Origin: Verrucomicrobium spinosum DSM 4136 = JCM 18804
Lineage (GTDB): Bacteria; Verrucomicrobiota; Verrucomicrobiia; Verrucomicrobiales; Verrucomicrobiaceae
Assembly: GCF_000172155.1 (NCBI RefSeq)
Contig: NZ_ABIZ01000001.1
Coordinates: 1,674,001-1,738,000, forward strand
DNA: 64,000 bases
Direction of reading: 5' to 3'
Part shown: one piece after another, positions 1 to 64,000 of the stretch
Position numbering within the stretch: the stretch's first letter is position 1
Layout: the number at the start of each line of letters is the position of its first letter
The notes under the pieces: generated by a model
Database searches by the model: none
Seen by the model: only the letters and a program-made list of their open reading frames with translations
Told to the model about the DNA's origin: nothing
Made by a program: the position numbers and the translations under genes

Positions 1-1
1 A

Positions 2-322
2 GCAGGCAAGGCTGCGCCTCATGTGGAGCGGAACGTGGCCCTGCTCCAGCAGTCCGCGGCAGGCAACTTCGCGCTTATCGATTACGTCAATTTCAAAGGA
101 GAGGGGCTCAACCCCAAGGAGCGGTACAACGGGCAGGGCTGGGGGCTCCTCCAGGTGTTGATCGAGATGCGTCCGACAGATGCCGATGGGGCACCCGCTG
201 CCTTTTCAGAGGCGTCCAAACGGGTGCTCACCCGGCGGGTGCAGAATGCTCCCGCAGAGCGGAAAGAGCAGCGCTGGCTGGAAGGGTGGAAGAATCGTTG
301 TGAAGGCTACAAGTCCGCCTGA
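2..322 (+). CDS. C-terminal part of a conserved hypothetical protein (5' end outside window)
   Basis: The reading frame is already open at the first bases of the window and ends in TGA at 320-322, so only about 106 C-terminal residues are visible. The stretch FALIDYVNFKGEG followed by RYNGQGWGLLQVL resembles a conserved bacterial hypothetical protein that I cannot name with a function. There is no membrane segment in the visible part. An internal GTG at 23 could start a short protein, but the frame continues upstream without a stop and the conserved text lies downstream, so I read this as the tail of a longer gene. It ends 74 bp before ndk on the same strand; co-transcription is possible but unproven. 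Confidence 0.6.
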   Translation, partial: AGKAAPHVERNVALLQQSAAGNFALIDYVNFKGEGLNPKERYNGQGWGLLQVLIEMRPTDADGAPAAFSEASKRVLTRRVQNAPAERKEQRWLEGWKNRCEGYKSA

Positions 323-396
323 GGCGAAATCGCCCCAGAATCCCCTGTGGCATCTTGCTTGACTCCCCGGATGCCTTGACCTAAACACTCCGCCCC

Positions 397-837
397 ATGG
401 CCGAACAAACGACCCTCATCCTTCTCAAGCCCGATTGCGTCTCCAAAAATCTCTGCGGCGAAGTGCTCAAGCGCTTTGAAGGAGCCGGTTTCCAGATCCG
501 TGGCCTGAAAATGCTTCAGCTGGACGACGCCGTCCTCGCTGATCACTACTCCCATATCGCTTCCAAGCCCTTCTTCCCGGATGTGGCGGACTTCATGAAG
601 AAGACCCCGGTGGTCGCTCTGGCGCTCGCAGGTGAGAACGTCATCGAGCAGGTGCGCGCCCTCCTCGGGCCGACGGACTCCCGCAAGGCTGACAAAGGCA
701 CCATCCGTGGCGACTTCGGTGGCGACATGATGGTGAACGTGGCGCACGCCTCCGACTCCCCGGAAGCCGCCGCGGCAGAGCTCAACCGTTTCTTCAAGGA
801 CGGTGAGATCTTCACCTACACGAAGATCTCCGCCTGA
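397..837 (+). CDS. ndk: Nucleoside diphosphate kinase
   Basis: This 146-residue protein has the normal length for bacterial Ndk, the cytosolic enzyme that moves the gamma-phosphate of ATP onto nucleoside diphosphates through a phosphohistidine intermediate. The N-terminal TLILLKPDCV contains the conserved lysine (K11). The active-site stretch NVAHASDS places the phosphorylated histidine at H117; the usual glycine after it is alanine here, a conservative change. Other binding positions are recognisable, including R87, T93, R104 and N114. The ATG at 397 fits the family N-terminus; no strong Shine-Dalgarno sequence is visible. A strong hairpin follows 56 bp after the stop. Confidence 0.96.
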   Translation: MAEQTTLILLKPDCVSKNLCGEVLKRFEGAGFQIRGLKMLQLDDAVLADHYSHIASKPFFPDVADFMKKTPVVALALAGENVIEQVRALLGPTDSRKADKGTIRGDFGGDMMVNVAHASDSPEAAAAELNRFFKDGEIFTYTKISA

Positions 838-893
838 TCCCAGGCCGTCAGAGGCCCTGCACGCCTCTGGCCATCAATGATTTAAACGAAAAA

Positions 894-921
894 CGGGCGG
901 ATGGCGTGTGCCATCCGCCCG
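894..921. terminator. Bidirectional hairpin terminator between ndk and the TM2 gene
   Basis: A perfect 12-bp stem (CGGGCGGATGGC with its complement) closes a GTGT loop. A-rich sequence lies on the left and T-rich sequence on the right. It sits between two convergent genes and can serve both strands. Confidence 0.85.
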
Positions 922-955
922 TTGCGTTTCCTGGCTATTTATAAAATGGGGATGA

Positions 956-1369
956 TCAGGCCGCTCCGGAAAGGAGCTCGCGGTTCCGCTCATCCACCTG
1001 CTGGTTCAGGGTGCAGTAGTCCCAGGCATAGCCGAAGCCGACGAGACCGCCGGTCAGCGCCCAGATGATGCCTGTGACCCACTTGCCCATGTAGAAGCGG
1101 TGAATGCCAAAGATGCCCAGAAAGGTCTGGAGCACCCAGGCCACCGAGTAGTCGATGGGGCCGGACGTGAACTTCAGATCGGCCTCCCGGTCCATCTTGG
1201 GGATCAGGAACAGGTCAACGATCCAGCCAATGAGGAAGAGGCCGAAGGTCAGCATCCAGATGATGCCGCTCACCCGCCGCCCATAATAGAAGCGGTGCGC
1301 GCCAAAGAAGCCAAAGATCCATAGCAGGTAACCAACGGTTTTGCTGTGTGTACTGGAGGTGGTGTTCAT
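956..1369 (-). CDS. Membrane protein with two TM2 domains
   Basis: The protein has 137 residues if started at the ATG at 1367-1369. It contains two copies of the TM2 domain: residues about 12-55 with GFFGAHRFYYG, and residues about 76-120 with GIFGIHRFYMG. Each copy is a pair of hydrophobic helices around the glycine-histidine-arginine-phenylalanine-tyrosine turn, so four transmembrane segments are predicted. TM2 proteins are small inner-membrane proteins of generally unknown function. The frame stays open upstream to an alternative start near 1429, but that extension has no family similarity and crosses a run of nine C residues (coding sense) just before the chosen ATG. No ribosome binding site is visible. 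Confidence 0.85.
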   Translation of the reverse strand: MNTTSSTHSKTVGYLLWIFGFFGAHRFYYGRRVSGIIWMLTFGLFLIGWIVDLFLIPKMDREADLKFTSGPIDYSVAWVLQTFLGIFGIHRFYMGKWVTGIIWALTGGLVGFGYAWDYCTLNQQVDERNRELLSGAA

Positions 1370-1429
1370 TGAGGGGGGGGGCAGAATTGTCTGCGGCATC
1401 AATTTAGTGCACCAACGCGATGAACCCAA

Positions 1430-1717
1430 CCGAAACTGGTCAGGATCGAATACGAAAGAAAATTCACCTTGCCTTCTGTCGAAAAGGGTGTATTCCTACC
1501 TGTCTGGCACATAAGGGCGTATTTGACTCGGCCCGCCAGGGATAATTTTTCAGCATGTCGTTCAACATTTCGTTCCGCCGCAGCCTCATCCGTTTTGTAC
1601 AGGATGTGAAAGAGTTGTCGGCTCGCGTATGTTAAGTGTGTTCCGTATGGTACTCACTGCGTCCATGCCCATATGCTTTGGCATCCATGTTGGATGTCTT
1701 TTTGCCATTAACTCACC
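1430..1717. other. Intergenic leader between the TM2 gene and infC
   Basis: About 290 bp between two divergent genes, presumably holding both promoters and the 5' leader of infC. I see no open frame with family similarity and no convincing stable hairpin. A leader-based autoregulatory element for infC is possible but cannot be shown by reading. Confidence 0.4.
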
Positions 1718-1731
1718 GGAGGTGCGTCATC
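1718..1731 (+). promoter_or_regulatory. infC Shine-Dalgarno and unusual ATC start codon
   Basis: GGAGGTG at 1718-1724 is the best ribosome binding site seen in this part of the window. Six bases after GGAGG comes ATC (1729-1731), in frame with IF-3. No ATG or GTG lies at a suitable distance. In other bacteria infC uses AUU, AUC or AUA starts, which lets IF-3 repress its own translation. Confidence 0.75.
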
Positions 1732-2532
1732 AACCCTAGCTTCAATAACAGACCACGACCAGGCTTCAACCGTGGAGGCCGGTTCCAGGACCAAACCCGC
1801 GTCAACGACCGTATTCGGTCTCCGAAAGTCCGTGTCATTGACGGTGCCACGAACCAACAGCTCGGCGTGTTGCCGACAGGCCAGGCCGTCCGCATGGCCA
1901 AGGAGCGCGGGATGGATCTCGTGGAAATCTCCGCTTCCGCCGATCCACCGGTCTGCAAGATCGTGGACTACGGCAAGTACAAGTACGAGCAGGAGAAAAA
2001 GAAGAAGGAGTCCGCCAAGGCCCAGAAGGGTGGCAAGCTGAAGGAACTCAAGTTCCGCGTCGGCATTGATCCGCACGACTACCTCATCAAGATCGCCCAC
2101 GGCGAGGAATTCCTGTCCGAGGGCAACAAAGTCCGCGTCCAGCTCCAGTTCAAAGGTCGCCAGATGGCGCACCAGGAGATTGGGTTCCAGCTCGCCAGAC
2201 GCATTCGCGAAGACCTTCTGACCATGGGCCATGTGGACCAGGATCCGAAGATGGCTGGCCGCAACATCAACATGCAGATCTCCCCGTTGCCCGAAAAGCA
2301 GCGCCAGCGGAAGTTCGCCAACTTCAAGCATGGGAAGTTCCTTGACCCAGAGGAAGAGGACAACACGCATGAGGAGCACGATGAGGATGACCACATCCTG
2401 GAAGCCCATGAGGAAGTGGAAGCTACCAACGGGGAAGCGCCACCCCCTGCGCCTGCGCCCGCGCCCAAGCAGAACGGCACCAAGCCGAAGCCCAGGCTGG
2501 TGATCGACCCCTCCAACGTGGACTCAGCGTAG
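1729..2532 (+). CDS. infC: Translation initiation factor IF-3 with a long acidic C-terminal extension
   Basis: IF-3 binds the 30S subunit, prevents premature 50S joining and proofreads initiator tRNA and start codon. Starting at ATC 1729 the protein has 267 residues. The N-domain spans about 27-95 (VRVIDG, RGMDLVEISASADPPVCKIVDYGKYKYE). A lysine-rich linker follows, then the C-domain at about 105-190 (KFRVGIDPHDY, GNKVRVQLQFKGRQMAHQEIG). Canonical IF-3 is about 180 residues; here some 75 more follow, first Glu/Asp/His-rich, then Pro/Ala-rich. An upstream GTG in the same frame at 1636 would add 31 residues unlike IF-3, so I prefer ATC. The usual downstream partners rpmI and rplT are absent; a phosphatase gene starts 15 bp after the stop. 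Confidence 0.93.
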   Translation: MNPSFNNRPRPGFNRGGRFQDQTRVNDRIRSPKVRVIDGATNQQLGVLPTGQAVRMAKERGMDLVEISASADPPVCKIVDYGKYKYEQEKKKKESAKAQKGGKLKELKFRVGIDPHDYLIKIAHGEEFLSEGNKVRVQLQFKGRQMAHQEIGFQLARRIREDLLTMGHVDQDPKMAGRNINMQISPLPEKQRQRKFANFKHGKFLDPEEEDNTHEEHDEDDHILEAHEEVEATNGEAPPPAPAPAPKQNGTKPKPRLVIDPSNVDSA

Positions 2533-2547
2533 GATCAGGAGAAATCT

Positions 2548-3267
2548 GTGGAGCCAGCCAGCATGAGCGGAAGCCCGAATCATCGGCTGCTCCTTTTTGA
2601 TATCGACGGCACCCTGCTCGACACCGGTGGAGCAGGGGCCGGCGCACTGCTGGATGCGGCAGAGGACGTGCTCCAAGTTCGTCGTGAGCACCTGCCTCCG
2701 CTGGATCTTGCAGGGGCGACCGATGGCGGCGTGCTCCGCAAGCTCTTTGCAGATGCTGGCCAGCCGTTGGATCCCGACCGGGTGGAGGCCTACTATGCCT
2801 CCTACCTTGGCCATTTGCAGCGCCGCGTACGGCACGAGGAGTTTGCCGGGCGGTTGTTGGGCGGCGTGGTGGATCTGCTGGAGCAGGTCAGCCAGGAATC
2901 CCGTTTTTCAGTAGGCCTGCTCACCGGCAACATTCGTCGGGGCGCAGTGATCAAGCTGGAGCGCTTCGGCATTCACGGTCACTTTCTGGATGGCGGTTTT
3001 GGGGATGACGGGGAAGACCGCAATCACCTCGGTCCCGTAGCCGTACGCCGCATGGCTCAGGCCGCGCAGCGGCACTTCACTCCAGAGCAGGTCATTGTGA
3101 TTGGCGACACCCCTCGTGATGTGGCCTGTGCCCACGCCATGGGGGCGCGTTGTCTGGCAGTTGCCACCGGCAAGTTTGACCACGCCTCATTGCAGACCCT
3201 CGGAGCCTGGCGGGTCGAGGAAAATCTCCATGATGCCGCGAGGTTGATCGAGGCGTTTGCCGCCTGA
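2548..3267 (+). CDS. HAD-superfamily hydrolase, phosphoglycolate-phosphatase-like
   Basis: A 239-residue cytosolic phosphatase of the haloacid dehalogenase superfamily. Motif I is LLLFDIDGTLLDT, with nucleophile D18 and acid/base D20. Motif II is the threonine in GLLTGN, and motif IV is VIVIGDTPRDV. An alpha-helical cap of about 80 residues between motifs I and II fits subclass I, to which Gph-type enzymes belong; the natural substrate is not evident. The start is GTG 2548, chosen because AGGAG at 2537-2541 lies six bases upstream; the ATG at 2563 would be too far from it. The 15-bp gap to infC suggests one transcript. A hairpin follows 33 bp after the stop. Confidence 0.88.
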   Translation: MEPASMSGSPNHRLLLFDIDGTLLDTGGAGAGALLDAAEDVLQVRREHLPPLDLAGATDGGVLRKLFADAGQPLDPDRVEAYYASYLGHLQRRVRHEEFAGRLLGGVVDLLEQVSQESRFSVGLLTGNIRRGAVIKLERFGIHGHFLDGGFGDDGEDRNHLGPVAVRRMAQAAQRHFTPEQVIVIGDTPRDVACAHAMGARCLAVATGKFDHASLQTLGAWRVEENLHDAARLIEAFAA

Positions 3268-3300
3268 AGCCCCGGACTCAGGGCAGGGGGCAGACACAAA

Positions 3301-3331
3301 AAATCCCGGACCCCTTGATGGCCCGGGATTT
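3301..3331. terminator. Bidirectional hairpin terminator between the HAD and DUF1080 genes
   Basis: AAATCCCGG pairs with CCGGGATTT (9 bp) around a 13-base loop. A-rich sequence on the left gives a T-tract for leftward transcription; the rightward strand has only TTT. It lies between convergent genes. Confidence 0.75.
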
Positions 3332-3366
3332 GAGGTCGGAGACGAGCAGAGGGCTCAGGCTCCTGA

Positions 3367-4149
3367 TCAGGGCAGCGGGCGCACCCAGTAGTTGCGCACA
3401 CGCACGGGCGGATCGTTCTTGTGGTCCTGCAGGCGGACCGGGGCTTTCTCCGGGAACACGCCATCGTAGTTGGTGATGTTCTTGTGCTTCGTCGGGCCCA
3501 TGATCTTCGTGTGCACCTGTACGCAGACGCCGTTCACAAACGTGGTCACGTAAGCCGGCTCCACCACTTTGCCGTCCTTCAGCTTGGGCGCGGTGAAGAT
3601 GATGTCATAAGTCTGCCATTCCCCGGCGGGGCGCACCGCATTCACGAGCGGGGGCGTCTGCCCGTAGATGCACCCTGTCATGCCATCAGCGTAGGTGGGG
3701 TTGTTGTAGCAATCCAGCATCTGGCACTCATAGCGGTCCATGAAGAACACGCCTGCGTTGCCCTTCTTCTGGGAGTTGCCCTTGGTCTCGGGGGCGCTCA
3801 TCCACTCGATGTGAAGCTGGCAGCTGGCGAACTGCTCCTTGGTCCAGCAGTCTCCGCCAGCGATGAGGAGTTCACCGTTTTCGACCTTCCACGGGCAGGG
3901 CTTGCCATCCTTGCTCACCAGGGCATCCGTGCTGCCGCCATCAAAGATCACCACCGCATCCGCTGGTGCGCTGGCATTCGTCTTGCCCGGGGCCACCACA
4001 GGCGGGGCGGGGCGCTTGATGTCGTGCACCCGCCACTCGGTGCCAGGAATGATTGGCGTGTCTTCGTAGCCGATCGGAGAGGGCTTGTCTTCGCCATGGC
4101 AGGCCGCGGCAAAGATCGCGAGGAGGGTGAGTGCTGGTAGCTTCTTCAT
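3367..4149 (-). CDS. Exported DUF1080 (3-keto-disaccharide hydrolase-like) protein
   Basis: A 260-residue protein whose N-terminus (MKKLPALTLLAIFAAAC) is a signal peptide. The cysteine at 17 after FAAA could be a lipidation site, although the lipobox is not ideal, so lipoprotein versus soluble periplasmic protein is open. The mature part matches the DUF1080 family, a concanavalin-like beta-jelly-roll fold abundant in Planctomycetes and Verrucomicrobia: AVVIFDGG, GNAGVFFMDRYECQMLD, NPTYADGMTG and RPAGEWQTYDIIF. Family members are linked to sugar or glycoside breakdown, but the substrate here cannot be read from sequence. It stands alone, convergent with the HAD phosphatase gene and divergent from the tRNA. 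Confidence 0.88.
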   Translation of the reverse strand: MKKLPALTLLAIFAAACHGEDKPSPIGYEDTPIIPGTEWRVHDIKRPAPPVVAPGKTNASAPADAVVIFDGGSTDALVSKDGKPCPWKVENGELLIAGGDCWTKEQFASCQLHIEWMSAPETKGNSQKKGNAGVFFMDRYECQMLDCYNNPTYADGMTGCIYGQTPPLVNAVRPAGEWQTYDIIFTAPKLKDGKVVEPAYVTTFVNGVCVQVHTKIMGPTKHKNITNYDGVFPEKAPVRLQDHKNDPPVRVRNYWVRPLP

Positions 4150-4250
4150 GTGTCAGGGAGTGATGGAACAACGGGGATGTCTTCGTGGAGAGAGAGAGTC
4201 ACGCAGTGGTGACGCACGATCTTAAACTGAATCATAAAATGTTGCAGTTT

Positions 4251-4264
4251 CTTGTTGCAACAAG
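4251..4264. promoter_or_regulatory. Palindrome CTTGTTGCAACAAG upstream of the initiator tRNA
   Basis: A perfect 14-bp palindrome lies between the DUF1080 start and the tRNA, followed by AT-rich text with GATAAT (4267-4272) and TATAAA (4282-4287) as possible -10 elements. It could be an operator or part of the tRNA promoter. No regulator is identified. Confidence 0.3.
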
Positions 4265-4293
4265 CGGATAATGAACGACTCTATAAATCCAAT

Positions 4294-4370
<77 letters not shown>

Positions 4371-4380
4371 ATTTCAAAGA

Positions 4381-4411
4381 GGCCTTACAGTGAAAGCTGT
4401 AAGGCCTTTTT
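4381..4411 (+). terminator. Rho-independent terminator after the initiator tRNA (repeat copy 1)
   Basis: A perfect 10-bp stem (GGCCTTACAG with its complement) has a TGAAAG loop followed by five T residues. It terminates the tRNA transcript. Confidence 0.92.
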
Positions 4412-4417
4412 GTTGGA

Positions 4418-4681
4418 ATGGAGTATCAAGTCTATATCATCCGCAACAACGCAGGTCGCTTGTACATCGGGATGAGTGAAGACGTGATTGCCCGCCTGAC
4501 CGATCACAACAGCGGCGTGTCCAGATGGACCAAACACCGCGGCCCTTGGGAACTCATCTGGCAGAGCGAGCCCCAAGACATCACCTCCGCAAGGAAGTTG
4601 GAGAATCTGCTGAAGCGGCAGAAAGGCGGAGCCGGGCTGTACCACCTCACCGGCCTGCCTCGACCCCGCGAAGGCTCATAA
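4418..4681 (+). CDS. Small GIY-YIG nuclease-family protein, copy 1
   Basis: An 87-residue, single-domain member of the GIY-YIG superfamily (UvrC N-domain/YhbQ-like). The two signature strands are VYI (5-7) and YIG (16-18). The catalytic arginine is R26 within DVIARLTDHNSG, followed by H30, and the metal-binding glutamate is E62 in ARKLENLLKRQKGG. All key residues are present, so the product may be active; its target is unknown. The gene starts just after the T-run of the tRNA terminator and has no visible ribosome binding site. Its last codons and TAA stop (GGC TCA TAA) coincide with a copy of the tRNA anticodon-loop sequence. Confidence 0.82.
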   Translation: MEYQVYIIRNNAGRLYIGMSEDVIARLTDHNSGVSRWTKHRGPWELIWQSEPQDITSARKLENLLKRQKGGAGLYHLTGLPRPREGS

Positions 4682-4736
4682 TCCCGCCCTGCGGGATCAC
4701 AGGTTCAAATCCTGTCCCCGCAACCAATTTCAAAGA

Positions 4737-4767
4737 GGCCTTACAGTGAAAGCTGTAAGGCCTTTTT
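4737..4767 (+). terminator. Terminator hairpin, repeat copy 2
   Basis: Exact copy of the hairpin and T-run at 4381-4411, displaced by 356 bp. It lies between the first and second nuclease genes. Confidence 0.9.
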
Positions 4768-4773
4768 GTTGGA

Positions 4774-5037
4774 ATGGAGTATCAAGTCTATATCATCCGC
4801 AACAACGCAGGTCGCTTGTACATCGGGATGAGTGAAGACGTGATTGCCCGCCTGACCGATCACAACAGCGGCGTGTCCAGATGGACCAAACACCGCGGCC
4901 CTTGGGAACTCATCTGGCAGAGCGAGCCCCAAGACATCACCTCCGCAAGGAAGTTGGAGAATCTGCTGAAGCGGCAGAAAGGCGGAGCCGGGCTGTACCA
5001 CCTCACCGGCCTGCCTCGACCCCGCGAAGGCTCATAA
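4774..5037 (+). CDS. Small GIY-YIG nuclease-family protein, copy 2 (identical protein)
   Basis: The 87-residue translation is identical to copy 1 at 4418-4681, with the same catalytic residues and the same TAA stop lying in tRNA-like sequence. The identity, including flanks, indicates a recent tandem duplication or ongoing homogenisation. It is preceded by its own tRNA 3' end and terminator copy, so expression would need read-through or a promoter I cannot see. Confidence 0.82.
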   Translation: MEYQVYIIRNNAGRLYIGMSEDVIARLTDHNSGVSRWTKHRGPWELIWQSEPQDITSARKLENLLKRQKGGAGLYHLTGLPRPREGS

Positions 5038-5092
5038 TCCCGCCCTGCGGGATCACAGGTTCAAATCCTGTCCCCGCAACCAATTTCAAAGA

Positions 5093-5123
5093 GGCCTTAC
5101 AGTGAAAGCTGTAAGGCCTTTTT
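5093..5123 (+). terminator. Terminator hairpin, repeat copy 3
   Basis: Third exact copy of the tRNA terminator hairpin, 712 bp after the first. Confidence 0.9.
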
Positions 5124-5129
5124 GTTGGA

Positions 5130-5197
5130 ATGGAGTATCAAGTCTATATCATCCGCAACAACGCAGGTCGCTTGTACATCGGGATGAGTGAAGACGT
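5130..5197 (+). pseudogene. Truncated GIY-YIG nuclease gene, copy 3
   Basis: The start codon and first 22 codons match copies 1 and 2, including both strands of the GIY-YIG signature. Identity ends after AAGACGT at 5197; the sequence then becomes unrelated repeat-rich DNA with an in-frame stop soon after. The catalytic arginine and glutamate are lost. Confidence 0.8.
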
Positions 5198-5279
5198 TTC
5201 CCTGTAGGCTTGGGTCCTCCCGATTGGGAAGGTGCTCCACGCCCCCGCCGCCACCGCGCTGCATCGTAGGGTCCTCAAG

Positions 5280-5331
5280 CAGGGTTGGAGTACCGTCCCG
5301 CATTGCGGGACGGCTCAGTTCGAGGAGTGAA
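5280..5331. repeat. Partial copy of the palindromic dispersed repeat
   Basis: It contains the palindrome at 5293-5313 (arms CCGTCCCGC and GCGGGACGG around ATT), preceded by GGTTGGAGTA and followed by CAGTTCGAG, like the right end of the longer copy at 5380-5594. Confidence 0.7.
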
Positions 5332-5379
5332 GGATTCCCGCCATGCCGGTGGCAGGAACGCCCCTTCAGCCCTCAGCGC

Positions 5380-5594
5380 ATCTCATCGGCAAAAGAACGA
5401 CCAACGGCCCCGCCACCTATTCCCTGACCGCCTAAAGGCGGAACTCCAACGCTGCTTCGAACGTCGTTGCGTATTTTGGGGTGCGCACTGCTCCTGATCA
5501 CGTGAAAGCTCGAACCGCGAGATGGACGTGCCCAGTCCCCTTGACATCCGCGGCGTGGTTGGAGTACCGTCCCGCATTGCGGGACGGGTCAGTT
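5380..5594. repeat. Dispersed palindromic repeat, family 1, copy A
   Basis: This roughly 215-bp stretch is about 90% identical by eye to 10915-11127. It carries two palindromes: CCGCCTAAAGGCGG (5428-5441) and CCGTCCCGC/ATT/GCGGGACGG (5567-5587). Both copies are intergenic. The arrangement resembles REP/BIME elements, but no REP-associated transposase is in the window. Confidence 0.75.
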
Positions 5595-6225
5595 CGAGCA
5601 GTGAATGATCCACGCCGCCTCCCTCCCTCCTTCTTTTGTGCAAGGCCCTGTCCATGGAAACGCGCTTTCGCGTGGACAATGCGAACCTCTCGTATGCCCC
5701 GAACCGAGTCGTCACTCCTGCAGGACCCGTGCCATGGGGGTGGCGGTGGAGGTGCAATGGAATCAATGATCTGAGGACCAATATCGGATGGGACGGGAAA
5801 GGGCTTTCAGCGCTGCTTGCCAATCACTGTGACTGCGCACGTGAGGCTCGAATGAAAGAGGAGGTTTTTTTTGCAGTGGATGCGATTATGATCGTAGCGA
5901 AAGACATAAGCGTGTGCAATAAATGTTTTTTGAATTTACCCATGCTACCCCTTGGCAACCCAAGCCTCATTTTTTAAATTCGAGAAACCAGCCCCTGCAT
6001 CTCGTGCCAATGGGCGCTGCTGGTTGTACTTGAACAATGGGCATTGCCCGCCCTGGCCCGATGACCATGGGGACAAGGTGCCAAGGTCCATGGAGTTACG
6101 GGCATGCGACACGTGGAATTGGCACCCGCATTTCCCATGCAGATCCGATTGGCCATTGAGGGGTGGTGTTCGTCAGGATGGGTAGATTTGAAGCAACAAA
6201 ACACCCTTTGCACCGTTTGCCTACC

Positions 6226-8598
6226 ATGTCCGCATCTCCAGTGTCTGATAGCCTCCCAGCTCCGTCGCCTGCAGATCCAGTGAAGATCGATCTTCAGTTT
6301 GAAGACAACAAGTTGGGGCTTCTTGAGGCCGCCGTAGCTCATTTGAGCGATATGGTCTTAGTCACGGAAGCTGACCCCATCGAAGAGCCGGGACCCCGCA
6401 TCGTATTTGCAAATGACGCATTTCTGCGACGCACCGGTTACACTGCTTCCGAGGTTTTGGGGCGTAGCCCTCGCTTCTTGCAGGGGCCGTCAACCTCAAG
6501 GGAGGCACTGGACCAACTGCGGGCAGGTCTAGTGGCCCGTCAACTCGTACGTGTAGAACTCCTCAACTATACAAAGTCGGGAGATGAATTCTGGCTGGAG
6601 ATTGAGGTCGTTCCGGTATTGAATGCTTCCGGCTCCTGCACCCATTTTGTCGCCATTGAGAGGGACATCACTGGCAGGAAACTTTCTGAACAACGACAAG
6701 ATGAATCGGAGGCCCAAATGCGGCGCACAGCCGATCTGCTCACGGCCGTCGTTGAATCGACACCAGATGCATTGTTCGTGAAGGACGTGCAGGGCCGGTA
6801 TCTCTTGTTCAACGAAGGCGCTGCCAGGGTGGTGGGTAAACGATCTGAAGAAGTGGTCGGGCACGATGACTCCGCACTCTTCGGTCCAAGTGACGTGGAG
6901 GTGATCCGGCGACACGACCGGCAGGTGATGGCTACGGGAGAAACGACCACCAGCGAGGAAATGCTCACCTCCGCAGGTGTCACCCGAACCTTCCTGGCCA
7001 CCAAATCCCCTTACCGTGACAGCGGCGGAGAAATTGTTGGCATCGTCGGGATCTCCCGGGACATCACGGAACGAAAACTGGCGGAAGAGAAGCTTCGTGA
7101 GCAGGCGACACTTTTGGACAAGGCCAAGGATGCCATTCTGGTGCGGGACCTCCATCACAAGTTGCTCTATTGGAACCGGGGGGCGGAAAGGATATACGGC
7201 TGGCAGGCAGATGAAGTTCTCGGTGCTTCTGTAAAGGAGCTGCTTTATGATGATCCGGCGGCCTTCGAAGCGGCAACGGCGGAAACGCTCGTCAAAGGGG
7301 AGTGGGCGGGAGAATTGTCACAACGACAAAAGTCGGGAAAGATATTGGATATGAACTGCCACTGGACCTTGGTGCGGGACGACGCCGGCCAGCCTAAATC
7401 CATACTGGCGATCAATACAGACTCCACGGATCGCAAAAAGCTGGAGAAGCAATTTCTGAGAGCACAGCGGATGGAGAGCATAGGCACTCTGGCGGGCGGG
7501 ATTGCCCATGACCTGAACAACGTGCTGACCCCAATCGTGATGTCCATAACATTGCTTAGGGCCGGCGAAACGTCGGAAGAAAAGCTGGCTGTTTTGGACA
7601 TGGTGGAGAAGAGTGCCAATCGCGGTGCTCAACTGATCAAGCAGGTGCTTACCTTTGCGCGGGGAGTGGAAAGCCGCACTGTGGTGGTCCAGTTGCGTCT
7701 CCTGCTGTATGAAGTAGAGAAGATCTGCAGCGAGACTTTCTTGAAGAGCATTCAGATCCGCGTCAAATCGGCCCCTGATCTCTGGCCTGTGTTGGGAGAC
7801 CCTACCCAGCTCCACCAAGTTTTGCTCAATCTGTGTGTAAATGCCCGTGATGCCATGCATCACGGTGGAACGTTGACTCTGCAAGCTGACAACGTGGTGC
7901 TTGATGAACACTATGCGGCCACGAGTGTGGAGGCAAAGCCTGGTCCTTATGTCGTGCTGCAGGTTTCAGATACTGGCGCAGGCATGAGTCCCGAGGTCAT
8001 CGATCGAATATTTGAGCCGTTTTTTACAACCAAGGAGACTGGCAAAGGTACGGGCCTGGGGTTGTCAACCACGTTGGCGATCGTGAAAAGCCACGGCGGA
8101 TTCCTCAAGGTCCACAGCGAAAGAGACGTGGGGACGCGGTTCCAGGTTTACCTTCCCGCCCAAACGGATGCCAGGATGGCGCTGAGCGAAAACATCACGA
8201 CGGATTTGCCCAGGGGGAATGGGGAGCTGGTCCTGGTGGTGGACGATGAAGCCTCGGTTCGTGAGATCACCCAACAGACCCTTGAGGCATTCGGCTACAA
8301 GGTCTTGCTCGCATGCGATGGAGCCGAGGCCACCGCAACCTATGCTCTGCATCGCCATGAGATCGATGTCGTGCTCGCTGACATGATGATGCCTTTGATG
8401 GACGGGCCAACGATGATTCAGGTGCTTGTACGCATCAATCCTAAAGTCAAAGTGCTTGCTGCCAGCGGACTCAATGCTGACGGCATGGTGGCACGTGCGT
8501 CAAACGCAGGGGCTCGTGATTTCCTGCCCAAGCCGTACACCGCGGGAGCGCTTCTCCGAGCGCTCCGGCAGATTATCGATGGCACTCCCTCCGGATAG
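6226..8598 (+). CDS. Hybrid sensor histidine kinase (PAS-PAS-PAS-HisKA-HATPase-REC)
   Basis: From ATG 6226 the protein has 790 residues; in-frame starts at 6163 (GTG) and 6178 (ATG) are also possible and no ribosome binding site decides. There is no membrane segment, so it should be cytosolic. In numbering from 6226: PAS1 at about 30-152 has the LOV-like GRSPRFLQ (79-86); PAS2 is at about 168-283 and PAS3 at about 290-405. HisKA has its phosphoacceptor at H428 (GGIAHDLNNV). The ATPase has an N-box asparagine N539 (NLCVNARDAM), DTGAGM and GKGTGLGLS. The C-terminal receiver has LVVDDE, phosphoacceptor D719 (VVLADMMMP) and the KP lysine. The PAS1 position that holds the flavin-linking cysteine in LOV photoreceptors is proline. 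No partner regulator gene is adjacent. Confidence 0.93.
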   Translation: MSASPVSDSLPAPSPADPVKIDLQFEDNKLGLLEAAVAHLSDMVLVTEADPIEEPGPRIVFANDAFLRRTGYTASEVLGRSPRFLQGPSTSREALDQLRAGLVARQLVRVELLNYTKSGDEFWLEIEVVPVLNASGSCTHFVAIERDITGRKLSEQRQDESEAQMRRTADLLTAVVESTPDALFVKDVQGRYLLFNEGAARVVGKRSEEVVGHDDSALFGPSDVEVIRRHDRQVMATGETTTSEEMLTSAGVTRTFLATKSPYRDSGGEIVGIVGISRDITERKLAEEKLREQATLLDKAKDAILVRDLHHKLLYWNRGAERIYGWQADEVLGASVKELLYDDPAAFEAATAETLVKGEWAGELSQRQKSGKILDMNCHWTLVRDDAGQPKSILAINTDSTDRKKLEKQFLRAQRMESIGTLAGGIAHDLNNVLTPIVMSITLLRAGETSEEKLAVLDMVEKSANRGAQLIKQVLTFARGVESRTVVVQLRLLLYEVEKICSETFLKSIQIRVKSAPDLWPVLGDPTQLHQVLLNLCVNARDAMHHGGTLTLQADNVVLDEHYAATSVEAKPGPYVVLQVSDTGAGMSPEVIDRIFEPFFTTKETGKGTGLGLSTTLAIVKSHGGFLKVHSERDVGTRFQVYLPAQTDARMALSENITTDLPRGNGELVLVVDDEASVREITQQTLEAFGYKVLLACDGAEATATYALHRHEIDVVLADMMMPLMDGPTMIQVLVRINPKVKVLAASGLNADGMVARASNAGARDFLPKPYTAGALLRALRQIIDGTPSG

Positions 8599-8893
8599 GA
8601 GGGCGGGAAGGAGCTGCTTTCTTCGGCATGCTTTTCCACCGGACGACGTTCCAGTTCGTTTGGTTTGCCCCGCGCAAACTCCATGACGTTTTCAAACAAA
8701 ACTCTGCGGAACCTGTAGATTTGCCAAACGAGTTCTTTGCAGCTGTCTCCTTGCCTCCATCCTTCGGCACCGTGTTTCAGGGTATTCCCTATTGCACCCA
8801 TTCCAGCTTCTTCTTCCCCTGAGCGAAGATACTGAACGAAATCTTGCAGTAGTAGGGGGTGTGATCTTCAAGGAAGGGGGCAGATAACATGGA
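8599..8893. other. Intergenic gap between the convergent kinase and GspE-like genes
   Basis: 295 bp between convergent genes. I see no clear terminator hairpin and no conserved frame. Confidence 0.4.
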
Positions 8894-10180
8894 CTACGGT
8901 CTGAGGGCGAGGCCTCCAGTGGTACGGCGCACTTCGGCTGCCAGAATCCGCACTTCGGCAAAGCTCGTCAGTCCAGCAGAGGCCTTGGCCAGGGCATCGC
9001 TCAGTAGCGGTTGCATGCCTTGCGCCATCGCATGCCTGGTTAGCTGGAGATCATCCGCGCCGCGCAAGATCATCTCCCTGGCTTCCGCATCAATGCGCCA
9101 GACTTCGAAGATGCCCAGCCTCCCCTGGTAGCCCGTGCCACCGCATGCATCACAACCCACACTGGAGAAGATTTGTTCCGGAACTGGGAGCCCGAGCTCT
9201 CCATACCAGTGGGCAGCTTCGTCTCCGGGGGGGCCTCCCGAACGGCATTTTGTGCACAGCCGCCTCACCAGTCTCTGTGAGACACACAGCTCAATGGCCG
9301 CTGCCACTTCCCAGAGCTGCAGCCCGTAGTTGCGCAGGGTGGTGACGGCTCCAACGGCATCGCGGGCATGAAGGGTGGAAAGCAAAGTTTGCCCGCTCCC
9401 TGCGGCGGTGATTGCCACATGGGCGCTTTCGGAATCACGTATCTCCCCCACCAGCAGATAGTCGGGATCGAGACGCAACATCGCCCGCATGGCTTCTGGG
9501 AAAGTCATGCCACGTTTCACATGCACTTCAATCTGGGTGATGCCGTCCAGATTGCACTCGACTGGATCCTCCACGGTCACGATGCTGCGGGGTTCCTTCT
9601 GCAATTCGTGCAGCAAGGCGTAGAGAGTGGAGGTCTTTCCAGTTCCCACCGGACCACACACCAGCAGCATCCCCTGCATGCCTTCGAGCCAGGTCCGCAG
9701 ATGGCGTTGGTCCTCCTCCTTCATTCCCAAATCATCCAGCCGCAGCAGGGGGCGCTGTGTGTCCAGAAGGCGGATGCCGATCATCTCACCATTGACCGTA
9801 GGTGCAACAGTAGTCCTCAACTCCAGCACGGTGCCTCCAGCAGCCATCCGGCAGTGACCGTGTTCGGGCGTTGCGATGGCGGTTGCATTGATCTGTGACT
9901 GGATCTTGAAATAGGCGACCAACCGATGGCCGGAAAAATTTGGGACCTCCGCCACATCATGCAGCACACCGTCGATGCGGAATCGAATTCTTGTCTGTTC
10001 AGAGGCAGGCTCAATATGCACATCCGAGGCTCTCCATTGAACCGCATCCGCGAGAAGTGCGGTGGCGCGTTCCTGCGTGCGGGGTTCGTCAGCGACTGGC
10101 GGATGACTGCCAAGATAGGCGTGATACTGGGGTGCCAGTCTCGGTTCCACTGGCCGGGGGTTGGGCAGGAACGATATCAT
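8894..10180 (-). CDS. GspE/PulE/PilB-family secretion ATPase (solitary, short N-terminus)
   Basis: A 428-residue cytosolic hexameric ATPase of the type II secretion/type IV pilus family. In order: N2 domain from about 35 with ASDVHIEP and RIRFRIDGVLHDV; Walker A GPVGTGKT (176-183); Asp-box TVEDPVE; Walker B LLVGEIRD (242-249); His-box STLHARDA (268-275); and a tetracysteine zinc site (C309, C312, C343, C346). It lacks the N1/MshEN domain of full-length GspE and PilB (usually 500-570 residues), so it may be a minor or variant assembly ATPase. No pilin, GspF/PilC or secretin gene is nearby, so its machine must be encoded elsewhere. Confidence 0.93.
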   Translation of the reverse strand: MISFLPNPRPVEPRLAPQYHAYLGSHPPVADEPRTQERATALLADAVQWRASDVHIEPASEQTRIRFRIDGVLHDVAEVPNFSGHRLVAYFKIQSQINATAIATPEHGHCRMAAGGTVLELRTTVAPTVNGEMIGIRLLDTQRPLLRLDDLGMKEEDQRHLRTWLEGMQGMLLVCGPVGTGKTSTLYALLHELQKEPRSIVTVEDPVECNLDGITQIEVHVKRGMTFPEAMRAMLRLDPDYLLVGEIRDSESAHVAITAAGSGQTLLSTLHARDAVGAVTTLRNYGLQLWEVAAAIELCVSQRLVRRLCTKCRSGGPPGDEAAHWYGELGLPVPEQIFSSVGCDACGGTGYQGRLGIFEVWRIDAEAREMILRGADDLQLTRHAMAQGMQPLLSDALAKASAGLTSFAEVRILAAEVRRTTGGLALRP

Positions 10181-10340
10181 GGTGCTGATATTTTCCGCTG
10201 GCCGCTGCTTGCAGGCAAATCAATTTTGATGACCAAGCCATGAGCGTGCATTTCCGGCTGCCAAGAGTGAGTCGGGCATGCTCCGGTATGAATTGAGAGG
10301 AGGGTCGGCCCGGCCTCATCGAACCTGCCAACGAGGAGCA

Positions 10341-10440
10341 TCCCTGAATGACGCCGGGCCTGCAGCCCTCAACATCTAGAACCAACGCCAACCTTGGGCG
10401 TTGCCCAAGGCTGCCATCACTCCGGGCCTTCAGCCCTCAG
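10341..10440. repeat. Dispersed palindromic repeat, family 2, copy 1
   Basis: About 100 bp beginning CCCTGAATGACGCCGGGC, with the palindrome CCTTGGGC/GTT/GCCCAAGG at 10392-10410 and a terminal GGGCCTTCAGCCC. It matches 10811-10910 closely. Confidence 0.75.
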
Positions 10441-10810
10441 CTCCGTTTGCTAAAGTGAGATGATCGACCTCGCCAGCTTTCCCTGATGGCATTGGTCTAA
10501 TAGCGCGACTCCAGCGCTGTGGCGGGTGTGGGGTGTAGTCCGACGGTCCCCGTCGGTAGTGGGAGCGGAGGGGAATGCGTTGGATTGCGGAAAGGTGCCA
10601 GGCCGCGCGCGGCGTCAGGGGGCGGTTCAACACGGCCAGCGCTCAACGTCCCTGGGTTGTAGGGCGACCGCTTCGGTTGCCGGCCCAGGAGATTTTCGCG
10701 GCATGCCGTTGGCTCTCAGTGTAGCGCGGAATGGGGTGCTGGATTGCGGATGTTTGTTGTTGCCCGGGGAGCCTGAAGGCCTTGCCTCATCAAGCCGGCT
10801 CACGACGAGC

Positions 10811-10910
10811 CCCCCTGAATGACGCCGGGCTTTCAGCCCTCAACATCTAGAACCAACTCCAACCTTGGGCGTTGCCCCAGGCTGGTATCACGCCGGGCTT
10901 TCAGCCCTCA
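10811..10910. repeat. Dispersed palindromic repeat, family 2, copy 2
   Basis: Near-copy of 10341-10440: same AACATCTAGAACCAAC block, CCTTGGGCGTTGCCC palindrome and GGGCTTTCAGCCC end, with a few substitutions. It is followed at once by the second copy of repeat family 1. Confidence 0.75.
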
Positions 10911-10914
10911 TCTC

Positions 10915-11127
10915 ATCTCATCGGCAAATGGGCGACCATCCGCCCCGCCACCTTTTCCCTGACCGCCTAAAGGCGGAACTCCAACGCTGCTTCGAACGCC
11001 GTTGCGTATTTTGGGTGCGCATTGCTCCTGGCGATGTGAAATCTCGAACCGCGAGAGGGACGTGCCCACTCCCCTTGACATCCGCGGCGTGGTTGGAGTT
11101 CCGTCCCGCATTGCGGGACGGGTCAAT
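10915..11127. repeat. Dispersed palindromic repeat, family 1, copy B
   Basis: Counterpart of 5380-5594, with the palindromes CCGCCTAAAGGCGG at 10963-10976 and the CCGTCCCGC/GCGGGACGG pair at 11101-11121. The two copies are in the same orientation about 5.5 kb apart. Confidence 0.75.
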
Positions 11128-11217
11128 CGACATCGTGCCCAAGACGTGCATCATCATCCCTGAGTGACTCCGAACCTTCAGTCCTCAGCCCATCGGCAAA
11201 CGGGCGACCAACAGTGC

Positions 11218-11304
11218 CGCGCCCCGCGCCCCGCGCCCCGCGCCGCCCACTGCCCACTGCCCACTGCCCACTGCCCACTGACGCACCGACGCACCGACGC
11301 ACCG
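11218..11304. repeat. Cluster of three adjacent microsatellites
   Basis: Three short tandem arrays abut one another: GC-rich CCCCGCG-type units (about 11218-11244), five perfect copies of GCCCACT (11245-11279), and three copies of ACGCACCG (11281-11304). They end 13 bp before the stop of the adaptor gene, so they lie in its 3' untranslated region. Confidence 0.88.
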
Positions 11305-11317
11305 ACCCCAGCAGCCC

Positions 11318-12166
11318 TCACAGCCCGGGCACCAGGAGCGTCCCGGGGATGCCGCTGCGGATTTTTTGGTCCGGATTGTTGAAGAGAAGATGGACCTCGG
11401 AGAGGCCGGTGGCGGCGTCCACGGTGGGGGAAATGAAGCGGATGGCACCCTCGAGGAGGGTGCCGTCGGAGGAGTCGAGTGCGAGCTTGAGCTTCTGGCC
11501 CAGCCGGAGAGGTTCGGTGAGGCGGGCCGGCATGTGGACGCGGGCGATGAGCTGGGAGAGGTCCACGATCTTTGCCACGTAGTCAGGAGTGTCGGCCCGG
11601 CGTGCTTCCACGGCCTCGCCAGCATCGCGGGTGATCTCGGTGACGATGCCGTCGATGGGGCTGCGCAGGATGCGCTGCTCGAACTGGGCGCGAATGGTCG
11701 CGGCCTGGTGCTTCAGGTTCTCGCTTTCTTCTTGAGCGGCTTTGTACTGGCCCTCGGCGACGGCCACGGTGGCCTTGGCCTTGTCCCACTCCGCCTGATT
11801 GGTGCTGCCGCTGTTCCTGAGAGTCTCCAGGATGGTGAGGCGCTGTTTGGAGATCTGGTACTCCGCCTCGGCGGACTTGAGCCGTCCTTCATTGAGGGCT
11901 TGGGCCTCTGCCTGGGCAAGTTGGGCCTCGATCACCGTCGCGTTCAGCCGGAGGATTTCCTGGCCCTTCTTCACCTTGTCGCCGGGTTTCACCAGGATCG
12001 TGCTGACCACGCCGCTCTCGGCAGAGGCCAGGTTGATCTCATGGATGGGGCGCAGGAAGGTGAGCACCTGGCTGTCTGCTGCCTGGGTGCCTCCCGCCGC
12101 CATCGCAATGAGGCTGAGCGCAACCGCGATCAAGGCGGGACCTGGAGTTTGAGTGAAGGATTTCAT
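11318..12166 (-). CDS. Periplasmic adaptor / membrane fusion protein (HlyD/RND-MFP family)
   Basis: A 282-residue protein with a cleavable signal peptide (hydrophobic run about 10-25, likely cut after GGTQA). The barrel-sandwich (lipoyl-like) half-motifs are SAESGVVSTILVKPGDKVKKGQEIL and, after a coiled-coil hairpin of about 90 residues rich in Ala/Glu/Gln, RSPIDGIVTEI. A beta-barrel domain follows (VHMPARLTEPLRLGQKLKL). Such adaptors bridge inner-membrane pumps and TolC-type ducts. The start ATG overlaps the TGA stop of the SecA-like gene by 4 bp (ATGA), so the two are translationally coupled. I infer that it serves the export of the giant protein encoded divergently, not small-molecule efflux, because no RND or ABC pump is nearby. 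Confidence 0.88.
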   Translation of the reverse strand: MKSFTQTPGPALIAVALSLIAMAAGGTQAADSQVLTFLRPIHEINLASAESGVVSTILVKPGDKVKKGQEILRLNATVIEAQLAQAEAQALNEGRLKSAEAEYQISKQRLTILETLRNSGSTNQAEWDKAKATVAVAEGQYKAAQEESENLKHQAATIRAQFEQRILRSPIDGIVTEITRDAGEAVEARRADTPDYVAKIVDLSQLIARVHMPARLTEPLRLGQKLKLALDSSDGTLLEGAIRFISPTVDAATGLSEVHLLFNNPDQKIRSGIPGTLLVPGL

Positions 12167-14013
12167 GCGAGGCTTTTGCGGGTCTGGTCCATCCAGCGGT
12201 CACGCTGTTCCATCTGGATGCGCTGGGCGTAGCGGAGCTTTTGCACGCGGGTTTGCAGTGTGGAGAATAGGCGGGCGGTGGCGTCTGGCAAACGTCCGTC
12301 AGGATCGGCGGCCATGCGGGCGAGTTGTTTCCCTGTATCGGGGGCGAACTGTTCCATGAGATTGTCTTCGGCACTGAGGAAGAAGAGGGAGGTGCCGGGC
12401 TGGCCCTGGCGGGCGCACCGGCCCGCGAGCTGGCGGTCCACGCGGAGGGACTCGCTGCGCTCGACGCCGATGACGTGCAGGCCACCCAGGGCGAGGGCCT
12501 CTGGTGGCAGGGAGATATGGGTGCCGCGGCCGGCCATGTTCGTGGCCACCACCACGCTGCCCGGCTGCCCGGCCTGGGCGATGATGTCGTTCTCCTCGGA
12601 GTCCTGGCGGGCATTGAGCACGCGGTGGGGCACTCCGATGCCGGTGAGGATGGCGGCAAGATCCTCACTGATCTTGATGGTGCGGGTGCCCACCAGCACG
12701 GGTTGCTGGGTGAGCCAGCGCTGTTTCACCTCCGCCGCCACGGCCTGGAGCATGGTCTCCCGGCTGCGGTACACGCGATCTGGCAGGGACAGGCGGCGGC
12801 TGGGCTTGTTGGGCTCGATCGGGCGCACCGGGAGCTGGAAGAAGTGGTGGAACTCCTTGCGGCTCTCCGACCCGGTCCCGGTGAGGCCGGAGAGGCTGTC
12901 ATAGAGGCGGAAGTAGCGCTGGCGGGTGATGCTGGCGGCGGTGTGGCTCTCGGGCGGGATGTCCACGCCCTCCTTGGCGGCCACTGCCTGGTGCAGGCCC
13001 TGCTGCCAGGAGCGCTCCTCGTGGGCGCGCCCGGTGAACTCATCCACGATCACCACCTTGCCCTCCTGGAGGATGTAGTGCTCCCCATGGTGAAAGGCGT
13101 GGTGGGCATTCAGTGCATTCGTCAGGTACTGGTGCCACGGCCGCACGAGCGCGTCCCAGGGAATGCCCGGGCGCTGGTTGGCGGCGGCACGTCCCTCCTC
13201 GGTGAGGCGGGCATTGCGTCCCCGCGCATCGAGGATGAAGTCGTGGCCTTCCTGCAGGCTCTGCGCCGCCTCATGGGCGGTGAGGTAGGCCTCGGGCACC
13301 GTGCGCTCGGTGGACGGCTGGGCGATGACGAGCGGAGAGGCCGCCTCATCAATGAGCACGCTGTCGATCTCATCCACAATGGCGCTGGCCAGAGAGCGCT
13401 GCACCACCTCTGCCTCCGGGTGCTCCCGGCCCGTGAGGAGATTGCGCAGCCGGAAGCTGGGCCCATGTTGGGCGTGCTTCAGCAGGGCCAGTTGGTCGCG
13501 CAGGTAGTCGAAGCCAAAGTCGTACCCCGTGCCGTAGGTGATGTCGCACTGGTAGGCGGCGCGCTTCTCCGCGTGGCTCTGCTCCTGCTTCAAGTACCCT
13601 ACAGTGAGGCCCAGCCGGGCCGCAATGGGGGTGGCGAATTCAAAGTCGCGCTCCGAGAGGTAGGCGTTCACCGTGGCCACGTGGACGCCCCGCTTTGGCA
13701 GGGCCCGCAGGCATGCCGCCAGGGCGGTGATGAGGGTCTTGCCCTCCCCAGTGGCCACCTCGGTGATGGCGGGCTCCAGCAGGGCAATGATCGCCCTCGT
13801 CTGGCAGGGGTAGGCGCGCAGGCCACCCGCGCGAAAGGCGGCCTCTTTCACCACCGCCAGTGCTTCCGGCAGGATCCGCTCCAGAGTGGTGAGCTGTCTC
13901 AGCAGGTCAAAGCTCCACTGGCACCATTGCCCCTGGAGCGCCTCGTCCGAAAGCTGGGAGACGGCTTTTTCCCGGGCCAGGGATTGTTTAAGGATACGCT
14001 CAAGAGCTGACAT
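12163..14013 (-). CDS. SecA-like accessory ATPase lacking the C-terminal half of SecA
   Basis: A 616-residue SecA homologue. Visible parts: ALAVVKEAAFRAGGLRAYPCQ region, Walker A ATGEGKT (87-93), TVNAYLSERD, ITYGTGYDFGFDYLRDQ, Walker B DEIDSVLIDEA (214-224), a preprotein cross-linking-like segment (about 225-370), SLSGLTGTG, VATNMAGRGTHI (489-500) and GRCARQGQPGTS. Housekeeping SecA is about 850-1000 residues; this one stops within the first scaffold helix, so the two-helix finger, wing domain and zinc tail are missing. Two conserved motifs differ: GRGTD is GRGTH, and GRSGRQGD is GRCARQGQ. Nucleotide-binding residues are intact. It is coupled to the adaptor gene and divergent from the giant gene, which suggests a dedicated translocation role; this is inference. 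Confidence 0.9.
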   Translation of the reverse strand: MSALERILKQSLAREKAVSQLSDEALQGQWCQWSFDLLRQLTTLERILPEALAVVKEAAFRAGGLRAYPCQTRAIIALLEPAITEVATGEGKTLITALAACLRALPKRGVHVATVNAYLSERDFEFATPIAARLGLTVGYLKQEQSHAEKRAAYQCDITYGTGYDFGFDYLRDQLALLKHAQHGPSFRLRNLLTGREHPEAEVVQRSLASAIVDEIDSVLIDEAASPLVIAQPSTERTVPEAYLTAHEAAQSLQEGHDFILDARGRNARLTEEGRAAANQRPGIPWDALVRPWHQYLTNALNAHHAFHHGEHYILQEGKVVIVDEFTGRAHEERSWQQGLHQAVAAKEGVDIPPESHTAASITRQRYFRLYDSLSGLTGTGSESRKEFHHFFQLPVRPIEPNKPSRRLSLPDRVYRSRETMLQAVAAEVKQRWLTQQPVLVGTRTIKISEDLAAILTGIGVPHRVLNARQDSEENDIIAQAGQPGSVVVATNMAGRGTHISLPPEALALGGLHVIGVERSESLRVDRQLAGRCARQGQPGTSLFFLSAEDNLMEQFAPDTGKQLARMAADPDGRLPDATARLFSTLQTRVQKLRYAQRIQMEQRDRWMDQTRKSLA

Positions 14014-14236
14014 GGGCGACTACCATGGCCTGATGTTTGCTTGGAGAAATTAGAATCGATGCGAACCAGCCGCAGGGCAGGTCTCTATAAAGGGTGCCAC
14101 CACCTATCGCTAGGACAATGGCGGTTCAAATGGAGCAAGGGTAAGGCTAAAGGTGTATGAATAATTTGCATCCGTAAATATTAATAACTTGACGCAGAAA
14201 CTATAATAACTAGCATTGGCCCATTTTTAAACGGCC
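14014..14236. promoter_or_regulatory. Divergent promoter region between the SecA-like and giant genes
   Basis: The 223-bp gap becomes markedly AT-rich near the giant gene. TTGACG (14189-14194) and TAGCAT (14211-14216) are 16 bp apart; a perfect TATAAT (14202-14207) lies only 7 bp after TTGACG. Either could form the rightward promoter. No Shine-Dalgarno sequence precedes the ATG at 14237. Confidence 0.45.
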
Positions 14237-17200
14237 ATGATCCCTCCTAATTCCTCCCCTGGGGCCCCCAACCGCCGCAAAAAAGGAGGCTCCAAGCTCT
14301 CCAAACGCGTTGCTGACTGGTTTTTTGGAGGGGAGGCTGGCGAGGATCGGGTGCGACATGAGACGCTGGAGCCCCGCATTTTGTACTCAGCCAGTCCGCT
14401 GGAGGAGCCGCCGCCGGTGCCAGATGCCCCTCCAGTGGCGCAGCAGCAGGGGCCAGATGCGGGCAGTCAAGGCAGTGGAGAGGGCAGCGGCCCCGCGCCA
14501 GTCACGCAAGATCAGACCCCGCCCGTGGATGCGGAATCTGGGGTGAACCCAGAGGGTGATCTGGCCACCATCCTCCAGGGGGTGCAGGACCTTCCTGCCG
14601 GGGAGGTGCAGTCCCTGGTCTCCAACCAGCTGAGCCTGGAAATCCAGATGCAGGGCCACATCGACTGGAGCCAGATGGGGCTTCCCACCGACCAGCCCGG
14701 CACCATCCACATCCGTGGCACCGATCACACGGACGACCTCCTTTCGCTGGACTTGAGCCAGTTCTCCACGTCTCTGGACCTCTACTTTGACGGCGGCGCG
14801 GGTGGTTTCGATGTGCTGAAAATCACCGGGGTGACTTCGGGCGGCTACACTCCCGGAGCCCAGGCGGGTGAGGGCGTCCTCGTTTTTGGCAACCATCGCA
14901 TCCAGTTCTCCGGCGTGGAGCCCGTCATCATTGAGGGCACTGGTGAAGGTGCCAGCTTCACCTTCACCACCCCGCATGGTGTGGATGACCTGGTGCTGGA
15001 CAGTCCGGCGGATGGCTGGAGCCGCATCCGCGGCACCAGTGGCGGAGTCGCCTTTGAGGAGCTGGTCTTCTCCAATGTGGAGCAGGTCATCGTGGACGCC
15101 ATGTCCCATGACGCTCCCGGCGAGAGTGCGGATGAGGTGACCGTTGCCACCGATCTGCGCGCCCGTGGCCTGCGGGAGCTCACCATCCTCACCGGGGAGG
15201 GGGATGACACCCTGGTTCTCGGGACCAACAATCTCCCGCCACCCGTCTCTGGCGGGAGCTTCACCTTTGACGGCGGGTCTGGAAATGACCGCATCATCGG
15301 TTCTGGTGCAGATACGACCTGGTTGGTGACCGGGCACAATGAGGGAAGCGTGTATGGCTTGCGCTTCAGCGGGGTGGAAAATCTGGAGGGAGCGGCGGAC
15401 AATGAAGACCGCTTTGTGTTTGAGACGGCCGGTCAGCTGGATGGCTTGATTGACGGGGGTGCTGGTGGGTTCGATACGGTAGTGCTCGACGGAGGAAGTT
15501 CCGCGAACGCAGTTTTCCGGGCATTTGGTCCCGATTCTGGTCTGATTGAGACAGACCTCTCCACGCTGGCCTATCGCGGGCTGGAGCCGATTGACTACAG
15601 CGGCACTTCTGACGCCATCATCCACCTCACGGGTGGGGACGACCAGGCGATCCTGGAGGTGAATGAGCACGGCCAGCTGAGCCTGCGTTCACTGAACAAC
15701 AGCTTTGAGCTGATCAATTTCAACACGTCGCTCAATTCGCTCACCATCATCGGTGGAGGCGGGTATGACAGCGTGCTGGTGGGCGACGGGGTGACCCTGG
15801 GGCTGGATGGCAGCTTCACCATTGAGTCAGAAGACATCACCGTGGCCGCAGGAGCCACCGTGAATGCAGGCACCATCCGTCTGAGCGCCTATGATGGAGA
15901 TGCCACCGGCATCGGGGTGACCACGCAAGTGGGGGTGGTGAATCGCACCGCCTCCCTGGTGGTGAGTGGCACCCTTAACTCCGACGGCACCCTTACGTTG
16001 GAGGCGCTGGCTTCGCGCAATGTGCATCTTTCCGGTCTTGATGAAGCGATTCTCAGTGCACTGACCACGGCCACCGTCACGGTGGAGACTGGTGCCGTCG
16101 TCCAGTCAGCGGGGTTGACCACGGTCTCCGCCCTCACTTCGGGGATCGTCGAGTCCACTGCTGCGGACTTGGTGCTGCACGCTTTCACAGAGAGCGCCTC
16201 CACCTACATCGGGTTTGCCACCTTCACCGTGGCAGGGCTCTCCGTCTCCGCCACCACCAGCGGGGCGTATTCCGCCACTTCACGCACCGCGACGAATCGC
16301 GTGGCAGGCATCACGTCCGCCGTGCTGGATGGCACTGTCGTGAACTCGACCGCCGCGGTCTCTGTGGTGGCGCTGGACAACTCCAGGCTGGACGCGAAGA
16401 CGGGCAACGTCTCCACGGATCTCGTCTCCCTGGTGGGCGATGTCGTCATCGGCCAGTCGTTTGCTCTCAACGATCTTCATCGCCTTGTTCAGGCCGCGGT
16501 ATCGGGTGCTGATGTGGATGCCAGCGCCGGTGGCCTGGCCGTCACGGCCACCCGGAACATTGATGCCTCCTCCAATGTGGGGGTCGTCGCCGTCACCGGT
16601 GGCCCCGCCTCTCTCCTGCCCAGCCTCAGCTTTGGCGGCACCAAGGCGGTGAATGTGATCTCCGGGGAGGTTTCCTCGCTCCTCTCCTCCAGCGATGTCG
16701 ATCTGGCCACCGGCGGGGTCACCGTGTCTGCGGCGGACACCTCCCAGGTGTCGGCCCATAGCAAGGTGGCGGCGGCTTCGACCGTGGGAGAGTTCTCCAC
16801 CTTGTCTGCCGGACTTTCGATCGGCATGTCGGAGGCCTGGAACCTCTACGGCGTGCGACCAGACGATGTGGCGGCCCTTGACATGACGGATCTGCTTGGG
16901 GCGGATCTGGGGGGGACGTTGTCCGGCCCGGTAGTGGCAGTGGTGCAGGATTCCACGCTGGATGTGGGTGGGGACGTCTCCGTGCTGGCTACGGCTCAGG
17001 TGACGCTTGATTCTGAGGTGACCAATCTGGTGGACACCGCGGTGGACGGATTCTCCGGCACCGGCGCGGCGGCGGCAGGTGCTGTCTTCTCCTCCAACAT
17101 CGTCAACACCGGTGCCAGTGCAGTGATTCGCCGCCAGGTAGAGGCCACCACGGTGACTGCTGCGGGGGACATCCTCGTGTCGGCGGTGGATGAGTCCTCC

Positions 17201-20200
17201 CTCACGGCGACCACCAGTTTCAAGAACACGGCCACGGCGGAGAGCCTCAATCCCCTCAGTGATGCCGGTGCGGTGGCGGTGGGCGGCATCATTGTGCGCA
17301 ACCAGTTCACCTCCGGCACCTACGCTGCGATTGGAGGGGCGGACGTGGAGGGTGCCTCCGTGACGGTGAAGGCGGACTCGCATGCCACCGTTGTTTCCTT
17401 GACGGACAGCGTGGTGAAGGTGGAGGGCGGCAGCCCGTTTGTGGGGGCGGCCACGCTGGCTGCCCAGGGAGTCATCGTCACCAACAACGTCCTCGGCGGG
17501 GCTGAGGCGCGGGTCGCCGGGGGCGCGGTGACCTCCACGGCAGGCGCGGTGACGGTATCAGCCGTCAACCAGTCGGAGATCACGGCGGAGAACAGCAGCG
17601 TGGTCACGGCGGACAACACCGCAGTCGGGGTCAATCTCGCCTACAACACTGTGGGCTATGAGCCGCAGGACCTGGCCACGCTCACGCTCGATGCCCTGGT
17701 GGGCCTGAGCCTGGGCACGGTGGATCGTGCCCTCGCCCATGCCATCATTGAGGACGCACAGGTCATTTCCGCAGGCGATCTGGTCGTCACCGCGGACAAT
17801 CTTCTGGCCCTGGAGTCCTCTGTGACCAACGAGGCCCTGAGCGAGGCGCTGGGCTTCACGGCTGCGAGTGGCCAGGCGGCCAGTTTTGTACTTTCCTCCA
17901 ACCTTGTGGCCGGCGGGGCACTGGCCCTGCTACAGTCAACCGGGGCCACGCTGGCCGCGCAGGCGGGCGGTGCCGCCACCGTGCGCGCCACCCAGGGCGG
18001 CAGCTTGAAGGCCGGTACGCGCATCCGTGCCGCGGCTGAGGTCACCAACGACAACGTCTTCAGCGAGTCCGACTCGATGGCGCTCGGCGGCATGCTGGTG
18101 CGCAATGATCTGGATGCCGCCGCGGAGGCTAGCGTGCAGGGCATCGATCTCACGGCGGACTCCATCCAGGTGCGGGCGGAGCAGACCGCAGTGGTGGAGG
18201 CTGAGGCCAATGCCGAGGTCGAGTCGGTTGGTGGAAATATTTTTGGCGGCGGCCAGTCCATGGCCGTGGGTGCCGTCATCGCGGCCAACACGCTGCGTGG
18301 TGGCGTCACCAGCCTGGTGGCTGATTCCACCCTCACAGCGGGGGATGGGGCCGTGGAAGTGTCGGCCGAGAATGCTCTGCAACTGCAGGCTACGAACAGC
18401 AGCCAGGTCAGCAGCGGCAATCAGGCTGCGGGCGTGGTCGCCGCATTCAATACCGTCGGCTACGAGAACCAGAACCTGCTTTTCCAGGCCGTCGATGCCC
18501 TCGTGGGCTCGCCCATCGGAGACACCGCGCAGACCAGCACTCAGGCCCTGGTGGTGGACACCGGCGTCTCCGCCACAGGGGGACTCACCATCTCCGCGGA
18601 AAACTCCGCCAGCCTTGATGCCAGCACCGACAACGGCGTGGCCGGCGTCGCGGAAGGTTTCACGGGTGTCAGCAGCACCGTGGCTGGAGGCGTGCTCGCC
18701 AGCAACATGATGGCCAGCACCGTTGCCGCCAGCTTGAAGGCTGGGGACGAATTGATCACCGTCGATGTGGGCGGAGCTGTGTCCGTGCAGGCTGCGAATG
18801 AATCCGTCCTCAATGCTTCATCCACGCTGTCCCTGCTGTCGCAGACCACCAGCGACAATGAATTTTCGGCGGATGATTCCACGGCCATTGGTTTCCTCAG
18901 CGTGCGCAACTTGCTGGATGGCGGCGCGTCGGCAGAGATCGTCCATGCCAGCGTCACGGGTGGCAGCATTGCCATTGCCGCAGACAATGCCACCACCCTC
19001 AATGCAACGATTGACGCCGAAGCCAGTGCCTCGGGCGGCAGCACATTGGGCGATGGCACGCAGATCGCGGCCAACGGAGTGATCGCGAGCAACTCCGTGC
19101 TGGGCGGCGCTCTGGCTCAGGCCAATGACAGCACCTTGACGGCCGAGACGGGTGGCGTGAGTGTCACCGCCGACAACAGCGTGAACCTGACGGCGGAGAA
19201 CGCCAACCAGGTGACCAGCGGGGACACTGGCGCAGGCGCGATGCTGGCGTTCAACACGCTGGGTTATGAGAGCCAGAACGTGCTCTTCCAGACGCTGGAC
19301 GCGCTGATTGGTTCGGAGATCGGTGATGCCGCCCCCTCCCGTGCGGATGCGCTGGTGACCAACACCAACATCACGGCCAAGACTGATGTCACGGTGGAGG
19401 CGACCAACGCCTCCATCTTGAACGCCACGTTCGACAACACCTCTGAGAGCCAGGCAAGCGGGTTCACGGGGCAGAACACGATGGCGGCAAGCTTTGTGGT
19501 GGCCAGCAACTTCGTGGCCTCCGGTGCCCGGGCGGCCATTGAAGGAGCAGCTCCCGAGATTGAAGCTGAAGGCGCGGTGTCGGTCAAAGCGTCCGACACT
19601 TCTGAGCTTAATTCCAGCAGCACCATTGGCCTGGTTGCGGAAACCACCAGCGACAATGAACTGAGCGCTGACAACGCGATGGGCCTGGGTGGCATCAGCG
19701 TGCGCAACGTGCTGGAAGGCGGCACGGTGGCAGAAGTGTTCAACGCGGACATCACCGGGAGCAGCATCAGCATTGAGGCGGACAACCGCGCGAAGCTGGA
19801 AGCCACGGTGGATGCGGAAGCCACGGTGGCGGGCGGCAGCACGCTGGGTGACGGCACGCAACTGGCGGTCAATGCGGTCATTGCCAGCAACACGGTGCTG
19901 GGCGGGGCTTTGGCTCAAGGAGTCAACAGTGAACTCACGGCCACCACGGGTGACGTCTCAGTGACGGCGGCCAATGCGCTGGAACTCAGCGCGACCAACG
20001 CCAACCAGGTGAGCAGCGGAGACACCGGGGTGGGGGCGATGCTGGCGTTCAATACGCTGGGATATGAGAGCCAGAACATCCTCTTCCAGACGCTGGACGC
20101 GCTGGTGGGCACGGAGATTGGCGACAAAGACGCTTCCACGGCAGAGGCCCTGCTGACCAACACGAATGTGACCGCGGCAGGCGGAGTGACCGTCTCGGCC

Positions 20201-23200
20201 ACCAACGAATCGGTGCTGACGGCAGAGTTCAACAACAGCCTGGCAAGTTCGGCAAGTGGGTTTACGGGCCAGAACAGCATGGCGGCGAGCGTGGTGCTGG
20301 CCAGCAACATGGTGGCTTCCGGCGCCCGTGCGGCCGTTGAAAGCACGGCCCCGGTCATCGATGCCCAGGGCGGCGTGAGCGTGAGTGCCTCGGACAGCTC
20401 CGAATTGAGTTCGGCCACCACGGTGTCCCTGCTGGCGGAGACGGTCAGCGACAACGAGTTTAGCGATGACGACTCCATGGCGTTGGGGGCCTTGATTGCC
20501 CGCAACGTCCTTGAAGGCGGCGTAACGGCGGTCATCGACCACGCCACGGTGACGGGTGGCAGCATCACCCTTGCCGCGGACAATGAAACAACTCTGACCG
20601 CGTCCATTGACGCGGAAGCCAGCGCCTCGGGTGGCAGCACTTTGGGTGATGGCACCCAACTGGCCGTGAGCGGGGTCATCGCGAGCAACTCCGTACTGGG
20701 CGGCGCTTTGGCGCAGGCCAGTGACAGCAGCCTCACCGCCGAGACGGGCGGGGTGAGTGTGACGGCTGACAACAGCGTGAACCTGACGGCGGAGAACGCC
20801 AACCAGGTGACCAGCGGGGACACGGGCGCAGGCGTGATGCTGGCGTTCAACACGCTGGGTTATGAGAGCCAGAACGTGCTCTTCCAGACGCTGGACGCGC
20901 TGATTGGTTCTGAGATTGGCGATCAGGAACCTTCGCGTGCTGACGCGCTGGTGACCAACACCAACGTCACCGCCAAGACTGATGTCACGGTGGAGGCGAC
21001 CAACGCCTCCATCTTGAACGCCACGTTCGACAACACCTCTGAGAGCCAGGCAAGCGGGTTCACGGGGCAGAACACGATGGCGGCAAGCTTTGTGGTGGCC
21101 AGCAACTTCGTGGCCTCCGGTGCCCGGGCGGCCATTGAAGGAGCAGCTCCCGAGATTGAAGCTGAAGGCGCGGTGTCGGTCAAAGCGTCCGACACTTCTG
21201 AGCTTAATTCCAGCAGCACCATTGGCCTGGTTGCGGAAACCACCAGCGACAATGAACTGAGCGCTGACAACGCGATGGGCCTGGGTGGCATCAGCGTGCG
21301 CAACGTGCTGGAAGGCGGCACGGTGGCAGAGGTGCTCAACGCGGACATCACCGGGAGCAGCATCAGCATTGAGGCGGACAACCGCGCGAAGCTGGAAGCC
21401 ACGGTGGATGCGGAAGCCACGGTGGCGGGCGGCAGCACCCTGGGTGACGGCACGCAACTGGCGGTCAATGCGGTCATTGCCAGCAACACGGTGCTGGGCG
21501 GGGCTTTGGCTCAAGGAGTCAACAGTGAACTCACGACCACCACGGGTGATGTCTCAGTTACAGCGGCCAATGCGCTGGAGCTCAGCGCCACCAATGCCAA
21601 CCAGGTGAGCAGCGGAGACACCGGGGTGGGGGCGATGCTGGCGTTCAACACGCTGGGATATGAAAGCCAGAACATCCTCTTCCAGACGCTGGACGCGCTG
21701 GTGGGCACGGAGATTGGCGACAAAGACGCTTCCACGGCAGAGGCCCTGCTGACCAACACGAATGTGACCGCCGCAGGCGGAGTAACCGTCTCGGCCACCA
21801 ACGAATCCACCCTCACTGCAGAGTTCAACAACAGCCTGGAAAGCTCGGCGAGCGGGTTTACGGGCCAGAACAGCATGGCGGCGAGCGTGGTGCTGGCCAG
21901 CAACATGGTGGCTTCCGGTGCCCGTGCGGCCGTTGAGGGCACGGCCCCGGTCATCGATGCCCAGGGCGGCGTGAGCGTGAGTGCCTCGGACAGCTCCGAA
22001 TTGAGTTCGGCGACCACGGTGTCCCTGCTGGCGGAAACAGTCAGCGACAACGAGTTTAGCGACGACGACTCCATGGCGTTGGGGGCCTTGATTGCCCGCA
22101 ACGTCCTTGAAGGCGGGGTGACGGCGGTCATCGACAACGCCACGGTGACGGGTGGCAGCATCACCCTTGCTGCGGACAATGAAACAACTCTGACCGCGTC
22201 CATTGACGCGGAAGCCAGCGCCTCGGGTGGCAGCACGCTGGGCGATGGCACCCAACTGGCCGTGAGTGGGGTCATCGCGAGCAACTCCGTACTGGGCGGC
22301 GCTCTGGCGCAGGCCAGTGACAGCACCCTCACCGCCGGGACCGGCGGGGTCAGCGTGACGGCGGACAACAGCGTGAACCTGACGGCGGAGAACGCCAACC
22401 AGGTGACCAGCGGGGACACCGGTGCAGGCGTGATGCTGGCGTTTAACACGCTGGGTTATGAGAGCCAGAACGTGCTCTTCCAAACGCTGGACGCGCTGAT
22501 TGGTTCGGAGATCGGCGATCAGGATCCTTCGCGTGCTGACGCGCTGGTGACCAACACCGACGTCACCGCCAAGACCGATGTCAAGGTGGAGGCGACCAAC
22601 GCCTCGGTGCTCAATGCCACCTTCGACAACACCTCCGAGAGCCAGGCGAGCGGGTTCACGGGGCAGAACACGATGGCGGCAAGCTTTGTGGTGGCCAGCA
22701 ACTTCGTGGCCTCCGGGGCCCGGGCGGCCATTTCAGAGGGCAATCCGCAAGTCGAAGCTGAAGGCGCGGTGTCGGTCAAAGCGTCCGACACTTCTGAGCT
22801 TAACTCCACCAGCACCATTGGCCTGGTTGCGGAAACCACCAGCGACAATGAACTGAGCGCTGACAACGCGATGGGCCTGGGCGGCATCAGCGTGCGCAAC
22901 GTGCTGGATGGCGGCACGGTGGCAGAGGTGTTCAACGCGGACATCACCGGGAGCAGCATAGAGATCAGTGCCGAAAACAGCGCGAAGCTGGAAGCCACGG
23001 TGGATGCGGAAGCCACGGTGGCGGGCGGCAGCACCCTGGGTGACGGCGCGCAACTGGCGGTCAATGCGGTCATCGCCAGCAACACGGTGCTGGGCGGAGC
23101 CTTGGCTCAAGGAGTCAACAGTGAACTCACGACCACCACGGGCGATGTCTCGGTGACGGCGGCCAATGCGCTGGAGCTTTCGGCGACCAACGCCAACCAG

Positions 23201-26200
23201 GTGAGCAGCGGAGACACCGGGGTGGGGGCGATGCTGGCGTTCAACACGCTGGGTTATGAAAGCCAGAACATCCTCTTCCAGACGCTGGACGCGCTGGTGG
23301 GCACGGAGATTGGCGACAAAGACGCTTCCACGGCAGAGGCCCTGCTGACCAACACGAATGTGACCGCCGCAGGCGGAGTGACGGTCTCGGCCACCAACGA
23401 ATCCACCCTCACCGCAGAGTTCAACAACAGCCTGGAAAGCTCGGCGAGCGGATTTACGGGGCAGAACAGCATGGCGGCGAGCGTGGTGCTAGCCAGCAAC
23501 ATGGTGGCCTCCGGCGCCCGTGCGGCCGTTGAAGGCACGGCCCCGGTCATTGACGCCCAGGGCGGCGTCGAGGTGGCGGCATCTGATGCCTCGGCCCTGA
23601 CAGCCTCGACCACAGCGTCCCTGCTTGCGGAGACGGTCAGCGACAATGAGTTTAGCGCCGATGACTCCATGTCGTTGGGGGCCTTGATTGCCCGCAACGT
23701 CCTTGAAGGCGGCGTGGTGGCGGAAATCAAGAATGCCAGCATCACTGGATCTGAAATCGCGATCTCAGCCAACAACGAGACGACGCTGGAATCGACGATC
23801 GATGCGGAAGCCAGCGCCTCGGGTGGCAGCACCTTGGGGGCGGGCAATCAACTCGCCGTCAATGGCGTGATTGCGAGCAACTCCGTGTTGGGCGGCGCTT
23901 TGGCTCAAGGGGTGAACAGTCAGTTCACCGCCGAGTCGGGAGATGTCTCTGTAACGGCAGAGAACAGTGTGAACCTGACCGCTGAAAATGCCAACCAGGT
24001 GACCAGTGGAGATCAGGGTGTGGGAGCGATGCTGGCGTTCAACACGCTGGGCTATGAGAGCCAGAACGTGCTCTTCCAGACGCTGGACGCCCTGCTCGGC
24101 ACTGAGATCGGCGATGCCGATCCCTCCCGTGCGGACGCGCTGCTGACCAACTCCAACGTCACCGCGGCAGGGGATGTCACGGTGGAGGCGACGAATGCCT
24201 CCATCTTGAACGCGACGTTCGACAACACCTCTGAGAGCCAGGCGAGCGGGTTCACGGGGCAGAACAGCATGGCGGCGAGCTTTGTGGTGGCCAGCAACTT
24301 CGTGGCCTCCGGGGCCCGGGCGGCCATTGAAGGGGGCAACCCGCAGATCGATGCCGGAGGGGCCGTGTCGGTCAAAGCGTCTGACACCTCCGGGCTCAAC
24401 TCGGACAGCACCATCTCCCTGGTCGCGGAAACCACGAGCGACAACGAGTTCAGCGATGACAATGCGATGGCGCTTGGCGGCATCAGCGTGCGCAACGTGC
24501 TGGAAGGCGGCACGGTGGCAGAGGTGCTCAACGCGGACATCACCGGTGACAGCATCGAGATCAGTGCCGAAAACAGTGCGAAGCTGGAAGCCTCCGTGGA
24601 TGCAGAGGCGAGTGCGGCCGGGGGCAGCACCCTGGGGGCGGGCACGCAACTGGCGGTCAATGCCGTCATTGCCAGCAACACCGTGCTGGGCGGGGCGTTG
24701 GCTCAAGGAGTCAACAGTGAACTCACGGCCAACACGGGCGATGTCTCGGTGACGGCTGACAACAGCCTGGAGCTTGCGGCGACCAACGCCAACCAGGTGA
24801 GCAGCGGAGATCAAGGGGTGGGCGTGATGCTGGCGTTCAACACGCTGGGCTATGAAAGCCAGAACATTCTCTTCCAGGCGCTGGATGCCCTGATCGGCAC
24901 GGAGATTGGCGACGCGGATCCCTCCAAGGCCGTGGCCCTGCTGACGGACACACACGTCCAGGCTGCAGGCGATGTCACGCTGGAGGCGACCAATGCCACC
25001 ACGCTGACCGCCACCTTCGACAACAGCCTGGAGAGCTCGGGCAGCGGGTTCACAGGCCAGAACAGCATGGCGGCAAGCGCCGTGCTGGCGAGCAACTACA
25101 TGGCCTCCGGGGCTGAGGCCCGTGTCCGGGGCATCGCGATCGTGCCAGTGATCGATGCTGATGGCGACGTCACGGTTGCCGCAAGTGACAGCTCCGACCT
25201 GGTGTCCACCACCACGGTATCCCTCGTGTCGGAGACGGAAAGCACCAACATCGCCAGCGCGGATGATGCGATGGCGATTGGCTTCACGAGCGTGCGCAAC
25301 GTGCTGGATGGCGGCACCATCGCCGAGGTGACGGATGCCGACCTGACCGGGGCCACCGTGACGGTGGCGGCCGAAAATGCTGCGACGCTGGAAGCGAAAC
25401 TTCAGGCTGCCTCCAAAGCCGAAGGCGGCAGCGAGTTTGGCCAGGGCACCCAGCTTGCTGTGGGGGGCGTGATTGCCAGCAACACCCTGTTGGGTGCGGC
25501 CACCGCCACAGTGGCTGACAGTTCTCTCACCTCCACTCTGGGGGCGATTCATGTGACGGCGGAGAACGCCGCCAAGCTCGATGTTGAAAACGTCAACCAG
25601 GTCATCAGCGGCAGCGTGGCGGTGGGCGTGACACTCGCCTTCAACTCCGTGGGTTATGAGAGCCAGAACGTGCTCTTCCAGACGCTGGACGCCCTCCTGG
25701 GCACCAACATCGGAGACATCGATGCGGCTGAAGCCCGTGCGACGATCACCAACTCATCCCTTGCCTCCGCAGGCGACTTGAAACTCCTTGCCACCAACAC
25801 GGTGGAGGCAGTCGCCCTGCTCACCAACGAAGCCTCAGCAGAAGCCTCCACCTTCCACGGAAGTGAAAGCACGTCAGCCGGTTTCGTGCTCGCCAGCAAC
25901 ATGATCGCGGGTGGCAGCACGGCGGTGCTGGCCAACACGACCGCTCCTGTCTTGGCACTGGGGGCGGTGGAAATCTCCGCTGAAGACAAACTCACCCTGG
26001 ATGCGGTGGTCAAGCTGGTGGTGGAATCCTCCTCCGGAAGCACCAACCCTTTCAGCAAGGACGGAGCCAAGGCCATTGGCGGCCTCGCGGTGCGCAACGA
26101 CCTCATTGGCGGTGGCGCTGCCGAACTGACGAATGTCAACCTCGCCGGTGCCTCCGTGGTGGTGCGCTCCAGCGAGAGCAGTGTGATGGACGCCAGTGTG

Positions 26201-29200
26201 GATGCCGAATTCAGCGCCGACAGCGGCGGCCTGGACAGCGGCATCTCCCTGGCGGTGGGAGGCGTGATTTCAACGAACTCCATCGTCGGGGCGGCCGCCA
26301 CCACGGTGACGAACTCCAGCCTGCGGGCCACCGGCGGCGGGCTCTCTGCCACCGCTCACCATGGCAGCCGGCTTCAGGCCCGGGTGGACAGCATGGTGAA
26401 GGCGGGATCCACCTCCGTGGGGGTGACGCTGGCATTCAACACCATCGGGGTGCATTCCCAGAACCTCCTTTTCAACACCATCGACGCGCTGCTGGACACC
26501 GACATCGCGGACCTGGCAGACACCACGCGGGTTCTGGTTCAAGGATCCAACCTTGAGGCCACGGGCAGCCTGGTCATCAGCGCCACCTCCAGCGCGGTGC
26601 TGGACGCCGTGGTGCCGGTCTCTGCGGCCACCTTTGATTTCTCGATCTCTGCATCCACCAGCGTGACCGTAGGGGCGGTGGTGGCCATGAACAAGGTGGC
26701 GTCCGGCGTCTCTGCGCGGGTGCTGGACACGGATCTCCAGGGGAGCTCCGTTTCCGTCACCGCCACCAACACCAGCAGCATTGACTCGGAGGTCACGGCC
26801 TCCTCCATCGCGGTCAGCGGCAGCCTGTCCACCGGCAAGTCCATCAGCATCGGCTTCGCCCGCTCGCGCAATGACATCAACGGCTTTGCCGAGGCGCTGG
26901 TGCGTGACACCGCCGGGGCGCCCTCGGACCTCACCGCCACGGCAGGTGGCATCACCGTGGAGGCACGGGATGCGGCCAGCATCAATGCCCTCGCCACGGC
27001 CACGGGCATCAGCGTGGCACCCTCAGTGGGGGATTCTCTGACCGTCGCAGGGGCGGGCACCTTTGCCACCAACAACATCACCACAGACACGGACGCGGTG
27101 ATCGACAATCTGCTGGTCAATGCCTCCGGCGCCATTGCCGTGAGGACGACCAACGCCGCAACCATCGACGCCAAAGTGGCGGCCCTGGCGGCCAGTGTGG
27201 CGATCTCTGCCGGTGGGGCCAAGTCCTTCGCGGTGGGGGCGGTGCTGGCGGTCAATACGGTTCGTGGTTCAACCCAGGCAGATGCTGATGAACGCAGTCG
27301 CACGCGCGCAGCCGTGCTCAACTCCGCCCTGACCTCGGCCAGCGGAGGCATCCTGGTGACGTCCCAGTCCACCGGCACCATCAACGCCGATCTGGAAGCC
27401 ATTGCCGCTGCCGTTGCCGCATCGGCGGGGAACAGCACCACCTTCAGCCTCGGCGGGTCACTGGCCTTCAATGACATCCAGCGGGACACGAGTGCACTGA
27501 TCAGCGGGGGGGCAAAAGTCGAAGCCCTCGGCAACGGGGATCTCACCGTGGCAGCGACAGACAGTTCGGCGATCCACAGCACCTCCGTGGGCATGTCTGC
27601 GGCGGCCAACCTTTCTGGTGGACAGGCCACTTCCATCTCCGTGGGCCTTGCCATTGCCAGCAACGAGATCCGCAATGATGTGAGCGCGATCATTCGCGAC
27701 GTGGGTCTGGTGACCGTGGCGGATGACCTTTCCGTGTCCGCCCTAAGCACGGGCGTGATTGATTCCACCGCTACGGCGGCTTCCCTGGCGGCCTCCCTTT
27801 CCGGTGGCACGGGCATTGCCGTTTCCGGTGCGGGGGCGCTGGCGCAGAATGAAGTGCTGGGAGGTGCGGTGGCTGCGATTGACAACAGCGACGTGAATGC
27901 CGGTGGCGACGCCGCCGTGACTGCTCGCAACACCTCGGTCATCGAAGCCACCATCGAGGCGATCGCGTTGAGCGCCTCTCTGAGCGGGGGCACGGGCGTC
28001 GGAGTAGGCATGGGCCTCTCCATGGCCCGGAACTACATCGGCGCCACAGAGGCGGGTAGCGATGCGCCTCTGGATGTGATCGCCCGGATCACTGGATCTG
28101 CCGTGGATGCCGCCGGAGCCGTGAGCCTCACGGCCCAGTCGGATCAGAATATTGACGCCTACGTGGGAGCGGCAGCCATGGCGGCCACCCTGAGCGGGGG
28201 CACCGGCGTGGGTGTTGGTGCCGCAGGCGCACTGAGCTCCAACGAGGTCAAGACCAACGTGCTCGCCTTCGCCTCAGCAGGGGAGCGCCTGGAAGGCTCC
28301 AGCGTTGCCATCGTGGCCACGGATGATTCTGAGATCGACGCCTACACCGGAGCCGCCGCACTGGCCGCAGCTCTGTCTGGCGGCACGGGCGTGGCCGTAT
28401 CCCTCGCTGCGAGCGTCGCCAGCAATGAGATCACGGGGAATGTGCGTGCCTATGTGAACGACGTGGATGACCTCTTCGCCACTCATGGTGAGGTGGTCAT
28501 CGCGGCCCACCAGCGTGCCGCCATCCATGCGGACGTGTACTCCTCCTCCCTGGCGGCGGGCGTCTCTGGCGGGGCTTCCATCTCAGTCAGTGGCGGCGGT
28601 GCCGTCGGGATGAATGCCATCTATGGGGACACCCATGCGGCGATCATGGACTCCGGGGTGACGGCGGCGGGGGATGTGGACCTCGACGCCACCAATGTCT
28701 CCATCATCGACGCCGAGGTGCGGGCCCTGTCTGCCTCGGTGGCCATCAGCGGCAGTGCGGGCATTGGCGTGGCCCTGGGGGCCTCTATTGCAACGAACCT
28801 GATCGGTGGCGGCACTTATCGTGACATTGACGCCAATGGCAATGTCACCACGGCCAGTCTGGACAAGGAAGCCCTGCGGGTGAGCACCCTGGTGGAGGAC
28901 TCCACCATCAACACGGGTGGGCGTCTGGAGATGACCACCCTCTCCCAGCAGACCATTCTATCGGATGCACAGGTGGCCACGGTCTCTCTGTCCCTGGGGG
29001 CCAGCTTCGCCGTGGCCGCCTCGGCTGCGGGCACCTTTGCAACCAATGCCATCGAGACGGATGTTTCCTCGAACATCCTCCGCTCAGCGGTCCAGACGGC
29101 CCTCGGGGTGGACATGGATGCGCATGACCGCTCAATCATCGATGCCGAGGCAGGCGCCTCCGCCATCTCGGCCGCGCTTTCACCCTTTGGCGTTGCCATC

Positions 29201-32200
29201 TCCTTTGCCGGCACGTTTGCCACCAACGAGACGGACAACAACATCTGGACCGCCATAGAGCAGAGCTCTGTCGCCGCCGCAGCGGGCAACATCTCGGCCG
29301 AGGCTTCCTCCACCCCGCAGATCAACGTCCAGGCTCAGGCCGCCGCCCTGGCTGCGGGCATCGTGGCGGTCGCCGGGGCGGGCATCGGCTCGGATGCGGT
29401 GATCCACAACACGGTGCAGTCGTACGCCACCGGCTCCCAGGTGACTGCCTTGCAGGGTTCCGTGAATTTCGATGCGCGGTCCACGGTCTCCGTCACGCCG
29501 GTCTTTGTCAGCACGGCGGTTTCTGCCGGGCTCGGGGCCGCCGTCAGCGTCATCCGCTCCAGTGTGGACATCGGCGGTGCCACCCGTGCCTATGTGCACG
29601 GGGGCGCGCTCTCCGCCCGCAACCTCACGGTCAGTGCGGACCATCGCACCGATGCAAATGCCAGCCTCGTCAGCGTCAGCGGCGGGCTCCTTTCCGCCTC
29701 AGCGATCGCGGCCACGATCAACGACTCCTCCAGTGTCGTGGCCCACATCACCGGTACCACGGTGACGACCACGGATCCCGCAGTGGGGGTCACAGTGCGG
29801 GCCCGCGGACAAACGTACATCACCACGTTGAACGTGGCGGCCGGTTTCGGCGTGGTGGCGGGCACGGTGGTGTCCAGCACCGCCTCGGCCTCGCCTGACG
29901 TCGAGGCCTATCTGGGCGATGAAACAACCATCGCCGCAGGTGCGGGAGATGTGAATGTCACCGCCAGCCATTCCGGCACGGTGCAGTCCACCGGCGTGGG
30001 GGCTTCGGCAGGGGTCATCGCCGTGGGTGTGACTGTGATCGAGTCCAGCCTCACTCCCAAGGTGGTCGCCAACACCCGGGGCGATGTCATTATCTCGGGC
30101 AGTGATGTCCTGTTTGATGCCAAGTCGGACACCGTCGGCAGAAATATTTCATTGGACTTCCTGGCCGGTTCAGGTCTCGGGGCCGCTGCTGCCTTCATCA
30201 ATGGATTGATCTTCGGCGGGGAGGGCGTGCAATCGCTCGCCTTCGCCGGTGCGGGCGGGATCGGTGCCGGGGTGGGCGTGGTGGCCACCACCATCTACTC
30301 GCCGGACGTCTTTGCCGGACTCAGTGATGACACCGAGATCGAGGTGACGGGCGACGTCACCGTGCGCGCGCTGGCGGAAGGTCTTGCCGACTCCACAGGC
30401 CTGGGCATCACCGTCGGCGCCCTCGCCGTCGGCTTTGTGCAGACGAATGCCAACGTGAATGGCAACGTGAAGACAGACGTGGGCGGCCGCATCAAAGCGC
30501 GGAACCTCACGCTCGACACGGATGGGAACCTGGATGCCGAGGCCCTGACCGTGGCGGCCGCAGGCGGCGTCATCGGCGTGGCCATCAACTCCTCGGATAT
30601 TTTCCTGAACCCCGAGGTGGTCGCCTCCCTGCGCGACTACGCCCTGATCGAACTGGAGGGCAACCTCAGCATTCAGGCCCACTCCGACGCGGCCGTGAAG
30701 GCCAACACCGTGGGGGTGGATGCAGGCATCGTCTCCGTGGGATCCTCCGCGGTGGACGTGTCCATGACCCCCACCGTCTCCAGCACGATCGGCGACAACG
30801 TGCTCGTGAATGCGGAAGGCACCATCCTCGTGCAGGCTGCGGTGGCGCAGAACCAGTCCACCACCAAGGTCACCGCCTCCTCCGGCAAGCTGATCGGCAT
30901 GACCGGTCTGGAAATCGAACAGACCTTCGTGGAAGACGTGAGCGCCGGCATCGGTGCGAACAGCCAGATCCTCGGCATGACCGGGATCTCCATCCTGGCA
31001 GCGGGCAGGACCACCAGCCGGGCCGATGCCCAGGTCTTCGTCGTGGGCGGTCTGTCCGGCCAGAACGCGGAGGCCAGCGAGGACATCCGCTCCACGGTGG
31101 CCACCGGTGTGGGCACCGCCTCCACGGTCTTCTCGAAGGGGATCGTCACCATCGATGCGGACAACCAGATCGATGTGGACAACCTCACCGGGACCCAGTT
31201 CTACGGCGTGGGCAGCCTGAACTTCGCCCGCTCTGAGACGGATGTGACCGGCCTGGACGGCTCCACCCTGGCCCGGACCACCATCGGTCAAGGCGCCATC
31301 GTTGAGGGCGTCACGGTCAATGTCTCCGCCGACGTCAGCAAGCTGAAGATCACCCATAACGACACCTCCGGTGAGCAGTACTCCGTGGGGGGCTTCATCC
31401 AGACCACCTCGGACATTGATGTGCGCTCGGATGTGGAAGTGCTTCAAGCCCGCAACAGCACCCTCATTGGCGGGACCGTGAACGTCACGGCCAGCCAGGG
31501 CAACATCGACATCAACAGTGAGGCTCGCGGCGCCGGCTTTGGCCTCTCCGTAAGCCATGACGGCCAGGTGTTCGACACCGTCGATCTCGGCACCTATGTG
31601 ACGGTTGAAGAAGGGGCGGCCATCCTGGGCAACGTCATCCGCGTGATCGCCGATGGCGGTGACTCCGGTGACCGCGTACGCCAGAACACGGAAAACAACG
31701 CGGTGGGCATCGACTTCGCCTCCGACGACTACGAGCTCAACGTCATCTCCATCGCCGAGGTCAACTTCTTCGGCAAGATCGGTGCCGGGGTGCGCAACGC
31801 CAAGCTCTTCATTGATGCGGCGGGTAACATCACGAACCGAGACTTCGTCGATGCACGCCGTGCCGGCGGTGAGATCATCATTGACCAGCTCAATGCCGGA
31901 TCCGTGCCCACCTCCGTCACCCTGCTGGCGCTCAATCCCACCATCAACGTCTTTGATGACCCGGACCACCGTCCGACCTTCCTCGGCATCCCGACGGGCT
32001 CTCCGTACGGGCCGGACACGAACGAACAGCACGGCAAGGTGACGATCGGCAGCAATGCCACCATTTCCCAGGCGGACCGTTTCAACTCCGTGGATGTGGT
32101 GAACCGCTCCACGCTGGACGTGCGCATTCTGGACATGAACGTCCTTTACGACGGCCTCCCGGGGCCGGTCGTCACGCTGCTCGCAGGCCAGGTCGTGGGT

Positions 32201-35200
32201 GCCTTCACCCAGACCGGTCCGCAGCGCTTCAACGGCACCCGCATCGAGATGGAATCCCACCATGCCACCGTGGGGGCAGGGGACTTCATCATCGACGGCG
32301 TGATCTACAACCCGACCGGGTCCACGAAGATCGTGGCCAACGGCGGCTCCGTGATCCAGCCCAATGAGGACGGGGGGATCACCACCGGCTCCCTCTACAT
32401 TGAGACGGCCAAGGGACGGGTCGGCGAGGATGAAGAGCGCATTGAAGTGACCATCCTGCAGGACGCCAGCCTTCTGCCAGAGGCCCGTCTGGAAGTCCAT
32501 GCCTACGGCGAGATCGGCCTCGACATTGATCGTGCGGGCACACCGATGCTGACCCAGCTGGAACTGGCCGGCCTCACCTCGGTGAGCGATGACATCTTTG
32601 CCTCGTTCGGAGGATTTGACCTCCTGGTGACAGATCTCATCAGCGCTCCCGGCCATGTGGAGATGACGGAGATCAACAACATGATCGATGCCTTTGACGG
32701 CGAGTTCGATCTGGTCGCAGACACCGTGTATCTCCAGGCCACCGGATCGGTGGGCCACTACGTGGTGAAGCCCAACGGCGCGATCATCCACAGCTACAAT
32801 GCCTTTGAGGCCAAGATCAACGCCCTCGAGGCCAATGTGGGCAGTCTCTACCTGCGCAACGCCCATGACATGGAAGTGGGCGGCACGGAAGACGCCAATG
32901 TCGGCATCCGCGCCACAGGTGTGGTGGACGTGCAGCTGCCCGGCATCATGCACCTGCTTGAGGATGTGATCGCGGGTGGGAACGTGATCCTCGGCGCCTT
33001 CGACGTGGAGGACACGCAGGACTCCGTGCTCATGGTGGATGGCATCACCATCCAGAGCCAGACCGCCGATGTGACCCTGCTCAACGGGGACGTCTTCATC
33101 TACAACTCCACGCACCGCATCAAGGCTGCCGGTCTCCTGACCATCGCCATGGACCAGGGGAACGTGGACGGTGGCGTGGGGGTCACCTTCACCACCCCGG
33201 ACAACCTGAACCGCGATGTGATGCAGGCCAACGAGCTGCTCATCGTCACCGGTCCGGACCGCGACAACATCATCATCCCGGATCTGTACATCCCGACCCG
33301 CTTCGAAGGCGGCGCGGACTTCGACACCATCCGCGTGCATCTGGTGGATCCGCCGAGCAACCGCACCACCCTGCGGAATGTGGACGTGGAGGACATCACC
33401 TTCACCACCCAGGTCACCGCCGACTGGCTCATCGACACCACCCAGATCGCCCAGCAGTACGAGCTCTTCGGCTGGGACATCCTCTCCGGACTGCCGGCTC
33501 CCGGCCCCACCATCACGGTGGAGAATTCTTTCCTCGAATCCAGCGGCATCAAGGTGGTGCAGAACACGCACTCCAATGCCGATGCCTTCAAGGCCATGGT
33601 GGCGGACTACTCCTTCACCGATGGTGAGGAGCGCCTGGATGTGCTCCAGCTTGACCACATCGTGAACGTCCACCTCCTGGGTGGCGATGACATGCTGAAG
33701 GTCGGCGGCATCCGCCAGGCCGGCCCGGGCGATTCCCCGCCCCGCGCTGAGGTGGCACCGTTCCAGGTGTCCAGGTTCCTCACCGTGAATGCGGGCGATG
33801 GCAACGACCATTTCCTGCTGGAAGATCCGCGCACGGGTGATGCGGTGCCTTATGGCCGCCTCGGCGTCACGGAGGACGGTCATGGCCTGATCGCCAACTA
33901 CGAGATCGAAGGCGCACCGACCACGGAGAAAGCCATCATCTTCCAGGAGTTCGAGAGCCTTACCGTGAACCTCGGGGAGACCGATGGCATCTTCGTGGTG
34001 GAAGACACCGTCATCCCGACGGTGATCAACCTCGATGCGGATGAGGACGTGGCGGGAGATACGGACAACGGCTACGGCAACGACGTGGTCAATGTCTTCA
34101 AGATCACCGCGGACCTCACCATCAACGGTGAGCAGGGTGACGATGACTTCAACATCATCGGGACCGGCCCGGGAGCCCTCGTCATCAACGGCGGGGCTCA
34201 TGACAAGTCCCTGGATCTTCCGACGGGCGGTGATCGCATCCGCTACGGAGCCACGCGCCACTTTGACGGCAATGTGGTGAACGTGCTGGACGCGCAGAAC
34301 GCCATCAAGCTCTTCGGCACCGGTTGGGAAACGGGTGACCAGGTCATCTTCACCACGGACGGCACCGGTCCGGCGATCCTGCTGGAAGACGGCACCCGGT
34401 CAACGCTCCAAAACGGCGGCGTGTACTACGTCGTGCGTCAGGGGCGCGACATCATCCGCCTCACGGATACCAAGGAAAAGGCGGAGGCCCTGGCCGCTTA
34501 CCTGCGGAACTTCACGCTTCCAGACACGGGCCTGAATGACAACCTCATCACCCTTCTGGACGGGGGGCGTGGCAATCATCAGCTCACGCTCGCCAGCAAT
34601 GGCACGCCGCTGCTTGAGCAGACGGTGGGCGGCCTGATCGATGGTGAGAACGGCAATCCTTCCCGCCTGGTCTTCAACAATCCCGGCACTGGCAAAGCGA
34701 TTTCCGTCAACGCCACCACGAACACCTTCACGGTGGCAGATGTCTCGGGGCTGACGGAAGGCCGCAAGGTGGCCTTCTACGCCGGGGCGGATCTGCCTGC
34801 GGGATTGAAGAGTGAGATCTTCTACACCGTGGTCAATGTTGACGCCGCCGCGGGCACCTTCCAGCTTCTGGATCCGGATCCGCTTGCGGCTGAAGGGGCG
34901 ATCCTGGATCTCTCCTCTTACGCCACTGAGGGCACCACCTATGTCACGGTGCTCGGCACGGTGGACTTCACCAATGTGGAGAAGCTCAACGTCCTGCTCG
35001 GCCTGGGCAAGGACACCTGGGTGATGGACAACGCCAACAACAACCTCCAGGTGGAGGTGCGTGGCGGCCCCGGCGATGACGAGGTGGTCATGTTCCGCAT
35101 GGGCAACAACACCGTGATCCAGGGAGATCAGGGTGAGGATGACACCCTGCGTGTCATTGTGAACGGCGACCCGCAGCAGGACCAGTTCGCCCGCCTGGTG

Positions 35201-38200
35201 GTGGGCGCTGGCATGGAGCGGCTGTCCGTGGACAACTCCGACAACGCCAATGGCGTGGACTGGTACATCTCCCAGGGCCAGCTCTACTTTGGCGATGGCA
35301 AAGGCACGGCCACCGTGGCCACCGACGATACCTTCACCTCTGCAGACTTCGACGGGGCCACGCCGCTGGCAGTGGGAGACCGGGTGCTTGTCAGCACAGT
35401 GACCGTGGCCATCACGGACAACCAGACGACTGCCGACGGTCTCAATGTGACCCGCGGCGGAGCTCTGCCCACCTATCGCACCACCGGCAATCCTCCCAGC
35501 GACATCCTGCTGGATCAGGGGCAGTTCTACTATGTCACCAACCTCAGCGGTGGTCGCTTCGAACTCGCCCAGACGCTGGAAGACGCCATGGCAGGCATCT
35601 CGCTGGACATCGTGAATGCGGGTGCCGGCGCGGTGAACTTCACCCGCGTGGACATGCTGGTGAGCCTGGAAGGCGCGAAGAAAGCCGAGGTCATTGGCGG
35701 GCGGGAAGACACCAACGCAGACGGTCGCCCCGACGCAGACGGTCAGGCGACGCATACCCTGCACGTCGTTTCCCCACTGGCGAGCACCATTGAACTTACC
35801 CGCAACAGCCTGACCATCGTGGAAGGCTCGCGGGTGCTCGATCACGAGGACAGCCTCTATCAAGCCAGCTTCCCCTCACTGCGGGTGGACGGTCTGCAAG
35901 GGGTGGAAAGCCTCGTTTCCACCAGCGGGACGACGACCTTCCTCGTGCAGGATGCACTGGGCGTGTATCGCCCCATCACCAGCCTCCCGGCGGTGTTTGC
36001 TGCGGGTACGGCGGAGGATGAGCTGGCCATGTTCGTGCGCACCCAGGATGCCACGGACCCCACGCGCTCCTACCTGCGCTACGTGGGCTACATCCCCACC
36101 ATGGTGGATGGCGTGCAGGTGGTGCCAGACCGCCCGCATACCATCACCCTCAGCCCGGATGAGCGCTATCTCTACGTGTTGGGAGATACCGCCATCAGCC
36201 AGTTCGCCATCGGGGTCACCTTCAGTGGTCTGCCGACGCTGACTCATGTGGCCACTTATCAGACCGATCTCAAGAACATCGATGCGGCTGGCACGGATGT
36301 GGCCCGCGGGGTGAATGACCTCCTCAGCCCGACGGGCACGGATGCCCTGCACCGTCCTTCGGACATCTGGATCAGCCCGGATGGCACAAAGGTCTTCATC
36401 ACCGACCAAGGCTCCAACGCCTCCGGCAGCGATGACGGCGATGGCATCCTCGTGTTCACCCGGGATGTCGCCACCGGGCTGCTCACCCGTTTCGAGCAGA
36501 AGATCACCCGCCTCACCGATCTGGGCCGCAGCCTGGATGTGGGCTTTGACTTCTCCAGCGGGGCCACGCCCAGTTCCACCGCCTCCAGTCTGGAAGGCTC
36601 TGACCGGATCGTGGTGATGGATCAGCCGCTGGCCAACTCCAGCCAGGCGGGCCTCCAGCTCACCTCAGACCGCGTCACCTACCGCTTCAATGCCGTGGGC
36701 ACCTCTGTGGGAGAGACCATCACCCCGTATGTGATGCGTGTCACCAGCGAGCTCGACCTGAACGGCAACGTGGTGTCCAGCTTTGAGATCGTGGCGACCG
36801 GCACCACCCGCATCATTGAGAAGACGGGCATCAACGAGTTCAGCTTCGACCTCTCCACCGACCAGACCGGCACTGTCTTCGATGGCGTCGAAGGTTTGTA
36901 CTTCGGCTGGTCCACCAGCGGCGGTGCCGTGGTGGGGCATGAGACGGGCACGGCGGCGGATTCGTTTGTTGTTGCCTCGAACGGAAGCTCCATGACCTTC
37001 CAGAACGGGGTCCGCTTCTCCATGGAGGCCAGCTTCGAAATCGAGGCGGTGAAGGGCATCACTGACCCCACCGCCCTGGTCGTCGCCAACGATCTCGCCC
37101 GCGTCTATGTAGGGGACAAGGCCGGATCCGTGGCGGCCTTTGAATGGGACGCTGCCCTCGGCAAGTACATCGTCGTCAAGGCGGATGAGATTCGCGAGTT
37201 CGACACGGTGGGCACGGGCGGCTCCACCACTTCAAACCTCCGTGACGACGGGGATGGGGAGATCGGCATCGCCCACCAGAACGACGGTGTGGTGGTCTAT
37301 GCCGGAGAGACCCGCATTTCCACCAGCGATGGCAAGCTCTACATCAACAACAATCTGGTAAACCTTCCGAATACGCTCGATGGCGGGCGGATCATCTTGA
37401 AAGGCAATGGGGTGGTGTCTGTGGCCACAAACGGCACCCAGATCTACGTGGGCGTGCCCCAGGCGGACTACAACGACTACCGGGCCAACAGCGTCATCGA
37501 CAATGACGACCGCGGCGTGGTGCTGGTCCTCGACTTGTCCGGTCAGATCACCGGGTTCCTGGAATCACCCTCGAGTGCCAAGGAGTCGAACTTCGGCATG
37601 GGACTCGCTGCGGACGGGGATGTCCTGGCGGTGGTGGGCCGTTACAACGGGCTCAACACGCTGGCCATCTATGAGAATGGCCAGTTGAAGAAGACAGACA
37701 GCCTCTCTGGCTCGTCCATGCGGGTGGATGTGGACGGGGATCACCTCATTGTCGGCACCAGTGCCCAGAGCCGCATCTACAGCCGCCAGGCCGGCGGGAA
37801 CTGGACCCCGGTGGCCAATCTCACGGGCGGATACGCCGTCACCATTGATGGGGATGTTGCCAGGGTTTACCGCAGCGGCTCGATCGTCAGCTACCGCGAA
37901 CGCGGCGTGAACAACTGGGTGAAGGAGCACGAGTACGACACCTCGATCAGCAACCGGACCTTCATCTCGACGGACGAGTACGACTTCCTCACATACAAAA
38001 TCAAGATCAATTCGGCGGACATCAACGTCCCCAACGACTCTGGCAGCAGCGCGGAAGTCGGATTCCGCGTCCGCATCAACGGCGGTGCCTGGTATGAACC
38101 CATCTATCGCGACGGGGTTTCCGAAGACTACACCAACTTCAACATCGACATGAGCTGGACCTTCCCGTACACAGGCGGGACGATTGAAGCCCAGTTCCGT

Positions 38201-41200
38201 GAAGATGACTCCACCTCCGGGGACGAATGGTCCCCGGTCATCCGCATCGCCACCGGGGACGGTCTCGGCGAGCATCGTGAAGGCGACACGGGTGAGATCG
38301 ATGCCTGGCTCAACTACGAGGTGATCCTCGTGGATCCAGGTGAGAACACCGCCATTTCCTCGACCTTTGTGGATGCGTTGGGCGGTCTCGTCAGCATGGC
38401 CAGCGGCAGCGGCGTGCGCATGTTCTCCGACCAGACCTACCAGGCCGCGACTTACACCGGCACCTCGATCACGGACCTCGTGCTCAACGAGTCTGGCGTG
38501 CTCTACGTGGCGGACGGTGGCGCTGGCAAGGTGTATGCGCTGAACAACCTGATGGCCAAACTGAAGGGCCTGGGTGAGCTGGAAGGCGGCAGCCCTGCTT
38601 CTGACGGCATCAACGATGCGCCCGTGGCCGGCAATGATTTCGCCAGCGGCACTGCAGACACGCCCGACACCATCGAGGTGCTGACCAATGACTCCGACCC
38701 TGATGACGTCGCCTCCAGCTTTGTGCTGCAGACCATCGACGCCGTCACCGTGACCGGCCTGCCCGGCCTGACCAATCCTGCGAGCCTTTTCTCCGTGAAC
38801 AACGGCAGGGAGGTGGTCTTCACGCCTGGCAATGCCCTGCAGAGCCTGGGAGCCGGCGAGTCCATCACCTTCCACGTGTACTACACCATGGCGGATGACT
38901 CCGGCGCGCAGGCCTCTGCCCGCCTGGAGTACACTGTGACCGGCGTGAACGAAGCCCCGGTGGCGGTGAATGACGCGGCCACGACCAACGAGCTCCAGAC
39001 TGTGAGCTTTGACGTGTTGGGCAATGACACGGACACCGACCGCTCGGATGTGCCGGCCCGCTTGATCCTGGATGCGATCGAGTCCGTCACCTATGATCAG
39101 AACGGCACCACGATCACCGTGGCCACCCCTGAGGACCTGTTCGTGATCGATGGCCAGCGCCTGGTGTTTCAGCCGGGTGAAACGCTGCGTGACCTCGCGA
39201 CTGGCGAGTCGGTGAACTTCACCGTGACCTACCGTGTGGCAGATGCCGCAGGTGGCACCAGCACGGCCACCTTCTCCCTCGCGGTGGATGGGCAGGCAGA
39301 AGTGGCCACGACCAACGCCACGGACACCTCTGGCAACGCGGTGGTGAACATCCACCAGAACGCCCCGGTTTATACCGAGAACCTGCTCGACAGCGAAGAG
39401 GCTGGCTCGACCATCGATCTGGAGACCCTCATCGTCACGACCAGCGACAATACGAGCGCCTACGGTGCGCTGCTGGTATCCGCTGACGGCGAGCTCACCC
39501 TGGATCCGGATGTGGCCTCCCTGCTGAACATTCCGGCTGGCCAGATCCGCACCCTCACCCTGACGTACGAGGTGGAGACCCCCACCAACGGCACAGTGGT
39601 GCGCACGATCCTCTTCAACATCACCGGGGCCGCGGCGGCCCCGCGGGTGGGAGGCCCGCTCGAGGTGGAGCTCACGGAAGCAGGCGGATCCCTTTCGCTG
39701 CTTGATGGTGCCACCAGCAATTCGGCGCTCTCTCTGAAGAACCTCACCACTCTGGGCGGCGACCAGTCCGGCGTGACCATTGATCCGGTCACTGGCCAGG
39801 TCACGGTCTCCAGCACCGCTTACCAGAGCCTGTCGGAGGGTGAGTTTATCGACCTGTCCTATCGCTATCGCCTGGAAAACGCGGACGGCCTTTCCACCTG
39901 GCAGACGGCCGTGATCCGGATCACCGGCAGCAATGACGATCTCAGCGGCCCGGCCACGGTGGACGGCACCGTCAATGAGGGCGGCGTGCCGCTGGTGGTG
40001 GATCTCCTTGCGAACGTCACCGACAGCGATGCGGGTGATGTGGTGAAGATCCAGTCCGGCAGTGTGGTCGTGACCAGCTCCCAGTATGCTGCAGCGGTGA
40101 AGGTCCACGAGGAGGTGGGCACCGTCACGGTGGACGCGAACCATAGCGTCTTCAGCAGCCTGAACACCGGGCAGACGGCCAATATCACCCTGGCCTACAC
40201 GGTGACAGACGGGAACGGCTCCACGCTCGAGCGGACCGCCACCATCGTGGTTCAAGGTCTCACCGGCACCGGCTATGACCAGGCCATCTTCACCCTCGTG
40301 GATGCCGAGAACGGCAACCGTCTGGGCGGAGCCTCCGGTCTGTACCTCAGCGGAGATGGCAGCCGCCTCTACGTGACGGCCTCTGACCTGACCGGGGCCA
40401 ATGACAATGCCGTCAGCGTCTATGACGTGCTCAACGGCGGCAAGACGCTGGTCCGTCTGGACACCGCGGAAGAAGGCGTGGGTGATGTGGCCAACGGCCT
40501 CTCCGGCGCCACGGATGCGACCGGGGAACCGGCCACCTTCACCACGGATGACAATGTCACGCACCGCTTCATTGTCACCGCAGCCAGCGGAGACTCCTCG
40601 CTGGTGGCGTTTGAAATCCTGTCTGGCAATCCTCTGACCTTCAGCCAGGGACCGAACCCGAACGGCCTCAACGGCCTGAAGGACCAGGATCCGACCAGCC
40701 GGGCCACGTCGCTCTCCATGATGACGGGCAATCCCGTGCGCTCCGCGGATGCCTCCGGCCTCACGTTCTACGCCGTGTCGGATGTGGACAATGCGCTGTA
40801 TGTCCTGGAACAACAGGCGGACAACAGCATCAAGGTGGTGCAACTGCTCAAGGATGACATCACGGGTGAGTTCGGTGTGGCGGATCAGGGCCTCTCCGGT
40901 GCCAAGACCATCACGGTCTCGCCAGATGGGCGTTTTGTCTTCGTGGGCGCGACCCAGGAAGGCACCGGCACCGGGAAGATCACGGTGTATGAACGCGCCT
41001 CCTTCACCCGGGAAGTCACCAACCCGGCCACCGGTCTGCTCATGACTGAGACGGTGGATGGCCTGCGTCCGGTGACGAATGCCGTCTTTGACACCATCGC
41101 CTTCCAGACGGGGGCGAACCAGACGAATCCGGTGGCCACCCTGGCCGTCGATCCTTCCGGCAAGTTTGTGTATGTCAGCGGCGTCAATGGCACGGAGGTC

Positions 41201-44200
41201 TTCGCCTTTGATGCGGACGCCAAGACGCTGACTTCCCAGGCCGTCATGCCGGACCGCCTCATGGACCTGGAGTTCCTCACGCTGCCGGATGGCACCGTGC
41301 AGGCTTATGGTCTGCACAACGTGCCAGCCACCCAGGGCAGCGCGGCCGTCTCCCAGCTTCGCGTGTACTCCGTGAACCCCACGGATGGCACGTTGACGAT
41401 GCTCGGCAGCACCGATGCCAGGTTGAGCAACGCCAAGTCCATCGTGATCGGGCCGGAGATCGTCCAGGAACTGGGCTCCTTCTCCACGAACATTGCCCAG
41501 GGGCGCTTCGTGTATGTGGCCAGCGCGGACAACAACGCCCTCGTAGTGTTTGACCAGTTCAGCACCGATGGCACCGACCAGGCCATCGACGGGCAGCTGG
41601 AGTTCCGCCAGCTCCTCCGCGAAGGGGTGAATGGCGTGCGCGGCATCGCCGGGGCGAAGGCCCTGGTCTTCAGTGTTGCGGTGCCAGACACCACCCTCGA
41701 CTTCCGCGGCGTGGATATCGATGAGACCAACCGCACCATCGCCACCGAGCGTGACCATGGCCTGACCACGGGCCAGAAGGTCTGGTTCGAGGCCGGCGAG
41801 GCCCCTGTCGGGGTCACCCCGGGCGTGGAGTACTACGTCCGCGTGGTGGATCGCTTCCACTTCCAGCTCGCGGAGACGGCAGATGCCGCCCGTGGCGCGG
41901 GGGCGGCGCAGGTCGCTGGCAGCACCGGTACGATCCAGGGCCTGGTGGCTGTCACGGGACTGGGTGACTTCAAGCTCCACACCTCCATCCCGGAAGGTGC
42001 TTTCCTCTATGCCATTGGCGAGAACTCCGTGGCGGTCTTCAGCCGCGACATCGATCCGGTGAGCAACACCGTTGGCCAGCTCAGCTTCACCCAGGTCATC
42101 CGCAACCGCGTGGGGAACATGACCAGCGGGGCCAACGAAGGCCTGTTCAACCCGAACAGCATTTACGTTGACCCCTCAGATCCGGCCACCGTGTTTGTGG
42201 GCAGCTCCTTTGACCCGCTCATTGACCAGGCTCCGGGTGGTTTCGTCACCCTGCACAACAACAAGGTGGACAGCATCTCCGTGCCGAACTCGGAGATTCA
42301 CGTGGACTTCGCCAACATGAAGGGCCTGTCCATCACCACAGGTGCTGGCGATGACTTCATCACCATCAACGAGGCTCCGAACGACCGGAACCGCAACGTT
42401 GAGACCACCCTGGTGAAGGATGCCAATGGGGAGATCATCGAGACCAACGCCATCACCATCACCATCACCACGGGTGACGGGTTCGACTCCCTGACCATCA
42501 ATGACGCCGCTGCGGCCATCAATGCCGACCTCCAGGGCGGTGACGACACCGTGACGGTGCGCAGCAAGCGTGACCCGGTCATCGACATCGCCGCCGGCGA
42601 CGGCAACGACAAGGCGGTGGTGGAGTTCATCTCCGACGGTACGATCCTCAACATCTCCGGCATCAACAAGGCTCTTGTTGATACCTCGAACATCCAGGGC
42701 AACGGCCAGGTGAACATGTCCGGCAGCAATGCCGGTGAGAACGTGATCTTCACGCAGAACTCCGTCTCCGGCAGCCAGGCCGCCCTGGACGCCATCGGAG
42801 CCCGTGTGGAGAATGCCAATGATCCGAACTCGCTCTATGCTCAAGGTTCCGTCGGCACGGCGGGCAGCACCTCCGGCTCTGGCACCACCGTCACCATCGC
42901 AGAAGGCGAGGGGATCGTGCTGGATGCCAGCGGTACCAGACTGCCGGAAGATCCGGTGATCACCTACGGCGAGGCCCAGAACGGCCTCCTCGGCAAGCGC
43001 GTCACCTACAGCTTCGCCTGGGATCTCAATGGCGATGGCAGCTACACCGAGTACGAGCAGGTCTTCCTGGACTACGTGGTGACCGCGCAGGTGAATGAGG
43101 ACTTCCTGGCCTATCTGCAGACCCATGCCGAGCCGGGGGCGGGGACGAATCTCCTCGATCCGAGCCTGCAGGCGTTTGACCTGGTCGCCCGCACCATCCT
43201 GGTGGAAAAATCCCCGGTCATCGAGCTGAGCTGGGACGACCTGGTGGACTTTGGCTTCTCCAACGCCGACATCGTCGGCGCCATCGAGAAGCGCCTTCCG
43301 CTGCGCATCACCCGCGTGGAGCAGCACTTCGACGTGGAGGGTCAGTTGATCCTGCAGAATGAGCAGTCCCGCATCATTGAGGAGAGCGACGATGAGGTCA
43401 CCATCACGGTGACGGATGCCCTGCCGACCCTCAAGGTCACCGGACCTGCCCAGTTCGAGGTCAGCCTGGTGAACAAGCCCTACAAGCTGGATCTGAAGTA
43501 CTCCGATCCGGGCGGCGACATCATCAAGACCTGGACCGTGAACTGGGGGGATGGCACCTCCAGCACCTACCGCAGTGAGCCGAATGCGATCCATCAGTAT
43601 GACCGCCCTGGCGTGTACCAGACCAGCGTGGTGGCGGTGGATGATGATGGCAACGTCCTCTCCCAGCAGACGGTGCAGGTGACGGTGAGCTTTGGCCCGG
43701 ACTCCGTGGCCGTGAACAAGGCCCTGCTGGGCTCTGAGATCACGAACGGCACCTACGTCACCCAGGAAGGTGCTGGCATCGCGCTGCAAGGCGCGGCCGC
43801 CGGTACTCCAGACGCAGACTCCTTTGTCTGGCGTGTCAACGGCCATGTGGCTGGCAGCGGTCAGAACCTGAACCTCACCTGGGCCAATCTCGTGGCGATG
43901 GGGGTCACCAATGACGGCACCTATGATGTGACGTTGACGGTGACCTATAACAACGGTGCTGAAGTGGTGACCTCCCGCGTGGCACCGCTGCAGGTGAACA
44001 ACGTCCTGCCTTCTGGTGATCTCGTGAACGTGGGCCAGTGGCCGCAGGGCAGCTCTCCGGTGGTTCAGTTTGTGAACGTCACCGATCCGGCGGACATCAC
44101 CTTCAGCTACCAGATCTATGTGCCCAAGGATCCGGACTTTGTGAAGCCGGAGCCAGCCCCGCTGGATGCCTCCAGTCCGAACTATGCCGCGCAAGTGGCC

Positions 44201-47200
44201 ACCCTCCTGAAACTGGATGTGGATCTGGCGCTGCTACAGTCCTCCGGTCTGGCGGACGCTCTAGCCCGCATCGCCGCCATTGAGGAGCTCAAGGATGACG
44301 TACAGCGCGGAGCAGACACCACCCTGCTCTCCACGCTGGGAGATGCCCTGGTCGCCGGTGCCGACACGAGCCTCGTGCTGCAGGCCTCCACCAACGCCAT
44401 TCGCTTCAGCGATGGCAGTGCGGCCACGCAGTCCGGGTTTGAGCAGGCCCTCAAGTCCCTGGTGCAGGAGCTCGTGGATGCGGATGGAGTCGCGGGTGCG
44501 ACTGCCGAAGGCCGCGACGCGATCCGCAGCCTGATGACAAACCTGGGACGCCTGGATCCCGCCAGCGCCACCTTTGCCGCCGATGTGCAGACCATCGCCG
44601 CACTCGGCACCCAGGTGGATGCCGTGAGCGTTATTGCCACGAACTTCTCCCAGCAGATTGCCGCTCTCGTGGAGCAGAGCAACGGGCTGGTCTTCAAGGC
44701 TGCCTCGCAGTCCTACACCCTGCCGACCAGCCTCACGGCCCGGTCCGGCGTGTACACTGTGGTGGGCCGCATCTTTGACGGTGGCGGCTATCGCGAGGTG
44801 CAGACCAAGGTGACCGTGGTGAATGAAGCCCCGCTCCTGGCGATTGACTTCAACCAGACCATCGTGGTCGCCAACGAAGGCTCCGTGGCCATCGTGACCG
44901 GCACTTATTACAACCCGGGCGGTCTGCCGCTGCGCGACATGATCGCCCAGTACGAGGGCATGGCCGACGGGGAAACCTACGGCACGGTGACGTTCACCCA
45001 GCCCGATGCCAACGGCAACGGCACCTGGACCTGGACCCACACGCTCGATGACGGTCCGATCGACTCCCAGAAAAAGGTCATCATCACGGCCTACGATCAG
45101 GACATCTCCCAGCTCAACCCGCTGGGCACGCCCACGCAGACCTCCTTTGAGCTGCAAATCATCAACGTGGGCCCGACCGTGGAGCTCGATCCGATCGTGA
45201 TCAATGAAGGGGACATCTTCACCCTTGATCTGAGCGGAGCGCAGGATCCCTCCAGCGCTGACAACAGCGGACCCTTCAGCTACACCTACAACTACGGCGA
45301 TGGGAAAGGCTTCGTCTCCGGTTCGATGGTACAGCAGGTGCCGTCCACCGTGGTGGATGACAATGGAGAACTGATCATCCAGGGTCGTGTGATCGACAAG
45401 GATGGCGGCGCAGGCAAAGTGTCGCAGAAGGTGACGATCCTGAACGTCAGTCCGACGGTTCATGACCTCGCGGTGAGCGGCCCGGTCCTGGAGACCGGCA
45501 CGGTCACTCTCACCGGCAAGTTCACTGACCCGGGCGCTGGCGATGACCATATGCTCACCATCGACTGGGCGGACGGCTCCACCGAGACGCTCACGATCAC
45601 CGCGGCCAATCCGGCCAGCTTCGCCATCAACCAGGCGGGCAGCGGATTCGTGAACACGGTGAATGCAGCGGTCTCCGGCGGCTCCGGCACCGGCATGATC
45701 GTCAATCTCCTGGCCGGTGAGGACGGCGGCCTCGCGGCCGTTCAGGTGGTCAGCACCGGCTCGGGCTACCGTGCGGGAGATGTGCTCAGCATCGGGAACG
45801 CCAGCTTCACCCTGGTGGCCCTGCGGACCGGCACCACCACAGACTTTGCCCTCAAGCACACGTACAACGACGACGCTCTGCTCCCCGGCGGTCAGGGTAC
45901 GGACGTGTACACCATCAAAGTCACCGCGACGGATGACGACAACGGCAGCGGCTCCGCCACCGTGGGTGCCACTGTCATCAACGCAGATCCGACGATCAGC
46001 GCCCCCACCCTCACGCTCACGAATGGTGATGACCTGCCCACCAATGGCAGCGGCGATCCCACGGTGACGGGCGGCACGGTGGTGAACCTGAGCGGATCCT
46101 TCGAGGATCTCGGCCCTGAGGACACTCACACCGTCACGATCGACTGGGGTGATGGCACCAGCGACACGCTGACCTTTGGCGGGAACACGGTCATCGACTT
46201 CGAGCGCGATGGCCAGCTCAACCCGCTGCTCTCAGGCGATCTGGCCGGCAATGCCTATCTCGACCAGGCAGGCGGCCGTGGCTTCACCATCTCGACCGGG
46301 GATCCGTCCCGTCCGCCGATGATCTTTGATTCCGCGAACCCGACCGGCGGCGACTTTGACATCGCCACGCCCAACATCCACTACGGTGGCCTGGGGCAGC
46401 ATGCCACGGTGCAGGCACCCGGCTCGGTGGTGACGGGCAAGTACGGCAGCTTCAGCTTGCTGGAGGACGGCAGCTACTCCTATGTGGTGAACAGCAACAG
46501 CCCCTCCCTGGCGATGCTGCAGGCCGGCCAGACGCTGACGGAGACCTTCCACTACACCCTGACCAATGGCGTGCGCGCCAGCCTGGACATTGTGGTGGGC
46601 CGCTCCAGCAGTGATCCGACGGTGGCCACCACGGCCAACGGCAGTGCCAATCCCTACACCGGCACCCTGCCTCTTGTTGGCACGGAGGTGGCCAATGTGA
46701 TCGTCTCCGACGAGTCCCTCCGCATTGAGGGAGCCTCCACCACAACGGGTGAAGGCATGAACAACCTCGCCCTGGGCAAGGTGCTCATCATCTCCAAGGA
46801 TGGCGACGCCACCAACCCCAACGACGATGAAGCAGGTGGCAGGCTCATCTTCGACTTCAAGAGCCCGGTCTATCTCGAAAGCATCGATATCATCGACATC
46901 AACGAGAAGGGGGGCACCATCCAGATCTACGACGCCCAGGGTCGCCTGCTCTCCACCACGGTGATCCCGGCGGTGGGTGAGAACACCCTGCAGACGGTCT
47001 TCGTGAAGGGCCAGCCCAACGGCTCCCCGTATGAGGCCAGCCGCATGGTCGTCACCCTCGCAGGCGATGGCGCGATCTCCGAGCTGGTGTACAAGGATGT
47101 GCACCCGGTGCGCGAGTTCAGCATCAACCACCGCTACCTTGAGGAGTCAGCTCCTGGAACCCCGCACCAGATCAAAGTGACGGTGGAGGACGATGACGGC

Positions 47201-48241
47201 GGTGTCGCCAGCGTCTCTGCCGGCGAGATCGAGGTGACCAACGGACCTCCCATCATTGAGAGCCTTGTGACCATCCCGGTCACTGCGGACCTGAACACGG
47301 TCACGGTGATCAGCAAGTTTGTGGACTCCTCGGAAGACATCCACACGGCCAGGGTGGAGTTCGGCGACGGCACGGTGGTGGACGCCATCGTCCTGCAGTT
47401 TGACAAGACCACCGGTCGCTTCATCGAACCGACCTATCCTGGCACCACTGAGCCGGTGAAATTCATCGATCCGACGACGGGCGAGCTGGTGCCGCTGGTG
47501 AATCCGGTCACGGGTCAGGCAGAGATTGCCCGCCTCGTGAATCCGCTCACCGGCAGCATGGCCAGATTGTATGATCCGGCCACGGGCGGTTCCACCGGAT
47601 CTTACGCGATCCTCGATGCCTCCGCCCGCCAGATCTACGCGACGCATCACTACGCGGCGGAGAGCACCTTCACCATCAAGGTGAGCATCACCGATGAGGA
47701 AGGCGCTACCGGCACGGATGAGACCCGCTACAGCAGCTTCCGCCCCACCTCGGGGAGTCGTGAGCACATCCGCCCGGTGGACGTGGTGCAGTCGCTCACA
47801 CGGCTGGGCTTCGACATCAGCGGCCTGGTGGGTGGCAGCGGGATATTTGGCGACCGTTACGGCGCTGGCATCTTTGGCGGCTTCTCCTTCAGTTCCGACA
47901 GGGATGGCCTGGCCCTCTTCGTGGGACGCACCTCGCCTGGCGGCATTGTGGTGGTGTCCCTCTACAACGAGCTCGGCTACCTGGTCGGCGTGGAGGAACT
48001 CATCGCCGACATGGATGGCTACTGGCTGACCCAGGTGGAGGCAGATGCTCTCCAGGGGCACTCCGTCCGCAGCATCCAGGTGGTGGCACCGTCCTATCTG
48101 GATGGCCAGACCAGCTCGATGACCTACGACTTCGCCCTGGATGGGGTGGTGGAGGATGCCCTCCGGCACTCGTTTGACATTGGCAACTCCACCATCAGTG
48201 GCCGCATCATCTCGCCCGTGGAGGCGGCTTTGAACTTCTGA
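14237..48241 (+). CDS. Giant LEPR-motif repeat protein (11,334 residues), putative exported or surface adhesin
   Basis: One uninterrupted 34-kb frame, about 1.1 MDa. Residues 1-43 are basic (RRKKGGSKLSKR) with no hydrophobic signal core, followed by LEPRILYSASP (44-54), the LEPR-XLL motif known at the N-terminus of giant PVC and proteobacterial proteins. Next come a Pro/Gln/Ser linker, RTX-like and beta-solenoid-like sequence (about 140-870), at least 13 copies of a 266-268-residue repeat (about 872-4240), shorter repeats of about 60-70 residues with SGGTGVGV (about 4400-4900), mixed Asp/Gly-rich beta sequence, lactonase-like propeller segments (near 7375 and 8890), cadherin-like domains (about 8120-8670), and PKD-like domains (about 9730-11150; WGDGTS, WADGST). 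The C-terminal 165 residues are distinct and show no autotransporter barrel. Composition is rich in Ala, Ser, Thr, Val and Asp and almost free of Cys. Neighbouring SecA-like, adaptor and TolC-like genes suggest a dedicated export route. Confidence 0.93.
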   Translation: MIPPNSSPGAPNRRKKGGSKLSKRVADWFFGGEAGEDRVRHETLEPRILYSASPLEEPPPVPDAPPVAQQQGPDAGSQGSGEGSGPAPVTQDQTPPVDAESGVNPEGDLATILQGVQDLPAGEVQSLVSNQLSLEIQMQGHIDWSQMGLPTDQPGTIHIRGTDHTDDLLSLDLSQFSTSLDLYFDGGAGGFDVLKITGVTSGGYTPGAQAGEGVLVFGNHRIQFSGVEPVIIEGTGEGASFTFTTPHGVDDLVLDSPADGWSRIRGTSGGVAFEELVFSNVEQVIVDAMSHDAPGESADEVTVATDLRARGLRELTILTGEGDDTLVLGTNNLPPPVSGGSFTFDGGSGNDRIIGSGADTTWLVTGHNEGSVYGLRFSGVENLEGAADNEDRFVFETAGQLDGLIDGGAGGFDTVVLDGGSSANAVFRAFGPDSGLIETDLSTLAYRGLEPIDYSGTSDAIIHLTGGDDQAILEVNEHGQLSLRSLNNSFELINFNTSLNSLTIIGGGGYDSVLVGDGVTLGLDGSFTIESEDITVAAGATVNAGTIRLSAYDGDATGIGVTTQVGVVNRTASLVVSGTLNSDGTLTLEALASRNVHLSGLDEAILSALTTATVTVETGAVVQSAGLTTVSALTSGIVESTAADLVLHAFTESASTYIGFATFTVAGLSVSATTSGAYSATSRTATNRVAGITSAVLDGTVVNSTAAVSVVALDNSRLDAKTGNVSTDLVSLVGDVVIGQSFALNDLHRLVQAAVSGADVDASAGGLAVTATRNIDASSNVGVVAVTGGPASLLPSLSFGGTKAVNVISGEVSSLLSSSDVDLATGGVTVSAADTSQVSAHSKVAAASTVGEFSTLSAGLSIGMSEAWNLYGVRPDDVAALDMTDLLGADLGGTLSGPVVAVVQDSTLDVGGDVSVLATAQVTLDSEVTNLVDTAVDGFSGTGAAAAGAVFSSNIVNTGASAVIRRQVEATTVTAAGDILVSAVDESSLTATTSFKNTATAESLNPLSDAGAVAVGGIIVRNQFTSGTYAAIGGADVEGASVTVKADSHATVVSLTDSVVKVEGGSPFVGAATLAAQGVIVTNNVLGGAEARVAGGAVTSTAGAVTVSAVNQSEITAENSSVVTADNTAVGVNLAYNTVGYEPQDLATLTLDALVGLSLGTVDRALAHAIIEDAQVISAGDLVVTADNLLALESSVTNEALSEALGFTAASGQAASFVLSSNLVAGGALALLQSTGATLAAQAGGAATVRATQGGSLKAGTRIRAAAEVTNDNVFSESDSMALGGMLVRNDLDAAAEASVQGIDLTADSIQVRAEQTAVVEAEANAEVESVGGNIFGGGQSMAVGAVIAANTLRGGVTSLVADSTLTAGDGAVEVSAENALQLQATNSSQVSSGNQAAGVVAAFNTVGYENQNLLFQAVDALVGSPIGDTAQTSTQALVVDTGVSATGGLTISAENSASLDASTDNGVAGVAEGFTGVSSTVAGGVLASNMMASTVAASLKAGDELITVDVGGAVSVQAANESVLNASSTLSLLSQTTSDNEFSADDSTAIGFLSVRNLLDGGASAEIVHASVTGGSIAIAADNATTLNATIDAEASASGGSTLGDGTQIAANGVIASNSVLGGALAQANDSTLTAETGGVSVTADNSVNLTAENANQVTSGDTGAGAMLAFNTLGYESQNVLFQTLDALIGSEIGDAAPSRADALVTNTNITAKTDVTVEATNASILNATFDNTSESQASGFTGQNTMAASFVVASNFVASGARAAIEGAAPEIEAEGAVSVKASDTSELNSSSTIGLVAETTSDNELSADNAMGLGGISVRNVLEGGTVAEVFNADITGSSISIEADNRAKLEATVDAEATVAGGSTLGDGTQLAVNAVIASNTVLGGALAQGVNSELTATTGDVSVTAANALELSATNANQVSSGDTGVGAMLAFNTLGYESQNILFQTLDALVGTEIGDKDASTAEALLTNTNVTAAGGVTVSATNESVLTAEFNNSLASSASGFTGQNSMAASVVLASNMVASGARAAVESTAPVIDAQGGVSVSASDSSELSSATTVSLLAETVSDNEFSDDDSMALGALIARNVLEGGVTAVIDHATVTGGSITLAADNETTLTASIDAEASASGGSTLGDGTQLAVSGVIASNSVLGGALAQASDSSLTAETGGVSVTADNSVNLTAENANQVTSGDTGAGVMLAFNTLGYESQNVLFQTLDALIGSEIGDQEPSRADALVTNTNVTAKTDVTVEATNASILNATFDNTSESQASGFTGQNTMAASFVVASNFVASGARAAIEGAAPEIEAEGAVSVKASDTSELNSSSTIGLVAETTSDNELSADNAMGLGGISVRNVLEGGTVAEVLNADITGSSISIEADNRAKLEATVDAEATVAGGSTLGDGTQLAVNAVIASNTVLGGALAQGVNSELTTTTGDVSVTAANALELSATNANQVSSGDTGVGAMLAFNTLGYESQNILFQTLDALVGTEIGDKDASTAEALLTNTNVTAAGGVTVSATNESTLTAEFNNSLESSASGFTGQNSMAASVVLASNMVASGARAAVEGTAPVIDAQGGVSVSASDSSELSSATTVSLLAETVSDNEFSDDDSMALGALIARNVLEGGVTAVIDNATVTGGSITLAADNETTLTASIDAEASASGGSTLGDGTQLAVSGVIASNSVLGGALAQASDSTLTAGTGGVSVTADNSVNLTAENANQVTSGDTGAGVMLAFNTLGYESQNVLFQTLDALIGSEIGDQDPSRADALVTNTDVTAKTDVKVEATNASVLNATFDNTSESQASGFTGQNTMAASFVVASNFVASGARAAISEGNPQVEAEGAVSVKASDTSELNSTSTIGLVAETTSDNELSADNAMGLGGISVRNVLDGGTVAEVFNADITGSSIEISAENSAKLEATVDAEATVAGGSTLGDGAQLAVNAVIASNTVLGGALAQGVNSELTTTTGDVSVTAANALELSATNANQVSSGDTGVGAMLAFNTLGYESQNILFQTLDALVGTEIGDKDASTAEALLTNTNVTAAGGVTVSATNESTLTAEFNNSLESSASGFTGQNSMAASVVLASNMVASGARAAVEGTAPVIDAQGGVEVAASDASALTASTTASLLAETVSDNEFSADDSMSLGALIARNVLEGGVVAEIKNASITGSEIAISANNETTLESTIDAEASASGGSTLGAGNQLAVNGVIASNSVLGGALAQGVNSQFTAESGDVSVTAENSVNLTAENANQVTSGDQGVGAMLAFNTLGYESQNVLFQTLDALLGTEIGDADPSRADALLTNSNVTAAGDVTVEATNASILNATFDNTSESQASGFTGQNSMAASFVVASNFVASGARAAIEGGNPQIDAGGAVSVKASDTSGLNSDSTISLVAETTSDNEFSDDNAMALGGISVRNVLEGGTVAEVLNADITGDSIEISAENSAKLEASVDAEASAAGGSTLGAGTQLAVNAVIASNTVLGGALAQGVNSELTANTGDVSVTADNSLELAATNANQVSSGDQGVGVMLAFNTLGYESQNILFQALDALIGTEIGDADPSKAVALLTDTHVQAAGDVTLEATNATTLTATFDNSLESSGSGFTGQNSMAASAVLASNYMASGAEARVRGIAIVPVIDADGDVTVAASDSSDLVSTTTVSLVSETESTNIASADDAMAIGFTSVRNVLDGGTIAEVTDADLTGATVTVAAENAATLEAKLQAASKAEGGSEFGQGTQLAVGGVIASNTLLGAATATVADSSLTSTLGAIHVTAENAAKLDVENVNQVISGSVAVGVTLAFNSVGYESQNVLFQTLDALLGTNIGDIDAAEARATITNSSLASAGDLKLLATNTVEAVALLTNEASAEASTFHGSESTSAGFVLASNMIAGGSTAVLANTTAPVLALGAVEISAEDKLTLDAVVKLVVESSSGSTNPFSKDGAKAIGGLAVRNDLIGGGAAELTNVNLAGASVVVRSSESSVMDASVDAEFSADSGGLDSGISLAVGGVISTNSIVGAAATTVTNSSLRATGGGLSATAHHGSRLQARVDSMVKAGSTSVGVTLAFNTIGVHSQNLLFNTIDALLDTDIADLADTTRVLVQGSNLEATGSLVISATSSAVLDAVVPVSAATFDFSISASTSVTVGAVVAMNKVASGVSARVLDTDLQGSSVSVTATNTSSIDSEVTASSIAVSGSLSTGKSISIGFARSRNDINGFAEALVRDTAGAPSDLTATAGGITVEARDAASINALATATGISVAPSVGDSLTVAGAGTFATNNITTDTDAVIDNLLVNASGAIAVRTTNAATIDAKVAALAASVAISAGGAKSFAVGAVLAVNTVRGSTQADADERSRTRAAVLNSALTSASGGILVTSQSTGTINADLEAIAAAVAASAGNSTTFSLGGSLAFNDIQRDTSALISGGAKVEALGNGDLTVAATDSSAIHSTSVGMSAAANLSGGQATSISVGLAIASNEIRNDVSAIIRDVGLVTVADDLSVSALSTGVIDSTATAASLAASLSGGTGIAVSGAGALAQNEVLGGAVAAIDNSDVNAGGDAAVTARNTSVIEATIEAIALSASLSGGTGVGVGMGLSMARNYIGATEAGSDAPLDVIARITGSAVDAAGAVSLTAQSDQNIDAYVGAAAMAATLSGGTGVGVGAAGALSSNEVKTNVLAFASAGERLEGSSVAIVATDDSEIDAYTGAAALAAALSGGTGVAVSLAASVASNEITGNVRAYVNDVDDLFATHGEVVIAAHQRAAIHADVYSSSLAAGVSGGASISVSGGGAVGMNAIYGDTHAAIMDSGVTAAGDVDLDATNVSIIDAEVRALSASVAISGSAGIGVALGASIATNLIGGGTYRDIDANGNVTTASLDKEALRVSTLVEDSTINTGGRLEMTTLSQQTILSDAQVATVSLSLGASFAVAASAAGTFATNAIETDVSSNILRSAVQTALGVDMDAHDRSIIDAEAGASAISAALSPFGVAISFAGTFATNETDNNIWTAIEQSSVAAAAGNISAEASSTPQINVQAQAAALAAGIVAVAGAGIGSDAVIHNTVQSYATGSQVTALQGSVNFDARSTVSVTPVFVSTAVSAGLGAAVSVIRSSVDIGGATRAYVHGGALSARNLTVSADHRTDANASLVSVSGGLLSASAIAATINDSSSVVAHITGTTVTTTDPAVGVTVRARGQTYITTLNVAAGFGVVAGTVVSSTASASPDVEAYLGDETTIAAGAGDVNVTASHSGTVQSTGVGASAGVIAVGVTVIESSLTPKVVANTRGDVIISGSDVLFDAKSDTVGRNISLDFLAGSGLGAAAAFINGLIFGGEGVQSLAFAGAGGIGAGVGVVATTIYSPDVFAGLSDDTEIEVTGDVTVRALAEGLADSTGLGITVGALAVGFVQTNANVNGNVKTDVGGRIKARNLTLDTDGNLDAEALTVAAAGGVIGVAINSSDIFLNPEVVASLRDYALIELEGNLSIQAHSDAAVKANTVGVDAGIVSVGSSAVDVSMTPTVSSTIGDNVLVNAEGTILVQAAVAQNQSTTKVTASSGKLIGMTGLEIEQTFVEDVSAGIGANSQILGMTGISILAAGRTTSRADAQVFVVGGLSGQNAEASEDIRSTVATGVGTASTVFSKGIVTIDADNQIDVDNLTGTQFYGVGSLNFARSETDVTGLDGSTLARTTIGQGAIVEGVTVNVSADVSKLKITHNDTSGEQYSVGGFIQTTSDIDVRSDVEVLQARNSTLIGGTVNVTASQGNIDINSEARGAGFGLSVSHDGQVFDTVDLGTYVTVEEGAAILGNVIRVIADGGDSGDRVRQNTENNAVGIDFASDDYELNVISIAEVNFFGKIGAGVRNAKLFIDAAGNITNRDFVDARRAGGEIIIDQLNAGSVPTSVTLLALNPTINVFDDPDHRPTFLGIPTGSPYGPDTNEQHGKVTIGSNATISQADRFNSVDVVNRSTLDVRILDMNVLYDGLPGPVVTLLAGQVVGAFTQTGPQRFNGTRIEMESHHATVGAGDFIIDGVIYNPTGSTKIVANGGSVIQPNEDGGITTGSLYIETAKGRVGEDEERIEVTILQDASLLPEARLEVHAYGEIGLDIDRAGTPMLTQLELAGLTSVSDDIFASFGGFDLLVTDLISAPGHVEMTEINNMIDAFDGEFDLVADTVYLQATGSVGHYVVKPNGAIIHSYNAFEAKINALEANVGSLYLRNAHDMEVGGTEDANVGIRATGVVDVQLPGIMHLLEDVIAGGNVILGAFDVEDTQDSVLMVDGITIQSQTADVTLLNGDVFIYNSTHRIKAAGLLTIAMDQGNVDGGVGVTFTTPDNLNRDVMQANELLIVTGPDRDNIIIPDLYIPTRFEGGADFDTIRVHLVDPPSNRTTLRNVDVEDITFTTQVTADWLIDTTQIAQQYELFGWDILSGLPAPGPTITVENSFLESSGIKVVQNTHSNADAFKAMVADYSFTDGEERLDVLQLDHIVNVHLLGGDDMLKVGGIRQAGPGDSPPRAEVAPFQVSRFLTVNAGDGNDHFLLEDPRTGDAVPYGRLGVTEDGHGLIANYEIEGAPTTEKAIIFQEFESLTVNLGETDGIFVVEDTVIPTVINLDADEDVAGDTDNGYGNDVVNVFKITADLTINGEQGDDDFNIIGTGPGALVINGGAHDKSLDLPTGGDRIRYGATRHFDGNVVNVLDAQNAIKLFGTGWETGDQVIFTTDGTGPAILLEDGTRSTLQNGGVYYVVRQGRDIIRLTDTKEKAEALAAYLRNFTLPDTGLNDNLITLLDGGRGNHQLTLASNGTPLLEQTVGGLIDGENGNPSRLVFNNPGTGKAISVNATTNTFTVADVSGLTEGRKVAFYAGADLPAGLKSEIFYTVVNVDAAAGTFQLLDPDPLAAEGAILDLSSYATEGTTYVTVLGTVDFTNVEKLNVLLGLGKDTWVMDNANNNLQVEVRGGPGDDEVVMFRMGNNTVIQGDQGEDDTLRVIVNGDPQQDQFARLVVGAGMERLSVDNSDNANGVDWYISQGQLYFGDGKGTATVATDDTFTSADFDGATPLAVGDRVLVSTVTVAITDNQTTADGLNVTRGGALPTYRTTGNPPSDILLDQGQFYYVTNLSGGRFELAQTLEDAMAGISLDIVNAGAGAVNFTRVDMLVSLEGAKKAEVIGGREDTNADGRPDADGQATHTLHVVSPLASTIELTRNSLTIVEGSRVLDHEDSLYQASFPSLRVDGLQGVESLVSTSGTTTFLVQDALGVYRPITSLPAVFAAGTAEDELAMFVRTQDATDPTRSYLRYVGYIPTMVDGVQVVPDRPHTITLSPDERYLYVLGDTAISQFAIGVTFSGLPTLTHVATYQTDLKNIDAAGTDVARGVNDLLSPTGTDALHRPSDIWISPDGTKVFITDQGSNASGSDDGDGILVFTRDVATGLLTRFEQKITRLTDLGRSLDVGFDFSSGATPSSTASSLEGSDRIVVMDQPLANSSQAGLQLTSDRVTYRFNAVGTSVGETITPYVMRVTSELDLNGNVVSSFEIVATGTTRIIEKTGINEFSFDLSTDQTGTVFDGVEGLYFGWSTSGGAVVGHETGTAADSFVVASNGSSMTFQNGVRFSMEASFEIEAVKGITDPTALVVANDLARVYVGDKAGSVAAFEWDAALGKYIVVKADEIREFDTVGTGGSTTSNLRDDGDGEIGIAHQNDGVVVYAGETRISTSDGKLYINNNLVNLPNTLDGGRIILKGNGVVSVATNGTQIYVGVPQADYNDYRANSVIDNDDRGVVLVLDLSGQITGFLESPSSAKESNFGMGLAADGDVLAVVGRYNGLNTLAIYENGQLKKTDSLSGSSMRVDVDGDHLIVGTSAQSRIYSRQAGGNWTPVANLTGGYAVTIDGDVARVYRSGSIVSYRERGVNNWVKEHEYDTSISNRTFISTDEYDFLTYKIKINSADINVPNDSGSSAEVGFRVRINGGAWYEPIYRDGVSEDYTNFNIDMSWTFPYTGGTIEAQFREDDSTSGDEWSPVIRIATGDGLGEHREGDTGEIDAWLNYEVILVDPGENTAISSTFVDALGGLVSMASGSGVRMFSDQTYQAATYTGTSITDLVLNESGVLYVADGGAGKVYALNNLMAKLKGLGELEGGSPASDGINDAPVAGNDFASGTADTPDTIEVLTNDSDPDDVASSFVLQTIDAVTVTGLPGLTNPASLFSVNNGREVVFTPGNALQSLGAGESITFHVYYTMADDSGAQASARLEYTVTGVNEAPVAVNDAATTNELQTVSFDVLGNDTDTDRSDVPARLILDAIESVTYDQNGTTITVATPEDLFVIDGQRLVFQPGETLRDLATGESVNFTVTYRVADAAGGTSTATFSLAVDGQAEVATTNATDTSGNAVVNIHQNAPVYTENLLDSEEAGSTIDLETLIVTTSDNTSAYGALLVSADGELTLDPDVASLLNIPAGQIRTLTLTYEVETPTNGTVVRTILFNITGAAAAPRVGGPLEVELTEAGGSLSLLDGATSNSALSLKNLTTLGGDQSGVTIDPVTGQVTVSSTAYQSLSEGEFIDLSYRYRLENADGLSTWQTAVIRITGSNDDLSGPATVDGTVNEGGVPLVVDLLANVTDSDAGDVVKIQSGSVVVTSSQYAAAVKVHEEVGTVTVDANHSVFSSLNTGQTANITLAYTVTDGNGSTLERTATIVVQGLTGTGYDQAIFTLVDAENGNRLGGASGLYLSGDGSRLYVTASDLTGANDNAVSVYDVLNGGKTLVRLDTAEEGVGDVANGLSGATDATGEPATFTTDDNVTHRFIVTAASGDSSLVAFEILSGNPLTFSQGPNPNGLNGLKDQDPTSRATSLSMMTGNPVRSADASGLTFYAVSDVDNALYVLEQQADNSIKVVQLLKDDITGEFGVADQGLSGAKTITVSPDGRFVFVGATQEGTGTGKITVYERASFTREVTNPATGLLMTETVDGLRPVTNAVFDTIAFQTGANQTNPVATLAVDPSGKFVYVSGVNGTEVFAFDADAKTLTSQAVMPDRLMDLEFLTLPDGTVQAYGLHNVPATQGSAAVSQLRVYSVNPTDGTLTMLGSTDARLSNAKSIVIGPEIVQELGSFSTNIAQGRFVYVASADNNALVVFDQFSTDGTDQAIDGQLEFRQLLREGVNGVRGIAGAKALVFSVAVPDTTLDFRGVDIDETNRTIATERDHGLTTGQKVWFEAGEAPVGVTPGVEYYVRVVDRFHFQLAETADAARGAGAAQVAGSTGTIQGLVAVTGLGDFKLHTSIPEGAFLYAIGENSVAVFSRDIDPVSNTVGQLSFTQVIRNRVGNMTSGANEGLFNPNSIYVDPSDPATVFVGSSFDPLIDQAPGGFVTLHNNKVDSISVPNSEIHVDFANMKGLSITTGAGDDFITINEAPNDRNRNVETTLVKDANGEIIETNAITITITTGDGFDSLTINDAAAAINADLQGGDDTVTVRSKRDPVIDIAAGDGNDKAVVEFISDGTILNISGINKALVDTSNIQGNGQVNMSGSNAGENVIFTQNSVSGSQAALDAIGARVENANDPNSLYAQGSVGTAGSTSGSGTTVTIAEGEGIVLDASGTRLPEDPVITYGEAQNGLLGKRVTYSFAWDLNGDGSYTEYEQVFLDYVVTAQVNEDFLAYLQTHAEPGAGTNLLDPSLQAFDLVARTILVEKSPVIELSWDDLVDFGFSNADIVGAIEKRLPLRITRVEQHFDVEGQLILQNEQSRIIEESDDEVTITVTDALPTLKVTGPAQFEVSLVNKPYKLDLKYSDPGGDIIKTWTVNWGDGTSSTYRSEPNAIHQYDRPGVYQTSVVAVDDDGNVLSQQTVQVTVSFGPDSVAVNKALLGSEITNGTYVTQEGAGIALQGAAAGTPDADSFVWRVNGHVAGSGQNLNLTWANLVAMGVTNDGTYDVTLTVTYNNGAEVVTSRVAPLQVNNVLPSGDLVNVGQWPQGSSPVVQFVNVTDPADITFSYQIYVPKDPDFVKPEPAPLDASSPNYAAQVATLLKLDVDLALLQSSGLADALARIAAIEELKDDVQRGADTTLLSTLGDALVAGADTSLVLQASTNAIRFSDGSAATQSGFEQALKSLVQELVDADGVAGATAEGRDAIRSLMTNLGRLDPASATFAADVQTIAALGTQVDAVSVIATNFSQQIAALVEQSNGLVFKAASQSYTLPTSLTARSGVYTVVGRIFDGGGYREVQTKVTVVNEAPLLAIDFNQTIVVANEGSVAIVTGTYYNPGGLPLRDMIAQYEGMADGETYGTVTFTQPDANGNGTWTWTHTLDDGPIDSQKKVIITAYDQDISQLNPLGTPTQTSFELQIINVGPTVELDPIVINEGDIFTLDLSGAQDPSSADNSGPFSYTYNYGDGKGFVSGSMVQQVPSTVVDDNGELIIQGRVIDKDGGAGKVSQKVTILNVSPTVHDLAVSGPVLETGTVTLTGKFTDPGAGDDHMLTIDWADGSTETLTITAANPASFAINQAGSGFVNTVNAAVSGGSGTGMIVNLLAGEDGGLAAVQVVSTGSGYRAGDVLSIGNASFTLVALRTGTTTDFALKHTYNDDALLPGGQGTDVYTIKVTATDDDNGSGSATVGATVINADPTISAPTLTLTNGDDLPTNGSGDPTVTGGTVVNLSGSFEDLGPEDTHTVTIDWGDGTSDTLTFGGNTVIDFERDGQLNPLLSGDLAGNAYLDQAGGRGFTISTGDPSRPPMIFDSANPTGGDFDIATPNIHYGGLGQHATVQAPGSVVTGKYGSFSLLEDGSYSYVVNSNSPSLAMLQAGQTLTETFHYTLTNGVRASLDIVVGRSSSDPTVATTANGSANPYTGTLPLVGTEVANVIVSDESLRIEGASTTTGEGMNNLALGKVLIISKDGDATNPNDDEAGGRLIFDFKSPVYLESIDIIDINEKGGTIQIYDAQGRLLSTTVIPAVGENTLQTVFVKGQPNGSPYEASRMVVTLAGDGAISELVYKDVHPVREFSINHRYLEESAPGTPHQIKVTVEDDDGGVASVSAGEIEVTNGPPIIESLVTIPVTADLNTVTVISKFVDSSEDIHTARVEFGDGTVVDAIVLQFDKTTGRFIEPTYPGTTEPVKFIDPTTGELVPLVNPVTGQAEIARLVNPLTGSMARLYDPATGGSTGSYAILDASARQIYATHHYAAESTFTIKVSITDEEGATGTDETRYSSFRPTSGSREHIRPVDVVQSLTRLGFDISGLVGGSGIFGDRYGAGIFGGFSFSSDRDGLALFVGRTSPGGIVVVSLYNELGYLVGVEELIADMDGYWLTQVEADALQGHSVRSIQVVAPSYLDGQTSSMTYDFALDGVVEDALRHSFDIGNSTISGRIISPVEAALNF
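16850..26950 (+). repeat. Tandem array of about 800-bp coding repeats, at least 13 copies
   Basis: Using the conserved Gly codon of the GYESQN-type motif as anchor, copies lie at 16850, 17654, 18458, 19262, 20060, 20858, 21656, 22454, 23252, 24050, 24848, 25652 and 26447. Spacing is 804 bp for the outer copies, exactly 798 bp for eight consecutive central steps and 795 bp for the last. The motif order within a unit is: AFNTLGYESQN, LFQTLDAL, ASGFTGQN, VVASNFVASGA, SDNEFS, RNVLEGG, GGSTLGDG, VIASN, NANQVSSGD. The outer limits are approximate. Confidence 0.92.
19262..25650 (+). repeat. Higher-order ABAB repeat (1,596 bp) inside the 798-bp array
   Basis: Type A units (NVLFQTLDALIGSEIGD or close variants) sit at 19262, 20858, 22454 and 24050. 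Type B units (NILFQTLDALVGTEIGD or variants) sit at 20060, 21656, 23252 and 24848. The A unit at 19376-19734 and that at 20972-21330 show no difference over 359 bases when compared by eye. Confidence 0.88.
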
Positions 48242-48253
48242 TCTCCTCCCAGC

Positions 48254-48289
48254 AGTCTGCCGCCTGGAGTCTTGCTTCAGGCGCAGACT
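48254..48289 (+). terminator. Hairpin between the giant gene and the TolC-like gene
   Basis: AGTCTG-C-CGCCTG pairs with CAGGCG-CAGACT, a 12-bp stem with one bulge and a loop of about 11 bases. No clear T-run follows, so it may be a partial terminator, an attenuator or an mRNA-processing or stability element within an operon. Confidence 0.5.
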
Positions 48290-48315
48290 GACTCAACTTT
48301 ACTCAACACCTCAAC

Positions 48316-50649
48316 ATGCAACACACCCCCCCGCCTGAACCAACCCCCGCCTCCTCCCCAGGCTGGACCAATCTGACCTGGGTGCCCCTCGTTGCCCTGG
48401 CGACGGTCATGACCGCGTCTGGGCAGGAGGCACCCACCTCCTCGGATGTCCCGGCCAAGCAGGAGGCAGCTGCTCCCAAAGACGCCAAGGAGATTGAACT
48501 GATCGAGCAGCAGCTCGTCGCCCAGATCGCGCTGACGCAGATGGCCCTCACCCAGATGATGATCTCCCGGCCGCCAGACCTTGGTGAAGGGGATGTGGAT
48601 GAGAAAGCTGCAACCACCGAAAGCTCTGATGGGGAGAGTGCAACGGAGAAGCCTGCCCCGGTGAAGAAGCACCCGACCGGTGTGGCCAAAAAGGCCCAGG
48701 TCGCGAAATCCACGAAAACGACGGAGCGGACTGTCGTCTCCAAGAGCGTCGCCCCTGCTCCCGCGCCAGAAGTGGCCGCCCCTGCTCTGGTGAAAAAGAA
48801 GCGGGGCTGGTTCTCCCGCATGTTCACCGATGATGACGATGACAAAAAACAGGCTCCCGTGGCGGCTCCTGCCACCGTGGCCCAGCAGCATGATGACAAG
48901 CTGAAAACTTACTTCCCGGATGCTGGGGATGGCTCCGTGAAGATCTCCAAGCATGAGCAGTTCGGCAATGAGGCGGTGGCCGGCATTTTTGGTGAAATTG
49001 TCCGCGAGACCCAGCGGTTCAATTCACCAGAACTGGAGCTTTCCAGCATTTCCAAACTGCCGCCTGTGCCGGATGACTTCGATGCCAGCTGGAAGACGCA
49101 GATCCGCGAGCAGGTTTGGGAGAACCAGACGCCTGTGCGCTATGGCGTGGAGAAGGCTTACTCCACCGCGCTGAACAACTCGCCCAACGTCCGTACCTTC
49201 CTGCGCATCCCAAAGATCCGCGAGACCTTGATCCGGGAGAACAAGGGGATCTTCTCCCCCCAGCTTTTTGCGGAGCTGGACTACGCGCATGGTGACCAGC
49301 CTACGGGCTCCGTCCTCACCACCGGCAAGACGGGCCGCTTTATTCAGGACACCCTGGAAGGCGAGTATGGCATCCGCCAGCGCATCGGTACCGGCGGGGA
49401 GGTTTCCCTCTCGCACCGCATGAGCACCCTGCGGAACAACTCAGAATTCCTCGACCCCAACCCCCAGACTGGCAGTGAGCTGGTGCTCTCTGTGGCCCAG
49501 CCGCTTTTGCGCGGGGCAGGCTCCACCTATGTGCACAGTGAGATTCGCCTGGCAGAGCTGGACCGCAGCATGGCCCGTGGCGAAACGGTGCGTCTCCTGG
49601 AGGAGTACATCCTGGAGGTGAACCGCGCCTACTGGGGCGTGTACCTCTCCCGCGCCGCCCTGGCCCAGCGCCAGCAGCTGACGAAGCAGACCTCCGAGCT
49701 GCTCAAAATGCTGGAAGAGCGCCAGAAGCTGGATGAGTCCGCCACGAAGAGCGAACTCTTCCGCGCGACGGCCACCATGAACCGTCGTGAGGCGGACCTC
49801 CGCCGCACCCGCATGGCCGTGCGCACCGCTGAGCAGCGGCTCCGTGCCATGATGAAGGATCCCGCCGCCCCCATGGGTGCCAGCGGGGAGATCATCCCGG
49901 TGTCCCGGCCGCACCTGGCCCGGCCGCAGGTGGACATCCAGTCCATCTCCAAGGAAGCGCTCCTGAACCGCTCTGAGATGGCCCAGGCCTCCTCCAAGGT
50001 GCGGTCCGCTGCCGTGCGCCGCAGTCAGGTTATTTCCGAGTTGCGCCCGCAGCTCGACCTCGTGGGTGAGGTGGGGTCCGCAGGGATCAGCGGCGGTCGG
50101 AATCTGGGCAACGCCATTGATGACCAGACCAGCAGCGGCCTCGACTGGAGCGTCGGCCTGCGCTTCAGCTACCCGCTGGGCAATGATGCGGCCAAGGCCC
50201 GTCTGGACCGTCGCGAGATCGAGTACCAGCAGTCGCTGGATGACTACCGTATCCAGGGGGAAAACGTGCTGCTCCAGACCGTGGTGGCCTACCAGGACCT
50301 GCTCACCGCCTATCAGGACATGGCTGGCAAATACCAGTCCGCCCTGGCCTCCCGTCGTGAGATCCAGCAACTGCAGGATCGCATGAAACTGGCGGACCAG
50401 GATCCAGGAAAAACGGTGGCCTACCAGATCCAGCTGCTGCTGGATGCGATCGACCGCAATCAAGTGGCGGAGGAGGAGTTCCTCGTGGCGGTGGTGGCTT
50501 ACAACACCTCCATCGCCCAGCTCCAGCGCGCCCAGGGGGTGTTGATGAAGGTCAAGGACGTGGTGCCCCTGCACTATGGCCCGCAGAGCAGCCCCACGGC
50601 GGCCGATCCACGCCTGCCCGTGGGTCTGAACCTCAAGTCCACCAAGTAG
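48316..50649 (+). CDS. TolC-family outer-membrane protein with a long N-terminal extension
   Basis: A 777-residue protein. Residues about 20-36 (TWVPLVALATVMTASG) look like a signal-peptide core. Then come a Gln/Leu-rich helix (ELIEQQLVAQIALTQMALTQ), a low-complexity Pro/Ala/Lys/Thr segment to about 200 with KKKRGWFSRMF and an Asp run, and the TolC-like domain from about 270 to the end. That domain has the repeated coiled-coil and strand pattern of the family (GEYGIRQRIGTGGEVSLSHR, SVAQPLLRGAG, LRFSYPLGNDAAKARLDR). Canonical TolC is about 450-500 residues, so some 250 residues are extra. It starts 74 bp after the giant gene on the same strand; I infer it is the exit duct for that protein. It ends 3 bp from the convergent M50 gene. 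Confidence 0.87.
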   Translation: MQHTPPPEPTPASSPGWTNLTWVPLVALATVMTASGQEAPTSSDVPAKQEAAAPKDAKEIELIEQQLVAQIALTQMALTQMMISRPPDLGEGDVDEKAATTESSDGESATEKPAPVKKHPTGVAKKAQVAKSTKTTERTVVSKSVAPAPAPEVAAPALVKKKRGWFSRMFTDDDDDKKQAPVAAPATVAQQHDDKLKTYFPDAGDGSVKISKHEQFGNEAVAGIFGEIVRETQRFNSPELELSSISKLPPVPDDFDASWKTQIREQVWENQTPVRYGVEKAYSTALNNSPNVRTFLRIPKIRETLIRENKGIFSPQLFAELDYAHGDQPTGSVLTTGKTGRFIQDTLEGEYGIRQRIGTGGEVSLSHRMSTLRNNSEFLDPNPQTGSELVLSVAQPLLRGAGSTYVHSEIRLAELDRSMARGETVRLLEEYILEVNRAYWGVYLSRAALAQRQQLTKQTSELLKMLEERQKLDESATKSELFRATATMNRREADLRRTRMAVRTAEQRLRAMMKDPAAPMGASGEIIPVSRPHLARPQVDIQSISKEALLNRSEMAQASSKVRSAAVRRSQVISELRPQLDLVGEVGSAGISGGRNLGNAIDDQTSSGLDWSVGLRFSYPLGNDAAKARLDRREIEYQQSLDDYRIQGENVLLQTVVAYQDLLTAYQDMAGKYQSALASRREIQQLQDRMKLADQDPGKTVAYQIQLLLDAIDRNQVAEEEFLVAVVAYNTSIAQLQRAQGVLMKVKDVVPLHYGPQSSPTAADPRLPVGLNLKSTK

Positions 50650-50652
50650 TGA

Positions 50653-52908
50653 TCACGACGCGGGGCTGAGGAAGGCTTTTTCCAGGTAGGTGCGTACCGC
50701 GCGGTACAGGTACCAGCCCAGAGCCTCCTCAGTCTCGCCTTCATAGAACGACCGGCCCCATTCCCCCTCCTTCAGGTCTGCCGCCTCCTGGGCGGCGGCG
50801 TACAGGGTGAATCTGGGTTGCAGCAGCTCCATGTTCTCCCGCTGGGTTTCGGGCTTGATGGAGTCGTAGTAGGTGACAGACTCGGACCGGTCAGCCCCCC
50901 GGGCAAGCCCCTGCTTGTTGGTGGCGGTCTCTCGCTGGCTGATGCTGCGCACCGCGAGCGGCCCGTCCGCAGATGATGCCAGCACCTGGCTGGGCACCGC
51001 CAGGGTGGCCTTCGTCTCCGCCCTGCGGAACTTCGCGTGATATTCACCGGGCCGGCCCAGCAGCCGGATGCGGAAGGACCGGGGGGCAGACGCCAGTTCC
51101 GGGCCGATGCGTTGAAAGTCCTGCTGACGCATCGAGATGAGAAACTCAGGGGCCTCATCGGGGATGACCGTGAGCAGAGGATGGCCGGTGTCAAAGAATG
51201 AGCCCCGCTGCTGCGGCAGCCCGGGCGCATGCACCCGGCCGGAAATGGGGGATCGCACCTCCATGGCGCGCACGCGCTTTTGCTGGACGGCCACCTTCTC
51301 CTTGAGCCCCGCCGTCTTCTGCTGCTCGGTCTGCCATTCCTCGAACCGACCGGTGAGGTAGAGCATGCGCGCCTTGGTTTCTGAGAGGCCCAGCTGGGCG
51401 TGATACATCTCCAGCTGGACGACCTCCGGCTCGTTGGCCAGATCGATGAGTTGCTGCCCTTTCTCCACCCGCTGGCCGTCCTTCACATACTGCCGGGCCA
51501 TGAAGCCCGGCACTTCTGCCCGCACCACGGCTTTCCCGGGATACTCCACGACCGCCAGCCCGGCCGCCGAGGGATTGATCTGGATGAACAACAGCGCCGC
51601 CACCACGACCAGCAGCCCCAGACCGATGCGCCACCACGCCGTGCCCCATGGGATGTGGCCGGCCTTTTCCGAGGGCTTGAAAAAAGAGACGGCGGAGTGC
51701 AGAAATCCCGCCACGCCAAGCACGCCTGCAATCAACAGCGGCAGCAGACCCATGCCGTGAAACAGATGCGCGGCCAGCGCCATGAGGCCGATGGTGACCA
51801 GGATGCGCCAGCACCAGGAGGCCACCCCGTAGGTGAGGTAGGTGAAGAACCGCTTCCGCACCACCGGCGGCAGGGAGGCATGCTTCGCCCCCAGAAAGAG
51901 CCGCCGGTTCAGCCAGGTAAAGGCCTGCTGCCCGCGTTGACCCAGATTCCGCAGATCCAGCAGGTCGGAGAAGATGTAATAACCGTCAAAACGCATGAGC
52001 GGATTGGCGTTGAACAGCAGCGTGATCATGGAGGCGGAGATCAGCACATTGAAGCAGATTTCCCGCAGCAGCCCCGGCTCCGTCACCGTCCAGAGATGCA
52101 GCGCCGCCACCGCCAGCAGCAGTTCCACATACATGCCTGCCGCCGCCACCTTGATGCGGTGCCAGCGGTTGGGGAAACGCCAGCTGGAGCTCGCATCCAC
52201 ATACGTCATGGGGGAGATCCACGCGATGATCTGCACGCCCCACTCCGGCACGACCCCGCCGTACTTTTGCGTGGCGATGCCATGCCACAACTCATGCACC
52301 AGCTTGAGCCCCACCGTCACCCCGAGAAGCCAGAACCAGTTCTGGGGCAGGAGGGCGCGTGAAGACGCCTCCACGAGCTCCACATAGTTCGACATCGCCA
52401 GGTACGCACCGTAGCCCGCGGCCACCAGCGCCAGCAACAGGGGCAACGGGTTCAAGGTCCAACCCAGCGCGCGGGTGAAGGGCAGGAGGAAGGAATCTGG
52501 TGAACCCAGCGGGAGTTTGAAGGAGAAGAACTTCTGCCATTGCTTCCCCATCGACTTGGGCGTCTGGTCCTCCGCGTGGGCCAGCCGGCGGTCTGCCTGG
52601 TCCGACCGCGTGGTCTGCAGCAGGTGGTGGTCGATCGCCCACCTCAGCAGCGATTCCGCTTCGGTCTCCGTGAGTTCGTTTTTTCCAGCGGAACATTCCG
52701 CCACCAGTTTCGCCGCAGGCTTGGTCCCGTTGAGGGAGCGCAGGAAGCGGTACTCCGGTACGCCCAGCTGGTGGTAGCTGCGGTTCGAGCGGTCTTCCAC
52801 CACGTACATGGCCCGGCCTTCCACGATCTGGAAGTGGAACTGCAGGTCCTGTCGCAGCCGGGGGCGGGCAGTGTCCCAGGTGACGACGGCGTGATCGATC
52901 ATCGACAT
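50653..52908 (-). CDS. Membrane fusion: PqqD-like domain + M50 metallopeptidase + HlyD adaptor
   Basis: A 751-residue protein. Residues about 15-100 resemble a PqqD-like/winged-helix peptide-binding domain (YHQLGVPEYRFLRSLNG). Hydrophobic segments start at about 150. The zinc site of site-2-protease-like M50 peptidases is complete: HELWH (205-209) and NANPLMRFDGY (300-310) with its aspartate. More membrane segments run to about 445. The C-terminal part from about 450 is a HlyD-type barrel-sandwich (VVRAEVPGFM, DGQRVEKGQQLIDL, then SPISGRVHAPG) in the periplasm. The start lies 4 bp after the stop of the upstream GAF/HlyD gene, so they form an operon. Possible roles are processing of the exported giant protein or use of the M50 fold as a non-proteolytic scaffold. 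Confidence 0.85.
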   Translation of the reverse strand: MSMIDHAVVTWDTARPRLRQDLQFHFQIVEGRAMYVVEDRSNRSYHQLGVPEYRFLRSLNGTKPAAKLVAECSAGKNELTETEAESLLRWAIDHHLLQTTRSDQADRRLAHAEDQTPKSMGKQWQKFFSFKLPLGSPDSFLLPFTRALGWTLNPLPLLLALVAAGYGAYLAMSNYVELVEASSRALLPQNWFWLLGVTVGLKLVHELWHGIATQKYGGVVPEWGVQIIAWISPMTYVDASSSWRFPNRWHRIKVAAAGMYVELLLAVAALHLWTVTEPGLLREICFNVLISASMITLLFNANPLMRFDGYYIFSDLLDLRNLGQRGQQAFTWLNRRLFLGAKHASLPPVVRKRFFTYLTYGVASWCWRILVTIGLMALAAHLFHGMGLLPLLIAGVLGVAGFLHSAVSFFKPSEKAGHIPWGTAWWRIGLGLLVVVAALLFIQINPSAAGLAVVEYPGKAVVRAEVPGFMARQYVKDGQRVEKGQQLIDLANEPEVVQLEMYHAQLGLSETKARMLYLTGRFEEWQTEQQKTAGLKEKVAVQQKRVRAMEVRSPISGRVHAPGLPQQRGSFFDTGHPLLTVIPDEAPEFLISMRQQDFQRIGPELASAPRSFRIRLLGRPGEYHAKFRRAETKATLAVPSQVLASSADGPLAVRSISQRETATNKQGLARGADRSESVTYYDSIKPETQRENMELLQPRFTLYAAAQEAADLKEGEWGRSFYEGETEEALGWYLYRAVRTYLEKAFLSPAS

Positions 52909-52912
52909 GGTC

Positions 52913-54742
52913 TCACCAGGGCAGGTTCAGGCGGATGAATTCCAGCGGGCGGTGGAAGAGGATCCACCCCAGACTCTTGTTTCCGCTGGTGATGCGGGCC
53001 TTGCCCTGCATGCCGGGGCGCAGCCGGCCGCTGCTGTTGTCCAGCGTGGTCGTGCCCAGGAAGACGTTCTTGCCCTCATGAATGCGGGAGACCGGCTCCA
53101 GGGTATTCACCACCCCGGTCTGGCGGAACTCCGCCTCCGACTCAAGGCGGATGGAGACGGACATGCCCGGGGCGACATGGCGGATCTCAGAGGCGGGCAC
53201 CGCCAGTTGCACGGTGAAGCTCTCGATGGGGGCCACATCAAAGAGGCGCTGCCCCCGCTGCACCGGCACGCCCTCAGACTGGGAGAGGTCTCCGGAAATA
53301 ACCACACCGTCCAGCGGCGAGCGGATCTGGAGGTTCTCACTCTGGTACTGCAGGAGCCGGCGCTCCGCATCCAGGGACGCCATTTCCAGGGAGGCGAGCT
53401 GCGCCTCAGACATGTTTTCCGCCGCCAGCATCTGGTCGCGGCGTTTGGTGAGGGCGTTCAGCCGTGCCTGTACCTCGGCCAGTTTCCAGCCGATTTCCTT
53501 GCCATCCAGCTCTGCGAGCACCTGCCCCTGCTGAATCTGTTGTCCTGGCTTCACATGAGCGGCCGCCAGGATGCCGTCGAACGGCACCGCCACCTGCCTG
53601 CGCAGTTCGGGATCACTCCAGCAGGGCACTCCCAGCTTGTAGGGGAGGGGGACGAACATCAGCGCGGTGAACAGCAGCAGGAGTGCCAGCACCACGGAGC
53701 GGCGCGACCACCGCGCCTCTGCCACATGCTGCTGGTAGAAGCCCAGCAGCCCTGCCGGACGCGCCATGCGGATCGTCTTTGCCGCAGCGCCCACATGGGG
53801 CGTCACGGCATCCGCCAGCCGGAGTTTCTCCGCCGCCGGGCGTTCTGCCCACCAGCACACCCATACGCCAAAGATTTCCCCCTCCACGTTCTTCAGCGGG
53901 TGCACGGTGACGGCCTTGGCCTTGAGTTGATCCAGCAGCCCGTCCTGATCGCTGGCCAGATTCAGGCCCGGCATGGCAGCCAGGATCTCCAGCGGCCAGC
54001 CAATCGCACTGCCCACGGCGATGGATTCCCGCATGAGCTGTGCCGCCCGTTGCAGCGTCTGGCTGCGGTGGTCAAACTTGCTCCCTGGTGCCAGCGCCTC
54101 CACCCGGCAGTTGAGCCTGGAACCGAGACCCACGGCCACATACTCCGCCCCCACAAAGGTGCGCAGGTCTTCCGCCAGCACCTGCATGCCCCGCCGGAAG
54201 GTGGGAGCGGAGGCGGAGCGGTAGATGGTGTCAAGAAACAAGCACGTCTGGTCCAGCCCGTGACGCAAAGACTCGCTCTCCTGGAGCAGCCGACGCTGCC
54301 CGTACAGAGATTGCGGAATGATCAGCATCTGGGCCAGCCGCGTCTCCTGGGCGGGATCCAGGGCCGAGGCACTCAGCAGCAGTGCGACTCCCACAGAGCC
54401 TTCCTGCTCCAGGCCCATGGCCCACAAGATGAGGCCCACCTGGTTCAGCTTGTGCATCACCCGGGTGCGGGACTTCAGGCCTGCCACCAGAGTGGCCCTC
54501 ACCTCCGGTGCCTCCAGCAAACCGGGTGGCAGGGAGACGCGAATGCGGGTGGCAAGGAGCGCGACTGTGCCGGATTGCTCCGCGTAGATCAGGGTGGTGG
54601 CCCCCGTCAGCTCTGCCGCGTGTGCCGCCAGTCCGCGGTAGAACTGGCTGTCATCCTTGGCCTGGAGCAGCGATTTCAGCTCTTGCGGCGTGGCCGATCC
54701 TCCGGGCGGCGCGGGGAGTCGAATGGCCTCGGCAGATTTCAT
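52913..54742 (-). CDS. GAF-like domain + transmembrane helix + HlyD-type adaptor
   Basis: A 609-residue protein. Residues about 20-330 form a cytosolic region with GAF-like character (QFYRGLAAHAAELTGATTLIYAE near the start; VLAEDLRTFVGAEYVAVGLG at about 188-207). A single transmembrane helix at about 349-366 (SVVLALLLLFTALMFVPL) leads to a periplasmic HlyD-like part: VPFDGILAAAHVKPGQQIQQGQVLAELDG, a coiled coil, RSPLDGVVISG, then a beta-barrel. This type-II topology fits an inner-membrane adaptor whose cytosolic domain could sense a ligand or recruit a partner. Downstream is the M50/HlyD gene after 4 bp; upstream, 80 bp away, is the DUF3467 gene, with a terminator-like hairpin between. Confidence 0.8.
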   Translation of the reverse strand: MKSAEAIRLPAPPGGSATPQELKSLLQAKDDSQFYRGLAAHAAELTGATTLIYAEQSGTVALLATRIRVSLPPGLLEAPEVRATLVAGLKSRTRVMHKLNQVGLILWAMGLEQEGSVGVALLLSASALDPAQETRLAQMLIIPQSLYGQRRLLQESESLRHGLDQTCLFLDTIYRSASAPTFRRGMQVLAEDLRTFVGAEYVAVGLGSRLNCRVEALAPGSKFDHRSQTLQRAAQLMRESIAVGSAIGWPLEILAAMPGLNLASDQDGLLDQLKAKAVTVHPLKNVEGEIFGVWVCWWAERPAAEKLRLADAVTPHVGAAAKTIRMARPAGLLGFYQQHVAEARWSRRSVVLALLLLFTALMFVPLPYKLGVPCWSDPELRRQVAVPFDGILAAAHVKPGQQIQQGQVLAELDGKEIGWKLAEVQARLNALTKRRDQMLAAENMSEAQLASLEMASLDAERRLLQYQSENLQIRSPLDGVVISGDLSQSEGVPVQRGQRLFDVAPIESFTVQLAVPASEIRHVAPGMSVSIRLESEAEFRQTGVVNTLEPVSRIHEGKNVFLGTTTLDNSSGRLRPGMQGKARITSGNKSLGWILFHRPLEFIRLNLPW

Positions 54743-54752
54743 GACAGAGGGG

Positions 54753-54788
54753 AAAAAGCAAAGGGCTCAATCCGGGAGGATGGAGCCC
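54753..54788 (-). terminator. Terminator or attenuator between the DUF3467 and GAF/HlyD genes
   Basis: On the minus strand GGGCTC-C-ATCC pairs with GGAT-T-GAGCCC around a TCCC loop, followed by TTTGCTTTTT. It ends 10 bases before the GAF/HlyD start codon. It may end most DUF3467 transcripts or act as an attenuator. Confidence 0.65.
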
Positions 54789-54822
54789 ACGCGAAAGGAA
54801 AGCTGGCAGTGGACCACCCGAC

Positions 54823-55164
54823 TCAGGCGGATGCCTTGCCCTGGCGGCTGGCTTCCACCTGCTTTTGAATCACCCCTGACAGTGTCTGGACCAGCTTCAG
54901 CGCATTGGCCGGCGTCAGCGCGATGCGCTTTTGGATCGGCAGCACGTGACGGCCTGTGTTGTGGTCAGAGATGATGCCTGTGGAGAAGTCGAGCACGATC
55001 TGGTCACGCCCGGAGTTAACAATCACCTGGTTGGCGAAAAGGGCGCCGGTTTCCTCATAGAGGATTTGAACGTTGGGCTTGTTAATGGCCTTGAGTTCTT
55101 CCTGGTCTCCGGGGGCATCAGAACCTGCGGAGGGCTTCACGGACTTGGCTTTGGGGTCGCTCAT
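54823..55164 (-). CDS. DUF3467 protein
   Basis: A 113-residue cytosolic protein. After a Lys/Ser/Asp-rich N-terminus the conserved DUF3467 pattern appears: ALFANQVIVNSGRDQIVLDFSTG, then RIALTPANALKLVQTLSGVI at the C-terminus. The family is widespread in PVC and other bacteria; no biochemical role is known to me. It is first in the leftward group with the GAF/HlyD and M50/HlyD genes, suggesting a regulatory or chaperone-like part in the export system; this rests on position alone. A promoter with consensus-like hexamers lies about 35 bp upstream. Confidence 0.82.
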   Translation of the reverse strand: MSDPKAKSVKPSAGSDAPGDQEELKAINKPNVQILYEETGALFANQVIVNSGRDQIVLDFSTGIISDHNTGRHVLPIQKRIALTPANALKLVQTLSGVIQKQVEASRQGKASA

Positions 55165-55198
55165 GAGAAACTGGTATAGTCTTTATTGCCGGGCGATC

Positions 55199-55224
55199 AT
55201 TATAGCGCGTCAAAGTTTTGTCAA
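55199..55224 (-). promoter_or_regulatory. Putative promoter of the leftward DUF3467 group
   Basis: On the minus strand TTGACA (55224-55219) is followed 14 bases later by TATAAT (55204-55199). Both hexamers match consensus, but the spacer is short; a second TTGACG lies between them. Confidence 0.5.
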
Positions 55225-56725
55225 TTGGGGGCACTGGCACTTTAGGGGTAATTTGCCCGGAATTGTTCTTGATAGAGTGGTCCACGGACTTCTTTGGGTT
55301 GCTTGAAACAAGCGAGTGCCTAGGAAACTATGCCGGGCAGGCTTGGTTGGGCAATCATTGCCCGAGGCAACCAAGGTGACCACTCGCGGGTGTCTGTAGG
55401 GATGTGAATGGTTTGGAGGTCTTGAAGAGTAACCTTTAGAGCCTGTTGGGCGAAAAAATGGGTGCTGGCGTGGACTTTTGCGTCTGGAAAAGGCCTAAAA
55501 CGGCCGTCTTCAGTCTCTGCGAAGCTTTTCTTATCTCATACCCTTGGTTGAATTCGCCCCAGATGGATATTTTTTATCCCGACCGGTTCTCTGATGTTTT
55601 CTGACAGGGTCCCGATCTTCCTCACAGACTCATCTGGCCATTCTGAGGGTGCCTTGGATCTGCGTCACACGGTGTATCTCCTGAAACCCCTCCAGGCATT
55701 GCAAATGAGGGCGTCAAGGTCAAAACCGCGAACCCCGCCGGCCGTCCCCAGATCAGCACCCGTTCATCCAAAAAAAGGCCCGCCAGGCAGATGGTGCGGA
55801 AGGGTTGAACGGGAGCTGCCGGTGAACATCGATTCCATTAACCGGATCGAAGCAGATGCAAGCTATGTACCTTGCGCTGCGACAACGAGCGGCATCTTGT
55901 CCGATGCAGTATTCGCGAGCTGGAGCAGCGGATTGATGGGAGGTTCTTTCTGCGGTTGAATCGATCCGCATTCGTCGATTTTGACCGGGTTGCGGAACTG
56001 CGTCACACAGGATAGACAGTGCGAGTTGTCTTGAATGCCCCGAGAATGACTCCAGGTGACAGAGGCTTCGAGGATCGGGTCAGTTTCGCAAGAGGGGAGA
56101 GTGGTGATTTGTTGTATTTGTCAAGAGACAATTGAGCGATGTCTGGGCAGGCTGTTTTCAAGTTGGAGCAGCGTTGCCAATGGGGATGGCGAGAATGTTT
56201 TCGGCATGGTTTGGCAAAGTTGGTCCATTCTTCGAACGCCTCTCGTCAGGCCCCTTGAGGGGCAGGATACAGCTCTCTGTGCGGAGAACTTGTTCAGCTA
56301 GTCGGCCTGTTCTCAAAAGCCGTTTGCTCTCAAAATGATTTTTTGAAAGAAATGGATGCCAATACAACGTACTCACCGAGACATGAACTCACCCCTTCAG
56401 CTATTCTGTGGCAATCCATACTGGCCGACTGCCGATATGGTCATTGTGGAACACGTGTCCCCTGAATACGACTGAACGAAATTGTCCCGACCGCTGGCCA
56501 TTTTTTGCACTGTATGGAGTTGCAGGAAATCTTGTCGTCGAGTCCACCTGGGATGTTGTTCTAACAGGATCATCTTCCCTCCGCCGTGATGTCTTTTATG
56601 GACTCATGCGTTAAGACGCATGCTCTCCTCAATTCATCTCCCTGAGCGGATTGCCATGCGCAACCTGATTTCGTTCTTCCTCCCACTGTCTCCAGTATTG
56701 GTTCTTTTTCCGTTGCTGTTTCCTC
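55225..56725. other. Long intergenic region before the beta-strand-repeat protein
   Basis: About 1.5 kb. Short open frames occur (for example 55594-55959 rightward and 56629-57003 leftward), but none shows a recognisable family or signal. There is some inverted-repeat text around 55325-55400. I cannot identify an RNA gene or mobile element. Regulatory sequences for both flanking genes are expected here. Confidence 0.4.
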
Positions 56726-59700
56726 ATGAGTCCCCGTCGTTTTTCCCGATTGATGATCTTGGCCGCCGTCCACGCATTGCTGCCATGGTCGCCATTCGCA
56801 CATGCACAGTTCTTTGACGCGTCTAGTGATTCCGGACTCAATCCCAATCCCGGGGCGGCTCCGATGTTGTGGAACAGCAATGTCTGGCAGATCAGTGGCA
56901 CGCCGGGTTCAACCGCGCCATCAGCTTGGGTGAACGGGAATTCCGCGATGTTCCAGACTGTGGGCATCAACCGGTTGGATGTTGCCGGTCCCGTTTCCGT
57001 CAATGAACTGCATCAATACGGCTCCAGTGAAACCTACATCGGGGGATCGGGAACTCTGGAAATCTCCGGTGGTTTTGTGGTCAACTATTCGACGGAGGAT
57101 CTTCATTTCTCCAGAGGGTTGAGGTTGAACCTCAATCCCGCCTTGCTGGGCTCATCGAACCAGACTTGGGATGCCTCGGGTGCGGACATCGTCGTTGATG
57201 CAGTCATTTCGGGAGAGCTTCCGGGAGATCCATTGATGGGAGGGGGAATGGTGAAGCAGGGGAGCAACACGCTATTCCTCAACAATGCCAACACTTACTC
57301 CGGAATGACCACCGTGAACGCGGGTTGGATTCACCTCGGCAACACTCGGGCGTTGGGGGCGAGTACCGTCACTCTGGCAGGGGGAGGACTGCGGTATGGC
57401 GCGGGGATCACGGTGGACATCTCCTCGAAAATCGCTGAAATCACTGGCGCTGGAGGTTTGATCGATACAAACGGAAACGACATCACCTTCAAAAAGAGCC
57501 TGGTGGGTGCCGGCACACTTTCGAAGACGGGTGACGGGAGGTTGACGCTCAAAGCCACGGCCGGAGATGTTTCGTTTGCCGGGTCCGTCATTGTGGAGCA
57601 GGGTATCCTAGCCCTGTCGGCGGGGACGGGTTTTACCAACAACTTTATCCCCACTGGCGGCATTGTCGTAAAGGACGGGGCCACCTTGGACATTTCCGGT
57701 CTGGCGGACACGGTTGCCACCGTGACGGCTCCAATTTCGCTTGCAGGACGTGGAGTGGACAATCTGGGTGCGTTGGTAAAGAACTCATCTGCGGATTGGG
57801 ATCCTGGGTTTTCGGGACTGAGCCTCACCGGGCACACCACTGTCGGAGTGCACGGAAGCCGTGTCGATATTGAAGGCCCATCGAACGCCAATGGGTACAG
57901 TCTCACCAAGATTGGAGCGGGCTCGTTTCAGATGGACAGTTCGTTGGAGAATCTGGGCAATGTGTATGTGAAGCAGGCCGAAGTGGGCTTTCATGGCAGC
58001 TCGACCCTGGGAGTCAATACGCATTCTATTGTGATCAATTCCGGGGCCGGCATCTCCTCCTGGGAACGCGGAGTAAGCTCGGAAAAGGGCATCATTCTAA
58101 ACGGCGGATACATTTCGCGGACGGGGCGCAACACTGCCGTGACGTCCAACGGCATGCTGATCCAGGTTCGAGGAGGATTGAGTGTGGCATCCGGCCATTC
58201 GGAATTCCGCAACAACTTCGGTGGCTATAACTATGTGGTTTACCAGTTGAACACGATCAGCCGCCAGATCGGTGCCGCGTTGAATGTGCAGGACACTTCA
58301 GCATTGTCCACGACAGGTACGATTGGTGGGACCCCACAGTTGGGCAACCCAACCCTTGTTACCACCAGCACAGGCAACACCAATGGCATCATTGGGGGTT
58401 ACTTCACCTACGGCAACAACACCTGGGCGGTCAACGCCACGAATGGAACCAATGGCTCCGTGACTGGCCTCACTGCCTTTGAAATGAGCCTGGACCCTGC
58501 GGCTTGGGCAGATGCCACACCCAAGAACATCAGCTTGAATGGCAATGCCTCGGGTTCGATTGCGAGTGATTTGACCATCAACTCCTTGCGGCTCACCGCT
58601 GCATCGGTCGTCAACATTGATGCCACCCGGACCCTGACGCTCCAGAGTGGCGGACTTCTTGTGACAGGCAGCGGTGCCACCTCCATCGCAGGTGCTGGAA
58701 CCTTGCGTGGTGCGGCAGGTCAGGATCTTGTCATTCACCAGAACGGTTCCCAGACTCTCACCATTGCTGCCACCATTGCCGACAATGGGGGGGCAACAGC
58801 GCTGACCAAAACGGGAGACGGCATGCTGGTGCTTTCCGGCACCAACACTTATACGGGGCACACCTACATCAATGGGCGGGCAGGCGGTGGCAGCAGCACC
58901 GGTCAGGCGATCCTCTCGGTCACCAGCCTGGTATCATCAGGCTCCGACAATTTGGGCAGTTCCACCAATCAGATCTACTTCAACAATGGAGTGTTGCGCT
59001 ATGCCAACACCACCACGGATGCGACCACGGTCCGCACAGTGAATCTTCTCTCCGGCGGCGGCACTTTTGATGTTCAGACTTCAGGACGCGTCTTGACGCT
59101 CTCTGGCAAGATCACTGGCGAGGGACTTGCCGCTGATGAGGGCTATTTCTTCGGTCAGGGTAATCTTAACAAGGTGGGCGCGGGCACGCTAATCCTCACC
59201 AGTGGGGACAATGATTATACCGGATCCACCATCATTAGTGCGGGAACGCTCCGACTGGCAGGTGCAGGCAAGTTGGGTGGCAAGGACACTTACTATTCCC
59301 AGGTGGTGATGAGCGCGGGTGCCACGCTGGAATTAAATGGCACAAATCAGACGGTGGGTTTGCTGTCAGGTGCTGGCGGTTCCATCCGGAACAGCGGGTC
59401 TGGCACTTCCGTGTTCACCATCGGTGCGGACAATGTCAGCAGCAATACTCCGTTGTGGGGAGTGGGTGCGGGCTATGGCGGGGTGATTGAGGACGGCACG
59501 ACCGGCAAGGTTTCCCTCGTGAAGACTGGCACGGGCCTGCAGATCCTTTCGGGAAACAACACCTACACTGGGGCTACGGATGTGACCCGGGGCAACCTTC
59601 AAGTGGGAAGTGGCACTGGTGCCACCAGTGGCGCGGTGGCTGGAGCTGGCGGAACCACGGTGAGGACCGGTGCAACCCTATCTGGCAACGGTACAGTGGG

Positions 59701-62700
59701 GGCCGCAACAGCGCTTACGCGGGTGCAGAGTGGGGGTATGTTGTCAGTAGGGACTTTTGAGCAGACTGTTGCTCAAACACTGGCCATCAACGGTGCCTTC
59801 CTCAACGATGGCGTCATCAGTCTGGATGTCTGGGGGAAAGGGCTTTCCGACCGGCTGAAATTCAACACGGATTCTTCCATCGATCTGAACGGCAGTCTTA
59901 TCCTCAATAATCAGTCAACCTTCACCGCGTGGGAACTTGGTGACAGCCTGCAGTTGATTGACTGGGGTGCCGTCTCTCTGGCTAATCGCAACATCAACTT
60001 CGCCACGGTAGATCTGGGTTCTCTCGGCATCCTTACCGAAGGGCTGCTTTGGGACTTCGGTCGTTTTCAGAGCACAGGCGTAATCCGGGTGATGGAAGAT
60101 GTGTTGTATGGGGCCCTGGTCTGGGACGCAAACACCAGCACCTCTGGTGCCCAGGACAACAACGGCATCTGGACCACTGACAATCACTGGTGGGACAGCA
60201 ACACGGCAACGAACACCGCATTTGTAAATGGCGGCAGCGTGATTTTCGGCGCAGGGAATGGTGCCCCTGGCACCGTATCCGTATCCGTGGCAGCGGCCGG
60301 GGTGACGGTGAAACACATCACCTTCCAGAATCCCGGAAGCGGCACATATGATATTCAGGGACCGGGAGCCATCACCCTTGGAACCAACAGCTGGATCACC
60401 ACCAATGTGGACGCCACCATCCGCGCCACTCTGGCAGGTGCTGGAGGTTTTACCAAGGCAGGCGCCGGAACGTTGACTCTGCTCGGAAATAACACCTTCA
60501 CGGGCATCTCCACCCTGTTTAGCGGCGTGCTGGAAGTGGGATCCACCCGTGGGCTCGGCCTGGGCGGGGCAGGAACCATCGTTTTTGATGGGGGTACCTT
60601 GCGGCATGGCATGGGTATCATCAACGATTTCTCCACGCGATTCGGAGCGATTGGCGGTGGCGGTGCAGTGGTGAACACCAATGGCCAGCATATCACCTAT
60701 GCTACCGGCTTCACGGGCAACGGCACCTTCACGAAAACGGGTGACGGGCGGCTGTTGCTCAGTGCGACGACCAACACCTACGGAGGGCAGATTGTCGTGG
60801 ATCGCGGCATCCTCGCCATTGGTTCGCGCAACGTGTTTGGCACAAGCTCGAATTTCACCAACGGCATCGTGGTGCGTAGCGGCGCGACGCTTGACCTGTC
60901 TCCCGTGCCGGATGCGGAACTTACAAGCAACACGCAGGAGCGCATTGAGCTCTACGGACGGGGGGTGGACGGGCTGGGTTCCCTGATTGTGAACTCCAAC
61001 ACGAACTGGTTCACGGGCAATCTCCAGCAGTTCTATCTACGTGACAACGTCACCATCGGGAAATCCAACGGCAACCGCCTCAACGTCAATGGTGACGCAG
61101 GTGGTTTTGCCATGACTTTGGTGGGCAATGGCCACTTCACGACGGACGGCTTCAACAACATGGGAAACGTCTATGTGAAGGGGGGGCAGTTCATGATGCA
61201 ATCTGGCACCTTTGGCTCCTCCAGCACTTCTGTGGTCATCAACACGGGGACTTACATGAGTTTCTGGGAGCGCAACAACACGCTCAACAAGCGGATCGTA
61301 CTCAACGGTGGTGCGATGTTTCGCACCGGCGGGTCCACTGCGGCTGTGGGCACCGCCGGCGTGCTGGATATGACGGGTGGGTTGGTTCTGGCAGCGGGGC
61401 ACTCTGAGATCCGTCACGGGTCTTCACAGATGATCTTCAAGCTGAATGGCATCAATCGCGAAACTGGTGGCACACTGAACATTCAGGATACGGCAGCGCT
61501 GACGGGATTCCAGAATCCGGCAATGGTGACTACCACCACAAGCAACACCAACGGCATCATTGGCGGGTATCTGACCTACGGCAAAAACACTTGGGCAGTG
61601 AATTCTGGCGCAACGGCCGTGGGCGGCAAGACCGACGTGATCGTGGGGCTGGCTACGGCTGACTACGCCAGCGACTTCCTGGCGACTGGGAACAACGTGG
61701 ACGTCACTTCCGCCAACCAAACGCCGGGCGCGGGTTTTACCGTGAACTCTCTCCGCTTCAATCAAGCGGCGGCAGTGACTCTCACGCTTGGCGGCACCAA
61801 TACGCTAAGCAGTGGCGGTATTCTCGTGACGTCAACCGTGGGGAACAATGCAGTGAACATCAACGGCGGTACGCTGGTGGGTTCGGCTGGTACGGGAGGG
61901 GATTTGATCATTCACCAAAACAACACCAGCAACGTCCTCACGATCAATTCCATCATCGCCAACAACGGAGGCAGCGCCACTGGCCTGACCAAGTCAGGTG
62001 CAGGAGCTTTGGTTCTCGGAAACACGAATACCTACACCGGCCACACGTACATCAATGGTGATGCGGGTGGCGGTGGCGTCGGGGAAATTCGCGTGTCCAC
62101 ACTCTCCACTTCCGGCAATGACAACCTGGGGGCCTCGTCCAATGGCTTGTACCTGAATAACGGGCGTCTGCGCTACACCAACAGCGGCACCAATGCGGAG
62201 ACAAGCCGGGAAATTCACCTGCTCTCGGGCGGCGGACGGTTTCAGGTGGATACTGCTGGTGTCACCCTGACGCTCAGCGGCAAGATCACAGGCGAGGCGC
62301 TTGCTGCGGATGAAGGATGGTATTGGGGGCAGGGCACCTTGTTTAAAGACGGAGCAGGCACACTGGTCATCACCAATGGCACCAATGACTACACCGGTGG
62401 CACTACGATTACGGCGGGAACGTTGCGCTTGAGCGGGGCTGGCAAGTTGGGGGCTGCCCATGGCTATCTCAGCGTGAGCAACGGCATCCTCGATCTGGGG
62501 GACACCAGCCAGGCGGTGGGTTTGCTTTTGAGCACTTCCACGGGCGGCATCATCCAGAACAGTGGTAACGGTGTTTCAGTGCTCACCGTGGGAACTGGCA
62601 ATGCGAGCAGCGGCGTGAACGGTTCGACGTATGGATCGGGCAGCGGCTATCAAGGTGTCATCCGGGACAATGCAGGCACGGGTACAGGAAGCGTGGCCCT

Positions 62701-64000
62701 GGTCAAGACGGGCACGGGCCTTCAGATTCTGACGGGCACGAGTACTTACACCGGCACCACTCTGATTCAGCAGGGCATCCTTCAGATTGGTGCAGGTACA
62801 GGCACTACCTCAACTGCCCGCACGGGAAGCGGCCTCCATACGGTCCTCACCGGAGCGACTCTGTCGGGAAATGGGATCATTGGTGGAAACACGGTGGTAA
62901 ACAGCGGGGGGCTTATCAGTGTGGGCAACTTTGGCCAATCAGCCGCGCAGACGCTCTCATTTGCCGGTGGTCTAACCAATTCCGGGGTCCTTGCCCTGGA
63001 TGTATGGGGCGCGACCTCGGTGGATCAGATCAAATTCCTGGGCAATGCCACTGTGAATCTCGGTGGGAACCTGGTGCTCAACAATCAGGGTGCCGTGGCT
63101 GCCTACGGATGGCAGGTCGGTGAGGCTCTCTCGCTCATCGACTGGGGCGGCACCTGGCTGGACAACCGCAACCTGCAGAACCTGTCTCTCGACATGTCTC
63201 TGCTGGGGCTGGCCGACGGCGTGAACACCTACTGGGACGTCAGCCGTCTGGGTGTGGACGGTACCATTGTGGTGCGTTCCAATGACCTGGTCTGGGATGC
63301 TGACACCGGCACGACGGCAGCGCAGGATGGTGCCGGAACCTGGACGACGGACAATCGTTGGTGGAATGGCTCCTCCAACGTGAACTTTGTCTCCAATGGC
63401 ACCTCCAACGTGATCTTCGGGACGGGGTCCGGCAACGGGGCGGTGGTTCAGGTGAATAACACGGGCGGCATTTCTGTCCGCGACATCACCTTCAAATCAG
63501 GCACCGGCACCGGTGCGGCCAAGTACTACTCCATCTCCGGCGCTGCCGGTGCCAATGGTGTGCTGACACTGGCTGCGGGCAGTTGGGTGAAGGCTGATCA
63601 CGACTACGAGGTGGATTACGGCTCCACCATCAGCGCCGTGATTGCCGGGACCAACTGGTCCAAGGCAGGCCTTGGGCGCCTGATCCTGTCCGCCGACAAC
63701 ACCTTCACAGGAAACCTTTCCGTGCTGCAGGGCGTGTTGGATGTCCGCAGTGCTTTGGCGCTCGGCACCACCGCGGGAAATACCCAGGTGACGGGTGGCG
63801 CGACTCTGGAGGTGCGCGGCGGCATCACCGTGGCGGAGAACCTGGTGCTCAATGGCAGCGGCTACAACAACGGTGGTGCTTCCCTCGGTGCACTGCGCAA
63901 CCAATTAGGAAACAACACCTTCTCCGGCACCATCAGCCTGAACTCCGCCACCCAGGTGACCTCAGATGACGGGACGCTGTCTCTCTCTGGCGTGATCAGC
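56726..64000 (+). CDS. Autotransporter-associated beta-strand-repeat protein (3' end outside window)
   Basis: An open frame of 2,425 codons runs from ATG 56726 to the last base of the window without a stop. Residues 1-27 (MSPRRFSRLMILAAVHAL to FAHAQ) form a clear Sec signal peptide. The rest consists of autotransporter-associated beta-strand repeats: many copies of the pattern LTKTGDGMLVLSGTNTYTG or LVKTGTGLQILSG, each followed by a GTL or GVL turn. Larger modules begin with a Trp-rich LVWDA or MLWN segment (Trp codons at 56870, 60122 and 63293), giving modules of 1,084 and 1,057 residues that share long similar stretches such as GIIGGYFTYGNNTWAVN. A beta-solenoid passenger domain is expected; anchoring (autotransporter barrel or sorting signal) cannot be judged because the C-terminus is missing. 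Confidence 0.88.
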   Translation, partial: MSPRRFSRLMILAAVHALLPWSPFAHAQFFDASSDSGLNPNPGAAPMLWNSNVWQISGTPGSTAPSAWVNGNSAMFQTVGINRLDVAGPVSVNELHQYGSSETYIGGSGTLEISGGFVVNYSTEDLHFSRGLRLNLNPALLGSSNQTWDASGADIVVDAVISGELPGDPLMGGGMVKQGSNTLFLNNANTYSGMTTVNAGWIHLGNTRALGASTVTLAGGGLRYGAGITVDISSKIAEITGAGGLIDTNGNDITFKKSLVGAGTLSKTGDGRLTLKATAGDVSFAGSVIVEQGILALSAGTGFTNNFIPTGGIVVKDGATLDISGLADTVATVTAPISLAGRGVDNLGALVKNSSADWDPGFSGLSLTGHTTVGVHGSRVDIEGPSNANGYSLTKIGAGSFQMDSSLENLGNVYVKQAEVGFHGSSTLGVNTHSIVINSGAGISSWERGVSSEKGIILNGGYISRTGRNTAVTSNGMLIQVRGGLSVASGHSEFRNNFGGYNYVVYQLNTISRQIGAALNVQDTSALSTTGTIGGTPQLGNPTLVTTSTGNTNGIIGGYFTYGNNTWAVNATNGTNGSVTGLTAFEMSLDPAAWADATPKNISLNGNASGSIASDLTINSLRLTAASVVNIDATRTLTLQSGGLLVTGSGATSIAGAGTLRGAAGQDLVIHQNGSQTLTIAATIADNGGATALTKTGDGMLVLSGTNTYTGHTYINGRAGGGSSTGQAILSVTSLVSSGSDNLGSSTNQIYFNNGVLRYANTTTDATTVRTVNLLSGGGTFDVQTSGRVLTLSGKITGEGLAADEGYFFGQGNLNKVGAGTLILTSGDNDYTGSTIISAGTLRLAGAGKLGGKDTYYSQVVMSAGATLELNGTNQTVGLLSGAGGSIRNSGSGTSVFTIGADNVSSNTPLWGVGAGYGGVIEDGTTGKVSLVKTGTGLQILSGNNTYTGATDVTRGNLQVGSGTGATSGAVAGAGGTTVRTGATLSGNGTVGAATALTRVQSGGMLSVGTFEQTVAQTLAINGAFLNDGVISLDVWGKGLSDRLKFNTDSSIDLNGSLILNNQSTFTAWELGDSLQLIDWGAVSLANRNINFATVDLGSLGILTEGLLWDFGRFQSTGVIRVMEDVLYGALVWDANTSTSGAQDNNGIWTTDNHWWDSNTATNTAFVNGGSVIFGAGNGAPGTVSVSVAAAGVTVKHITFQNPGSGTYDIQGPGAITLGTNSWITTNVDATIRATLAGAGGFTKAGAGTLTLLGNNTFTGISTLFSGVLEVGSTRGLGLGGAGTIVFDGGTLRHGMGIINDFSTRFGAIGGGGAVVNTNGQHITYATGFTGNGTFTKTGDGRLLLSATTNTYGGQIVVDRGILAIGSRNVFGTSSNFTNGIVVRSGATLDLSPVPDAELTSNTQERIELYGRGVDGLGSLIVNSNTNWFTGNLQQFYLRDNVTIGKSNGNRLNVNGDAGGFAMTLVGNGHFTTDGFNNMGNVYVKGGQFMMQSGTFGSSSTSVVINTGTYMSFWERNNTLNKRIVLNGGAMFRTGGSTAAVGTAGVLDMTGGLVLAAGHSEIRHGSSQMIFKLNGINRETGGTLNIQDTAALTGFQNPAMVTTTTSNTNGIIGGYLTYGKNTWAVNSGATAVGGKTDVIVGLATADYASDFLATGNNVDVTSANQTPGAGFTVNSLRFNQAAAVTLTLGGTNTLSSGGILVTSTVGNNAVNINGGTLVGSAGTGGDLIIHQNNTSNVLTINSIIANNGGSATGLTKSGAGALVLGNTNTYTGHTYINGDAGGGGVGEIRVSTLSTSGNDNLGASSNGLYLNNGRLRYTNSGTNAETSREIHLLSGGGRFQVDTAGVTLTLSGKITGEALAADEGWYWGQGTLFKDGAGTLVITNGTNDYTGGTTITAGTLRLSGAGKLGAAHGYLSVSNGILDLGDTSQAVGLLLSTSTGGIIQNSGNGVSVLTVGTGNASSGVNGSTYGSGSGYQGVIRDNAGTGTGSVALVKTGTGLQILTGTSTYTGTTLIQQGILQIGAGTGTTSTARTGSGLHTVLTGATLSGNGIIGGNTVVNSGGLISVGNFGQSAAQTLSFAGGLTNSGVLALDVWGATSVDQIKFLGNATVNLGGNLVLNNQGAVAAYGWQVGEALSLIDWGGTWLDNRNLQNLSLDMSLLGLADGVNTYWDVSRLGVDGTIVVRSNDLVWDADTGTTAAQDGAGTWTTDNRWWNGSSNVNFVSNGTSNVIFGTGSGNGAVVQVNNTGGISVRDITFKSGTGTGAAKYYSISGAAGANGVLTLAAGSWVKADHDYEVDYGSTISAVIAGTNWSKAGLGRLILSADNTFTGNLSVLQGVLDVRSALALGTTAGNTQVTGGATLEVRGGITVAENLVLNGSGYNNGGASLGALRNQLGNNTFSGTISLNSATQVTSDDGTLSLSGVIS

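Follow-up and report, generated by a model that had tools for sequence, protein, structure and literature searches.

A candidate leader-guided exporter for very large surface proteins encoded in a verrucomicrobial gene block

Introduction

Type I secretion systems (HlyB/HlyD/TolC) rely on an ABC exporter, a periplasmic adaptor and a TolC-like duct, and have giant repeat proteins as cargo. Enzymes of the M50 family usually cleave substrates held in the membrane. The question addressed here is by what route bacteria release some of their largest proteins, and the answer proposed involves a defined leader, a domain that would read it and a protease.

A locus encoding a SecA protein without SecA_SW, together with M50/HlyD, GAF/HlyD and HlyD/biotin_lipoyl proteins and sometimes OEP, was described by Kamneva, Poudel and Ward in 2015 (PMC4452313). 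SecA was proposed to be the ATPase and M50 the pore, the broader role being termed "completely unknown", and the main text makes no mention of LEPR, of a giant protein or of DUF3467 (PMC4452313). In Methylobacterium extorquens AM1, the M50/HlyD, short SecA, GAF/HlyD and HlyD genes form an operon (PMC4452313). This machinery has thus been known since 2015; what is new here is the leader of the cargo, the RRE domain, the conserved protease site and the SecA-less relatives. A literature search, which excluded bioRxiv preprints and reached few subscription papers, returned no paper on the cargo link, the leader family or the RRE.

Gene content of the block

The window, a stretch of 64,000 nucleotides from a verrucomicrobial genome, contains a block spanning positions 11318-55164 with seven ORFs, to which families were assigned by profile search. 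The genes and their main features are as follows.

11318..12166, minus strand: HlyD/RND_mfp periplasmic adaptor, 282 aa (TIGR01730, 4.7e-39)
12163..14013, minus strand: short (secondary) SecA_DEAD ATPase, 616 aa (SecA_DEAD 3.3e-88, P-loop_SecA, SecA_PP_bind)
14237..48241, plus strand: giant candidate cargo, 11,334 aa (LEPR-XLL, NF012209)
14345..14422, plus strand: LEPR leader of the giant, residues 37-62
48316..50649, plus strand: TolC-like outer-membrane duct (OEP), 777 aa (OEP 9e-17)
50653..52908, minus strand: RRE/M50/HlyD fusion, 751 aa (M50 0.00035 and predicted structure)
52609..52869, minus strand: predicted RRE (PqqD-like) domain, fusion residues 14-100 (structure prediction)
52282..52296, minus strand: HELWH zinc-protease motif, fusion residues 205-209 (conservation)
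51982..52005, minus strand: NPLMRFDG motif, fusion residues 302-309, the part that completes the M50 active site (conservation)
50689..51585, minus strand: MacA/MexA-type periplasmic adaptor half, fusion residues 442-740 (Z ~15)
52913..54742, minus strand: HlyD adaptor with a long N-terminal GAF-type region, 609 aa (HlyD in the window protein, GAF from homologues)
54823..55164, minus strand: DUF3467 protein, 113 aa, accessory (DUF3467 1.4e-07)

Every gene of the initial annotation was found where it had been placed. Its description of three HlyD-type adaptors and a TolC-like duct without an ABC or RND pump was borne out by a profile scan of the block's products, the giant being scanned in pieces, which yielded no match to an ABC or RND transporter family. 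The GAF label holds in part: the 609-aa HlyD protein has no GAF match itself, and the assignment comes from its homologues, 14 of 20 of which match GAF_2 (E up to 1, best 2.3e-07).

The giant protein and its leader

The giant protein opens with a LEPR leader, matched by LEPR-XLL (NF012209) over residues 40-60 at 25.9 bits for a cut-off of 17, and continues with a long repetitive part, followed by PKD, Big_9 and cadherin-like domains in its last third. No hydrophobic Sec-type signal peptide was detected in its first 100 residues, the KD13 maximum being 0.22 as against 2.67 for the 282-aa adaptor, which has a Sec-type hydrophobic N-terminus, and 1.97 for the duct, though KD13 reaches up to 1.70 in other LEPR proteins. 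Within its last 832 residues, VCBS was seen and no RTX model (NCBIfam) matched, in a search that would miss a signal without repeats.

The LEPR tag is part of a wider N-terminal leader family, LE-x-R-x-L, which includes the LEDRILFDGAA and LESRHLFAAAA types. This family also heads cargo in relatives that lack SecA, some of it small proteins encoded in RiPP-like clusters. Since the leader falls within residues 1-110 in 34 of 772 ORFs, compared with 1 and 4 of the 772 in the next two stretches, it can be considered an N-terminal element.

Recurrence of the gene set and co-occurrence with the leader

The set formed by OEP, HlyD, GAF/HlyD, M50/HlyD and SecA is found again, in identical or almost identical form, at 11 other loci distributed over 10 Verrucomicrobiota genomes, which places the arrangement of the window far beyond chance. 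DUF3467, initially counted in the export group and indeed encoded in the block, is inconstant: it was found in just 5 of 115 other loci, L122, L123, L201 (home-made model only), L196 and L198 (Pfam confirmed), with a home-made model that may overlook divergent copies. It is thus considered accessory rather than a core part.

The initial annotation withstood its own test, a search of other genomes for a lack of conserved co-localisation. Among 145 Verrucomicrobiota genomes, LEPR-XLL (NF012209) was detected in all 11 with a SecA-bearing operon versus 1 of the 134 others (Fisher p 1e-15), and this single match is not N-terminal. When M50-positive and M50-negative genomes were compared, using M50 cut-offs chosen after the score gap was seen and genomes that are not independent within a group, the leader model A6 matched 23/30 versus 1/115 in Verrucomicrobiota, 11/32 versus 2/117 in Planctomycetota (NF012209, 8/32 versus 0/117) and, although it contains no proteobacterial row, 16/54 versus 4/315 in Gammaproteobacteria. 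Exceptions exist in both directions. A leader without M50 was found in G064 and G119 among Verrucomicrobiota (the leader of G119 being internal), in G200 and G230 among Planctomycetota (G230 having a short SecA) and in G383, G430, G520 and G649 among Gammaproteobacteria (G383 and G430 having weak or partial M50 matches). Conversely, M50 occurs without a detected leader in 5/30 Verrucomicrobiota, two of which (G042 and G054) yielded leaders in a motif search, in 19/32 Planctomycetota (NF012209 and A6 taken together in both groups) and in 38/54 Gammaproteobacteria (A6 only).

Because leader and machinery co-occur in Verrucomicrobiota, Planctomycetota and Gammaproteobacteria, the possibility that the giant is a chance neighbour is rejected, and the link of leader-bearing proteins, as cargo, to this machinery is strong. 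An export system dedicated to one protein, as originally annotated, is too narrow a description, as 6 of the 11 SecA-operon genomes carry two or three LEPR matches; in G018, three such matches lie 149 to 699 kb from the operon.

The RRE/M50/HlyD fusion protein

The fusion is predicted to start with an RRE fold, followed by an M50 domain with a conserved active site and, last, by a MacA-type adaptor. The label "PqqD-like" given to its first part is not recovered by Pfam on the window protein itself; it is supported by structure prediction and by the class I members, 6 of 12 of which match PqqD (best E 0.0026, with matches up to E 1 counted). The predicted model displays the winged helix with three strands and three helices expected of an RRE, and its top Foldseek matches are RREs solved with leader peptides, at weak E-values (best 0.013, none below 0.001). 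Its VIA Z-scores against TigE, lasso B1, TbiB1 and the PbtF RRE range from 9.8 to 8.0, and the unrelated chains GdmN and PKMT2 reach 7.9-7.7; that no PqqD entry is named among the VIA structure matches listed is not counter-evidence. We infer that this domain faces the cytoplasm.

The M50 Pfam model matches 12 of 12 class I members, and the window fusion at 0.00035, under the model's cut-off. In the predicted structure, this part aligns with an RseP orthologue (Z 10.1, 134 residues), and HExxH and NP...DG are found in membrane helices, as in M50 site-2 proteases. In the HELWH motif, the first His and the Glu are present in 87/87 members and the last His in 86/87, giving a full HExxH in 86/87, while the Asn, Pro, Asp and Gly of NPLMRFDG, including Asp308, are present in 87/87. 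The adaptor half resembles MacA/MexA in the predicted structure (Z ~15).

These motifs bear on the view of 2015, according to which the locus would encode a type I-like exporter in which SecA only hydrolyzes ATP and M50 only forms a pore, the cargo being unrelated to LEPR and the giant adjacent by chance. The same gene set and reasoning are found in PMC4452313, and many M50-positive genomes have no detected leader. However, leader and machinery co-occur in three groups even when the giants are distant, as in G018, and a mere pore would not need the HExxH motif, the conservation of which disfavors M50 as a pore only. We regard this view as improbable.

The short SecA

Profile searches detected neither SecA_SW (wing/scaffold) nor SEC-C in the window SecA, whereas both are present in the canonical SecA encoded by this genome (SecA_SW, 5.7e-60). 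The motor motifs of the window SecA are intact, and such motifs do not vary in 12 of 12 sequences; 37 short SecAs form one clade (support 1.0) devoid of any of the 31 canonical SecAs sampled, all from Verrucomicrobiota and including one 674-aa frame (L117). Because of this separate grouping and of the invariant motor motifs, a decayed SecA copy is rejected.

The SecA-like energiser of the initial annotation would have the role already proposed for it (PMC4452313), but SecA is not universal. It is lacking in 24 of the 35 Verrucomicrobiota stretches, and 15 of 33 hand-listed Planctomycetota short SecAs have no M50/HlyD gene within 10 kb on the same contig. Since G014 has a single SecA match in its genome, yet a leader frame of 16,206 aa, giants do not strictly depend on SecA. 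Leader frames are longer in SecA-operon genomes (median 7,876 aa, n=16, versus 2,298 aa, n=22; p 0.0013), in a comparison that omits the G064 row (no M50), includes frames ending at contig ends and has genomes that repeat. This is a tendency only, and SecA as the cause of gigantism is not upheld, as G014 has no SecA operon.

In 27 Verrucomicrobiota leaders, a set from which L228-L230 were omitted, LExRxL[LFY] is followed by Ser in all 11 from SecA-operon genomes and by Asp, Glu or Ala in all 16 others. This does not constitute a rule for SecA operons: G093, with a SecA operon, has Asn, Asp occurs together with SecA in the planctomycetal L161, L181 and L189, and descent is a confounding factor.

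Proposed mechanism

Collectively, these data make it reasonably probable that the block encodes an envelope exporter that is guided by a leader, handles surface proteins of very large size and works without a classical pump. The cargo would carry the N-terminal LEPR leader in place of a Sec signal peptide, and the RRE with which the M50/HlyD protein begins would bind this leader, as RREs do in RiPP pathways. The membrane M50 domain would keep the cargo in place at the inner membrane and would probably clip the leader as well, while its membrane part may form the channel or part of it. The short SecA, with its ATP motor kept and its wing/scaffold gone, would push the long unfolded chain into a periplasmic conduit that leads to the TolC-like duct. 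This conduit would presumably combine the HlyD half of the fusion with two other proteins, GAF/HlyD and the separate HlyD adaptor. SecA-less relatives would follow the same leader/RRE/M50 principle. The type I-like layout with a SecA-like energiser and an M50/HlyD inner-membrane part, as initially annotated, is supported by the co-occurrence data and matches the published reading (PMC4452313). The link between leader and RRE, absent from that annotation, is the most informative part.

Alternatively, the giants could use another export route, either Sec or an unlinked type I ABC exporter, with M50/HlyD acting later as a leader peptidase and a surface-anchoring or release device. Such a late role would suit the membrane-held substrates on which M50 enzymes normally act, and an ABC-signature ORF is present inside the gene set at two loci, L053 and L057. 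However, ABC-signature ORFs are rare, being found within 3 kb in 5/115 other loci (that of L052 is an ABC-F-like protein, not an exporter) and somewhere in 2/20 gammaproteobacterial stretches; the window giant has no Sec-type hydrophobic stretch, a point tempered by the higher values of other LEPR proteins, and the RRE would lie on the cytoplasmic side. Export by another route is therefore judged unlikely.

At L063, L065 and L066, small ORFs with the leader and the same exporter lie in RiPP-like clusters that also encode radical SAM, PqqD-like and ATP-grasp proteins. While these clusters speak for a RiPP-type exporter of small products, the leader of LEPR giants being a convergent look-alike, this is very unlikely, as the family scan of the window block found no maturation enzyme, leader-bearing ORFs near machinery genes are mostly large, RiPP enzymes were seen at these three loci only (neighbours being family-scanned at few loci) and leader and machinery co-vary between genomes.

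The leader-guided exporter may moreover represent its own type of secretion system, a proposal to which we give even chances. In such a system, an RRE joined in one protein to an M50 protease within the membrane and to a periplasmic adaptor would read the LExRxL leader family on cargo of ~100 to ~20,000 residues. It would operate in Verrucomicrobiota, Planctomycetota and Gammaproteobacteria, and one of its branches would employ a motor derived from SecA. If so, a single machine would serve both RiPP-style leader recognition and the export of megadalton proteins.

Comparison with known systems

As in the 2015 locus, the window has SecA_DEAD without SecA_SW, with M50/HlyD, HlyD and OEP genes beside it. 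It shares membrane fusion proteins, a TolC-like duct and a giant repeat cargo with the type I secretion system, but differs by a block without an ABC exporter, an N-terminal tag and three adaptors. Like SecA2 of accessory Sec systems, the window SecA is a second SecA with an intact DEAD motor and a preprotein cross-linking domain; in contrast, it has no wing/scaffold or SEC-C, scores below the cut-offs of the four SecA2 models listed and is linked to HlyD/TolC genes.

The predicted RRE fold and the M50 stretch are shared with RiPP RREs and M50 RiPP proteases (daptide NF041824, YydH/LiaK NF058609). NF041824 covers both (fusion residues 16-408) at 152.4 bits for a cut-off of 300, and the window fusion remains below the curated cut-offs; it also differs by its fused HlyD adaptor, by cargo of up to thousands of residues and by a block without a maturation enzyme. 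As for LEPR-XLL (NF012209, LEPR-8K), the window giant passes the cut-off of a model whose name states no function, and the leader family delineated here is wider. If correct, the proposed mechanism would give a function to LEPR-XLL and a cargo to the locus of 2015, and would bridge RiPP leader recognition and protein secretion.

The window's gene block and its SecA

ORF calling and a family search of the window (C1:1674001-1738000, in a genome of one contig of 8,220,857 bp) recovered every gene named in the initial annotation at its place. Two SecA_DEAD matches were found in this genome, the canonical SecA (1,065 amino acids from the first ATG), which carries both SecA_SW and SEC-C, and the 616-residue SecA of the window. 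Neither domain was found in the latter or in the SecA of locus L056, the sole relative tested. Among the matches listed (best 80 of 570), Verrucomicrobium sp. BvORR034 is the closest named relative, with 90% identity in the M50/HlyD protein. Two further genes of the window were recorded:

8894-10180 (-): type II/IV secretion ATPase (T2SSE, 3.1e-97), near the block
56726-64000: another giant gene, of 2,425 amino acids or more, continuing past the window end

This second giant contains 11 stretches of PATR autotransporter repeats and has a hydrophobic, signal-peptide-like N-terminus (hydropathy measure KD13 1.96), so the two neighbouring giants seem, from their sequences, to use different export routes.

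Conservation of the machinery

Among 145 genomes labelled Verrucomicrobiota, the group of the window's relatives, 30 have an M50/HlyD match (E < 1e-20), and 35 stretches of at most 20 kb were read from these loci. A short SecA lies beside M50/HlyD in 11 of them (class I, 10 genomes), in the order OEP, HlyD, GAF/HlyD, M50/HlyD, SecA or a variation on this order; the OEP of L052 was found through Pfam, and L058 lacks a visible separate HlyD. SecA is not universal in the system, being absent from the 24 class II stretches (19 genomes); 18 of these genomes have a single SecA_DEAD match and one (G086) has two. The trio of HlyD, GAF/HlyD and M50/HlyD is complete in 32 of the 35 stretches and incomplete in L058, L078 and L086. 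A single clade (support 1.0) unites 37 short SecAs drawn from several groups and includes none of 31 verrucomicrobial canonical SecAs.

By record title, M50/HlyD relatives occur in Verrucomicrobiota, Planctomycetota and Proteobacteria (scan of named genomes, best 80 of 570). Two further sets were searched: 149 genomes labelled Planctomycetota, the phylum of Planctomycetes bacterium K23_9 (G147), and 369 labelled Gammaproteobacteria, the class of a Thiotrichaceae MAG (G152). In GTDB, Gammaproteobacteria include the former Betaproteobacteria. Of 33 planctomycetal short SecAs compiled by hand from the matches listed, an incomplete sample, 18 have an M50/HlyD gene within 10 kb; of the 23 genomes they come from, 20 match M50/HlyD strongly. 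A short SecA was present in 8 of the 20 gammaproteobacterial stretches fetched (19 genomes with M50). At two loci, an extra gene set lies between GAF/HlyD and the duct:

L057:12539-16988: extra set with OEP, HlyD, ABC and FtsX matches
L053:13401-17654: extra set with the same sequence clusters

An ABC-signature ORF was found within the gene set at these two loci.

LEPR-XLL tag and SecA-bearing operon

The NCBIfam model LEPR-XLL (NF012209) was built independently of the present analysis. The association with LEPR genes expected of a dedicated export system, as initially proposed, was borne out for the SecA-bearing operon: all 11 Verrucomicrobiota genomes with a class I operon, the window's included, carry LEPR-XLL, and a single other genome does (12/145; Fisher p 1.2e-15). 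The match in this other genome, G119, is preceded by 500 open codons and thus is not N-terminal. The distance to the operon can be large, the three matches of G018 lying 149 to 699 kb away. In Planctomycetota, LEPR was found in 8 of 149 genomes, all within the 32 having a strong M50/HlyD match (E < 1e-60; p 2.1e-6), the M50 cut-offs of the three groups (1e-20, 1e-60 and 1e-50) having been picked once gaps in the score lists were visible.

A wider leader family

Inspection of class II cargo N-termini revealed LEPR-type motifs undetected by NF012209:

LEKRILFDGAG: L077, DUF4347-domain protein
LEDRVLFEAAA: L083, DUF4347-domain protein
MYQLEDRILFDGAA: L070, another large ORF
LESRHLFAAAA: small ORFs adjoining radical SAM and PqqD-like proteins

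A further variant was observed at the SecA-less locus L064, where ORFs 1756-5049 and 15391-16845 have LEQRQLLAG and LETRTLLAG leaders. Across 772 ORFs of at least 400 amino acids from 115 loci, the window excluded, the motif occurs in residues 1-110 of 34 ORFs, and in 1 and 4 ORFs for the next two stretches.

A leader model was built from 41 rows (A6, LE-x-R-x-L), its LE-x-R invariance being imposed by the motif used to collect them. Among 145 Verrucomicrobiota genomes A6 matches 24, of which 23 have M50/HlyD (p 1.5e-19), and among 149 Planctomycetota genomes it matches 13, of which 11 do (p 5.4e-7); because rows partly derive from these genomes, the positives are partly circular, while the near absence elsewhere is not. 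Gammaproteobacteria contributed no row to A6, and the M50 model used for them (A7) includes six proteobacterial rows: 20 of 369 genomes are positive, 16 of them within the 54 having M50 at E < 1e-50 (p 1.6e-11), the others being G383, G430, G520 and G649. No leader was detected in 5/30, 19/32 and 38/54 M50-bearing genomes of Verrucomicrobiota, Planctomycetota and Gammaproteobacteria, respectively.

Among 27 Verrucomicrobiota leaders (L207-L227, L231-L236), those from SecA-operon genomes have Ser directly after LExRxL[LFY] and the rest have Asp, Glu or Ala at this position, a rule broken by G093 (Asn) and by Planctomycetota.

Three loci, L063, L065 and L066, are RiPP-like clusters, each with two small LExR-leader ORFs. 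Beside HlyD and M50/HlyD they contain a YydG-like radical SAM protein, a stand-alone PqqD-like protein, ATP-grasp and alpha-E proteins, families which were called on L063. The radical SAM protein reaches 110 of 300 bits for YydG and the PqqD-like protein 25 of 80 bits for lasso PqqD. These clusters possibly represent a new RiPP class.

A putative leader reader and protease

The N-terminus of the window's M50/HlyD (residues 1-145, 68 sequences) was subjected to structure prediction, which gave three main strands followed by three helices over residues 11-100 (block pLDDT 81-96). Top Foldseek matches were TbiB1 and a lasso-peptide B1 protein (E 0.013-0.03, probability 1.00), both of which have been solved together with leader peptides. 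In VIA-align, Z was 9.8 for TigE, 9.1 for lasso B1, 8.7 for TbiB1 and 8.0 for the PbtF RRE, with ThcOx, MibB, MccB and TruD nearby; the unrelated chains GdmN and PKMT2 reached 7.9 and 7.7. The full-length prediction (pLDDT 88.8) resembles an RseP orthologue in its M50 part (Z 10.1 over 134 residues) and MacA/MexA in its adaptor half (Z about 15). Of 87 homologues, 86 retain HExxH and all have the second-motif Asp, a conservation which, at sequence level, exceeds the need of a mere pore. The match to NF041824, a model for RiPP proteases, extends over the predicted RRE and the M50 part and scores 152 bits, where the cut-off is 300.

Candidate cargo

The first 100 residues of the window's LEPR giant contain no hydrophobic signal stretch (maximum KD13 0.22; adaptor 2.67, duct 1.97). 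Since other LEPR-type proteins reach 1.70, hydropathy alone is insufficient to exclude Sec for all. PKD, Big_9 and cadherin-like domains in the final third of the window's LEPR giant suggest that it acts at the surface or in adhesion. Open frames with a leader extend to 20,466 amino acids:

G015:C142:82000: 20,466 amino acids, the longest
G018:C1:3411902: 19,216 amino acids
G091:C1:3960286: 18,984 amino acids

Such frames are longer in SecA-operon genomes (a weak test); G014 has a 16,206-residue leader frame and only one SecA match.

Comparison with known systems

Neither the machinery nor the idea of SecA as energiser is new: both are known from a secondary SecA_DEAD locus related to T1SS, for which the available text proposes SecA as replacement of the ATPase and M50 as replacement of the pore, names no cargo and terms the broader role completely unknown (Kamneva, Poudel and Ward 2015, PMC4452313). 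In the portions consulted, a paper on planctomycetal giant genes mentions neither secretion nor SecA (PMC5177795), and a T1SS review neither Planctomycetes nor Verrucomicrobia (PMC8277102). LEPR-XLL is touched on briefly in passages of two papers, one of them comparing a Vibrio protein of ~8,000 amino acids with secreted pore-forming cytotoxins. Relative to the literature searched (preprints and most subscription papers outside), in which none of the three was found, the new elements would be the candidate cargo, the leader family over SecA-bearing, SecA-less and RiPP-like loci, and the predicted RRE reader.

Follow-up and report, generated by a model that had tools for sequence, protein, structure and literature searches.

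What task is left for a SecA protein that ends within its first scaffold helix and whose gene is the divergent neighbour of one encoding 11,334 residues? Such a pair of genes is found in a 64,000-nucleotide stretch of the Verrucomicrobium spinosum genome, called the window here. A preliminary description of the window had treated the short SecA as an unknown protein. It is, however, a member of a family that was published in 2015 under the name of secondary SecA_DEAD proteins (Kamneva, Poudel and Ward, PMC4452313). According to the accessible passages of that paper, these proteins comprise SecA_DEAD without SecA_SW, form a clade apart from housekeeping SecA and occur in Verrucomicrobia, Planctomycetes and Proteobacteria. 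Their loci are described as type-I-secretion-like, with a peptidase M50/HlyD protein, a GAF/HlyD protein, an HlyD adaptor and sometimes an outer membrane efflux protein (OEP) encoded nearby, and that of Methylobacterium extorquens AM1 is among the loci named. A SecA-type ATPase was proposed to act instead of an ABC transporter, with the M50 protein as pore, and the biological role was left open. In the same passages neither a substrate nor a leader motif nor a PqqD domain is named, and a text search of the paper, as far as accessible, turned up neither giant nor cadherin proteins. Later work on the family was not found in the open literature, a scope that excludes subscription papers and most preprints. 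New here are a candidate substrate and a candidate leader for a secondary SecA locus.

Results

The short SecA is a natural paralogue of SecA in which the catalytic motifs are intact and the C-terminal part is missing. It is encoded on the reverse strand (12163–14013) and consists of 616 aa that make up NBD1, PPXD, NBD2 and the start of the scaffold helix. Pfam placed SecA_DEAD at residues 3–388, SecA_PP_bind at 241–344 and P-loop_SecA at 406–503, and a Pfam search of the 616-aa protein did not find SecA_SW, in agreement with the preliminary reading of a SecA paralogue without finger, wing and zinc domains. Solved SecA structures aligned along nearly the entire protein (best E 1e-126), and identity to E. 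coli SecA was 39–50% across NBD1, PPXD and NBD2. In the alignment the catalytic residues match those of E. coli SecA, so that the Walker A and DEIDSVLIDEA motifs are indeed intact, as had been stated. Walker A reads GEGKT, with K92 in the place of E. coli K108; DEIDSVLIDEA is kept, with D214 and D222 corresponding to E. coli D209 and D217; and the arginines R566, R574 and R577 (E. coli numbering) are retained. E. coli D512 is replaced by H499 (GRGTH) and E. coli D580 by Q538. The final residue aligns with approximately E. coli 657, within the first scaffold helix, which bears out the end point described before. The remaining scaffold, the finger, the wing and the zinc tail are absent, and with the finger the protein lacks the part said to push the polypeptide. 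What there is of a scaffold tail is 11–25% identical to other SecAs. About 20 extra residues precede the VQR motif of NBD1 in short SecAs, but in none of the four full-length SecAs shown. Four NCBIfam SecA2 models scored 519, 433, 422 and 358 bits against the short SecA, all below their cut-offs of 1085, 930, 725 and 1100. AlphaFold, run on five sequences, reached a mean pLDDT of 53, too poor to use.

The short end could reflect a damaged gene. A truncated housekeeping SecA was ruled out by a full copy elsewhere in the genome (a 1102-aa frame, C1:3053399–3056329) and by the separate clade of the short SecA. As had been suggested, we placed the protein in a phylogeny. In this tree, which left out actinobacterial SecA2, one branch with a support of 100/99 split 24 short from 21 full-length SecAs, and the short SecA lies outside housekeeping SecA. 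A split gene was ruled out as well: the missing half was looked for as a separate gene across the V. spinosum genome (8.22 Mb, one contig) and none was found, SecA_SW occurring only once, inside the full-length SecA. The end point is a feature of the whole family, the 24 short SecAs continuing for 77–95 residues beyond the motif VI glutamine and full-length SecAs for 254–391. The reported change of GRGTD to GRGTH is real, and GRGTH was found in 5/5 members of the window subclade (the window and L003–L006, 49–95% identical), to which it is confined. Most other short SecAs have GRGTD, and a few have GRGAD, GRGVD or GRGSD. Since relatives share them, conservation extends to the end point and to GRGTH alike, although GRGTH marks the window subclade only. 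As to GRCARQGQ, which had been listed as an altered motif, the exchange of the final D for Q stands. In contrast, GRCARQG is not degenerate but ordinary for Verrucomicrobiota, whose housekeeping SecAs, that of V. spinosum included, read GRCARQGD, and the residue after it varies among other short SecAs (D/E/Q/K/N/G). One Verrucomicrobiota genome (G096) contained two SecA frames of full-length size (1137 and 997 aa).

The gene set of the window spans 11318–55164. The short SecA gene is followed on the reverse strand by that of a 282-aa RND/HlyD-type periplasmic adaptor (11318–12166), whose start codon overlaps the short SecA stop (ATGA). On its other side, an intergenic region (14014–14236) leads to the divergent gene of the giant protein, the proposed substrate (11,334 aa; 14237–48241, forward strand). 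A TolC-like OEP of 777 aa is encoded 74 bp past the giant gene (48316–50649, forward strand). The reverse strand then carries the genes for an M50 membrane metalloprotease fused to an HlyD domain (M50/HlyD protein; 751 aa, 50653–52908), for a 609-aa HlyD protein that is the counterpart of the GAF/HlyD protein (52913–54742) and, upstream of the latter, for a 113-aa DUF3467 protein (54823–55164). Pfam recognised both the HlyD adaptor and the TolC-like OEP in the set, and no GAF domain in the HlyD protein of the window. There is no ABC transporter among the module genes, either in the window or in its relatives, and the V. spinosum genome holds one SecY and no second. The DUF3467 gene has the same place in alphaproteobacterial modules (Methylosinus, Pseudohalocynthiibacter and Thalassospira); it stands beside the adaptor gene in Mesorhizobium and close to the module in the genomes G187 and G190. 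A search of the DUF3467 profile against PDB sequences returned nothing meaningful.

Two other genes lie in the vicinity. A stand-alone GspE/PilB-type ATPase (T2SSE, 326 bits; 8894–10180, reverse strand) is encoded 1.1 kb downstream of the adaptor gene. It was ruled out as a part of the module and is probably unrelated to it, because it is missing from other module loci; the GspE near the Variovorax module is part of a T2SS operon. At 56669–64000 (forward strand), a second very long frame of 2,444 codons runs off the window. It looks like a repeat-rich surface protein and has a signal-peptide-like start.

The N-terminus of the giant protein matched NCBIfam NF012209 (LEPR-XLL) with 25.9 bits, against a cut-off of 17. 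The motif itself (LEPRILYSASP; 14354–14416, forward strand) is the proposed export leader; in giants it lies close to the N-terminus and in many cases follows a basic stretch. No hydrophobic segment was found within the first 120 residues of the window's giant. Most of this protein is made up of long repeats that hardly differ from each other, such as blocks with SGFTGQNSMAAS; PKD domains were seen towards its C-terminus and long shadow frames on the opposite strand. In genome G187, the giant adjoining the short SecA carries DUF4347 and had no HMM hit, yet it starts IETLEDRVLYNA. This start means that the LEPR-XLL HMM is narrower than the actual motif.

The M50/HlyD protein has HExxH in 23/23 copies and the residues of the NxNP..FDGY motif in 21–23 of them; the window copy reads HELWH and NANPLMRFDGY. 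Since HExxH is kept throughout, the protein probably works as an active protease and is more than a pore. In relatives, its N-terminal domain is of the PqqD type: PqqD (PF05402) scored above the cut-off in the alphaproteobacterial copies L071, L072 and L078. PF05402 did not match the window copy, in which the conserved L24, R25, G37 and D45 align. Many RiPP recognition elements (RREs), binders of leader peptides, are included in PF05402 (PMC12710340). The nearest curated family is the daptide protease model NF041824 (152 bits, cut-off 300), and for MpaP, a daptide protein, removal of a leader by RRE-dependent intramembrane peptidase activity has been described (PMC10036551). For the N-terminal domain of the M50 protein AlphaFold gave a mean pLDDT of 52, and a PDB search was without match at E ≤ 0.001. 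As both AlphaFold models were poor, they are not used for any structural claim.

In other Verrucomicrobiota the gene order OEP, adaptor, GAF/HlyD, M50/HlyD, short SecA recurs, often with a frame of thousands of codons after it. The same gene set was detected on alphaproteobacterial plasmids, where it adjoins a 38.8-kb LEPR-XLL gene in Pseudosulfitobacter, a 26.5-kb gene in Methylosinus and a 31.6-kb gene in Mesorhizobium. Two of the alphaproteobacterial short SecAs are annotated as 'prepilin peptidase' (L071:14776–16800 and L072:14920–16836); NCBIfam identifies both as SecA (E about 1e-172 to 1e-179). In Pseudosulfitobacter, the M50 and short SecA genes are separated by a gene of the SapC family (PF07277, 245 bits; L071:13962–14783). 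Hits to SecA or M50 proteins, which served as bait, led to 11 plasmids. An LEPR giant accompanies the short SecA on all seven that have one (3.5–13 thousand aa, E ≤ 3.4e-7), and Pseudosulfitobacter has two short SecAs and two LEPR giants. The other four modules, from Azospirillum, Tistrella, Variovorax and Thalassospira (L076, L077, L080, L081), are without a short SecA on record. Two of these records have the variant LEPR(F/M)MFDAAG, one has no motif and one the normal LEPR. Either a subtype can do without the motor, or the motor is encoded on a chromosome, outside the record; these four possibly represent a SecA-independent subtype.

To what extent do short SecA and LEPR giants occur together? 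Both were searched separately, first in 145 and then in 388 Verrucomicrobiota genomes. Applying limits of E ≤ 1e-84 for the short SecA (set from the gap in the 145-genome sample) and E ≤ 0.002 for LEPR, we found a short SecA in 26 of the 388 genomes, LEPR-XLL in 25 and both in 23 (Fisher P=1.1e-31), an association that by itself shows neither direction nor mechanism. Since kinship inflates the Fisher P value, we compared genomes within families of the 145-genome sample, and in the mixed families (f3, f5, f20 and f25) presence of the one matched presence of the other perfectly (exact P=4e-5). Short SecA and LEPR are often no more than 500 bp apart in Verrucomicrobiota; in seven genomes, the LEPR start was located 237–471 bp from the short SecA. 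In the genomes with LEPR only (G119 and G331), the matches were partial (positions 7–18; frames of 636 and 403 aa), and a motif scan did not find an LEPR-type motif in the matched stretch of G119. In those with SecA only, the module lies near contig ends (G190 and G295) or the short SecA is divergent and without module (G086). That is, giants of two phyla that share one short N-terminal tag occur with the short SecA gene set. The tie to the giant protein, proposed in the preliminary description, is thereby extended from the adjacent divergent genes of the window to co-occurrence across genomes and to the same pairing in Alphaproteobacteria. Because the gene set co-occurs with tagged giants in two phyla, the short SecA probably helps to secrete the giant protein next door.

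Discussion

With the published family the window copy shares SecA_DEAD and PP_bind without SecA_SW, the separate clade, and the M50/HlyD and HlyD neighbours; it differs in GRGTH, in the HELWH of the M50 protein and in the lack of a recognisable GAF domain. HlyD-type adaptors, a TolC-like OEP and a very large repeat-rich neighbour are also characteristic of type I secretion, but in the window set the ABC transporter gives way to a SecA-type ATPase and an M50 membrane protein, and the proposed signal of the giant is N-terminal, not C-terminal. Like the short SecA, the second SecA copy of SecA2 accessory systems (SecA2-only and SecA2-SecY2) accompanies a dedicated substrate locus. SecA2 retains the scaffold and the finger, as is also evident from the NCBIfam model lengths, whereas the short SecA lacks both and is not joined by a second SecY. 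MpaP of daptides (NF041824; PMC10036551) resembles the M50/HlyD protein in that an RRE-type domain, recognised in relatives of the window copy, is fused to an M50 HExxH protease and the leader, putative for the giant, bears a short conserved motif; the M50/HlyD protein has an added HlyD domain, and its partner is a giant protein and not a short peptide.

A close counterpart in architecture is SecA-N68 of E. coli (PDB 5K9T), which comprises NBD1, PPXD and NBD2 without the C-terminal helical domains. It is a constitutive ATPase that binds signal peptides and SecYEG but cannot translocate (PMC5603524). SecA-N68 is a laboratory truncation of housekeeping SecA, whereas the short SecA is a natural paralogue with its additional residues before VQR and about 35 residues of the scaffold helix. 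Because SecA-N68 hydrolyses ATP constitutively and cannot translocate, we infer by analogy that the short SecA would need a channel other than SecYEG, for which the M50/HlyD assembly is the likeliest candidate, and external control of its ATPase.

We put the chance at about even (probability roughly 0.5) that the neighbouring 11,334-aa giant has a dedicated exporter, with the short SecA as its ATPase and the LEPR leader as the steering signal. The giant would then be the substrate, and transport would be directed outwards. Its N-terminus, a basic stretch plus the LEPR-XLL motif, is the putative leader, to which the PqqD-like (RRE) N-terminal domain of the M50/HlyD protein would bind. The short SecA, as the natural equivalent of SecA-N68, would keep the polypeptide unfolded and use ATP hydrolysis to move it onwards. 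The inner membrane would be connected to the TolC-like OEP by the M50/HlyD, HlyD and adaptor proteins, with the M50 protein as the presumed channel, and the giant would exit in a single step. Its leader may be cleaved at the M50 active site. Somewhat more tentatively, we propose a distinct secretion system, in which a finger-less SecA takes the place of the ABC transporter in powering an HlyD/TolC-type conduit across two membranes, and proteins of 4–20 thousand residues are marked for export by an N-terminal LEPR-XLL leader that a PqqD-like domain reads and an M50 protease cuts.

To deny the protein firmly any function with SecYEG would go too far, since the equivalent fragment SecA-N68 still binds SecYEG (PMC5603524). 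Conceivably, the short SecA is an additional subunit for ordinary SecYEG, with a targeting or regulatory task: it would bind the giant and pass it on to SecYEG, housekeeping SecA would do the pushing, and the HlyD and OEP genes would serve to cross the outer membrane only. With a single SecY in the genome, any Sec route must use that SecY. Binding of SecA-N68 to SecYEG is tight and extends to signal peptides (PMC5603524), and fragments whose last residue lies between 643 and 669 have been described as critical for functional interaction with SecYEG (PMC5456053), a range that includes the end of the short SecA at about 657. However, the giant is without a hydrophobic signal peptide, the locus always brings its own membrane proteins and the low identity of the scaffold tail to other SecAs holds here as well, so that we regard such a role as rather unlikely.

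The absence of the finger from all short SecAs and the existence of modules without any short SecA on record would also fit an ATP-driven chaperone that keeps the giant unfolded until the M50/HlyD channel, using another energy source, takes it. Yet the Walker motifs and the motif V/VI arginines are all kept, and the locus has no further conserved ATPase, which makes a mere chaperone unlikely. It is improbable that the M50, PqqD and SecA genes serve a RiPP-like maturation or modification of the giant's N-terminus and leave export to another route: the daptide protease model is the nearest relative of the M50 protein among curated families and PqqD domains occur in its relatives, but three HlyD proteins and an OEP belong to the set, and a conserved modifying enzyme does not. 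A decaying SecA duplicate without function, as the missing C-terminal third and D512H might suggest, can practically be dismissed, given that the protein is conserved in 26/388 Verrucomicrobiota genomes as well as in Alphaproteobacteria, where neither the end point nor the integrity of the catalytic motifs differs.

A dedicated exporter driven by the short SecA thus remains our preferred reading. No substrate was assigned to the secondary SecA in the 2015 paper, and the LEPR-XLL family of NCBI marks some of the largest bacterial proteins. Joining both families gives them a testable job and raises the questions of which motor and channel bring giant surface proteins of Verrucomicrobiota and Alphaproteobacteria out of the cell, and of whether the motor core of SecA, deprived of its finger, can function independently of SecYEG.
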